Shown in pieces: positions 1-43,352 of a stretch of DNA of 43,352 nt. This stretch comes from a candidate division WWE3 bacterium CG_4_9_14_0_2_um_filter_35_11. GTDB lineage: Bacteria; Patescibacteriota; WWE3; 2-01-FULL-39-13. The notes beneath the pieces are model-generated. The model made no database searches. It worked only from the letters and a program-made list of their open reading frames with translations, and was not told the DNA's origin. Where the stretch lies: NCBI GenBank assembly GCA_002789015.1, contig PFSJ01000022.1, positions 1 through 43,352 of the forward strand. The letters are read 5' to 3'. Each line of letters opens with the position of its first letter. Positions within the stretch are counted from its first letter, which is position 1. Made by a program: the position numbers and the translations under genes.

Positions 1-1031
1 CAAATGAATTACTTTTTGATATTCAGCGTCCTTTTTGATTAAAATTGTTAATTTGGATTTGTCACCGAAGACTAAATCTCTAGGATTTTGACTTATTGCA
101 TTTCGCATGAATTCCGAAGTGTATTTCTCTTGACTAACCTGCATAAAGTGTGCAAAAGCATGGAGACTTAAGTAAACAAAGTCTTTCTGAAAAGAGGCCT
201 CAGAAATTTCTGATAGATTCGTGTAACTCTCTGAGAGCTCAATATTTATTTGATGAATGGTTGGATTTTTGTCGTACCAAATCTCGATTGAGTTTTCTAA
301 CGAGACGAAGTCATTTCTTTTAAGGTTTAATGTCTTACTATTTCCTTGGAGTTGATCTCCCGAAAAATAAAAGTTTTTGTATTTGTCGGAGGTTGAAGCC
401 TCTTTGTTTTGAATTATTTTTCCATTTACTAGTACTTTTAAATTGTCTCCATCTGTTTCGTTTTTTGTTTCCCACTTTCTGCTGATGCAAGAATTTTCAT
501 TTCGACAGGAGCTGGACCAATAAAAACAAAGCTCATCCACGGTATTCCTGATCTATCTACATCTTCAATGCTACTTGGCTTAAGTTCTGAGAGATTAAAT
601 ATTTCAGTGGTGTCTAGTTTGTAAAATTCGATAGAATCTAAATATGGTTTCCCATCAGCATAAAACTGTAATTGGTTATCACCAACTTGTGTTGCGTAGA
701 AAAATAAATATACGGTTTTGGAATTACCTTTTAGTGTGGCTCCATTCCAGGATGCAGCGATATCAAAGCCTTTGTAATGTTCTTGTCCTTGTGGAATTTC
801 ATATTTCCCTAACTCGTAACCATTTAGCACCATTCTTAAATCATCATCGTCCGTAGAATTTTTCTGCTTTGCGTTTTTTGCACTTGCTGTAACTTTGATC
901 AAATGCCAGTCTTTTTCTACACATAATAAAAGCGATGTCCGTGTCTCCTTCAGTTCATAATTATCTCCTCCTATAGCGGTAAGATTATAGTTTTTTGTGA
1001 ACAGCTTTTTCATTGAAAAATAATCTAGCAT
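1..1031 (-). pseudogene. Hypothetical protein with tandem repeated domains, interrupted by a frameshift near 476-478; continues off the left edge
   Basis: ORF 438..1031(-) ends at 438, but reverse-strand translation in another frame continues open to base 1 (KWETKNETDGDNLKVLVNGKIIQNKEASTSDKYKNFYFSGDQLQGNSKTLNLKRND...). This second frame resembles the first repeat (TDDDDLRMVLNGYELGK...YKGFDIAASWNGATLKGNSKTVYLFF). Confidence 0.6.
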
Positions 1032-1064
1032 TTAAATAAGTCGAGATCAATTTGGAATCGTGTT

Positions 1065-1097
1065 TGATAAAAGTAATGAGCGATGATAAAAGTAATG
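1065..1097. promoter_or_regulatory. Two direct repeats TGATAAAAGTAATG (1065-1078 and 1084-1097), candidate operator of the downstream TA operon
   Basis: Exact 14-bp repeat at 19-bp spacing, immediately before the start codon at 1099. Confidence 0.5.
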
Positions 1098-1098
1098 C

Positions 1099-1368
1099 AT
1101 GGAATATAGTGCGAAGGTTACAACAAAAGGGCAAGTAACAATACCTGCAAGTCTTAGAAAAAAATTCAAAATGGATTTGCAAAATATCACATTTATCGTA
1201 AAAGATGACGAATTAATCCTTAGGCCTAGTCGAGATATTCTGTCACTATCTGGTATATATAAAAGCAAATCTTTTAAGGATAAAATGAGTTCAGAAGTAG
1301 ATAAACTGGAAAATCTTTCAATAGAAACAGGTTTTATAGAAAAATTCGATAGCACAAAACGTGAGTGA
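1099..1368 (+). CDS. AbrB/MazE-type (SpoVT-AbrB domain) antitoxin-like protein
   Basis: N-terminus AKVTTKGQVTIPASLRKKFKMDLQNITFIVKDDELILRP is typical of the AbrB swapped-hairpin fold; GTGA overlap with the following PIN gene. Confidence 0.85.
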   Translation: MEYSAKVTTKGQVTIPASLRKKFKMDLQNITFIVKDDELILRPSRDILSLSGIYKSKSFKDKMSSEVDKLENLSIETGFIEKFDSTKRE

Positions 1369-1781
1369 AGAATAATCTAGAAGTCTATATTGATACTAAT
1401 TTCTATCTTAGATTTGTATTTAACGATATCCCTAAGCAAAACCAGAAATGCCGCTCTTTAATTGAGTCGGCGAAAAGTGGAAGGTGCGATTTGCATTTAA
1501 CCGAAGAAACTATTTGTGAGATCGTTTATGTATTGCTGAAGCTATACAAACTTAATCGTAAAGAAATTAAGGAAGATTTATCATTTTTCTTGAGTCATAA
1601 ATTTGTAAGGAATGAAAATAAAAGGGTTGTTTTTTTAGCTCTGGAAATCTTTTTGGGAACAAATCTAAGCATTGTAGATAGCGTCTTAGTTTCAAAAGCA
1701 AGCTTTCATGGACGCGCATTAGCAACATTTGATGAAGATCTTTTAAAAGTGTCTAAGGCCTATAAAGTGCCTATTGTATAA
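1365..1781 (+). CDS. PIN-domain toxin (VapC-like ribonuclease)
   Basis: YIDTNFYLRFVFND...LTEETICEIVYVL...LSIVDSVLVSKASFHGRALATFDEDL has the PIN acidic-residue pattern; GTG start overlapping the antitoxin stop. Confidence 0.85.
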   Translation: MKNNLEVYIDTNFYLRFVFNDIPKQNQKCRSLIESAKSGRCDLHLTEETICEIVYVLLKLYKLNRKEIKEDLSFFLSHKFVRNENKRVVFLALEIFLGTNLSIVDSVLVSKASFHGRALATFDEDLLKVSKAYKVPIV

Positions 1782-1830
1782 AAAGTTTTTTCGGTTTTGT
1801 TGTAGATAAAAATTATGACAAACCTACAAA

Positions 1831-1843
1831 AAGGGTAGCCCTT
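1831..1843 (-). terminator. Short hairpin with T-run downstream of tmRNA
   Basis: Reverse strand AAGGGCTACCCTTTTTG: stem AAGGG/CCCTT followed by Ts. Confidence 0.5.
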
Positions 1844-1846
1844 ATA

Positions 1847-2228
1847 TGGTGGAGATGGGGGGAATCGAACCCCCGTGCTAAAAGTTTCTTCAAACAAATT
1901 TGTTACAAGCTTATTGGCCTTTTAATAAATGTGGGCAAACAGACCAAGAGTTTTAATTGCCCGCACAATGATTTCTTGCATAAAGTTGCAAAAGAACTTT
2001 CGGTTTTGGTTGAAGCTAGCCTTTGGATCCAAAAACCAAATTGGCTAACCCGCTGAAAGGATAATTCCTAGTTGTAAATATCTCGTTTTTACGCAAAAGC
2101 GTAAGCGTTTACATCTACATCAGCAGTTTCGAATGCTGTTGCATTTAAGTTTTGATTCAGTTTTAAGACTTATATCAGGTCTGCTTGATTTGTAAGGTTC
2201 TACTTCCAGGCGATGCCTTGACATCCCC
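1847..2228 (-). ncRNA. ssrA: tmRNA
   Basis: 5' end GGGGATGTCAAGGC... pairs with 3' end ...GGGGGTTCGATTCCCCCCATCTCCACCA (7-bp acceptor stem, T-arm, encoded CCA). The internal tag reading frame ends ...NATAFETADVDVNAYAFA-stop, and the stop lies in hairpin TTACGC-TTTT-GCGTAA. Confidence 0.93.
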
Positions 2229-2268
2229 ATGACTTGCTCGCAATAATATCAAAATGTACTCAGATTGT

Positions 2269-2721
2269 CTAGCGTTTTTGATTTTTTAGATCTCTTTCTA
2301 TATCTCTTTTTTCTTGAGCTTCCATCAAAGCTCTTTTCTTATCGGACTTCTTTTTCCCTTTTGCAAGACCGATTTCAAGCTTAATGAGTGAACCTTTTGT
2401 ATAAAACTTAAGTGGAATTAACGTAAAGCCTTGTTTCTCTGTTTTGTCTAAAAGAAAGTCTAATTCTTTTTTCGTGAGCAATAGTAAGCGAGTTCGAGTT
2501 GAATCGTAATCAAGAAGTGTTCCGGATTTGGAGTAGGGCGGCAGGTTGAAGCCTATAAGGCTCAACCTGCCGCCCGTTCCTTTCACATAAGTTCCAGTAA
2601 GATTTCCTTTTCCTTCTTTTAATGCTTTTACTTCGACTCCCAAAAGTTTTATTCCAGCTTCGTATTTTTCTATAATTTCATAATCGTGGTAAGCTTTTCG
2701 ATTTCTAATTATTGTGGACAT
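2269..2721 (-). CDS. smpB: SsrA-binding protein SmpB
   Basis: IRNRKAYHDYEIIEKYEAGIKLLGVEVKALKEGKGNLTGTYV...DSTRTRLLLLTKKELDFLL. Confidence 0.95.
   Translation of the reverse strand: MSTIIRNRKAYHDYEIIEKYEAGIKLLGVEVKALKEGKGNLTGTYVKGTGGRLSLIGFNLPPYSKSGTLLDYDSTRTRLLLLTKKELDFLLDKTEKQGFTLIPLKFYTKGSLIKLEIGLAKGKKKSDKKRALMEAQEKRDIERDLKNQKR
2536..2575. repeat. Intragenic perfect inverted repeat (14-bp stem plus 3 inner bp) inside smpB
   Basis: GGGCGGCAGGTTGA (2536-2549) / TCAACCTGCCGCCC (2562-2575), inner GCC/GGC. Confidence 0.95.
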
Positions 2722-2723
2722 TT

Positions 2724-4562
2724 TTATTCCTCAACTATAAAAAAGCTTTTTCCTTTTTCGAAGACAATTTTTGGTGTTGCGTCTTTTGTTAGTGAAAATG
2801 AAACTGGGGTTTCAATATCCGCTTCATTTGATAATAGAATTTCTTTTTCAAATTTTCCGCTTGATCTTTTGAACACGATTATTTTATTTTGATCTAAAAC
2901 AAATATAGAAGTTGTTGATATCTCTATTTGCGTTGGGGATTTTAATTTTGATTTTTCGATTTTAAACTCACTCACCAATTTCCCGCCTGCATATTTATAG
3001 ACGTCATTACTTGATAAAACATAGATATTTGAATCTACAGCAATAGATTTTGTATTACTTAATGCTTCGTCATTTAACCATTTTTTTGGTTCGGTTGTCC
3101 CAAGCTTGTAGGAATAAATATTATCCGCAGTTAAAATATAAAGCACGTCCCAAGATGGATATATATCGATCACATTTTCAAGATCCGCAAAGTATTTGTC
3201 TATCTCTTCTCCTTTTTTATTAGCATCAAAAACAATAAATCCATCTTTTCCATATACAAAGCAAAGATCCTTCATCTCGCTTTGATGGATTTCACATTCT
3301 ATGAGCTTAGGGTTGGAAACAGTTGGCTCTAGCTTTATCGCTTCTTTTTTACTTATATCAATTTTGAAAACAGATCCGCTATTTGAATCAAGCGAAATCA
3401 AGTTTCCTCTAATAGTTGAAAGTGATATCGGTAAAATGTTTTTTTCTATATTAGAAAATTTAATAATTTCTTTATGCAGATTTATTGGCGTTTGGTCGTC
3501 GCTTTCTCCCTTTATTTGTCCATCTTTGTTTGGGAGGTTAAAGGCAACTTCGTTTGAGTTATCTAATTTATTATTTTGTTTGTTTTCATAGAATAATTTG
3601 TAATTAACAAATCCGATTCCAAGTAGCATTGCAAGGCCTACCGCAATTTGTTTTTTGCCTTTATTTGTTGATTTTCTTTCATTAATTCTTTTTGGTCCAC
3701 GTGGAGTTGATTCTATTGCCGCAGATGGTCTTGTTTCGGATATTCCGGTAATAGATGAAACAGGAGCTGCTTTTTTACTTTGATAGAACTTAAATTTTTC
3801 TGATAGTGCTTCACTGTTTGATATCTTTGATTTTACTTTCCAGATTGTTCCAGAAATCGAGTTTCCAATATTTAAGGATTTCACTTTGTCTGTTATTGAT
3901 GATGATTGTTTTTCTATAGAGGCCGATGCCTTGATTAGTATCGCTGAAATTTTATCAGCGTCTTTATGCGTTGCGATTGTGCTTGATAGTGATCCAAGGC
4001 TGTTTATTATTTCTGTCGCCGGAAATGTATTTGCAAATATTTCTGTTCCTATTATTACAACATCTTCATTTTCAATTATGTTTGAACTAGTCCAAATTTC
4101 ACGAGATCCTTTTTCTAAAACCAGATCTCTTGTTCCTGTTCCTTTTATTAAGTAAATTGCAGGTGATCCAATATGGCTTGTGTATAAAACTCTATTCCAA
4201 ATTAAGGCTGTTGCGCATGAGATATCAAAGTTTGATTGTGTGGATCCTAGCGAATCATTTCCATCAATTGATTTGATTGATAGTAATAGTTGATGGGCTC
4301 TTCTAAGTGATGCTTCTATCGCATGAAGAGGAGTTTCGTCATTTATTTTATAAAATGATTCTTGAAGGCTTTCAATAAACAACGTTGAAATTTCTTTTAA
4401 GTCAAAATTATCGTTTGCTGAAATGTTTAATGTTACAAAAAGTCTGCCTCGTTTTGTCAGTGCTTGATCATCTGGAACGTCGAATTCATGAGTAACTGTA
4501 ATATAATCTTTAGTGCTTTGACCGGAGCCTCCTATGCTTTGTACTTTTAGAGAAAACCTCAT
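2724..4562 (-). CDS. PP2C-like (probably catalytically degenerate) N-domain, transmembrane helix, C-terminal propeller-like region
   Basis: CATALIWNRVLYTSHIGSPAIYLIKG...ENEDVVIIGTEIFANTFPATEI resembles the PPM phosphatase core; TM AVGLAMLLGIGFVNYKLFY; repeated strand motifs in the C-terminus. Confidence 0.5.
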   Translation of the reverse strand: MRFSLKVQSIGGSGQSTKDYITVTHEFDVPDDQALTKRGRLFVTLNISANDNFDLKEISTLFIESLQESFYKINDETPLHAIEASLRRAHQLLLSIKSIDGNDSLGSTQSNFDISCATALIWNRVLYTSHIGSPAIYLIKGTGTRDLVLEKGSREIWTSSNIIENEDVVIIGTEIFANTFPATEIINSLGSLSSTIATHKDADKISAILIKASASIEKQSSSITDKVKSLNIGNSISGTIWKVKSKISNSEALSEKFKFYQSKKAAPVSSITGISETRPSAAIESTPRGPKRINERKSTNKGKKQIAVGLAMLLGIGFVNYKLFYENKQNNKLDNSNEVAFNLPNKDGQIKGESDDQTPINLHKEIIKFSNIEKNILPISLSTIRGNLISLDSNSGSVFKIDISKKEAIKLEPTVSNPKLIECEIHQSEMKDLCFVYGKDGFIVFDANKKGEEIDKYFADLENVIDIYPSWDVLYILTADNIYSYKLGTTEPKKWLNDEALSNTKSIAVDSNIYVLSSNDVYKYAGGKLVSEFKIEKSKLKSPTQIEISTTSIFVLDQNKIIVFKRSSGKFEKEILLSNEADIETPVSFSLTKDATPKIVFEKGKSFFIVEE

Positions 4563-4585
4563 GAACCGATTATACCTTATATGTA

Positions 4586-4822
4586 TTAAAGGATTACAGA
4601 GGTTATGAGCGTTATTATTAACACAACAGCTAGATGGAAATATGCAAAGAAAAATATCAGTTTATTTGTGTCACTTTTGATTGTTATTGTCATGAACTTT
4701 ATTTGTCTTATTACAACGACTGAAATTATTGAGTATACAAATAAAAATATTTCCAGAAGCCATTTTGCGATTGTGTAAATTTCTATTTGGCTAATTATTG
4801 TTAAGTTATTTACTATGTCCAT
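4586..4822 (-). CDS. Small integral membrane protein
   Basis: About two hydrophobic helices; likely start MDIVNN at 4822. Confidence 0.45.
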   Translation of the reverse strand: MDIVNNLTIISQIEIYTIAKWLLEIFLFVYSIISVVVIRQIKFMTITIKSDTNKLIFFFAYFHLAVVLIITLITSVIL

Positions 4823-5372
4823 TTTTTTTGTGCTCCTCAACTAAATCTGTAAGTTTGTTGTGGACTAAACTTGGCTTTGGTATTGAAGTGAATTCAAATT
4901 CTGTTTTTTCTGCAGCCGTTTGCATGAAAATATCTCCATAATCAAAAAGTATGTGGAGGAAACTTTTTGTTTCGTATGTTACGTCTTCAACATTTGAAAG
5001 TGGCGCTTCTGAAATGCGTTTTCCCCAGAATCCTTTAAAATCAACATCAATGACTCTTTTATTTGTGATTATATAGACATTAAAATACCAAATTAAAAAT
5101 GATTCAAATGTGTATAGCATCGTTAATGAGTACCATAAGATTAATAAAATGATTTGATATTCTGATTGAACGTATTTAAACGTGTCTATTTTGTTGTTTA
5201 GTATAAAAGACATTAGTGCTAGTGGTGCGACGATTAAAAATATGGAAAATATTATCCAGCCAAGGTTTGTGATCGGATGCCTTCTTAATAGAAAATATAA
5301 TTGTTCTTCTTTTTCTTGAGATTCAAAACGGATGCCTTTTGGCTTTTGTAATATAGCATTGAAAATACTCAT
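4806..5372 (-). CDS. bPH2-like (bacterial PH domain) membrane protein
   Basis: Two TM helices followed by YIITNKRVIDVDFKGFWGKRISEAPLSNVEDV. Confidence 0.7.
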   Translation of the reverse strand: MSIFNAILQKPKGIRFESQEKEEQLYFLLRRHPITNLGWIIFSIFLIVAPLALMSFILNNKIDTFKYVQSEYQIILLILWYSLTMLYTFESFLIWYFNVYIITNKRVIDVDFKGFWGKRISEAPLSNVEDVTYETKSFLHILFDYGDIFMQTAAEKTEFEFTSIPKPSLVHNKLTDLVEEHKKNGHSK

Positions 5373-5392
5373 GATAGATTCCTTTGTTTTGA

Positions 5393-6085
5393 TTATACAT
5401 TATGGAATTCATCTTTTGTTAAAGTTAGGCACGTTATTTTTTTAGCGCCGTAGGTTTTAAGAACTTTTGATGATTCAATCATGGTTGCGCCGGTAGTTAA
5501 AACATCATCAACTAATAAAATTGATTTATTTTGTATGTGTGTAATAAACTGTTTTTGAATTAGAATCTTCCCGCGAAGGTTATATCTTCTAGTTTCACCT
5601 GTTAACTGTTTTTGGCTTTTCCTTGAATTTTTTATTAATAAGTCTATGATCGGCAAATGTTTTATCTCGCTTATTTTTTTAGCAATGTATAAGGCATGAT
5701 TTGTACCTCTTGCTTTTTGTGTAGATTTTGTCATAGGGACGGGAGTAATAATATCAATGTCATTTAATGAATTCATTTTTGCGAGATTTTCTTTCAAATA
5801 TATAAGTGTTTCTAGTAATGTATAACTTTTTTGACCATATTTAGCTTTTAGAACTATTTGCCTTGAGATATTGTTGTATGAACAAAACGAAATATAGCTG
5901 TCAGGTGTGTATGAATTACTGCATGATTTATGCGTGCTTCCCCCCACCGATATTCCATCGCAGACAATACAGGTGTCAAAGGAAATAAGTTTTAGGTTTT
6001 TTTTGCATCTCTCACATAGAGATGTGCCAAGCTCATTACATATGATGCAGAATTTTGGAAATATCGCATTCAGTAAAATACTCAT
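5393..6085 (-). CDS. comF: ComF-family amidophosphoribosyltransferase-like protein
   Basis: N-terminal CxxC pairs (CIICNELGTSLCERC...CIVC) and PRPP motif ILLVDDVLTTGATM. Confidence 0.9.
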   Translation of the reverse strand: MSILLNAIFPKFCIICNELGTSLCERCKKNLKLISFDTCIVCDGISVGGSTHKSCSNSYTPDSYISFCSYNNISRQIVLKAKYGQKSYTLLETLIYLKENLAKMNSLNDIDIITPVPMTKSTQKARGTNHALYIAKKISEIKHLPIIDLLIKNSRKSQKQLTGETRRYNLRGKILIQKQFITHIQNKSILLVDDVLTTGATMIESSKVLKTYGAKKITCLTLTKDEFHNV

Positions 6086-6195
6086 ACTTATAGTATTGTG
6101 ATTTTTAATTAAAATATCTTTTTCTATTTATTAAAAAATTTGAACAAATATTTGTCTTATCGGCAAAGTATTACTAAATGTAGTATTATTTCAGT

Positions 6196-8073
6196 GTGAA
6201 AAGCGAAGATAAAAAAGCGAAGAAAGAAAATAAAATAAAAATTCCATTTAATGGTTTTAATTCAAAAAACATTAACCTTTTTAATATTTTGCTTATAGGC
6301 TTGATAGCTTGGAGCGTTCTCTCTGTTTTCGTAGAGCCGTTGATGAAGGCTGCTCCCAAAGATATTCCATTGACTGAAGCATTTACCTTAATAAAAAATC
6401 AATCTGTTGATAGCATAATGATCGAGGGCGATCAAATTAAATTATCGCTAAAAGATGGCGAAGAAAATGTTTCTTCAAAAGAAGCTCAAATTAGTTTTTA
6501 CGAATTGTTGTCGCTTCAAGGTATTTCAACTGATTTAGTTTCTGGTGGGATTAAGGAAAAAACAAACATTGCATGGATGGAGTTGTTAATAAACTTAATA
6601 ATTCCAATTGGGATGCTTGTTTTTTTCTTTTGGATGTTCAAATCGGCAGGAAAATCTTCCGGCGGACTTTTTAGTATTGGAAAATCAAAGGCAAAACTTT
6701 TTAGTAAGACCGAACAAAATAAAATTGGTTTTTCTGATGTTGCTGGAGCTAAGGAAGTTAAAAATGAGCTTGTTGAAATAGTTGATTTCTTAAAAAGCCC
6801 AGAAAAATACAGAAAACTTGGAGCAAGAATTCCTCGTGGTGTTTTATTAATTGGACCTTCTGGCGTTGGAAAAACTCTTTTGGCAAGAGCAATTGCAGGT
6901 GAGGCTGGCGTTCCTTTTTATTCAGTTGCTGGAAGCGAATTTATAGAAATGATTGTTGGTGTTGGATCTGCAAGGGTTCGAGATTTATTTAAAATGGCGA
7001 AGGAAAGTTCTCCTTCAATTATTTTTATTGATGAAATTGATGCTATTGGAAGACATCGTGGTAAAGCCATGGCGATGGGTAATGATGAAAGAGAACAAAC
7101 GCTTAATCAGATTTTAGTTGAGATGGATGGATTTGATCCACGAACTAACGTAATTATTATTGCTGCAACTAACAGGCCAGATATGTTAGATCCTGCTTTA
7201 GTTCGTCCTGGTAGATTTGATAGGCACATAAGGCTTGAACTTCCGGATATTTCAGAAAGAGAAGAAATCATGAAAATTCACATGAAAGGAAAACCTTTTG
7301 CTGGCGATGTTGAAATAAAGAAACTTGCAAAGCAATCCGTTGGTTTTAGCGGTGCTGATATAGAAAATATGTTAAATGAAGCCGCTATATTGGCAGCAAG
7401 AAGGGATGCATCTGAGATTGGGATAAAGGATTTGATTGAAGCTTCAACAAAAGTTAAATTGGGGCCTGGTAAAAAACTTTTACAAACTGAAGAAGAAAGG
7501 TCAATTATTGCGTATCACGAAGCTGGTCATGCTCTTGTTGCATCTTTAAATGCAAAAGCTGATCCAGTTACTAGAATTTCGATACTATCAAGAACAATGA
7601 GCCTTGGGCATACGGAATTTGTTCCAGAAAGTAATTCTAGCAACAGGTCTAAAGGCAAATTATTGGCGATGATCCAAAGTTTGTTAGGTGGCCGTGTCGC
7701 AGAGCAGATAGTATTTGATGAAGAAACTGTTGGTGCATCAAGCGATATCGAACGGGCAACATATATAGCCAAAAAGATGGTTACAGATTTTGGTATGAGT
7801 GAACTTGGTCCTATAAATTACGTTTCTAGCAATATAGCAATGTGGGATTCGTCTTCGGAAGACAAGGCTGTTGGTTATAGCGAAGATGTTGCGAAGATGA
7901 TTGATGATGAAGTTAAGAGAATTATTAGGACAGAATATGAAAATGCACAAAAAATGCTTAAAGCCAACAGAGGAACACTTGATAAATTAGCCAGCAAATT
8001 ATTAGAGGTCGAGACCCTAGAGCAAGACGATTTCGAAAGAATCATCACAGAAGAACGAAATAAATCCAAGTAA
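6196..8073 (+). CDS. ftsH: ATP-dependent zinc metalloprotease FtsH
   Basis: Walker A GPSGVGKT, Walker [21 protein letters not shown] zinc site; GTG start. Confidence 0.97.
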
Positions 8074-8093
8074 GTATCACCCCATAACATTCC

Positions 8094-8221
8094 AAAAACG
8101 GACGTTGCTCATAAGCACTTATTGTAGTTAAGTAGTACTTGTCACACAACAGGTTGTTGTTTGATGATAACGAGTGTCCTGCGGAGAGCTTTGCTCCTGC
8201 CCGTAAGTTTTGACCGTTTTT
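8094..8221 (+). ncRNA. Candidate structured 5' leader of nrdR-nrdJ
   Basis: 8-bp closing inverted repeat AAAAACGG (8094-8101) / CCGTTTTT (8214-8221) enclosing hairpins ACAACA-GGT-TGTTGT and GAGC-TTT-GCTC. Confidence 0.35.
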
Positions 8222-8231
8222 AAAAACTAAA

Positions 8232-8675
8232 ATGATGTGTCCATATTGTAGGGAAAAAGAAACAAGAGTTATCGATAAAAGAGATAGTGATGAATCGTTT
8301 GTTTCGAGAAGAAGACGCGAATGCGTTTCATGTAAGAAAAGATTCACGACGTACGAAAGAGTTGAAGAACTGAAAATAAAGATAATCAAAAAGGATGGAT
8401 CTATTCAAGATTACGATAGGGAAAAGTTGCATCGCGGGATTGAGATTTCGTCGGAAAAAAGAATACCCGAAAACGAACTCGATAAACTTGTAGATGAAAT
8501 AGAACTAAAAATTCTAAATAGAAAAAGCAATGTAGTTCCTGCAAGTGACATAGGAAGAATGGTTTTAACAAGATTAAAACATCTAGATAAAGTTGCTTAC
8601 TTAAGATTCGCAAGCGTATTTTTGGACTTTGAAGGACTAGACGAATTCAAAGAAGAATTGAAAAAAATCGAATAA
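8232..8675 (+). CDS. nrdR: Transcriptional repressor NrdR
   Basis: MMCPYCREKETRVIDKRDSDE...RRRRECVSCKKRFTTYERVE. Confidence 0.97.
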   Translation: MMCPYCREKETRVIDKRDSDESFVSRRRRECVSCKKRFTTYERVEELKIKIIKKDGSIQDYDREKLHRGIEISSEKRIPENELDKLVDEIELKILNRKSNVVPASDIGRMVLTRLKHLDKVAYLRFASVFLDFEGLDEFKEELKKIE

Positions 8676-8702
8676 GTATTTAATTTTAGACAGGAAAAAA
8701 GT

Positions 8703-11219
8703 ATGAATAAATTAAAAGAAAAAGTTGAATACTCAACTTTGACACCTATAAGATCAATTGATCTTGATGATAATGCACGTGAAATATTTATGCGGAGGTA
8801 TGCATTGAAAGGCTCAGACGGGAAGCCGAATGAAACTGTAGAAGAAGCTTTTTTTCGAGTTGCCGATCATATCGCACAAGGAGAATCGAGCAAAAAATTA
8901 AAATCTCAATATTCAGAATATTTCTATAGACTCTTAGGAGCTAAAAGATTTATTCCAAATACGCCAACCTGGTCAGGTGCAAAAACGAAACTTGGCCAAC
9001 TAGCAGCATGTTTTGTACTTCCAATAATTGATGATATGGGAAAGGAGGACGGCGGCATTTTTGACACGCTCAAAAATGCCGCACTAATCCAGCAAACTGG
9101 AGGCGGAAATGGTTTTTCGTTTTCAAACTTGCGGCCAAAAGGTTCTAGGGTAGGTTCTAGTAATGGTATCGCCAGTGGCCCTGTGAGCTTTTTAGAAGCT
9201 TACGACAAAGCTTTTGGGATGATTGCCCAAGGTGGAACAAGACGTGGTGCTAATATGGCCGTTTTACGTGTGGATCATCCAGATATCGAAGATTTCATAA
9301 AGTGCAAATCGGATGAAGGATCTGTTTCTAATTTCAATATTTCAGTTGGAATTACAGATAAGTTTATGAATGCAGTTAAATCTGATTCGAAGTTTGATCT
9401 TATAAATCCTCATGACAATACCGTTTTTAAGACTGTTAAAGCTCGTGAGATTTTTGACATGATTGTTAAGTATGCATATAAAAACGGTGAGCCTGGAATT
9501 TTATTTTTAGATGTGGCAAATAGACAAAATCCTGTTCCAAATCAATATACTTTAGAGGCAACAAATCCATGTGGAGAACAATGGCTTGGTCCTTATGAAA
9601 ATTGTTGTCTTGGACATGTGAATATTAATGCTTCAATTATCGATGGGAAATTGGATTGGGAACATTTAAAAGAGTCCACGATATTAGGGACAAGATTTTT
9701 AGATGATGTCGTTGAAATAAATGCATACGTTCCATCTGTTCCAAAATTGAAAGAAGCAGCACATAAAAATAGAAGAATCGGGCTTGGTTTTATGGGACTT
9801 GCTGATGCAATGTATAAGCTAGGCATTAGGTATGGAAGTGCAGAAGGTTTTGATTTTGCATCTCAAGTGACGGAATTTATTAGATATCATTCAATGTTAG
9901 AAAGTATTGCTTTGGCAGAGGAGAAAGGTGCGTTTCCTGGAATCAAGGGAAGTATTTATGATAAAGATGATTTAAAATGGACAATCCCAACTCCACTTGT
10001 TGAACATAAGTTGAAACTTTCAAGGCCCTCATTAAATTGGAATAAAGTTCAAACCGGAATAAAAAAATTTGGTATTAGAAACTCCACTCAACTTACGGTT
10101 GCTCCAACAGGAACTACTGCAACAATTTCAGGGCTTGAAGGTTATGGATGTGAACCAGTTTTTGCTTTGGCTTACTTTCGAAATGTTTATCAATCTGCTG
10201 GAGGAAATGAAAATTTAAAACTTACATATGTAAGTCCGTTTTTTCAAAAAGCTATGGATGAGTCGGGCTTAGATGCTGATTTCAAAAAAACAATTGTAGA
10301 AACCGCAATAGAAAAAGGTTCTATACAGGACATAAAAGGTTTGCCTCAGTATATTAAAAATACTTTTGTTGTATCTTCTGATATTGCGCCAAGTGAGCAT
10401 GTTTGGACCCAGGCTGTCATTCAAAGGTTCGTAGATAATTCAATTTCTAAAACATGCAATTTTCCCGCTGAAGCAACAGAGGAAGACGTTAAAAATGTTT
10501 ATATATCTGCATGGGAATTGGGATGTAAGGGTCTTACAGTTTATGTAACAGGTTCAAGGGATGAAGTCGTTTTAGAAACAAAAGAGACTGTTCAGAAAAG
10601 AGGAAAGGAAGATGGAAGCACTGCACAGACTCAACCGCTTGATATTGGACATAAAAGGCCGAGACCTTCTGTTGTAATAGGAAGAACACATGAGGTCAAA
10701 ACGCCATTTGGAAAAGCTTTTGTGACGGTTAATCGCAACGGCGAAACTGGCAAAAAGCCGTTTGAAGTTTTTATTATGATTGGAAAAAGTGGAAGTGATT
10801 CTGCCGCATTTTCTGAGGCTATTGGAAGACTTATTAGCGGTTGGTTAAGAAGTGCTAGTAATCCAAATCAAGCTTTAGAGGAAATTGCATACCAGTTACG
10901 TGGAATTGGTGGTTCTGTAAGTATTGGATTTGGTTCTGAAAGAGTCGCAAGTATTCCAGATGCTGTCGCTAGGGTTTTACTAAATGAGCTTACTTTAAGT
11001 GATCGATTAGAGGATTCAAGTATGTCTTCTTTGCTTGAAAGTGGAGAAGAGTTTATTCAAAAAGATTTGTTTAGTGAGAAAGATGAAGAACCTCAAGAGG
11101 TGAATATTACAAGTGCAGTGTTCAAAGATGCATCAGTTTGTCCTGAATGTAATAATATGACGCTTGTCGAAACAGAAGGCTGTATTAAGTGTCATACCTG
11201 TTCGTATAGTAGATGCTAA
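8703..11219 (+). CDS. nrdJ: Adenosylcobalamin-dependent (class II) ribonucleoside-diphosphate reductase
   Basis: TPTWSGA, LAACFVLPI, NPCGEQWLGPYENCCLGHVN, QLTVAPTGTTATISG; C-terminal CPECNNMTLVETEGCIKCHTC. Confidence 0.95.
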   Translation: MNKLKEKVEYSTLTPIRSIDLDDNAREIFMRRYALKGSDGKPNETVEEAFFRVADHIAQGESSKKLKSQYSEYFYRLLGAKRFIPNTPTWSGAKTKLGQLAACFVLPIIDDMGKEDGGIFDTLKNAALIQQTGGGNGFSFSNLRPKGSRVGSSNGIASGPVSFLEAYDKAFGMIAQGGTRRGANMAVLRVDHPDIEDFIKCKSDEGSVSNFNISVGITDKFMNAVKSDSKFDLINPHDNTVFKTVKAREIFDMIVKYAYKNGEPGILFLDVANRQNPVPNQYTLEATNPCGEQWLGPYENCCLGHVNINASIIDGKLDWEHLKESTILGTRFLDDVVEINAYVPSVPKLKEAAHKNRRIGLGFMGLADAMYKLGIRYGSAEGFDFASQVTEFIRYHSMLESIALAEEKGAFPGIKGSIYDKDDLKWTIPTPLVEHKLKLSRPSLNWNKVQTGIKKFGIRNSTQLTVAPTGTTATISGLEGYGCEPVFALAYFRNVYQSAGGNENLKLTYVSPFFQKAMDESGLDADFKKTIVETAIEKGSIQDIKGLPQYIKNTFVVSSDIAPSEHVWTQAVIQRFVDNSISKTCNFPAEATEEDVKNVYISAWELGCKGLTVYVTGSRDEVVLETKETVQKRGKEDGSTAQTQPLDIGHKRPRPSVVIGRTHEVKTPFGKAFVTVNRNGETGKKPFEVFIMIGKSGSDSAAFSEAIGRLISGWLRSASNPNQALEEIAYQLRGIGGSVSIGFGSERVASIPDAVARVLLNELTLSDRLEDSSMSSLLESGEEFIQKDLFSEKDEEPQEVNITSAVFKDASVCPECNNMTLVETEGCIKCHTCSYSRC
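9052..9082. repeat. Intragenic perfect inverted repeat (13 bp) inside nrdJ
   Basis: GCGGCATTTTTGA / TCAAAAATGCCGC, loop CACGC. Confidence 0.95.
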
Positions 11220-11233
11220 GTATCTGATGTCTG

Positions 11234-11261
11234 AGGCGACGCCAATTTATTGGCGTCGCCT
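11234..11261 (+). terminator. Strong hairpin downstream of nrdJ (12-bp perfect stem), terminator-like without a clear T-run
   Basis: AGGCGACGCCAA TTTA TTGGCGTCGCCT. Confidence 0.6.
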
Positions 11262-11403
11262 GTAATATTTCATTCAAATTTTTCCGTTTTGTTAGAAATC
11301 ATTTCATAAAATTTCCTTCTTTGTTTTTAGTTCCCTTAATTTCATTCGATACACTCGGTTTACGAGTTGTTTAATTATTTGAGAATTAAAGGGGGTGAGT
11401 AAA

Positions 11404-12021
11404 ATGAAAAGATTTATTGCAAGTCTTGCTGTTGTGCTTTTGTCTTTAGGTGGACTTTTTCAAGCAACCTCAGCAGTTTTTGAAGAAACTGTAAAAGTCG
11501 CTGGAAGTTCGTTTTCTGTAGCAACTAGTTTTGACGGCGGTGGAGGTCCTCCTCCTCCAGCTTCATCGAATACAGCTTTAAAGATGTTGGCCGATCTAAG
11601 TTTGGGCCATGTTGCTAGTAATTTGTCTGATTTTGTACCTGGTTCATCTTTTGAGAATATTAGTCCTACTTGGATTTCTGAAAGTCCTATAAAGATGTAT
11701 AACACAGGAACTGAACTTTTGGACGTTGTGGCGTCAGCAGATTATATAAGTGACGTCGATACCCTTCGTGATGATATATATGTGGAAATAAGTGCTTGGG
11801 ATGATTCAAACAGCAATGGAGTAGTTGACGCAGGTGAAGAAGGAGACTCTTTTGGCAGGGATACAATTTTGCGATTGAAAAACGATACGTTTCCGCTTGG
11901 TGAGATCGCGCCTGATGAAACGAAAGGTTATATTCTAAGGTTTGATGGGGTCGGTTTGACGGAAGTAAACCAGGGTATGTCTGCAGTTTATGACTTTACC
12001 TTTACAGGTTTTGGTTTGTAA
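11404..12021 (+). CDS. TasA/CalY (camelysin)-like secreted protein
   Basis: Signal peptide MKRFIASLAVVLLSLGGLFQATSA; TasA-like ALKMLADLSLG...NISPTWISESPIKMYNTGTELLDVVASADY...; followed by a SipW-type peptidase. GTG at 11395 is probably part of the SD, so the ATG at 11404 is preferred. Confidence 0.6.
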   Translation: MKRFIASLAVVLLSLGGLFQATSAVFEETVKVAGSSFSVATSFDGGGGPPPPASSNTALKMLADLSLGHVASNLSDFVPGSSFENISPTWISESPIKMYNTGTELLDVVASADYISDVDTLRDDIYVEISAWDDSNSNGVVDAGEEGDSFGRDTILRLKNDTFPLGEIAPDETKGYILRFDGVGLTEVNQGMSAVYDFTFTGFGL

Positions 12022-12026
12022 TTCTT

Positions 12027-12052
12027 TGCCGAGGTTAGAGCTCGCCTCGGCA
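12027..12052. terminator. Intergenic hairpin TGCCGAGG/CCTCGGCA between the TasA-like gene and the signal peptidase gene
   Basis: 8-bp perfect stem, 10-nt loop. Confidence 0.45.
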
Positions 12053-12071
12053 GGAATATGAAAGTAAAAAG

Positions 12072-12674
12072 ATGAAAAAATTTATAAAAATACTTATAGC
12101 TTTAATCTTATTTTCGATATGTAGTGTTAGTTATTTTGAGCGATTCAATCCGATAAAAGATTTTGGTTTATATATCGTTGAGTCCGATTCAATGTCTCCA
12201 AATATAAAAAAAGGATATTTGTTATTCAGCTCAAAAAACACTCCATATGAAATTGACGATGTAGTAACTTTTTCCTATCCTTATGACCTTAACAAGTTGA
12301 TATCACATAGAATAACAGGATTTATGTCAGAAGAAGGTCCAAATGGTATGAATGTTTATTTCAAAACAAAAGGTGATGCAAACACTTCTGAAGATCCATG
12401 GAGAATCAAGGAATCTTCAGTGAAAGGCAAAGTATTTTTTTCGGTTCCACTTTTTGGATATTTGATATTTTTTATACGTAATCCAATCGGCTATTTATTA
12501 ACCATCTCTGGCTTTGCGATTTTAATGATATCTGAATCTAATGATATATTTTTGGAAACATTAAGTTCGTATCAATCCTTTTACAGATATTTTGGAATCA
12601 AGATTATTAAGTTTAAAACGTGGAGAAGAAAATTTAAAAGCAGGCTATTTGAAAATGAAGTGGAAGAATGCTAA
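12072..12674 (+). CDS. Signal peptidase I, SipW/ER-like type
   Basis: ESDSMSPNIKKGYLLF, VVTFSYPYDLNKLISHRITG, FKTKGDANTSEDPWRI; N- and C-terminal TM helices. Confidence 0.85.
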   Translation: MKKFIKILIALILFSICSVSYFERFNPIKDFGLYIVESDSMSPNIKKGYLLFSSKNTPYEIDDVVTFSYPYDLNKLISHRITGFMSEEGPNGMNVYFKTKGDANTSEDPWRIKESSVKGKVFFSVPLFGYLIFFIRNPIGYLLTISGFAILMISESNDIFLETLSSYQSFYRYFGIKIIKFKTWRRKFKSRLFENEVEEC

Positions 12675-12703
12675 GGGCGGGCGGCAATTCTTGCCGCCCG
12701 CCC
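12675..12703. terminator. Perfect 13-bp GC hairpin between the convergent sipW-like and HU genes
   Basis: GGGCGGGCGGCAA TTC TTGCCGCCCGCCC. Confidence 0.6.
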
Positions 12704-12726
12704 GGTATTGCAATAAGTTAGTAATA

Positions 12727-12999
12727 TTACTTAACTGCTTCCTTTAAAGGTTTTGCAGCTTTGAATCCTACTGCATTTCTGGCTCCGATGGTGATTTTAG
12801 CACCAGTCTGAGGGTTTCTTCCTTCTCTTGCAGCTCTTTTTCTTACTTCAAATGTTCCTAGTCCTGAGACTTGAACCTTTTCTCCTCTTACGAGAGTAGC
12901 GGTTACGGTATCGACTAATGCATCAACCATTCTTCTTACCTGAGCTTTAGGAGCATTGAGGTTGGTTGCTAGCATGTCAATTAGGTCTGATTTTGTCAT
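12727..12999 (-). CDS. hup: HU-family DNA-binding protein
   Basis: VQVSGLGTFEVRKRAAREGRNPQTGAKITI. Confidence 0.97.
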   Translation of the reverse strand: MTKSDLIDMLATNLNAPKAQVRRMVDALVDTVTATLVRGEKVQVSGLGTFEVRKRAAREGRNPQTGAKITIGARNAVGFKAAKPLKEAVK

Positions 13000-13085
13000 T
13001 AATCCGTCACCCCCTTAAATAGCGAACTCGAAAACGTCTTACAGTTTCTAACATACAGCGAGAATCATTGATTTGTCAATCTTTA

Positions 13086-14624
13086 TCACGTTGCTGTCGA
13101 TACAGCCCGTGTTTCCCTGATAACTATAACCCTTACTGTCCCCGGGAAGGTTTGCTCTGCTTCAATCTTTTTCGCGATCTTGTTACTTACTATAGTCGCT
13201 TCTGCGTCTGAAATGTCCTCTGGTTTTACAATTACTCTAAGTTCTCTTCCGGCCGATATTGCAAAGGCTTTATCAACTCCTTCAAATGATTTCGCAGCTT
13301 CTTCCAAAGATTGCATTCTTTTTACAAAATTTTCAAAATCAGCATATCTTGCTCCAGGTCTTGATCCAGAAATTGAGTCTGCGATCTGTACGATGACTCC
13401 CTCAAGTGTTGATGGTTTGTCTTCATGGTGTTCTCTAACTGCAGAAATGACCGCTTTTGGAAGGTTAAATCTTTGAAGATAGTCAGCACCAAGTTCAATG
13501 TGGCTACCTTCTTTATCAGTTACGACTTTCCCAATGTCATGAAGCAAGCAAGCAAGCTTTGTAATTGCAACATCGGCTCCAATTTCGCTTGCGAGCTTAA
13601 CGCCAATTTTTGTTTCTTCAAGCGTATGCTGAATCATGTTTTGCCCGTATGAGGTTCTGTATTTATAGTTTCCTAATTTCATGACTAATTCTTTTGGAAG
13701 GTTATAAACTCCGACTGTTTGGCAAAGTTCTTCACCTGCCGTTGTTATTATTTTTTCCACTTCAGCTGTTGTTTTTGCTACAACTTCTTCAATTCTTGCC
13801 GGGTGTATTCTGCCGTCTTTAAGAAGCTTTTCTAAAGATATTCTTGCGATTTCTCTTCTTACGGAATCGTAGCTTGAAAGTCTTACTTCACCTTCTTCAA
13901 AGTCGACATTTACACCTGTCAAATCCTCAAAAGCTCTTATGTTTCGGCCTTCCTTTCCGATAATTCTGCCTTTTACATCCTCGTCAGATAATCTAATCGT
14001 TGATATTGTGTATTCTGCAACGTAGTCGGTAGAAGCGTGTTGCATAGCTTCAACTAATAATTCTTTTGCTTTTGTATCTACCGTTGTGTGTAAAATTTCT
14101 TCTGATTCTTTAATCTTTCTTGCGATATCATTTTGTAATGTTTTTTCTATATTGGTTAGTATGAGCTTTTTTGCTTCTTCTTTAGTTAAGGATGCGATGG
14201 TCGTGAGCTTTTCGATTTGTTCTTGCCTTGCTTTATCTGCTTGTCTTAATTTTTCCTCCCACTGTACTTTTATTGCATTAGCTTTATGGAAAGATTCATC
14301 CGCTTCTTTCGATTTCGCATGTGCTTCATCTATTCTTGATTCGACTTTCTTTTCAAGCTCTAGTGCTTTGTCTCTTATTGATTTACTCTCAGCTTCAGCA
14401 GATTGTTTTATCTTTATTGCTTGATCCTGAGCTTCAAGCGTTATCTGCTTAGCATCTTTGTGTGCAGATTCTATTATATTTTTCTTTTCCTCTTCTTCCT
14501 TTTCAAAATTCCTTTCTTTGTCTTCTGGTTTACTTCTAGCGCCGTTTTTTTGAAGGATGAAATACATAAGGCCCGCGGTGCCTAGTGTACTGAGTAATGT
14601 CAGAACAATTACATCAATCGACAT
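13086..14624 (-). CDS. rny: Ribonuclease Y
   Basis: N-terminal TM, long coiled coil, KH (GRIIGKEGRNIRAFE), HD domain (LLHDIGK). Confidence 0.95.
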   Translation of the reverse strand: MSIDVIVLTLLSTLGTAGLMYFILQKNGARSKPEDKERNFEKEEEEKKNIIESAHKDAKQITLEAQDQAIKIKQSAEAESKSIRDKALELEKKVESRIDEAHAKSKEADESFHKANAIKVQWEEKLRQADKARQEQIEKLTTIASLTKEEAKKLILTNIEKTLQNDIARKIKESEEILHTTVDTKAKELLVEAMQHASTDYVAEYTISTIRLSDEDVKGRIIGKEGRNIRAFEDLTGVNVDFEEGEVRLSSYDSVRREIARISLEKLLKDGRIHPARIEEVVAKTTAEVEKIITTAGEELCQTVGVYNLPKELVMKLGNYKYRTSYGQNMIQHTLEETKIGVKLASEIGADVAITKLACLLHDIGKVVTDKEGSHIELGADYLQRFNLPKAVISAVREHHEDKPSTLEGVIVQIADSISGSRPGARYADFENFVKRMQSLEEAAKSFEGVDKAFAISAGRELRVIVKPEDISDAEATIVSNKIAKKIEAEQTFPGTVRVIVIRETRAVSTAT

Positions 14625-14817
14625 TTTAAATTAGTACGTGACCTTAAGTGAAACAATATTCAGTAATTGCTAATCGAAGGAGCTTTAAAATCTCTTCGTA
14701 ATTTTTTCGACAAAATTATTATTACTTTTGAAATCTAGAAACTTTCTTAGCATATGTTAGACAAATTTACTTATATATTCCGCTTAAAACTTAATACTTA
14801 TAATTAACTATACTTTA

Positions 14818-15501
14818 CTAATCGATATTGTATTGGTGCTCTATATAAGTGTCAACAATAGGTTGTATGTCTTCCCAAGAGAATCCTTTTTGCAAAAGGT
14901 GGGTATATAGGGCTTTTCTTGTCTCGTGTATATTTTTATTTCTATTTTTTAATTGTTGGAGTTTCTTTCCTAATAGAGACTGGATTTTGGCTGATTCGTC
15001 AGTTATATTAATGTCTTTTGATATTCCTTCAATGATCTCGGAAGAGATGCCTTTGCTTTTTAGTTCTGCTTTTATGTGTGAAAAACTTTTCGGTGATCTT
15101 CCGTTATTTCTTTGAGAAGTAAGCCATGTAGCAAATTCAAGGTCATTTACGTAGTTTTTTTGTTGTAGATAATGGAGAATTTCGCTAATTACTTCTTTTT
15201 GATTTTCTCCAATGTGTTCTTTTATTTCAGGTTTTAGGAAGATTTTCTTTTTTATGTATTGTGAGACTTCATTTGAGCTGTGTGGCCTTGAAGATATGTA
15301 ATTTAGGCAGGCATCCAAAAGGTAATTTTTGGATGCCTGCCGTTTATAAATTTCTAATTCTTCGATAGAGACTTCTTCCCTAACAGATATCTTCGATTTC
15401 AATAAATCATTTGCAGATATGCTAAATGAATATAGCTCGTCTATGTATACGTTATATCTGTCAGATCTCTTTTTCTGCTTCGATATTCTCGTTATTGTCA
15501 T
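14818..15501 (-). CDS. recX: Regulatory protein RecX
   Basis: [16 protein letters not shown], adjacent to and overlapping recA. Confidence 0.85.
15306..15341. repeat. Intragenic perfect inverted repeat (15 bp) inside recX
   Basis: GGCAGGCATCCAAAA / TTTTGGATGCCTGCC, 6-nt loop. Confidence 0.95.
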
Positions 15502-16546
15502 CTTTAGGGACCTCTTTTTTGTGAACTGGTTTTCTGTCGTGGAGGCCTTTTATTATCAAACCTTCAATTTCTTTTTCGAATTTTGGATTATCTGTAATAT
15601 ATTGTTTTGTGTTTTCTCTTCCTTGTCCAATATTTTCACCTTTATATTTAAACCATGCTCCAGCCGCATCTATTATTCCAAATTCTAAAGCCCCGTCTAA
15701 AAGGCTACCTTCTTTACTGATACCTTTTCCAAACATGATATCGAATTCAGCTGTTTTAAATGGTGGTGCGACTTTGTTTTTAACAACTTTAACTCTAGTT
15801 TTATTTCCGGTTGCATCTCCCTTGTCTGTAATACTTTGAACTCTTCTGATTTCAAGCCTAACTGACGCATAGAATTTCAAAGATCTGCCACCCGTTGTTG
15901 TTTCTGGATTTCCAAATACTATACCTATTTTTTCTCGGATTTGGTTTGTGAATATTACTGTTGTTCGGCTTCTATTTGTGATTGCGGTTATTTTTCGTAA
16001 TGCTTGGCTCATAAGTCTTGCTTGAAGTCCCATGTGGCTATCTCCCATTTCGCCTTCTATTTCTGCTCGTGGAGTTAATGCTGCCACTGAATCAATTACA
16101 ATTACGTCGAGTGCTCCGCTTCTAATCAGTGTTTCAGTAATTTCAAGCGCCTGCTCTCCGTTATCTGGTTGAGATATGTACATTTCATCAACGTTTACTC
16201 CAATATCTTGTGCATATGCTGGGTCAAATGCGTGTTCTGCATCTATAAAAGCTGCTTTTCCGCCCATCTTTTGAGCCTGGGAAATTATACTTAATGTTAG
16301 CGTGGTTTTACCGCTTGATTCTGGGCCATAAATTTCTACTATTCTTCCCCTTGGAACTCCTCCAACGCCAAGCGCAATGTCAAGGGTTACAGCACCAGTT
16401 GGAATTACTGCGATATCTCCGTCAATCATGGTATCTCCCATTTTCATGATCGAGCCTTTCCCATAATTTTTTTCAATCTGCTCAATTGCTGATTTAAGCG
16501 CCTCGGCTTTATTCAATTTTATTTTTTCTTCTTCCTTAGTTGCCAT
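15461..16546 (-). CDS. recA: Recombinase RecA
   Basis: [48 protein letters not shown]. Confidence 0.98.
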
Positions 16547-16686
16547 ATTAATTTGCTTTCAAACTATTTTTACTACAAGTCTATGATACCAACTTAGAAT
16601 AACAGAAACCCAAAAAAAATATTAAAAAACAATAAAACAAAAGCAAACAAAAAACATCAGTAAATTAAAATATTGGTAATAAGGGG

Positions 16687-16738
16687 TTGATCTCGAATCG
16701 TGGTGATCAAAACTCCGCGGTGTAAATGTATACACCGC
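16687..16738. other. Two adjacent hairpins between recA and the upstream ORF
   Basis: TTGATC(16687-16692)...GATCAA(16705-16710), and GCGGTGTA(16717-16724)/TACACCGC(16731-16738). Confidence 0.5.
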
Positions 16739-16746
16739 ATTTTGTA

Positions 16747-17049
16747 TTACAAAGTTTTTACTTTTTGAGAATTGATGCTATAAAGCTTGGTGAACCGAGT
16801 ACCACATTTTAATTGGGATTTTCCACCGCAACTAGATACCTCATAAGAAATTTCAATTTTATTTTTATTTATGAGTTTGAATTCAATCTTTGTTGGACTA
16901 ATACCAGGAATATCCAAAATAACTGGGTTGTCAGAAGAAACTAAATATCCATCAGAATCTTGTGTGAAATCTAAAATAAAAGATCCCATGTATTGTGCAT
17001 GTGTGCCAGATTCAGCCTGAAATATAGCTATTTTTTCGACAATCGCCAA
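16747..17049 (-). CDS. Hypothetical protein; coding-like sequence extends upstream of the called TTG start
   Basis: Open frame upstream reads ...RRIRKIRDTDLAQPGEKYNLLGAVELDSGDTKI-LAIVEKIAIF without an ATG/GTG. Confidence 0.4.
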   Translation of the reverse strand: MAIVEKIAIFQAESGTHAQYMGSFILDFTQDSDGYLVSSDNPVILDIPGISPTKIEFKLINKNKIEISYEVSSCGGKSQLKCGTRFTKLYSINSQKVKTL

Positions 17050-17114
17050 AATTTTTGTATCTCCACTGTCTAATTCAACGGCTCCAAGTAAATTATACTT
17101 TTCGCCTGGTTGAG

Positions 17115-17183
17115 CTAAGTCGGTATCCCTAATCTTTCTGATTCTTCTAGAATGTTTTTCCAGTTAGTAATTATATTGTTCAT
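17115..17183 (-). pseudogene. Short ORF MNNIITNWKNILEESERLGIPT-stop just downstream of the AbiEi-like gene; truncated or frameshifted N-terminus
   Basis: Direct translation; starts 5 bp after the AbiEi-like stop and overlaps the upstream extension of 16747..17049 in another frame. Confidence 0.35.
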
Positions 17184-17187
17184 GATT

Positions 17188-17778
17188 TTAAATTTTTTCG
17201 ATTAACTTGCAAACCCTTTCGGTGTAATTTTTTGAAAACTCATTTAGTTTTTCGCGGTCAATGTTTTCAGTATTTCTTAAGCGCAATTCATCTAAATTAT
17301 CCACATGTGGGTTTAGATGCAAATAGTCTAGTAATGTTTTTTCTGGTGTGGCAATTTTATATCCAAAAAGATGATTATTTCTAGATTGCACTTGTTCAAA
17401 CCCGAAAAACAATTCTGACTTGACAGATCTATAGATAAATTTGCCGTAAGTATTTACGTACGTTTTTGTTTTTTTTGTGGTTACTGAAGTTATACTTGCT
17501 GGTATATCTGGGATGAGCCCATAGTAATTCATGGCCGTCTCAAGGCTAATATAAGAAGGATTTCTAAGTAGATTCGCAAGCAAAAATGGATCTTCAAGTT
17601 TATACTCTGTAAGTAGATAAATTCCTTTTCTTGGTTGAGACAACAGGCCATGTTTAACAAACCTTGATAATTGAACTAGTATTTGGTTTTCGCCTTCATC
17701 AGGAAACCACTTCAATACATCGTTTAGCGTAAATATTGGTGTAAGCTTGGCAGTCTTTTGTAAATCGTTCCAATTCAT
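17188..17778 (-). CDS. AbiEi-like antitoxin / winged-helix transcriptional regulator
   Basis: FTLNDVLKWFPDEGENQILVQLSRFVKHGLLSQPRKGIYLL...NPSYISLETAMNYYGLIPDIPASITSVTTKKTKTY...IATPEKTLLDYLHL. Confidence 0.75.
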   Translation of the reverse strand: MNWNDLQKTAKLTPIFTLNDVLKWFPDEGENQILVQLSRFVKHGLLSQPRKGIYLLTEYKLEDPFLLANLLRNPSYISLETAMNYYGLIPDIPASITSVTTKKTKTYVNTYGKFIYRSVKSELFFGFEQVQSRNNHLFGYKIATPEKTLLDYLHLNPHVDNLDELRLRNTENIDREKLNEFSKNYTERVCKLIEKI

Positions 17779-17851
17779 TTCTTAATCTTAGCATTTTTGT
17801 TATGTTAAAGAAATGAGTTAATTACAATCCGATCTGTGTTAGAATCGATTC

Positions 17852-18118
17852 ATGATTACTTTATTAGATTTTTATGCTGACTGGTGCGGTCCATGTCAAG
17901 CAATGAAACCCGTGTTTGAAAAGGTTATGCCGGAGTTTGCCGGGAAAGTTACGCTTGAAAAAGTTAATGTTGACGTTGATCAGGCGAAGGCTCAAACGTT
18001 TGGAGTTATGAGTATTCCTACTATGGTTATTGTCAAAGATGGAAAAGAAGTAGATAGAAAAATTGGAATGCTTGCAGAGCCAGCGTTTAAACAATGGCTT
18101 GCTGGCCACACACTATGA
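17852..18118 (+). CDS. trxA: Thioredoxin
   Basis: DFYADWCGPCQAMKPVFEKV...FGVMSIPTMVIVKDGKEVDRKIG. Confidence 0.93.
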   Translation: MITLLDFYADWCGPCQAMKPVFEKVMPEFAGKVTLEKVNVDVDQAKAQTFGVMSIPTMVIVKDGKEVDRKIGMLAEPAFKQWLAGHTL

Positions 18119-19125
18119 ATATTGCAATAAACGGATTCGGAAGAATTGGACGAGCTGCTTTCAAAATTATTCTTGAAAGAGTCGCCTTTGGTGAAGACAT
18201 AAACGTCGTTGCGATTAACGACCTCTCATCTGCCAAGGCGTTGGCATATTCATTAAAATTCGATTCTGTATACGGAAGATATGAAAAAGAAGTTTCTAAC
18301 ACAGAAAGGGCATTTATTGTAGGCGGAAAAAAATATCCACTTTTTAATTCAAAAGATCCACTCGAACTTCCATGGAAAGATCTAGGAGTTGATGTGGTTT
18401 TAGAATGTACTGGTGCATTTACAAAATCCGAATCTGCAAAGGCTCATATTATAGCCGGTGCAAAAAAAGTTTTGCTTTCAGCTCCAGCTGTGGATGATGG
18501 ATTTAAGACTGTCGTCTTGGGTTCTGATAATATTAATACCGACTTCGATCTAATTTCAAATGCTTCTTGTACTACAAATTGTATAACCCCTGTTATGCAT
18601 ATTTTATCTCGTGATTTTGGTGTAGAAAAAGCCTTAATGACAACTGTTCATGCTTATACAGCAACTCAAGCCCTTGTTGATAGTCCAGATGAAAAAGATC
18701 CTAGACGTGGTCGCTCCGCGGCTATAAACCTAGTTCCATCAAGCACAGGTGCTGCAGTCGCAACCGCAAAAGCAATGCCTATTTTTGAAAACATATTTGA
18801 TGGAGTCGCAATTAGAACTCCAATTGTTTGCGGGTCTATTTCTGATATAACTGCAGTTTTGAAAAAAGACGTTACAGCTGAAGAAGTTAATAACGCATTT
18901 AAAAAAGCCGAGGAAGAAGAAACCTTCAAAGGAATTCTAAAATATTCAGAAGAAGATTTAGTATCAACGGATATATTAAAAACAACATATTCCTCAATCG
19001 TAGATGGTTTGCTTACTCGTGTTGTCGGTGGGAATTTAGTAAAAGTTTTCGCTTGGTACGATAATGAATGGGGGTACTCCAATAGACTTGTAGATATGGC
19101 GATCGTTTTGTCTAAGAAAATCTAA
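18115..19125 (+). CDS. gap: Glyceraldehyde-3-phosphate dehydrogenase
   Basis: MNIAINGFGRIGR, SNASCTTNCITP, WYDNEWGYSNR; start taken as the ATG at 18115 overlapping the trx stop. Confidence 0.97.
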   Translation: MNIAINGFGRIGRAAFKIILERVAFGEDINVVAINDLSSAKALAYSLKFDSVYGRYEKEVSNTERAFIVGGKKYPLFNSKDPLELPWKDLGVDVVLECTGAFTKSESAKAHIIAGAKKVLLSAPAVDDGFKTVVLGSDNINTDFDLISNASCTTNCITPVMHILSRDFGVEKALMTTVHAYTATQALVDSPDEKDPRRGRSAAINLVPSSTGAAVATAKAMPIFENIFDGVAIRTPIVCGSISDITAVLKKDVTAEEVNNAFKKAEEEETFKGILKYSEEDLVSTDILKTTYSSIVDGLLTRVVGGNLVKVFAWYDNEWGYSNRLVDMAIVLSKKI

Positions 19126-19126
19126 A

Positions 19127-19357
19127 ATGCCGAAAAAATACCTAGTTGCTCCGAGGTCTCAAAAATGTATCGGTTGTTTGCTTTGTGTTTTAGCTACATC
19201 TAGGTATGAGAGAAAAAAGCTTGGGACAAAAGATTCTCCAATTACGATAAAAGGAAGGCCAAGTGCTTATAAAATTCAAATTGATTACGGTGAAGAAATT
19301 AAATTTCCAGAAAAAATAGTGCAAATATGTCCGCAAAATTGTTTTGACACCATATGA
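19127..19357 (+). CDS. Small ferredoxin-like Fe-S protein
   Basis: CIGCLLCVLATSRYERK...VQICPQNCFDTI; downstream gene is AOR-like. Confidence 0.6.
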   Translation: MPKKYLVAPRSQKCIGCLLCVLATSRYERKKLGTKDSPITIKGRPSAYKIQIDYGEEIKFPEKIVQICPQNCFDTI

Positions 19358-20199
19358 ACCTCGATTATAAAAGAGTCCTATATATAAATTTTGATGAACA
19401 AACTTTCGAGTTTAAGATTCATGAAGACTTATGGAAATATATTGGAGGAATTGCTGTTTCATATAAATTAGCACTAGATAATTTTGAGGAAAATCCAATG
19501 ATTCTAACCTGTGGTCCTCTTTCTGGATTTTTTCCGTATATTTCTAAGGCTAATTTTCTATATTTAGATTCTGGAAAATTTGTTGAAAAATACGGTGGTG
19601 GAAATATCGCAACCAATATGAACCTTGCGTCTATTGATGCGATTGTGATGGTCGGAAGACCGAAGGGTTTTATTAAAGTCACAGTTTATGACAAGGAAGT
19701 TTTATTTTCCGAAGAATTAGAGAAAGACTTTGATAAAACAATATATGACTTTGTTGCCAAAAAAAGCACAATAAATTCGCTCGGATATTTTAGTTTTACA
19801 AATAGACCTTTGGATTCTTTCAATCTACAAGGCGGTTTCGGCATCAAGGTAGAAGCTTCAAGGTCCATAGATTTAAATGATTTTTATGATTACGAAAATT
19901 TATATCAAGGATTTTTAAATCAATATAAGGAACTTACCGTTGAACCTAGAAACAATCCTTCGTGTGCTGGATGTCCGATGGGATGCGACAATTCGGCCGT
20001 TGGTGAAGATGATTTAAATATCGCGATTTTGCCTCGTTGCTTAATTTCTTGTGGATATGCAGAGGAAATTTATAAAAATATTCCGAATGTCTACGCGGCA
20101 TTAAATAGTGTAGGATACAGATATCACCATTCTCACCTAGAGAATTTGCCTAGATTGGTCGGTGAAATAAGAGCGAATTTCGCTAAAAGAAACTCATGA
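19354..20199 (+). CDS. Short (281 aa) aldehyde:ferredoxin oxidoreductase (AOR)-family-like protein, lacking the usual C-terminal half
   Basis: RVLYINFDEQTFE...WKYIGGIAVSYKLAL...NPMILTCGPLSG...YGGGNIATNMNLASIDAIVMVGRPKGFIKVTVYDKE...GGFG...NPSCAGCPMGC follows the order of AOR N-terminal motifs. Confidence 0.65.
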   Translation: MNLDYKRVLYINFDEQTFEFKIHEDLWKYIGGIAVSYKLALDNFEENPMILTCGPLSGFFPYISKANFLYLDSGKFVEKYGGGNIATNMNLASIDAIVMVGRPKGFIKVTVYDKEVLFSEELEKDFDKTIYDFVAKKSTINSLGYFSFTNRPLDSFNLQGGFGIKVEASRSIDLNDFYDYENLYQGFLNQYKELTVEPRNNPSCAGCPMGCDNSAVGEDDLNIAILPRCLISCGYAEEIYKNIPNVYAALNSVGYRYHHSHLENLPRLVGEIRANFAKRNS

Positions 20200-20870
20200 A
20201 ATATTTATTAGCAAACTGGAAACAAAATATGACGATTAAAGAAGTAAGAGATTGGGTAGATGTTTTTGCTTCAAAGCTTTCGCCAGATTCATTAACAAAA
20301 AACAAGATAATTATTGCTCCGACTTTTTTACATATATTCACGTTAAAAAATTTGTTGGATGAAAAAGGTTTAACTGGAAAAGCTTTTATTTCATCCCAAG
20401 ACGTTTCCTCCTTTGAAAAAGGCTCACACACCGGGGAAGTTGGCGCATCACAATTAAGTGAGGTCGTTCAATATTCAATAATTGGTCATTCAGAAAGACG
20501 CGCACTTGGTGAAAATTTCGAGATGATTAATAGAAAAATCGACATGGCCGTAAATAATGGAATTAATCCAATTGTTTGTTTTAGTAATAAAGAAGAATAT
20601 TCATCGATAATATCTTCTAATATAAGCAAATCACCAGATTCACTTTTTTTGTTTGAGCCTTTGTTCGCAATTGGGACAGGAAATCCTGCAACTGTAGAGG
20701 ATTTAGTTTCAGTGCATGATGATTATGCAAACATTGATATGATTTATGGCGGCAGTGTTGACAAGTCAAACGTTCTAAACTATCTTTCTTGCAGTTTTGT
20801 AAAAGGATTTGGTGTCGGAACAGCAAGTCTTGACCCCGATAGTTTTATGGATATCGCAAACACACTATGA
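20196..20870 (+). CDS. tpiA: Triosephosphate isomerase (short, 224 aa)
   Basis: LANWKQN, YSIIGHSERR, FLFEPLFAIGTG, MIYGGSVD. Confidence 0.92.
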   Translation: MKYLLANWKQNMTIKEVRDWVDVFASKLSPDSLTKNKIIIAPTFLHIFTLKNLLDEKGLTGKAFISSQDVSSFEKGSHTGEVGASQLSEVVQYSIIGHSERRALGENFEMINRKIDMAVNNGINPIVCFSNKEEYSSIISSNISKSPDSLFLFEPLFAIGTGNPATVEDLVSVHDDYANIDMIYGGSVDKSNVLNYLSCSFVKGFGVGTASLDPDSFMDIANTL

Positions 20871-21955
20871 AATTAATCAAATCTAAAATTAAATATTTTA
20901 TACTTTTTCTTTTGACGCTTTTTATTTTAATTGGCGTTGGATTTAGATCTGCAGTTCCAGATCAAATAGCAGGCTTTTTCAAGCCTGTTTCTGTTATATC
21001 TCAGGTTGTTACAGATACTAAATTAAAAAGCGATGATGGAAGAACAAACATTTTGGTTTTAGGAGTTGATAGCAGATCCGGAGTTTCAAAAGTTGGAATT
21101 CCTGCACTTACAGATACAATAATGGTTGTTTCTATAGATGAAAACGGCAAAAAACCAGTTTTGATATCAGTCCCAAGAGATTTATGGGTTTCGGAAGTTC
21201 CTTCTAAAATTAATTCTGTATATCCGTTAGTTTTAGCAAGTGAGAAAACAAAGACAAGTGATGTCGAAGTCGCAAATAAAGTTGCTATTGATAGCACCGT
21301 CTCTGCTGTTCGCGAAGTTGTTGGTATTCCAATTCATTATTACGTAATTGTCGGTTTTGATGTTTTTAAAGACGCCGTTGATTCAGTTGGCGGAATTAAA
21401 ATTAATATAGACACTACTTTTGATGATTATTTGTATCCAGTGGAAGGAATGGAGGCGGCACCAAATGAAAGTGATAGATATCTACACATACATTTTGATG
21501 CGGGGTTACAAGTATTAAATGGAGAAAAAGCTTTGCAATACACAAGATCGAGACATTCTGTAAACACGGAAGAGCAAGGGGATTTTGCAAGGGCCAGAAG
21601 ACAGCAAAAAGTTATTGAGGCTTTAAAAAGTACAATTCTTTCATCAGGAACACTTTTAAATCCTATCAAATTAAAAGATTTATATTTGAGCTATACAGAA
21701 AATATTCAAACTGATATTTCGTTGTCTGATATGTTTTTATTTTATAAGTTTTCAGATCTTGAATTAGGAGATATCTCGCAGATTGTTTTATCAAACGAAA
21801 GAGAAGATCCTAATATGATTGGATCTGGCACTTTGATTGCACCATTAGAAGATGAGAGAGACCAGAAATTTGGTAGACAATATGTATTGGTTCCTTGGGA
21901 CAGAACTTACGATAATATCCATGCATTGATAAGAAAAGTTCTTTTTACTGATTAA
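20867..21955 (+). CDS. LytR-CpsA-Psr (LCP) family protein
   Basis: NILVLGVDSRSG...DTIMVVSIDENGKKPVLISVPRDLWV...GEKALQYTRSRHS. Confidence 0.93.
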   Translation: MKLIKSKIKYFILFLLTLFILIGVGFRSAVPDQIAGFFKPVSVISQVVTDTKLKSDDGRTNILVLGVDSRSGVSKVGIPALTDTIMVVSIDENGKKPVLISVPRDLWVSEVPSKINSVYPLVLASEKTKTSDVEVANKVAIDSTVSAVREVVGIPIHYYVIVGFDVFKDAVDSVGGIKINIDTTFDDYLYPVEGMEAAPNESDRYLHIHFDAGLQVLNGEKALQYTRSRHSVNTEEQGDFARARRQQKVIEALKSTILSSGTLLNPIKLKDLYLSYTENIQTDISLSDMFLFYKFSDLELGDISQIVLSNEREDPNMIGSGTLIAPLEDERDQKFGRQYVLVPWDRTYDNIHALIRKVLFTD

Positions 21956-21956
21956 A

Positions 21957-22646
21957 ATGCTTAGTGTAATAAGCGGAAACGATTCTGTCGGAATTTTAAA
22001 TTTCCTGAAATCAAAAAAGAAATCGTATGAAGGCCAAGAGATAATCGAGGCAAATTCAAAAAATTATTCATCACTTGAAATAGAAGACCTTTCTAAGTCG
22101 GTAGGAATGTTTTCGACGAAAAAACTAATTGTAATGAAGCCTGAATCAGTTTCTGATGTTGATTTTAATGAAGAGTTTTTATCTTTTATATCTGAAAATC
22201 CTGATGTTGAAATTCTTGTTGACGTTTCAAAGATAATTAAGACAACAAAAATATATAAATTATTAGTAAAGTTTGGCAAGAAATTTTTTTTTGATAAAAA
22301 AAGAGATTATGACGTTTACAATATTTCCGATGCGCTGTTATTACAAAATAATAAAAATTATGCAATCGATTTATTGCTGAACTTTTGTAAAACCGACGAT
22401 GATTTTTATAACGTCTTGAGCAATATCCATTTCGGGCTAAGAAACTTGGTTGCTAGTGTCGAAAAGAATGCTGCTTGGAACTCTATGCACCCTTTTGTGA
22501 GGAAGAAATTTACTAACATAAAAGTTGATATATCAAAAGTAAAAATCACATATAAAAAAATTTTTGATCTTGATGCAAAATCCAAGTCTTCATCTGAAAA
22601 GCGCCTCAGTTTGTTGGTTGATTTTATGTTAGAATCAAATTTATAG
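21957..22646 (+). CDS. holA: DNA polymerase III delta subunit-like protein
   Basis: Overall HolA-like layout (FSTKKLIVMK..., ILVDVSKI.KTTKIYKLL, C-terminal helices); weak motifs. Confidence 0.55.
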   Translation: MLSVISGNDSVGILNFLKSKKKSYEGQEIIEANSKNYSSLEIEDLSKSVGMFSTKKLIVMKPESVSDVDFNEEFLSFISENPDVEILVDVSKIIKTTKIYKLLVKFGKKFFFDKKRDYDVYNISDALLLQNNKNYAIDLLLNFCKTDDDFYNVLSNIHFGLRNLVASVEKNAAWNSMHPFVRKKFTNIKVDISKVKITYKKIFDLDAKSKSSSEKRLSLLVDFMLESNL

Positions 22647-22669
22647 AGATTGTGGACAGGGCCTTATAA

Positions 22670-23473
22670 ATGTTTAAGCCCTATAAATACGAGAAAAAAG
22701 AATATAGATCTGTTATTAACCTGCCCAGGCAATTGGGGTTTTTGACTAAAGAGTCTCCGGTTGCTGTTTTGTTGCTGGCCACTGGGGTATTGATTATATT
22801 TGTTAAGGTACTTTTACCTGTTGTGAAAATCCAAGCCGATAGTGAAGATAACATTCCTATTATTAGTCCCATTGTTTCAAGTAATTCCGCAAATTTAAAT
22901 TCTGCAAATACAAACAATGATGAGTTTACCTTTACAGAGCTTTCAGGTGGTTTTAGAGATAATTCAGAATATATTGAAATGGACGGAATTTTAGTAAAAA
23001 AGGAGATTGAAGTTTCAGAAAAAAAAGTTCCTGATTTCTTTTATATTTCAATCCCAAAGCTTGATATAGAAAATGCGAAGGTAATTACTAATTCAACCAA
23101 CCTAGATCCGAAAGATGCACTTGGTCATTACAATGGAAGCTGTTTACCGGATGAAGGATGCAATGCCTTTATATTTGGACATTCCACATTTAAAAGTGCG
23201 AAAAATAAATATAAGGAAGGTGACTATACTGCGATCTTTGCGAAATTAGACGAACTCGAATATGGTGATGAATTTTATATAAATTATGATGGTAGAGAAT
23301 ATAGGTATCTTGTAGCATTAAGTAAAGTCCAAAGGCCAGAAAATGTTAATCCACTAGAATCACCACTCCCAAAAAGTCTTGGTAAACATGAAGGAACTGT
23401 TGAGCTTTTTACATGTACTCCGTCTGGAACTACAAAGTACAGGTTGTCAGTTATTGGTAAATTAGTAGAATAA
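22670..23473 (+). CDS. Sortase
   Basis: Catalytic pattern FIFGHST (His), VELFTCTP (Cys), TKYRLSV (Arg); N-terminal TM. Confidence 0.9.
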   Translation: MFKPYKYEKKEYRSVINLPRQLGFLTKESPVAVLLLATGVLIIFVKVLLPVVKIQADSEDNIPIISPIVSSNSANLNSANTNNDEFTFTELSGGFRDNSEYIEMDGILVKKEIEVSEKKVPDFFYISIPKLDIENAKVITNSTNLDPKDALGHYNGSCLPDEGCNAFIFGHSTFKSAKNKYKEGDYTAIFAKLDELEYGDEFYINYDGREYRYLVALSKVQRPENVNPLESPLPKSLGKHEGTVELFTCTPSGTTKYRLSVIGKLVE

Positions 23474-23477
23474 ACAT

Positions 23478-24134
23478 ATGGATAAAAAGTTAAGGTCGAT
23501 AGTTGTTCCAATTGTTATTTTTATAGTCACTGTGATTGTCGGTAGTTCTATAGTCTTTTATTCATTTAATCTTGATGCCTCCCTAGATTCTAAGGAATTA
23601 GTAATGGGTGTGCAAACAGAAGCCTCGGTAGAAGAAAAAATAACAACAGAAGAAGCCCCAGTACCAGAGGTAGCACCAGAAATAAAGCCAGAAGCGAACG
23701 ATGCAATGGAGGTTTCTGTTGAGACCATAATAGATTCTTCGAATCTTGTGCCAGTTTGCGAATCATTTAAAAACATTACTTCGCTCACTGGTTCCACTGA
23801 TGAATCGAACTTTTCATTTGAGGTTAATAGTTATGATCCAGATTCTGCGGATTCAATTCAAAGTGTTAAATATTCATTCTTGAATAAGGAAACTAACACA
23901 AGCGTGAAGGATTATGAATGTGTAATTGGCGAAGATACAAAAGAGTTTGAGGATGGTTCGAAATGTGCAAATTCAATTGTAGATCAAGAAAAAGGCGAAG
24001 ATGCTATAGCTAAATACAAAAGTGTTCTTTCTAATTTTAAATTCCCAGGTAATGGTGATTATTTTGTTAAGGCTTTAGTTGTAAGTACTGATGGAACTTT
24101 TGCGAAGTGTGCAGTTTCAAAAGCCAATGAATAA
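23478..24134 (+). CDS. Secreted/membrane-anchored hypothetical surface protein
   Basis: N-terminal TM (IVVPIVIFIVTVIVGSSIVFYSF) followed by an acidic extracellular region. Confidence 0.6.
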   Translation: MDKKLRSIVVPIVIFIVTVIVGSSIVFYSFNLDASLDSKELVMGVQTEASVEEKITTEEAPVPEVAPEIKPEANDAMEVSVETIIDSSNLVPVCESFKNITSLTGSTDESNFSFEVNSYDPDSADSIQSVKYSFLNKETNTSVKDYECVIGEDTKEFEDGSKCANSIVDQEKGEDAIAKYKSVLSNFKFPGNGDYFVKALVVSTDGTFAKCAVSKANE

Positions 24135-24954
24135 AATACAATCATTCCTATCATTTTTTACGTTGACTGTTTTAGCTGGGTCACTTGGTATTGGCGTTGC
24201 TTCCTTCGATTACCAATCAAACTTATCTGCTTTTGAGTCTAGATTAAGTGATTTAGCTTTCGTGAAAGAAGACGCTCCGGCCATTTTTGAAACGCAAACA
24301 TCTACTAATGAATATCAAAGTGGTCAAGTAGCAGGTGTTTCAACTACTATTAATGAGATCCCTGCGGGTGAAGAATACGCGATGCTCATTTCAATTGCTC
24401 AGGCTGCAACAAATCCAACTTGTACATCATTGCTTGTTGATTCGAGCTTGGGGGCTGCCCCTTTTGATGCAAGATTTACAGGATCCGGAGTAGGTGATTC
24501 GCTTTCATATAAATTTGTTTTTGGCGACGGTGAGCAAGTGACGACGCTTGATGCTCAAACGACCCATACATATGTTAAACTTGGTTCGTACACAGCTTCA
24601 CTTCAAGTTATCTCAAATAAATTGGAATCGGATGTTGTGGATGCTTGTAAAGTTAATATGACTATTACTAATAGTCCTGAATCAAATCCACAAGTTGCGC
24701 CTGTTGTGACAGAAATCTCACATTTAGTTTGTCGGAATCTTGCTTGTGTGCGTGTTGCTGGTGAAGGTGAGAATGGATGTAGTTCAAATGTCGATTGTGC
24801 TGCAACTGCTCCTACTGCGGTTGCTACGACTTCTACAGTTCCAGTTGAATCAAAGCCATTGGTTCCTGTGACAGGAAATAGTCAGCTTGCAATATATCTT
24901 GCAATTGCCTTAGGTTTTATTTCCTCCGGATTGATACTGTTAATCTTTATATAA
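24127..24954 (+). CDS. PKD-domain surface protein with C-terminal VPVTG-plus-TM anchor
   Basis: KFVFGDGEQVTTLDAQTTHTYVKLGSYTASLQV (PKD), Cys-rich motif, LVPVTGNSQLAIYLAIALGFISSGLILLIFI; start ATG at 24127 preferred over 24091. Confidence 0.7.
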   Translation: MNKIQSFLSFFTLTVLAGSLGIGVASFDYQSNLSAFESRLSDLAFVKEDAPAIFETQTSTNEYQSGQVAGVSTTINEIPAGEEYAMLISIAQAATNPTCTSLLVDSSLGAAPFDARFTGSGVGDSLSYKFVFGDGEQVTTLDAQTTHTYVKLGSYTASLQVISNKLESDVVDACKVNMTITNSPESNPQVAPVVTEISHLVCRNLACVRVAGEGENGCSSNVDCAATAPTAVATTSTVPVESKPLVPVTGNSQLAIYLAIALGFISSGLILLIFI

Positions 24955-24967
24955 GATATAAGAGTTT

Positions 24968-25678
24968 TTAATCTTCTCTGTTATTTATAAATTCAATAAA
25001 AAGAGGATAATCATAAACGGTTACAGATCCGTCATTATTAAAATCGTATTGGATATCATTGAAAATGACTGCATCCTTAAATTCATTTGTTACCATTTGA
25101 TCAACAATCGTAGTACTTCTTCCCAAGACATTATTGTTTTCGAGTAAAGGTTGGAATGTTGCTTGAGGAATAATGCCTTCAAAATCTGTCTTTTCGTCAA
25201 CAGTTATCCCAGATGATTCATCGATTGCCGATTTTTTTATTTGAGTTAAAGGCTCTATCATTTCCGTCGTTATAAATTTTACAGATTCCCCTTGTGGGTA
25301 ATATTTATTGTCTGTTGATTTTATATGGAAAAAATATTCAGTATTCGAATTTAGATTAATTAGTTTTATAAAATGAGAGGTTGTTGGATCTGATTCTTTT
25401 ACTTCAATACATGGATTAGATTCGTTTTCACATTGATTATCAGACATACTGAAGGCAACTATTCCTTGTACAGGTTCTTGGGTTGTCCATACAATTTCAA
25501 CTGAAGTTGTGGAAATGTTTTGGTATGTGATATTTAAGGGAATAGTTGCCGGAACAGATGCTTTTGTATCTGTGTTTTGAGTTTGTGAAATATAATTAAA
25601 ACCAAAAAAAACAGTAAATAATATTCCAGATAAAATCAAAAAGGTTATAAACCCTTTATATCCCTGTACGGAGTTCAT
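24968..25678 (-). CDS. FN3-like domain protein with C-terminal dockerin-type EF-hand
   Basis: NITYQNISTTSVEIVWTTQEP... (FN3-like); YDFNNDGSVTVYDYPLFIEFI fits DxNxDGxVxxxD. Confidence 0.7.
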   Translation of the reverse strand: MNSVQGYKGFITFLILSGILFTVFFGFNYISQTQNTDTKASVPATIPLNITYQNISTTSVEIVWTTQEPVQGIVAFSMSDNQCENESNPCIEVKESDPTTSHFIKLINLNSNTEYFFHIKSTDNKYYPQGESVKFITTEMIEPLTQIKKSAIDESSGITVDEKTDFEGIIPQATFQPLLENNNVLGRSTTIVDQMVTNEFKDAVIFNDIQYDFNNDGSVTVYDYPLFIEFINNRED

Positions 25679-25696
25679 AGGCTATGACTCCTTATA

Positions 25697-26386
25697 TTAA
25701 GCGTCTGACTTTCTATATAACGAAGTTACGCCTAGTCCTATCATTGATAATGAAACAATGAGATAGTAGATAATTTTATTATCTGTGATACCCGTGGAAG
25801 GTACTGAAGCGACCTCTGCCACAGACACAGATGGACCACCTCCTACTGCTGCCGTTGTTGTAGCTTCTGGTGTCGTAGTTGCTTCAGGCAAGCTCAAACT
25901 GTATACGCCGTTAATTGTTTCTGTCAAAAGTTGTTCTCCTCCTGCACCGCTAATTTCGCTTGTAGAACTAATAGTTAATTGAACTTGTCCTGTAGTTTCC
26001 AGGGCTTGAAAATCTACAGATGCCAATTTAACTTTTCCTGATTTATAGTTTCCTGCATTGTTTACAGCATTGATAGAAATTTCTCTTGTTTCTGCGTTGT
26101 CAACTTTTTCTAAGTAACTATCAAATTCACCATTATTTATTGAAACAACCTTCACGTTAGCTGGATAAGTTATTTTTAGGTGTGCGCCAGCCATTTCAGG
26201 CTCGCTTGTTGTCGATTCGACATAAAAACTAACTTTGAAATTTTCTACAGTTATTAACCCTGATGTTGGAGATATATATGCAGATGACGCATTTGCTTTA
26301 ACGGAGAGAGAGCTAAATACTAAGAAACCAAAAAAGAACGCGAAAAATTTGATTGTGTTGGGCAGATATTTCATTTTTTTTAACAA
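25697..26386 (-). CDS. Cohesin-domain surface protein with VPSTG-TM-basic tail
   Basis: AYISPTSGLITVENFKVSFYVESTTSEPEMAGAHLKITYPANVKVVSI...; C-terminus VPSTGITDNKIIYYLIVSLSMIGLGVTSLYRKSDA. Confidence 0.75.
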   Translation of the reverse strand: MLKKMKYLPNTIKFFAFFFGFLVFSSLSVKANASSAYISPTSGLITVENFKVSFYVESTTSEPEMAGAHLKITYPANVKVVSINNGEFDSYLEKVDNAETREISINAVNNAGNYKSGKVKLASVDFQALETTGQVQLTISSTSEISGAGGEQLLTETINGVYSLSLPEATTTPEATTTAAVGGGPSVSVAEVASVPSTGITDNKIIYYLIVSLSMIGLGVTSLYRKSDA

Positions 26387-26411
26387 AACTTTACTACTAA
26401 AAATCAGTCTA

Positions 26412-26648
26412 TCACGAAAGTTTCTTTTTTAAAATCTTTGACTTCATTCTATTACCTTTGTTCTTATGTATGACTCCAGCTTTTACTGCTTTATCAATCC
26501 TTTTTTGTAATTTGATCGAGTTTTCTTTTGATAAAACTTCATTCAGCATTTTAACAGCTGATCGGATTTTATTTTTCCAAGTTCTGTTATAAGCGGTCTG
26601 CCTTTTTATCTTTCGTGTCATCTTTATTGCTTGTTTTGTATTTGCCAT
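26412..26648 (-). CDS. rpsT: 30S ribosomal protein S20
   Basis: MANTKQAIKMTRKIKRQTAYNRTWKNKIRSAVK...VIHKNKGNRMKSKI. Confidence 0.93.
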   Translation of the reverse strand: MANTKQAIKMTRKIKRQTAYNRTWKNKIRSAVKMLNEVLSKENSIKLQKRIDKAVKAGVIHKNKGNRMKSKILKKKLS

Positions 26649-26703
26649 TTGCAGTATTCTAGCAAGTCATTGTATATCCCGCAATACACATGATAATATC
26701 CCA

Positions 26704-28380
26704 GTGCTTATGGTCATGAGGCTTATTCAAAAAGGATCCAGGGCCTTTACTTCCCAGCAATATACAATATTGTCTGCGGCGGCAGTAATAGCCATTATTT
26801 ATTTACTTTCAGCCTTTCTAGGCTTCATTCGTAATCGCCTTTTATCAGGATATTTTGGAGACTCAATAGAACTAGGGATTTATTTTGCAGCAGATGATAT
26901 TCCTAGTTTGATATTTTCGTTAATTGTATCTGGTGCTTTGTCAGCAGCGTTTATTCCAGCTTTTACAAAGTCATATAAAAATAATGAAAAAGAAGGCTGG
27001 AATTTGACCTCCAGTATGTTAAATATTTCACTTGTAGTCTTTTTGATAATCGGGATTTTCATAATGATATGGGCTAAAACGATTTCGCAAGAAATAATCG
27101 CAAGAGATAGTTCATTAACGCAGGAAAATCTTGTGCTTATGGCGAGCATCATGCGAGTCATGATGCTCGCCCAAATAATATTAATATTTAGCAGTTTTTT
27201 TACTAGCGTTTTACAGTCATTCAAAAGATTTGTAATTCCATCACTGGCTCCTGTTTTTTACAATATAGGAATTATCATTTTCATTTTACTTTTTATTAAG
27301 CGGCTTGGGGTCTTTGCTCCTGCTTGGGGAATGGTGTTTGGAGCAATCCTTCATATGTCGGTTCAATTGATTGCTGTTAAAAAGTTAGGATTTTCATACT
27401 CTTTTAGTTTTGATTTTAAAGATAAGGTTGTTAGAAATGTATACAAGTTGATGGCCCCAAGAGCAATTGGTCAGGCAGCTCAAAAATTCCTGAATCCACT
27501 ATATACAAATTTGGCTCTTTTCATTTCAGCGCCATCGAATGTTATTCTCACTTTTGCAATGGATATTCAGATGCTTCCTGTAAGAATATTTGGGATGTCT
27601 ATAGGGCAAGCCGCGTTGCCAATTTTGGCCAATGCATATAGAGAAGACGATACAAAAGAATTTAGTGATTTACTTCTAAAGACAATCAGGCAAATTATAT
27701 TTTTCGTTCTACCTGTAAGCATTTTGATGTTTATACTTAGAGTTCCATTAGTTAGGTTAACAATTGGCGCAAGAAAGTATTCCTGGGAAGCAACAGTTAT
27801 GACAGCTTATACACTTGGCTTTTATTGTATTTCTCTTGTTGCTCAATCATTGATACTTGTTTTGGCTAGAGCCTTTTTCGCAATGCATGATACAAAGACG
27901 CCATTAAAAATAAGTTTATTTGCAATCTTTGTGAACGCATTTACTGCAATCTTATTTGTAAGGTATATGCATTTAGGAGTTTGGAGCTTGGGTTTTTCAT
28001 ATGCCCTTGGAAGCATTGTTGATGCAGGTTTACTGTTTTATTACTTATCTAATCGGTTAGAAAATCTAGACATAACAAAGTTTATAAATTCAATAAATAA
28101 AATTATGCTAGCTTCTGTAATTATGGGTATTGCACTTTATATTCCTTATCGTGCTTTAGATGTTTTAATATTCGACACAACAAGAACAATTGGTTTAATT
28201 TTGTTAACTGGGATAGTTTCTGTGATAGCTTTTCTTACTTACATGTCGTGTGCTTGGCTTTTTAAGATTGAAGAATTTAATATGATTATTGTGACTATTG
28301 ATAATAGATTTTTGAAGAAAGGCTTTTTAAAGTTTCAAGGTCAAGGTTCGGATCAACCGGTTCTGAAATCTGAAGATTAA
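26704..28380 (+). CDS. murJ: Lipid II flippase MurJ/MviN
   Basis: AFLGFIRNRLLSGYFG, SGALSAAFIPAF, multi-TM; start may be one of several clustered ATG/GTG codons. Confidence 0.93.
   Translation: MLMVMRLIQKGSRAFTSQQYTILSAAAVIAIIYLLSAFLGFIRNRLLSGYFGDSIELGIYFAADDIPSLIFSLIVSGALSAAFIPAFTKSYKNNEKEGWNLTSSMLNISLVVFLIIGIFIMIWAKTISQEIIARDSSLTQENLVLMASIMRVMMLAQIILIFSSFFTSVLQSFKRFVIPSLAPVFYNIGIIIFILLFIKRLGVFAPAWGMVFGAILHMSVQLIAVKKLGFSYSFSFDFKDKVVRNVYKLMAPRAIGQAAQKFLNPLYTNLALFISAPSNVILTFAMDIQMLPVRIFGMSIGQAALPILANAYREDDTKEFSDLLLKTIRQIIFFVLPVSILMFILRVPLVRLTIGARKYSWEATVMTAYTLGFYCISLVAQSLILVLARAFFAMHDTKTPLKISLFAIFVNAFTAILFVRYMHLGVWSLGFSYALGSIVDAGLLFYYLSNRLENLDITKFINSINKIMLASVIMGIALYIPYRALDVLIFDTTRTIGLILLTGIVSVIAFLTYMSCAWLFKIEEFNMIIVTIDNRFLKKGFLKFQGQGSDQPVLKSED
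27141..27171. repeat. Intragenic perfect inverted repeat (13 bp) inside murJ
   Basis: GGCGAGCATCATG / CATGATGCTCGCC, loop CGAGT. Confidence 0.95.
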
Positions 28381-28489
28381 ATTCTGGTATCGTAGTTTTC
28401 GTGTTTGCAACGTAAATGCCATAACCAATCCAGGCTATTAAAGTTATTCCAACAATAATTAGTAGTTTAAAAATTTCTTTTGTGTTCAT
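28295..28489 (-). CDS. Small single-TM protein at the end of the pilN/pilO-like operon
   Basis: Translationally coupled to 28486..29076; overlaps the 3' end of murJ antisense. Confidence 0.55.
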   Translation of the reverse strand: MNTKEIFKLLIIVGITLIAWIGYGIYVANTKTTIPEFNLQISEPVDPNLDLETLKSLSSKIYYQ

Positions 28490-29076
28490 TTATTTAAATA
28501 GTAACTTTCGGCGTCAATAGTAAGTTTAACAATGTTATCTCCATATTCCTTTTCTGGGTTTATATCAACTGAATTTATATTAATCGGGGTTAGCAAGTTT
28601 TTCATTTCTTCAAACATGACTATTGTGTTCTCATACGTTCCTGTTGCATTAAATTTAATTTTTATTACAGATGGGATTTCATCAAATACGAATTGTATAT
28701 TGGATATTTGAATATTGTTTTTTGAAGCTACATAATTTATGTTGTTCAAGATTTCAGATTCATTGGGTTTATCAGTTATTGCCTTTTGTAGTAGAGCGAA
28801 TTCAGCCTTTAAGCCTTCATTGTCAGATTTAATTTGTTCGAGTGCTTTAATTTTTTCTTCAAACTTGAAAGATAGGGATTTATAGTCTTTTGATTTTTGG
28901 TTAAGTTCAAATATCAAGATTAATGAAGGTCTTACTACGAACACGCCAAAAAATATTAATGCGCCAAGAGTGATTGTTAGCATTAAATAATCTTCTGTTT
29001 TTCTATCTTTTCTGAATGCAGAAAGTCTTCTATCCATAGAAAATATAGATAAATTATTTTTTTGATTTTCACTCAT
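28486..29076 (-). CDS. PilO-like type IV pilus assembly protein
   Basis: N-terminal TM, coiled coil, ferredoxin-like C-domain layout; paired with a PilN-like gene. Confidence 0.6.
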   Translation of the reverse strand: MSENQKNNLSIFSMDRRLSAFRKDRKTEDYLMLTITLGALIFFGVFVVRPSLILIFELNQKSKDYKSLSFKFEEKIKALEQIKSDNEGLKAEFALLQKAITDKPNESEILNNINYVASKNNIQISNIQFVFDEIPSVIKIKFNATGTYENTIVMFEEMKNLLTPININSVDINPEKEYGDNIVKLTIDAESYYLNK

Positions 29077-29626
29077 TTAGTGTTACCTCCATAGAAAAAG
29101 AATAAGATTTATCTTCTGGAATATACTTACTTGCAGTCAATAAAACATCCTTTACTTGTTTGTCAGATATTAATCCAGTCAAGAATATGCTAAACGAGTC
29201 ACTTGAATTTGCTATTGCCGAAAATGTCACTTCGCTCTTTGTATATGTAATATTTTCAATTGTAATATCACGTGGAAGACTTCCGGAGAATTTATTGAAT
29301 CTTTCAGCCCAATTAATTTCATTTAATTTTACTGATTTAATGAGTACCAACTTTTTTTGGATTTGAATGTGTTCTTTTTCAATTTGTGACATGCTAAGTA
29401 TTTTCGCCTCTTGCTCTGATATTTTTTCGATGGATTTAGATATATCGTTGTCGATTTTTATTCGTATGAAGAAGATTGTGATTACGATTGTTGCTACTAC
29501 TACGAGAATTTTACGGCCGCTTGCGATTGTCCAATCAAAGACAATCGCAAGCGGCCCACTTTTAGTTTCTTCCTTGTTAAGTAATTCTTCTGGAATAAAA
29601 TTTATTGGATCAATAGCTTCTGGCAT
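29069..29626 (-). CDS. PilN-like type IV pilus assembly protein
   Basis: Cytoplasmic N-term MPEAIDPINFIPEELL, one TM, coiled coil, WAERFNKFSGSLPRDITIENITYTKSEVTFSA; start taken at MPEA. Confidence 0.65.
   Translation of the reverse strand: MPEAIDPINFIPEELLNKEETKSGPLAIVFDWTIASGRKILVVVATIVITIFFIRIKIDNDISKSIEKISEQEAKILSMSQIEKEHIQIQKKLVLIKSVKLNEINWAERFNKFSGSLPRDITIENITYTKSEVTFSAIANSSDSFSIFLTGLISDKQVKDVLLTASKYIPEDKSYSFSMEVTLNE
29515..29556. repeat. Intragenic perfect inverted repeat (17 bp) inside the pilN-like gene
   Basis: GGCCGCTTGCGATTGTC / GACAATCGCAAGCGGCC, 8-nt loop. Confidence 0.95.
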
Positions 29627-29665
29627 TGCATGAATTCTAGCAGAAGGTTGTATACTAATTCCATT

Positions 29666-31456
29666 ATGAAGGCTTCTAACATAAGGAATTATTGCATCAT
29701 AGCTCATATTGATCACGGAAAATCGACTTTGGCAGATAGAATGATGGAGCTCACAGGGTCTATAAAAAAAGACTCAAAGACAAAACAACTTCTTGATAGT
29801 ATGGACCTTGAAAGAGAAAGAGGAATAACAATTAAACTTAAGGCAATTAGAATGAATTATGTTTACAAAGACGAGGCCTATCAATTGAATCTGATTGATA
29901 CTCCTGGGCATGTTGATTTTGGATATGAAGTTTCAAGATCTCTTGCGGCTTGCGAAGGTGCGATTTTGGTGGTTGATGCAAGTCAAGGTGTTCAAGCTCA
30001 AACAATTGTCAATTTAGAAAAAGCTAAGGCCGAAGGTTTAAAAATTATCCCTGTAGTAAATAAAATTGATCTTCCATCTGCCCAAGTTGAATCTTGTGCT
30101 TTGGAATTAATTGACCTTGGTTTTAAGGAATCAGATGTTTATTATACCTCCGGGAAAACAGGTCACGGGGTTGAAGATTTGATAAATGGCATTATAGAAA
30201 ATGTTCCAGCGCCGATAGAGAATGAAAATGATAAAGGAGTTCCAAAAGCCTTAGTTTTTGATTCGTTTTTTGATGATTATCGCGGAGTTATTGTTTTTGT
30301 CCGCGTTCTAAGTGGCAATTTTAAATCAACAGATTTTGTTAAATTCGTTGCGGCAAGGTCAGAATCAAAAATTGTTGATATTGGGTTTCTTTCTCCAACA
30401 GAAAAGAAGGTAGAGTCAATCAGTTATGGTGAAGTTGGTTTTATTGCAACTGGTCTAAAACATATTGAGGATGCAAGAGTTGGGGATACCGCAACAATTT
30501 CAGGGGAAACGCCGACTCCAATTCCAGGATATAAAGTTCCAATTCCTGTTGTGTTTTTAAGTTTTTATCCAGATGACTCTTCTGAGTATCTAAAATTACG
30601 CGAAGCTATGGAACGTCTTTCTTTAAATGATGCGGCATTTTCGTTTGAGCCAGAAAGCATTGGTTCTATAGGAAAAGGTTTCAGATGTGGATTTTTGGGA
30701 CTTTTGCATGCGGATATTATCCGCGAACGAGTTGAACGTGAATTTGGAATTTCTGTTATAACGACTTCGCCATCAGTTAGGTATTTAGTAACGACAACGC
30801 AAGGCCTTGAAATGGAAATCAAATCGGCCGCTGAATTTCCGGATATTACTACAATTGCTAAAACGAAGGAACCTTGGGCAAATTTAAGTGTTTATACTCC
30901 AGTTAGTTATATGAGCGAAATTATGAATTTGTGCAAAGAAAGGCGTGCGATTTTTCTTGAAACCGTTCAGTTAGATACGAAGCGCGTAAAGATTTCTTAT
31001 GAAATTCCTTTGATCGAGTTGATTATAGATTTTTATGACAAATTGAAATCAATGTCTTCTGGGTATGCTTCGATTGATTACACTTTAATTGATTATAGAG
31101 AATCCTTAGTTTCAAAAATGGATATTTTAATTGGTGGAGATATTGTTGCGCCACTTTCCACTTTAGTCCAAAGACAAAATGCTGAAACTGAAGGGAAGCG
31201 AATTGTTGCCAAATTGAAAAGTATTATGCCAAGGCAACAATTCGCGATTTCAATTCAAGCTGCAGTAGGTGGAAAAATTTTGGCACGTGAGGATGTTTCC
31301 GCATTCAGAAAGGATGTTACCGGTTATTTATATGGAGGAGATGTAACAAGAAAGATGAAGCTTTTGGAAAAGCAAAAACGCGGAAAGAAACGATTAAAAA
31401 GATTTGGAAATATTGATATACCTCAAGATGTTTTTTGGAAAGTTATGGAGAGGTAG
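29666..31456 (+). CDS. lepA: Elongation factor 4 (LepA)
   Basis: NYCIIAHIDHGKSTLADRMME, DTPGHVDFGYEVSRSLAACEGAILVVDASQG; start MKASNIRN preferred. Confidence 0.97.
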   Translation: MKASNIRNYCIIAHIDHGKSTLADRMMELTGSIKKDSKTKQLLDSMDLERERGITIKLKAIRMNYVYKDEAYQLNLIDTPGHVDFGYEVSRSLAACEGAILVVDASQGVQAQTIVNLEKAKAEGLKIIPVVNKIDLPSAQVESCALELIDLGFKESDVYYTSGKTGHGVEDLINGIIENVPAPIENENDKGVPKALVFDSFFDDYRGVIVFVRVLSGNFKSTDFVKFVAARSESKIVDIGFLSPTEKKVESISYGEVGFIATGLKHIEDARVGDTATISGETPTPIPGYKVPIPVVFLSFYPDDSSEYLKLREAMERLSLNDAAFSFEPESIGSIGKGFRCGFLGLLHADIIRERVEREFGISVITTSPSVRYLVTTTQGLEMEIKSAAEFPDITTIAKTKEPWANLSVYTPVSYMSEIMNLCKERRAIFLETVQLDTKRVKISYEIPLIELIIDFYDKLKSMSSGYASIDYTLIDYRESLVSKMDILIGGDIVAPLSTLVQRQNAETEGKRIVAKLKSIMPRQQFAISIQAAVGGKILAREDVSAFRKDVTGYLYGGDVTRKMKLLEKQKRGKKRLKRFGNIDIPQDVFWKVMER

Positions 31457-33092
31457 TTTTTCCATTTGCGATGGTTACGACTACGATTGGTTCTCTTCCT
31501 GTTTCTTTATATAAAAATTGTTGAAGTTTGTTTTCTATCTTTCTAATATCTTTTTTCTCCGAAAGTGATTTTCTAATAGTATTTTTTGCAGATTCCAAAA
31601 GTTTTTTAGACCCTTTTATGAAAACAAATCCCCTTGTTATCAATTCTATATTCTGTCCTTGAATTACAACTGCCACCATTCCGTGGTTTGCCATTTGAAT
31701 TCTATCTTTAAGTACGCTTGCACCAACATCTCCAACTAGATTTCCGTCTACGTAGACTTCTTTTAGTTTTAGTCGATCACCGAGTTGTGCTTTGCCATCT
31801 TTAAATACAATGCTTTGGCCATCTAGTAATTGGGCGACATTCCTTTTATCAAATCCGTGTGAATCGATTAGGTTTGCATATGCTCTCATGTGTTTAATGC
31901 TTCCTCCAATTGGTATGAAATATTTTGGCCTGACTAGATTTGCAAGAAGGACCATGTCACCTTGGCCGCCGTGGCCTGATACATGAAGGTCATCTTGAAT
32001 TTCTGAATAATAAACATCGACACCTTTTAAATAAAGTTCATCTATAAGCGCATTTACGGTTGCGACGGAATTTGGAATTGGGTCTGCGGAAAAGATTACG
32101 ACTGATTTTTCTGATAGTACTATGTTTTTGTGTTCGCCTAAAGCGACGCGCCAAAGACCTGCCTCTTTTTGACCATAGCATCCGGTAATTACGTAAACTA
32201 ATGTTTCTTGATTGTGTTTGTGCGCGTCGCTCTCATCTATTATTGTATTTTTCGCTTCTTTTATGTATCCCATTTGCTGAGCGATTTCAATTGTGTTTCT
32301 TATTGATCTTCCGCTTAAAACAACTTTCCTGCCGAATTTTTCAGCAGCATTTATTGCTTGTTGAATTCTTGAAATATTTGATGAAATTGTTGTGATGAAG
32401 ACTTGTTTGCCTACAGAATCTTTTAGAACCGTTTCAAATGTTTCTTGTATTTTGCTTTCTGATTCAGTGAATCCTTCTGATGTTGAACCAAGACAATCTG
32501 AAAGTAACGCTAGGACTCCTTCTGGCGGCTCGCCTGCAAGGCGAGCCGCCTTCTGTACATCAAAAGGTTTGTCCATTACAGGCGACCAGTCAAATTTAAA
32601 ATCCGAATTGTGAAAAACTCTTCCTTGAGGTGTGTCGATTGCAAATCCGAGTGTATCTGGTATCGAATGGTTTACCCTAAAAGGAGTCAATCTAAAACAT
32701 CCAAGTTGAAATGATTGATTAGGGTCAAATGGTTTTACTTTATAATCCCCTAAACTTGTATATTCTTCTAATGATTTTTCAATTAATGCTTTGACAAATG
32801 GGACAGCATAAACATCAAACTTATGTTCTTGAAGCAAGTATGGCAAAGATCCTCTATGATCTTCGTGTCCATGAGTTATTACAACTCCACGAACTTTGTG
32901 TCTGTTTTCTAAAACGTATGTAAAATCTGGGATTGTAACGTCAACTCCAGGGGTTTCCATGTCTGGAAATCCAATTCCGCAGTCCATTACTAAAATGTCG
33001 TTTCCGCATTCATAAACATACATATTTTTTTGAACTGTTGTCGTTCCGCCGATTGGTATAATCTTTAAAGATGGTCTTTCGCTTATATTCAT
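31443..33092 (-). CDS. rnj: Ribonuclease J
   Basis: THGHEDHRGSLPYLL metallo-beta-lactamase, beta-CASP HVSGHGGQGD. Confidence 0.95.
   Translation of the reverse strand: MNISERPSLKIIPIGGTTTVQKNMYVYECGNDILVMDCGIGFPDMETPGVDVTIPDFTYVLENRHKVRGVVITHGHEDHRGSLPYLLQEHKFDVYAVPFVKALIEKSLEEYTSLGDYKVKPFDPNQSFQLGCFRLTPFRVNHSIPDTLGFAIDTPQGRVFHNSDFKFDWSPVMDKPFDVQKAARLAGEPPEGVLALLSDCLGSTSEGFTESESKIQETFETVLKDSVGKQVFITTISSNISRIQQAINAAEKFGRKVVLSGRSIRNTIEIAQQMGYIKEAKNTIIDESDAHKHNQETLVYVITGCYGQKEAGLWRVALGEHKNIVLSEKSVVIFSADPIPNSVATVNALIDELYLKGVDVYYSEIQDDLHVSGHGGQGDMVLLANLVRPKYFIPIGGSIKHMRAYANLIDSHGFDKRNVAQLLDGQSIVFKDGKAQLGDRLKLKEVYVDGNLVGDVGASVLKDRIQMANHGMVAVVIQGQNIELITRGFVFIKGSKKLLESAKNTIRKSLSEKKDIRKIENKLQQFLYKETGREPIVVVTIANGKTTSP
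32524..32550. repeat. Intragenic perfect inverted repeat (12 bp) inside rnj
   Basis: GGCGGCTCGCCT GCA AGGCGAGCCGCC. Confidence 0.95.
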
Positions 33093-33652
33093 ATTAAGTT
33101 TGTTTTCTCTATAATATCAGGTATTTTCAAAAAGTCCTCAATAAGCTGTATTTTCATTGATGGATTTCTAAGACCTGCGGCTGGGTGATAAAGAGGATAT
33201 AACGTATATTTACCCAATTGGTGTGGTTTGCCATGAGACATGGAAATAGTCGCATTTGGTAAAAAGTAATTCATGGAAAACCTTCCAAGCGTAATAATAA
33301 TTTTAGGATTAATAGCTTCTAGTTGCCTTGTCAGAAACGCTTTGCATGTGGAAATTTCTTCTGGGCTCGGGTCTCTATTATCTGGAGGCCTGTGTTTAAT
33401 AATATTTCCTATCCACACGTCATCACGACTCAATCTTATTTGTCCAAGCAAAAAATCTAACAATTTTCCAGATCGCCCAACAAAAGGGACTCCCTGTTGG
33501 TCTTCATAAAACCCTGGAGCTTCTCCAATAAAAACAATATCTGCATTCGGATTTCCACTTCCAGGAACTGCTTGTATTGCAGATTTACATAATGCACATT
33601 TAGTGCAGGCGGAGATTTCTTTTCTAATTTTTTCAAGTTCTGAATTACTCAT
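33089..33652 (-). CDS. Type-4 uracil-DNA glycosylase (Fe-S)
   Basis: CTKCALCKSAIQAVPGSGNPNADIVFIGEAPGFYEDQQGVPFVGRSGKLLD. Confidence 0.93.
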   Translation of the reverse strand: MSNSELEKIRKEISACTKCALCKSAIQAVPGSGNPNADIVFIGEAPGFYEDQQGVPFVGRSGKLLDFLLGQIRLSRDDVWIGNIIKHRPPDNRDPSPEEISTCKAFLTRQLEAINPKIIITLGRFSMNYFLPNATISMSHGKPHQLGKYTLYPLYHPAAGLRNPSMKIQLIEDFLKIPDIIEKTNLI

Positions 33653-33911
33653 TTTCCGTAATTGTATCCCACTCAGTCTTCATAAGAATTGTACGTCTAA
33701 AATACTCTTGAGCATATAGTAGGTCTTTTTCTTCTGCTTTTTTTAGTTTTTCTGCAATTGCGATCGAAATAATTCTGCTATGGCTACCATATGGATACCG
33801 ATTTGAAAATGCATCATATAATTCCTTTGCCATTGAGATATGAAGTTTTTTAAATTCCATACCTCTTGCACCGTGTATTATTTTATCTGCTAGTTTACTC
33901 ATGTTTTCCAT
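33645..33911 (-). CDS. Small hypothetical protein, possibly DNA-binding
   Basis: 88-aa ORF overlapping the UDG start; KKLHISMAKELYDAFSNRYPYGSHSRIISIAIAEKL is RHH-like. Confidence 0.5.
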   Translation of the reverse strand: MENMSKLADKIIHGARGMEFKKLHISMAKELYDAFSNRYPYGSHSRIISIAIAEKLKKAEEKDLLYAQEYFRRTILMKTEWDTITENE

Positions 33912-34046
33912 TAATTGATTATACCTTTTGAAAATTACAGGAGCTTTAAATATTCTTAATCTATTTGTAATCGTTTTTTAAATTCATCTGAGTATTATTG
34001 TCGTTATGACAAAGTATGCAGCTCCTTTTGGCTATGTGTTTTTTTT

Positions 34047-34122
34047 GTGGTGCCATTGAATGGAACCTTGGTGTTTACTGGTAGCCACCAGTGGCCACCG
34101 AGTGGCTACTGGGTGGCACCAC
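34047..34122. repeat. Structured intergenic element upstream of recF: nested inverted repeats and three 11-bp-phased GTGGC repeats
   Basis: GTGGTGCCA(34047-34055)/TGGCACCAC(34114-34122); GTAGCCAC(34081-34088)/GTGGCTAC(34102-34109); GTGGC at 34091, 34102, 34113. Confidence 0.8.
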
Positions 34123-34213
34123 TAAAATTTTGTATGGCGAATCCCGAAAGAAAAGAAAATCCCCGTTAGTACGTTGTTTTTCTTTCTTAACGGATTCCAT
34201 GTAAAATCAAGAC

Positions 34214-35272
34214 ATGTTAATTAGGCGCATTGAATTAGAGAATTTTAGGAGTCATAAAAAATCCAGATTTGAATTTTCAAAAAATGTAACAATTATTGTT
34301 GGTCTAAATGGTTCAGGAAAAACTAATTTGTTGGAATCTATTGCTTTGCTGTCTTTGGTAAAGCCAGTTAGAGGCGGTCTTGAAGCGGATTTGATTAATA
34401 TTGATTCTAATTTCTCTAGAGTTGTCGGAATTTATGAAGACTGTGATGGTGATGAGGTGAAGTTAGAGGCCATTTTAAATAAGAAGCCGGATTCAAATAG
34501 AGTTGTTAAAACTTTTAAGGTTAATGGGGCGCAAAAAACAGCTGTTCAGTTTGTCGGGCAGTCGAAGGTTGTGTTTTTTGCGCCAGAGGATATCCGTTTG
34601 GTAGCAGGTTCTCCTTCTAGGCGCAGAGATTTTATTGATCGGATTTTAAGCCAAGTTCATTATGATTATCATAAGGCTCTATTAAAATATGAAAGAGTTC
34701 TAAAACACAGAAATAAAGTTTTAGAACATGGTCATGAGGCACAGCTTTTAGTTTGGGATTCTCAACTTTTGGGGTCAGCTCAAGTTGTTCAAAATTATCG
34801 AAAGAAATTTTTTAGTTTTTCAGATCAAAATTTAAAAGATATTAGTGTTAATTTATTTAGCGACGGCTTTTCGCTCTCAACGCAATATATTCCAAGCGTT
34901 TTGTCTCAAGATAGTTTATTAAGATCCAGACAAAGAGATTTATTGTATGGGACTACTCAATTTGGGCCACATCGAGACGATTATTCATTTATATTGAAGA
35001 ACCATCACGTTTTAGATCTAAAACACTATGGTTCGAGAGGACAGCAGAGAACCGGCGTTTTATGCATGAAGATTTTGGAAGATAAATATATAAAAGAAAA
35101 TTCAAAAGTGTCACCGATTTTGCTTTTAGATGATATCTTCAGTGAGCTTGATGAAAATTACAGAAGCGCAATCGAAAATGTAATAAATTCGAATCAAACA
35201 ACAATTACAAGTGCTGATATTAATTCCATACCTGACAGCATAAAAAATAATGCTAAGATTATTACACTATGA
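34214..35272 (+). CDS. recF: DNA replication/repair protein RecF
   Basis: MLIRRIELENFRSHKKSRFEFSKNVTIIVGLNGSGKTNLLESI...ILLLDDIFSELDENYR. Confidence 0.95.
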   Translation: MLIRRIELENFRSHKKSRFEFSKNVTIIVGLNGSGKTNLLESIALLSLVKPVRGGLEADLINIDSNFSRVVGIYEDCDGDEVKLEAILNKKPDSNRVVKTFKVNGAQKTAVQFVGQSKVVFFAPEDIRLVAGSPSRRRDFIDRILSQVHYDYHKALLKYERVLKHRNKVLEHGHEAQLLVWDSQLLGSAQVVQNYRKKFFSFSDQNLKDISVNLFSDGFSLSTQYIPSVLSQDSLLRSRQRDLLYGTTQFGPHRDDYSFILKNHHVLDLKHYGSRGQQRTGVLCMKILEDKYIKENSKVSPILLLDDIFSELDENYRSAIENVINSNQTTITSADINSIPDSIKNNAKIITL

Positions 35273-37095
35273 CATCCGACGAAATACGCAGACGTTTTTT
35301 AGATTATTTTGTTAAAGTTTTAGCCAGGGAAAACATGGAACATATCGAAGTTCCATCTAGCTCTTTAATTCCTGAAAATCATCCGACGTTACTTTTTACT
35401 AATTCAGGAATGGTCCAATTTACGCCTTACTTTCTCGAAGAGAAGGATCCTGTTTCCGATTTTGGATCTAAAAGATTATGTTCCGCCCAGAAATGTATAA
35501 GAACTGGAGATTTGGATATTGTTGGCATAAGCAAATATCACAATACATATTTTGAGATGTTGGGGAATTGGTCAATTGGCGACTACGGTAAAAAGGAAGC
35601 CGTTAAATTTTCTTTTGACCTTTTGACAAATAAAGATTATGGGTTTGGACTGGATCCAAGCCACTTTTATCCAACTGTTTTTGCCGGAAATGAAGATGCT
35701 CCAGAAGATTTGGAAACGATAGAAGCGTGGAAATCTGTAGGAATTCCAGAAAGTAGGATCCCAAGACTTCCAGCTAGTGAAAACTGGTGGGCTCCAGGGC
35801 CTATTGGCCCTTGCGGTTCATGTACTGAAGTGCTCTATGACAGAGGTCCTGAATATGGACCAGAAGAAGAAGTTCCAGGTATGACTGATAATCCACGTTA
35901 TCTTGAAATATGGAATGCTGGTGTATTCATGCAATTCAACCGTGACGAATCGGGGAAATTAGTTCCACTTGCCAAGTTGAGCGTTGATACAGGAAGTGGG
36001 CTTGAAAGATTGTCTGTACTTTTACAGAATGTCGATAGTAATTATGAAACAGACCTCTTCCGTCCGATTATTGAAAAAATCGCTTCTTTGTCTGTTTCAC
36101 CTGTTGATGTAAGGAAAGTCGAAATAAAAAGTTCGATTCAGCGAGTTGCTGATCATATTCGAGCATCGACCTTTTTGATTGTCGAAGGTTTATACCCTTC
36201 GAATAAAGATCAGGGATATGTTTTGCGAAGACTTATAAGAAGGATCTTTGATGAATGTGTTTGGAAACTTGATATTGATAGCTCTAAGATTATTGAGATT
36301 CTTCCAACTGTTATAGAGATAAATAAAGAAAGATACCCAGAACTTGATAAGCTAGATTTTATTACAGGAGTTTTCAAAACAGAAATTGATCAATATAAAC
36401 TAGCTTCCGACCGAACGCGATCATTTATTATTAAAAACTATGTAAAAAAGGGCATAAAAGAAGTTATTAATCCTTTTGATATTTATCAGTCTCAAGGAGC
36501 TTCAAGAGATTTAATTGAAAATCTTGCTAATGAGCAAGGCATTAATGTCGATTTTAGCAATTTTGATAATGATGTCGCGTCTCATCAAGATAAATCAAGG
36601 TCAAATATGTCGCAAAGATTTAAAGGTGGTCTTGGTGATCATTCAGAGGAAACAACTAAGCTTCATACTGCTACACATCTTTTGCATCAGGCTTTGCGAG
36701 AAGTTTTAGGCGATCACGTTCATCAGATGGGAAGTAATATAACTCCTAAAAGACTTCGCTTTGATTTTTCACATGATAAAAAAATGACTGATGAAGAAAT
36801 TAAAAAGGTTGAACAAATTGTTAATCAAAAGATTAAGGAATCATTAACAGTAAATAAAGTAGTAATGTCAAAATCAGAAGCAGAAAAAACTGGCGCACTT
36901 CATTTTTTTGCTGATAAATATACTGATGAAGTTAGCGTTTATTTTATTGGCGATTCTATTGAAAATGCTTGGTCAAAAGAGTTTTGTGGAGGTCCTCACG
37001 TGAAAAATACATCCGAGATAGGTGGTTTTAAGATTATTAAAGAGGAATCTGTTGCTAAGGGTGTAAGGCGGATCAGGGCTACTAACGTTTTGTAA
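35269..37095 (+). CDS. alaS: Alanyl-tRNA synthetase, short form (608 aa)
   Basis: LFTNSGMVQFTPYFL, QKCIRTGDLD, ENWWAPGPIGPCGSCTE, editing motifs HTATHLLHQAL and CGGPHV; ends without a C-Ala domain. Confidence 0.95.
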   Translation: MTSDEIRRRFLDYFVKVLARENMEHIEVPSSSLIPENHPTLLFTNSGMVQFTPYFLEEKDPVSDFGSKRLCSAQKCIRTGDLDIVGISKYHNTYFEMLGNWSIGDYGKKEAVKFSFDLLTNKDYGFGLDPSHFYPTVFAGNEDAPEDLETIEAWKSVGIPESRIPRLPASENWWAPGPIGPCGSCTEVLYDRGPEYGPEEEVPGMTDNPRYLEIWNAGVFMQFNRDESGKLVPLAKLSVDTGSGLERLSVLLQNVDSNYETDLFRPIIEKIASLSVSPVDVRKVEIKSSIQRVADHIRASTFLIVEGLYPSNKDQGYVLRRLIRRIFDECVWKLDIDSSKIIEILPTVIEINKERYPELDKLDFITGVFKTEIDQYKLASDRTRSFIIKNYVKKGIKEVINPFDIYQSQGASRDLIENLANEQGINVDFSNFDNDVASHQDKSRSNMSQRFKGGLGDHSEETTKLHTATHLLHQALREVLGDHVHQMGSNITPKRLRFDFSHDKKMTDEEIKKVEQIVNQKIKESLTVNKVVMSKSEAEKTGALHFFADKYTDEVSVYFIGDSIENAWSKEFCGGPHVKNTSEIGGFKIIKEESVAKGVRRIRATNVL

Positions 37096-37110
37096 CCATT
37101 GTGTTAGACT

Positions 37111-38286
37111 TTGTCTGTGAAACTGCCAAAATCGAAAGCTAAAAAAAATGGATATGTCGTTTTGGATTTTTCTCCAACTTCTTTAAAAACTCTTTCATTT
37201 GAGCAAAATTCAGATTCAAAAAAATTAAGCTTAAAAGGCTTCTCAATTGCTGATAGTTATAAAGATTTATTAAGGAAGGAAGTTGTAACAAATTCCGTCA
37301 AGGAATGTATTTCACAATCGAATTTAGATATTGACGACGCAATCATTGGCCTAAGTGGTCCAGAAGTTTTTGGCTTTACTTTAATTGCAAAAGTTAAAAG
37401 AAAAAAGCCAGATATTCAAATTACGGAAAAAGAAATTCAAGAAAATTATGACCAAGTTAGAGATGCGTGCTATGAGCAAGCTAAAAAGAAATGGGCGTAT
37501 TGGTCAGCCGATGATGATGGTTTTGAACCGTTAGATTTAGTTGTGACATCTGTACAAATAGATGAGAAATTGATTTCTGAACCAGTTGGTTTGACGGGTG
37601 AATTTGTGAGGATTAGTGCGTTTTGTTCGTATTCAAATAAAAAGTATTATAAATGGATTTTGAATCTGATTTCTGATTTAAAGTTCGCATCCGTAACTGT
37701 TACGACTACTATTTATTCGGAATCAAAGAATTTAAGCGAAAGTTCTAAAAATTTTATTCTTGTCGATCTTGGCAAAGATTACACAGATGTAGCCGTTGTA
37801 TTTGGCAAAAATATTATACAATCGAGATCATTTGAAATCGGCGGTAGCTATTTTACTAGACATCTAATCGATAAAATTGGTGGAGATTATGTAGCGGCAA
37901 ATTCAAAAAAAGAAGCTTATTCACTTGAAACTTTAGACGAAGCCTCAATGGATAAATTTGGTGACTTCTTGTATGATGCAGGCAAAGTTTGGAGAACTGC
38001 ATTTGCAGCTGCTTTAGATTCTATGGTTGGCATAAAAAGTTTCCCCCAAAAGATCTATTTAAGTGGAGGAGGTTCAATGTTACCTGTGATACAAGAGATA
38101 CTTCTTGAAGATCATTGGAGAAAAGCAGTTCCGTTTGCAAATGATATAGAGATTATTACGACAACAGGGAAATCTTTAGAAGAAAATATATCAGACGAGA
38201 TTAATATTTTAAAAGGTTCTAGAATGTTTGTTTCAGGAACCTTAGGCGTTATTAAGTTAGAGTTAGACCAAGCAGATGAATTATAA
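37111..38286 (+). CDS. FtsA/PilM-like actin-fold ATPase
   Basis: YVVLDFSPTSLKTLSF, ILVDLGKDYTDVAVVFGKNI, KIYLSGGGSMLPVIQEIL. Confidence 0.7.
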   Translation: MSVKLPKSKAKKNGYVVLDFSPTSLKTLSFEQNSDSKKLSLKGFSIADSYKDLLRKEVVTNSVKECISQSNLDIDDAIIGLSGPEVFGFTLIAKVKRKKPDIQITEKEIQENYDQVRDACYEQAKKKWAYWSADDDGFEPLDLVVTSVQIDEKLISEPVGLTGEFVRISAFCSYSNKKYYKWILNLISDLKFASVTVTTTIYSESKNLSESSKNFILVDLGKDYTDVAVVFGKNIIQSRSFEIGGSYFTRHLIDKIGGDYVAANSKKEAYSLETLDEASMDKFGDFLYDAGKVWRTAFAAALDSMVGIKSFPQKIYLSGGGSMLPVIQEILLEDHWRKAVPFANDIEIITTTGKSLEENISDEINILKGSRMFVSGTLGVIKLELDQADEL

Positions 38287-39823
38287 TTTCACAGCAGACG
38301 AGAAAACTGAAATGAATGATTTGATAAGTGCAGTTGAGGATGCAAAAGAAGCGGATATAAAAATTCTCTTCAAGAAAAGGTCAAGCATATATTTAAAATC
38401 ACTTAATTTAAGGATCCTTCAGAAACTTGCTAGCGAGAAAAACAAAACAGTGACTTTTGATGTTGAAAATCAATCGCATAAGGATTACATCGATGCTGTT
38501 AATGGTGATTTTATGGAATCAGCTGATGATGCTGTCGATTTGAATATGAATACAAAGATGGAGTCTGTGAATAAAACAAGTCTGATAGCCAAATTATTCA
38601 ATATGCGTAAAAAGTTTGATACTTCTGATGATTCAAAATCGAAAAAAAAAGGCGTTAAAATCTTGATTTACATATTTGTATTTTTATTTATTTTTGTTGG
38701 TGGAGTATTTGCTTTGTGGTGGTATATGCCGTCTGCGTCAGTGAAAATTACAGTAGATTCTCAAATACTTGTGAAAATTTTAGATGTAAAAGCTGATCCA
38801 TCGGCGACGGAAGTCTCAATTGAAAACTCTACAATTCCTGCAATAAACGTTGACGTTACGGTGACAGAATCTCAAACTATTCCTACAACTGGAAAGAAGG
38901 AAGTTGGAGATAATGCTAAAGGAAAAATCACATTTTATAACAAAACGAATGATGTAATTACTTTAAAGAAAGGAACTATTGTTAAATTTATTTCAACTGA
39001 TAAAGAAAGTTTGAAATACGAAACTCAAGAAAATATCGATGTTTCGGCGCAAGTGACGACAGAAAATCCACCAAATAGTTCCACTACTGAGTACGGAAGC
39101 AAAGAAGCAAATGTAAAAGCAGTTTCTTTTGGGGAAAAATATAATCAAGATTCTGGTGAAAAATTTGATGTCGATGGATATGATACTGACAAATTAATTG
39201 CTGAAAATAAAGACAAATTAGACGGTGGAACCTTAAAAGAATTAAATGTAGTTACGCAGGCAGATATGGATGGTTTAAAGCGAGCTTTGGATGAATTCAT
39301 AAAAACAAAAGTTGTTGAAGCTCTAAATAAGAAAGTTGTATCAAGTCAAATATTCCCTGAATCTTCGGCTGAATTCACTACTATCTCCGGCGTCTTTGAT
39401 AAGAAACTTGACGAAGAAGGCGATGAGCTTACATTAACTATGGCAACAAAAGGCGTTGGCATCGTATATGATCAAAGTATTTTAGACCAAATTGTTTCGG
39501 AGCTTATAAAAACTGTTGTTCCATCTGAATATAGTCTTGATAGTGGAAAACCAGAATATGAAGTCGCAACGACAAAAGCAAAAGCTGGAACAGGAATTGT
39601 CGACCTTCAAATCAAACTAAGAAGTTATATTACTCCAAATCTTGATGAAAAAAAGATGATTTCTGATATGGTTGGCATGAAATTAGATCAAGCGCAAAGT
39701 TATTTAAATTCAATTTCGAGTATTAAAGGATTTGAGATTTCCTTAAGCCCACAGATGCCACCAATTCTTCAGACGATGCCTCATATTTCAAAAAATATCG
39801 AAATCATAATTGATAAAAAATAA
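38276..39823 (+). CDS. Baseplate J-like domain membrane protein
   Basis: Cytoplasmic N-term, TM, then KGKITFYNKTNDVITLKKGTIVKF...; coupled to the FtsA-like gene. Confidence 0.55.
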   Translation: MNYNFTADEKTEMNDLISAVEDAKEADIKILFKKRSSIYLKSLNLRILQKLASEKNKTVTFDVENQSHKDYIDAVNGDFMESADDAVDLNMNTKMESVNKTSLIAKLFNMRKKFDTSDDSKSKKKGVKILIYIFVFLFIFVGGVFALWWYMPSASVKITVDSQILVKILDVKADPSATEVSIENSTIPAINVDVTVTESQTIPTTGKKEVGDNAKGKITFYNKTNDVITLKKGTIVKFISTDKESLKYETQENIDVSAQVTTENPPNSSTTEYGSKEANVKAVSFGEKYNQDSGEKFDVDGYDTDKLIAENKDKLDGGTLKELNVVTQADMDGLKRALDEFIKTKVVEALNKKVVSSQIFPESSAEFTTISGVFDKKLDEEGDELTLTMATKGVGIVYDQSILDQIVSELIKTVVPSEYSLDSGKPEYEVATTKAKAGTGIVDLQIKLRSYITPNLDEKKMISDMVGMKLDQAQSYLNSISSIKGFEISLSPQMPPILQTMPHISKNIEIIIDKK

Positions 39824-39824
39824 T

Positions 39825-40229
39825 ATGAGAATACTTGGAATTGATTATGGCGAAAAAAATATCGGAATTGCAATTGGTGTTAATGATATTGTTGAACCTT
39901 TTGGAGTTTTCAAATTCGATATAGAAAAATCAATTCTTAAAATTGTGGAGGATGAAAGAATTGATGCAGTAGTCATTGGTTTGCCGTTTATAAAAGGGGA
40001 GTCAACTAAGGCGTCCCCAAAAGCTAAAGCTTTTGGGGACGCCTTAAAGGAAAAACTTCCTAACAAAGTTAACCTTTTTTATGTTGATGAGTTTGGAACG
40101 ACAAATGAGTCAAATGATATTGCATTGGCTTCTGGTGTTTCCCAAAAAAGAAGAAAAGTTGATGATGCAATAGCTGCGTGTCAGATTATAAAAAGATTTA
40201 TCGAAGACTTTCCTTTGTCCAATTTATAA
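39825..40229 (+). CDS. ruvX: Holliday junction resolvase-like RuvX/YqgF
   Basis: MRILGIDYGEKNIGIAIG, VVIGLPFIKG, VDEFGTTNE, KVDDAIAACQI. Confidence 0.92.
   Translation: MRILGIDYGEKNIGIAIGVNDIVEPFGVFKFDIEKSILKIVEDERIDAVVIGLPFIKGESTKASPKAKAFGDALKEKLPNKVNLFYVDEFGTTNESNDIALASGVSQKRRKVDDAIAACQIIKRFIEDFPLSNL
40007..40046. repeat. Intragenic perfect inverted repeat (18-19 bp) inside ruvX
   Basis: TAAGGCGTCCCCAAAAGCT / AGCTTTTGGGGACGCCTTA, 2-nt centre. Confidence 0.97.
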
Positions 40230-41709
40230 GTTTTGTTGTGTCTCCAAATCTATCTTCTGATCCCAAGACTATTATTAGGTATTGGCTTGATTTATCTTCA
40301 TAAAGGTATATTAGACATTCTCTGGCTCCAGTTGTGAAGCCTGTTTTTACTCCGACAGTTCCTGGGATTGTAAAAAGTAAATCGTTTGTATTTTTTATTT
40401 TATAAGTCCTATTTGTGTTTGTTAAAGATACTAGCTTGACTTCTTTTGTTCCTACAATTTTTCTAAAGACTCCATATTTAAGACTGTACTTTGTTAGCTT
40501 TTCTAAATCATTGACTGTTGAAAGTTGAATTTTATCTGAATCAAGACCAATTGGGTTTTCAAATATTGTTTTTTCCATTCCAATTTCATTAGCTTTTTGA
40601 TTCATTTTATCTATGAAATCGGTTTCATTATATAAATTGGCAAGTGCACACGCAGCATCTGCCCCTGATCTTACTAAAAGTCCATACAAAACGTCTTCTA
40701 ATGAAAGTACGTCTCTTGCTACAAATCCGACTTTGCTTGCGTTTATGTTTGTACATTTTGCTGGAATATAAACCGGCTTTTCCAAGTCATACTCATCCAT
40801 TGCTACCATTGCTGTCATGACTTTTGTAACAGACGCAGGAGGAAGAGGAAGGTCTGGGTTTTTTGTATAGATTGTAGAATCATTTTTCATGTCAAATATT
40901 CCGTATGCTTTTGCTGAAACTTCTGGAGGCTCAATTTTATATCTTGGGTTTTCGTCAATTGTATTTGCCGCGGCATCAGATATACCCAAAACTTCTGGCG
41001 GATTTTGATCTACAATAATTTGCGTAGGTATTTTCTCTTGGCCTTTTGTTAAATTTCCTGCGGTGAATGAAGCTACCATTAATGTGGCCACCAAAAACGA
41101 ATATACATACTTATGGGCTGTGATTTTATTTCTTTTAAATCTATGCTTTGTTTCTGGTTGCTCTTTTGGAGCTGGCAGCATTTTTATTTCCTCGCTAATT
41201 TTTCTTTGTTCTTTTACTTCTTTTTCGGCAAATTTACCAAGTGTTGGTTTTACTATTTTGACCCAGTCGCCAGTGTTCATCCTGATGCTGATTTTATGAT
41301 CTCCTGCATTAAATTCGATTTCGTTGGTTCTGATAATTCCTGCTTCGACAAAAACTTGAACCTCCGGCTCGAATAAATTCCCAAATGGCGCAACGGCGCC
41401 TGGTTTTACTCCAGAAACTTTTTCTACATCTTCGCTTGAGGCCATTTTTAAATTCTCAAATCCAAAACGTGCTTTAAATTTTTCTTTATCGACACGTTTA
41501 GTTCCTTGTATTACAAGTTGCAGGAAAATCTTTTCATTTTGGCCGGACCTTTTTCCAGAGAAAATAAGTGCTTTTGCGCCTTCTTCTGGATTTCCTCCGC
41601 GTATTTTGGCTGCTTCTTCGCTTGTGAAAACCGCTTCGTGTCTGAGCTCATTATAATTTATTTTTTTAGAATCAAGTGTTTTTTTGATTTTGGAATATAA
41701 AGAAGGCAT
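40198..41709 (-). CDS. Fusion: N-terminal YbaK/ProX-like aminoacyl-tRNA deacylase domain, TM helix, D-Ala-D-Ala carboxypeptidase (DacA-like)
   Basis: YbaK-like HEAVFTSEEAAKIRGGNPEEGAKALIF...GVKPGAVAPFG...EIEFNAGDHKISIRM; TM YVYSFLVATLMVASFTAG; PBP motifs SVTK, SGA, KTG. Confidence 0.88.
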   Translation of the reverse strand: MPSLYSKIKKTLDSKKINYNELRHEAVFTSEEAAKIRGGNPEEGAKALIFSGKRSGQNEKIFLQLVIQGTKRVDKEKFKARFGFENLKMASSEDVEKVSGVKPGAVAPFGNLFEPEVQVFVEAGIIRTNEIEFNAGDHKISIRMNTGDWVKIVKPTLGKFAEKEVKEQRKISEEIKMLPAPKEQPETKHRFKRNKITAHKYVYSFLVATLMVASFTAGNLTKGQEKIPTQIIVDQNPPEVLGISDAAANTIDENPRYKIEPPEVSAKAYGIFDMKNDSTIYTKNPDLPLPPASVTKVMTAMVAMDEYDLEKPVYIPAKCTNINASKVGFVARDVLSLEDVLYGLLVRSGADAACALANLYNETDFIDKMNQKANEIGMEKTIFENPIGLDSDKIQLSTVNDLEKLTKYSLKYGVFRKIVGTKEVKLVSLTNTNRTYKIKNTNDLLFTIPGTVGVKTGFTTGARECLIYLYEDKSSQYLIIVLGSEDRFGDTTKLINWTKESLR

Positions 41710-41710
41710 C

Positions 41711-43352
41711 CTAGTTATTATACAATTTTAAATCCTTAATTTTTACCTCAATTTTAGTATTACCATTCCATGTGTTTTGGGAAAGATTAAAGACGACGTC
41801 TATGGCTTGGCCATTTTCAAGTGAGTTTGATAGGCTTCCTTTCCCAAAAGCGAGGCCTGTGAATTGATTGCCCAATTTATCTTTTAGAAATAGTTTTAGA
41901 TGATCGTTTTCTTTTCCAAATCTTGAAAAATTTGCCACTGTAATATTTTTTGTGCAAAATACTGGTTCGCGGTTCCCAACTCCAAATGGTTTTAGTTTGT
42001 AAATTTCATTGAGTGTTTCTAAATTTATTAAAGTTGGATTTATTAGAGCGTCGATTTTCAAAGATTTTTTGAAAATCGACGCATCCCATTCATCAAGAGA
42101 CGAAAGTTTTTCTTTTAATTCCTGGATTTTTGAAGGTTTTATGGAAAAGCCGGCGGCCATTTCATGGCCGCCGAGTCCTTCAAAAAGTTCACTAAATTTT
42201 CTTAGTACGTCAACGATTGAAATTCCAGGTATTGATCTTGCAGATCCTTTAGCAATGTCATCTTTTTCATTTATTGCAATTGCGATTCCTGGTCTGTAAT
42301 ATTTTTGTGTTAATTTCCCTGCGACAAGTCCTATTATTCCTTCGTGGTAGTTTGTGCTTGATGTAACTATAAAATTCTTTACTACTCCTTCAGAATTTTC
42401 CTTTTCGATTTCGTTTATTGCGGCAAATGTGTCGGTTATTGTTTTTTCTTGCCTTTGTGAATTTAGCGAGTTTAATTTTTTGGAAAGGACCATAGCTTGT
42501 TCCATTGAATTTGTTGATAAAAGTCTTAGTGAATCCATCGCGTCTTCCATTCTTCCTGTTGCGTTGAGTCTTGGTCCGATTTGCCATCCTGCTTCATATT
42601 CTCCGATTTGATCTTTTATTAATGCGATTTGCGAAAGTGCATTAATTCCAATTGGCATATTTAGATTTAATTCTAAGAGTCCATGTTTAACGATTGATCG
42701 ATTAAATCCAATTAGAGGTTGAAGATCGCAGATTGTCCCAAGTGCGGCGAGGCCCAGTTTTTTTATTGATGTTTCTGGTGAAAGTTCGTTTGCGAGTATC
42801 CACGCTATTCCTGCACCCGTTGCATTTGTTGTGTGAATGATTTCATCTGCTTTTGGAAGCTTTCCGTGTGATTCGTGATGATCAGTGATTATTACTTTAT
42901 ATCCGAGTTTTTTGGCTTCTAAAACTTCCTTATTTGAAACTATGCCACAGTCGACCGTTATTAATAAGGGTAGCCCTTGTTTTGAAGGGGCTACCCTTAT
43001 AGCAGAGAGACTTTTTGAACTTAAACCGTATCCATCATCGAATCTGTTAGGTATGAAAGGCCTCACATTTTTGTATTCGAGGTCTTCGTATATTGTCTTC
43101 CAAAGTATTGCGGTCGCAGTTTGTCCGTCTACGTCATAATCACCGTGAATAATTATTTCCTCATTATCTTTTATTGCATCCAGTATTATGTTTTTTGCTG
43201 GAATTACGTGTTCCTTTATAAGTGCAACCATTTCTTTATAGCTTTTTATAAACTCGCTGGGAGCTTTTGGTTCAAGAAATCCTGAAATGTCTTTGATTTG
43301 CCTATTTCCTAAAACTATTTTAGTGATATCTTCTGTCATATTGATTTGAGAT
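41711..43352 (-). CDS. recJ: Single-stranded-DNA exonuclease RecJ (5' end may lie beyond the right edge)
   Basis: IIHGDYDVDGQTATAIL, LLITVDCGI, ITDHHE, GLGGHEMAAGFS; frame open to the window edge upstream of the ATG at 43339. Confidence 0.93.
   Translation of the reverse strand, partial: SQINMTEDITKIVLGNRQIKDISGFLEPKAPSEFIKSYKEMVALIKEHVIPAKNIILDAIKDNEEIIIHGDYDVDGQTATAILWKTIYEDLEYKNVRPFIPNRFDDGYGLSSKSLSAIRVAPSKQGLPLLITVDCGIVSNKEVLEAKKLGYKVIITDHHESHGKLPKADEIIHTTNATGAGIAWILANELSPETSIKKLGLAALGTICDLQPLIGFNRSIVKHGLLELNLNMPIGINALSQIALIKDQIGEYEAGWQIGPRLNATGRMEDAMDSLRLLSTNSMEQAMVLSKKLNSLNSQRQEKTITDTFAAINEIEKENSEGVVKNFIVTSSTNYHEGIIGLVAGKLTQKYYRPGIAIAINEKDDIAKGSARSIPGISIVDVLRKFSELFEGLGGHEMAAGFSIKPSKIQELKEKLSSLDEWDASIFKKSLKIDALINPTLINLETLNEIYKLKPFGVGNREPVFCTKNITVANFSRFGKENDHLKLFLKDKLGNQFTGLAFGKGSLSNSLENGQAIDVVFNLSQNTWNGNTKIEVKIKDLKLYNN
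42048..42082. repeat. Intragenic perfect inverted repeat (15 bp) inside recJ
   Basis: GCGTCGATTTTCAAA / TTTGAAAATCGACGC, loop GATTT. Confidence 0.95.
42151..42173. repeat. Intragenic inverted repeat (10 bp) inside recJ, over the GGHEMAAG motif
   Basis: CGGCGGCCAT TTC ATGGCCGCCG. Confidence 0.9.
42964..43000. repeat. Intragenic perfect inverted repeat (13 bp) inside recJ, each arm itself near-palindromic
   Basis: ATAAGGGTAGCCC / GGGCTACCCTTAT, 11-nt loop. Confidence 0.95.

Follow-up and report, generated by a model that had tools for sequence, protein, structure and literature searches.

Perfect hairpins within conserved genes of a WWE3 bacterium: a lineage-confined excess and its possible upkeep by hairpin-templated correction

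Perfect hairpins lie inside the conserved genes of candidate division WWE3 bacterium CG_4_9_14_0_2_um_filter_35_11 in an excess that is confined to its lineage (the genus as against the relatives sampled), that sets in above a size threshold and that is accompanied by stem perfection, frozen arms and partial pairing of the orthologous sites outside the genus. Something keeps these palindromes perfect. The hairpins fall into two classes, of which class A is a REP/REPIN-type repeat and class B comprises the rest. Our leading explanation, held with somewhat less than even confidence, is that class B hairpins are coding palindromes that arose from quasi-palindromes and whose stems hairpin-templated correction keeps perfect, with selection for a functional hairpin as a close rival.

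Genome sample and null models

The window, meaning the whole stretch analysed, comprises the 43,352 nt of contig PFSJ01000022.1 (assembly GCA_002789015.1), from a genome with a GC content of 35%; its gene names agree with Pfam matches, and an Rfam scan of the window returned tmRNA only. The main hairpin counts cover 574 kb in stretches, out of a 750-kb genome, and the REP-word count covers 636 kb of genome stretches. Comparison within the genus relies on a single congener, G001, which is about 80% identical, and the orthologous-site comparisons extend to G002, from outside the genus, and G003, from another genus. The control set consists of genomes from a contig scan with AlaRS, with no close relatives among them, and expected in-gene counts derive from a shuffle preserving amino acids and codons.

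Excess of perfect hairpins

Eleven perfect stems of at least 12 bp with loops of at most 12 nt are present in the window, where dinucleotide shuffles average about 0. Stems of at least 12 bp inside genes (loop of at most 14 nt) number 9 versus 0.13 expected, and the codon-preserving shuffle of the window genes reached a maximum of 3 stems in 200 shuffles, so that the excess over chance claimed in the original prediction survives the very test it had named for its own refutation. Across the 574 kb of host genome, 61 perfect stems of at least 12 bp were counted in total, with 51 in-gene stems versus 1.05 expected, and the congener has 14 versus 0.7. The window is about 2.4 times as dense as the genome sample (25 versus 10.6 stems per 100 kb), and the same scan gives 0.7 per 100 kb in other genomes of the class and 0.7-0.9 per 100 kb over the class's other families together with unrelated bacteria. 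For perfect stems of at least 12 bp, the in-gene excess is about 50-fold in the host genome as opposed to about 3-4-fold in the control bacteria.

Both perfection and size are sharply bounded. Set against the 61 perfect stems, only 6 GC-rich stems with a single mismatch were found in the 574 kb, near the shuffle level, and GC-rich stems of 6-9 bp occur about as often as chance predicts, whereas those of at least 10 bp are in large excess.

Hairpins of the window and their two classes

All the in-gene stems that had been predicted are present as placed. Those of class B lie in smpB (2536..2575; 14 bp, loop 12), where one arm codes for the conserved FNLPP and the other is unlike every aligned relative; in nrdJ, the ribonucleotide reductase gene (9052..9082; 13 bp, loop 5), and murJ (27141..27171; 13 bp, loop 5), each retaining 8 of 13 pairs in G002; in recX (15306..15341; 15 bp, loop 6); in pilN (29515..29556; 17 bp, loop 8), whose arms are 100% identical in the congener amid flanks at 81%; and in rnj (32524..32550; 12 bp, loop 3), with 11 of 12 pairs kept in the congener and 2-6 in further genera of its family. 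The ruvX stem (40007..40046) measures 19 bp with a loop of 2, and the congener has 9 of its 19 pairs without any indel. Two further class B hairpins occupy recJ, one (42048..42082; 15 bp, loop 5) facing a quasi-palindrome with 3-nt indels in the congener, the other (42151..42173; 10 bp, loop 3) lying over the GGHEMAAG motif and identical in the congener and G003. Two intergenic stems without a T-run are found 14 bp past the nrdJ stop (11234..11261; 13 bp, loop 2) and between convergent genes, adjoining the HU gene (12675..12703; 13 bp, loop 3); both had been predicted, the second at its actual length but the first at 12 bp.

Class A is built on the word GGGTAGCCC, present in 71 copies in the 636 kb, with inverted doublets 20 nt apart and copies bracketing a RAYT-like gene on both sides; it represents REPIN-type repeats beside a RAYT-like gene and is separate from class B. 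Its share in the window is the third recJ hairpin only (42964..43000; 13 bp), a doublet GGGTAGCCC...GGGCTACCC at whose position the congener has a different hairpin. The earlier assertion that the arms are unrelated and form no dispersed repeat holds for class B but fails at this site, a member of the 71-copy REP family.

Class B hairpins combine arms of 10-19 bp, unrelated in sequence, with short loops, and comparing the arms with each other revealed no common repeat sequence. Their base carries a GC clamp with G on the 5' side in 46 cases versus 7, a polarity absent from the control bacteria (24 versus 26). The majority sit within the body of a gene without favouring any relative position; the arms show no preference of codon register, and neither the genes nor the positions show a theme. 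Internal mini-palindromes are in slight excess only within the arms and were rejected as an account of them. Translational bypassing elements were likewise rejected, since the hairpin-encoded residues align to homologs, the RecJ motif GGHxxAAG included.

Conservation and change against relatives

Around half of the testable class B hairpins have nearly unchanged arms in the congener while their flanks drift, and around half are not shared with it. Mismatches amount to 2.5% within conserved hairpins versus about 20% just outside, with sharp boundaries, and GC-only codons are kept between host and congener at 90% in hairpins versus 29% outside, the latter figure excluding a general conservation of GC-rich codons. 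A silent double change is permitted by 15 of the 179 pairs in conserved hairpins; none of these 15 has changed between the two species, and flanking synonymous codons differ in 38%. In another genus, the gyrB hairpin displays two compensatory synonymous pair changes.

At orthologous sites outside the genus, pairing stands at 0.38-0.42 versus 0.27-0.28 in shifted controls. Hairpins unshared with the congener bear extra amino-acid changes (p=0.002) and more gap openings, and at three sites (ruvX, L012 15535 and L191 5934) host and congener are separated by substitutions without indels. One hairpin of the congener has grown from a shorter shared stem via a 6-nt insertion, and one hairpin loop is inverted between the two species; both an inverted loop and an insertion that completes a stem are recognised signatures of template switching (PMC8794818). 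The smpB and ruvX hairpins hint that one arm was copied in a single event from the ancestral sequence of the other, though both arms have changed and a single congener cannot polarise the changes.

Templated correction as a possible explanation

Hairpin-templated correction would begin at sites where the protein code is already partly self-complementary. One arm would be copied from the other and the stem made perfect, presumably at the DNA level, whether by template switching in replication or by mismatch repair within an extruded or single-stranded hairpin. Short-looped stems longer than about 10 bp should fold readily, so that mutations in one arm would be corrected from the other, and the maintenance of foldable stems alone would lead to the observed size pattern. 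Because the partner of most synonymous sites is a constrained position in the opposite arm, most changes could only revert and the palindrome would freeze; given the few pairs open to a silent double change, correction and protein constraint together would freeze nearly all conserved hairpins. A G-C bias of correction could give GC-rich arms in a genome of this composition, and class B hairpins would have no function of their own.

An origin from quasi-palindromes is favoured by the recJ hairpin at 42048, which differs from the quasi-palindrome of the congener by 3-nt indels, and a template switch perfecting such sequences is also supported by the scarcity of one-mismatch stems, the partial pairing outside the genus and the extra amino-acid changes of unshared hairpins. 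The absence of change at all 15 silent-double-change pairs counts against templated correction, as unbiased copying should have altered a few, and templated correction predicts neither the G-first polarity nor the basal GC clamp. SbcD was found nowhere above cut-off in the class sample, ExoVII is missing from most of that sample, and MutS is present in the genus. Genus-specific loss of any of the three was therefore rejected as the cause, such absences being a permissive background at most, and nothing among the features examined accounts for hairpins in the genus yet not in its relatives.

Rival readings

The hairpins may instead be selected nucleic-acid structures whose stem must be perfect and GC-clamped, with a 5' G at the base, a reading we consider less probable than templated correction but still a serious one. 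They would serve a lineage-specific factor or process, be it a protein binding DNA structures, a site of replication or repair, or a device acting on translation or RNA stability, with purifying selection fixing the arms in many genes. The frozen arms with their sharp boundaries and drifting flanks, the retention of GC-only codons, the compensatory pairs in gyrB, the defined size with short loops and the G-first polarity found in this genome and not in control bacteria all argue for it. On the other hand, the genes and positions share no theme, the congener shares only about half of the testable hairpins, the unshared ones bear amino-acid costs, and the rest of the class manages without such hairpins; the lack of a G.U preference, in small numbers, speaks against an RNA role, and with it the lack of U-tracts against attenuation or termination. 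A more specific version, in which a lineage-specific system marks the chromosome with perfect G-first, GC-clamped hairpins recognised by shape and under strong selection in essential genes, seems to us rather unlikely. The two options of the original prediction, selected structure and template switching, both stand as candidates far stronger than chance, although neither applies to the REPIN-type hairpin at recJ 42964.

The remaining readings are much weaker. GC-rich stems with short loops would suit RNA terminators, attenuators or mRNA-stability elements, and the stems at 11234 and 12675 lie just past stop codons; with no T-run after the stems, mostly mid-gene locations at any relative position and G.U pairs not enriched over A.C, we regard such a role as very improbable. 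Slightly more doubtful still is that all hairpins are mobile REP/REPIN palindromic repeats moved by the host's RAYT-like proteins. That account is true of class A, with its 71 copies, spaced doublets and flanking gene, and a G on the 5' side is common to both classes. In class B, however, the arms are unrelated to one another, and the scanned samples of families with several RAYT-like genes contain no class B hairpins; the ungapped differences at ruvX, L012 15535 and L191 5934 largely refute the account for this class. Chance, codon bias or assembly artefact has a negligible probability. The protein sequence does predispose some sites (GGHEMAAG in recJ, AARAR...AARAAR in gyrB), but codon-preserving shuffles yield about 2% of the count and other genomes of the class show few stems, and the artefact against which the original prediction had cautioned is very unlikely, given how many hairpins are found again at the corresponding site of the congener.

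Implications and comparison with known systems

If templated correction is at work, essential genes of a bacterial chromosome would carry self-keeping palindromes that lock the codons they cover, with pairing rather than protein setting the synonymous sites beneath them. This would give bacteria an example of a process described chiefly in animal mitochondria and RNA genes, and would allow a test of whether hairpins perfect themselves without function; it also cautions that strong synonymous conservation need not imply selected function. Should selection prove right instead, the hairpins would mark the genome throughout and be recognised by their shape.

The trait has been described for some animal mitochondria; among open-licence papers, none of the bacterial ones found describes it, and there was no report of such hairpins for this bacterial group. 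Class B differs from intrinsic terminators in having no T-run and in mostly not following a gene. Rickettsia palindromic elements are translated palindromes within protein-coding genes, inserted as related repeats whose arm identity is lost over time; class B shares the location in translated genes but has unrelated arms that stay perfect. Class A resembles REP/REPIN sequences with RAYT (PMC3116915, PMC3733652) in its short palindromic word, its inverted doublets and the Y1_Tnp gene that its copies flank on either side, whereas class B arms have no common sequence and several were born without insertion. A general surplus of stem-loops over shuffled sequence is known from bacterial genomes and extends to their coding regions (Petrillo et al. 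2006, PMC1590033); the in-gene excess measured here is about 3-4-fold in the controls and about 50-fold in the host.

Template-switch correction of quasi-palindromes (van Noort et al. 2003 and Ripley 1982, as cited in PMC6649704; also Monttinen and Loytynoja 2022, PMC8794818) likewise turns imperfect palindromes into perfect ones, and orthologous sites here are quasi-palindromes; it is, however, a general background process, in contrast to an in-gene excess of about 50-fold with a sharp size threshold and frozen arms in one genus. The closest parallel comes from nematomorph mitochondria, in whose AT-rich genome translated genes contain perfect inverted repeats (Mikhailov et al. 2019, PMC6649704), with arms of 15 to 142 bp (mean 43), no excess of imperfect palindromes, and gain and loss of repeats although certain sites are shared; its authors, too, lean towards repeat conversion or template switching. 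Class B is alike in its perfect repeats within translated conserved genes, in the lack of an imperfect excess and in having some sites common to two species and others gained or lost. It differs in its bacterial chromosome, its arms of 10-19 bp and its GC clamp with a 5' G, and its arms proved much better conserved than the flanking codons.

Results

All ten intragenic and both intergenic stems named in the original prediction were found in the window, and the host genes assigned there were confirmed by Pfam. The window is contig C16 of its genome, whose size and gene content suggest that it probably belongs to the Patescibacteria/CPR. The window holds 11 stems of at least 12 bp with loops of up to 12 nt, versus a mean of none in a dinucleotide shuffle of its sequence. 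The claimed excess also holds under a stricter null, in which synonymous codons are shuffled within each gene, preserving protein and codon usage: the genes of the window contain 9 stems against 0.13 in the shuffles (maximum 3 in 200). By the same codon-preserving shuffle, 540 kb of genes from this genome (750,652 bases in 31 contigs, with mechanical ORFs serving as genes outside the window) contain 51 stems versus 1.05, and 361 kb of genes from G001, the sole congener in the comparison, contain 14 versus 0.70. Since other families of the class yield 5 stems in 731 kb of genes and unrelated bacteria 12 in 1.28 Mb, the trait is strong in a single genus and weak elsewhere.

The bulk of the hairpins, referred to here as class B, have arms unrelated in sequence, as originally described; the description fails for the recJ hairpin at 42964, which carries the common word of the REP/REPIN-type repeats (class A). 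GC-rich stems of 6-9 bp occur in genes at close to the chance rate, while stems of at least 10 bp with loops no longer than 8 are strongly over-represented, and class B is therefore a discrete class rather than the tail of a continuum. Stems with exactly one mismatch show no marked excess, their count lying near the shuffle level. The outer four pairs are 77-89% GC and the loop-adjacent pairs about 42-54%, and of the 53 class B stems of the window's genome, 46 have G at the 5' position of the outermost strong pair, versus a split of 24 to 26 in control bacteria at equal stem length.

Hairpins are placed at any point along genes, and the hosts of the conserved ones are ordinary genes with housekeeping roles. 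These include gyrB, recJ, rnj, tsaD, pilN, and the genes for enolase, the delta' subunit of DNA polymerase III, a type II/IV secretion ATPase, and a pyruvate phosphate dikinase-like enzyme. The residues encoded in smpB and at recJ 42151 gave ungapped alignments to homologs, as did those in ruvX to the congener, showing that the stems undergo translation.

Genes of G001 are about 80% identical to those of the window's genome; with this one congener, most gains and losses of hairpins are unpolarised, and shared counts shift slightly with thresholds. In about half of the testable hairpins (13 to 15, depending on the threshold), arms are 92-100% identical and flanks 75-89%, with 2.5% mismatches within conserved hairpins versus about 20% immediately outside. 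Across the 14 conserved coding hairpins, 173 of 179 pairs are the same in both species, and no pair has changed on both sides. In the other testable hairpins, arm divergence resembles that of the flanks. A codon test that did not preselect conserved hairpins, covering every hairpin of this genome that has an ortholog, showed that where the amino acid is the same in both species, GC-only codons are retained in 56/62 cases inside hairpins versus 544/1862 outside (p=6e-23), which excludes protein constraint or general codon conservation as the cause. Where the hairpin is absent from the congener, amino-acid differences exceed those of the flanks (p=0.002), and gap openings are also more frequent. 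In an HhH-GPD glycosylase gene (L067:1822-1850 and L044:11832-11860), the hairpin arms are identical in both species and the 3-base loop is reverse-complemented, GAA versus TTC; inversions of this kind are known to be left by template switching (PMC8794818), and this single case could be due to chance.

Outside the genus, most orthologous sites are just partly complementary, with pairing of 0.42 and 0.38 versus 0.27 and 0.28 in shifted controls, which shows that hairpins occupy sites where the protein code favours self-complementarity. Two hairpins look older than the genus, judging from genomes of other genera: the recJ 42151 hairpin recurs unaltered in G003, and the one in gyrB retains 12 of 13 pairs in G002. 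Compensatory synonymous changes, proposed earlier as a check on orthologues, occur twice in gyrB of G002, synonymous in all four codons; the 179 pairs compared with the congener yielded none. In smpB, one arm is shared with none of the aligned relatives and is the complement of its partner arm.

The class A word, GGGTAGCCC/GGGCTACCC, is present in 71 copies in 636 kb versus 0.65 expected. It is frequently paired in doublets 20 nt apart and flanks a Y1_Tnp (RAYT-like) gene of the window's genome on either side (G000:C30:5284-5517, L238), a layout characteristic of REP/REPIN elements. In the window, a doublet lies within recJ hairpin 42964 (42968-42976 and 42988-42996), and a single word adjoins the tmRNA gene (1833-1841). 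The congener's RAYT-like gene (G001:C2:35826-36113, L172) has another word on its flanks, GGGCCTGGCCC, and the congener's hairpin at the recJ site (L048 near 17680) differs from that of the window, with a 19-nt length difference, such that two species carry different palindromes at one site. Two genomes of other genera of the class, G007 (L061, L207, L208) and G009 (L210), have palindromic families of their own, GGGACTACCC, CGGGTACTACCCG, and TCGGGTTCGTCCCA, among which is a perfect palindrome with arms of 25 bp, and 4-5 Y1_Tnp genes each.

Elsewhere in the window, the alanyl-tRNA synthetase (35269-37095) has its best contig matches in DPANN archaea (Woesearchaeota 45%, Pacearchaeota 44%) and is short, at 608 aa versus matches of roughly 700 aa in other bacteria; horizontal transfer of the gene is possible. 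At 40198-41709, a tRNA-editing domain (PF04073) and a D-alanyl-D-alanine carboxypeptidase (PF00768) are fused in a single ORF, which is an unusual combination.

Discussion

Class B could quite plausibly consist of self-perpetuating coding palindromes, the reading that we tentatively favor and whose copying step we infer. Quasi-palindromes would be perfected by DNA-level copying, one arm templating the other; after the stem has become stable, the partner arm would template the correction of later mutations. The partner of most synonymous sites is itself constrained, with a silent double change permitted at just 15 of 179 pairs, so the stem would freeze without need of a function. G-C-biased correction would explain why the arms are GC-rich in a genome of 35% GC, and arm GC, averaging 0.69 in shared hairpins versus 0.58 in the five unshared ones, points the same way in this small comparison.

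Selection acting on the hairpin structure itself accounts just as well for the freezing of the arms, the compensation seen in gyrB, and the defined anatomy, and the G-first polarity and base clamp, neither of which is accounted for by the results, would find a place under structural selection alone. We consider this alternative only somewhat less likely, given that host genes and positions share no theme, that hairpins turn over, and that they carry amino-acid costs; a role at the RNA level is further disfavored by the lack of a G.U preference, in a small sample. Missing nucleases do not decide between copying and selection, since SbcD, part of the SbcCD nuclease that cuts palindromes, is above its family cut-off in none of 34 class genomes, ExoVII is above its own in 5 of 34 and so absent from most, and MutS, above its own in 14 of 34, is present in this genus.

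A search limited to open-licence literature found no account of such a hairpin trait in bacteria, which leaves its absence unproven. Mitochondrial genes of nematomorphs, in turn, contain perfect repeats that are gained and lost, with imperfect repeats not in excess, and the proposal made there is essentially the self-perpetuating mechanism favored here (PMC6649704).
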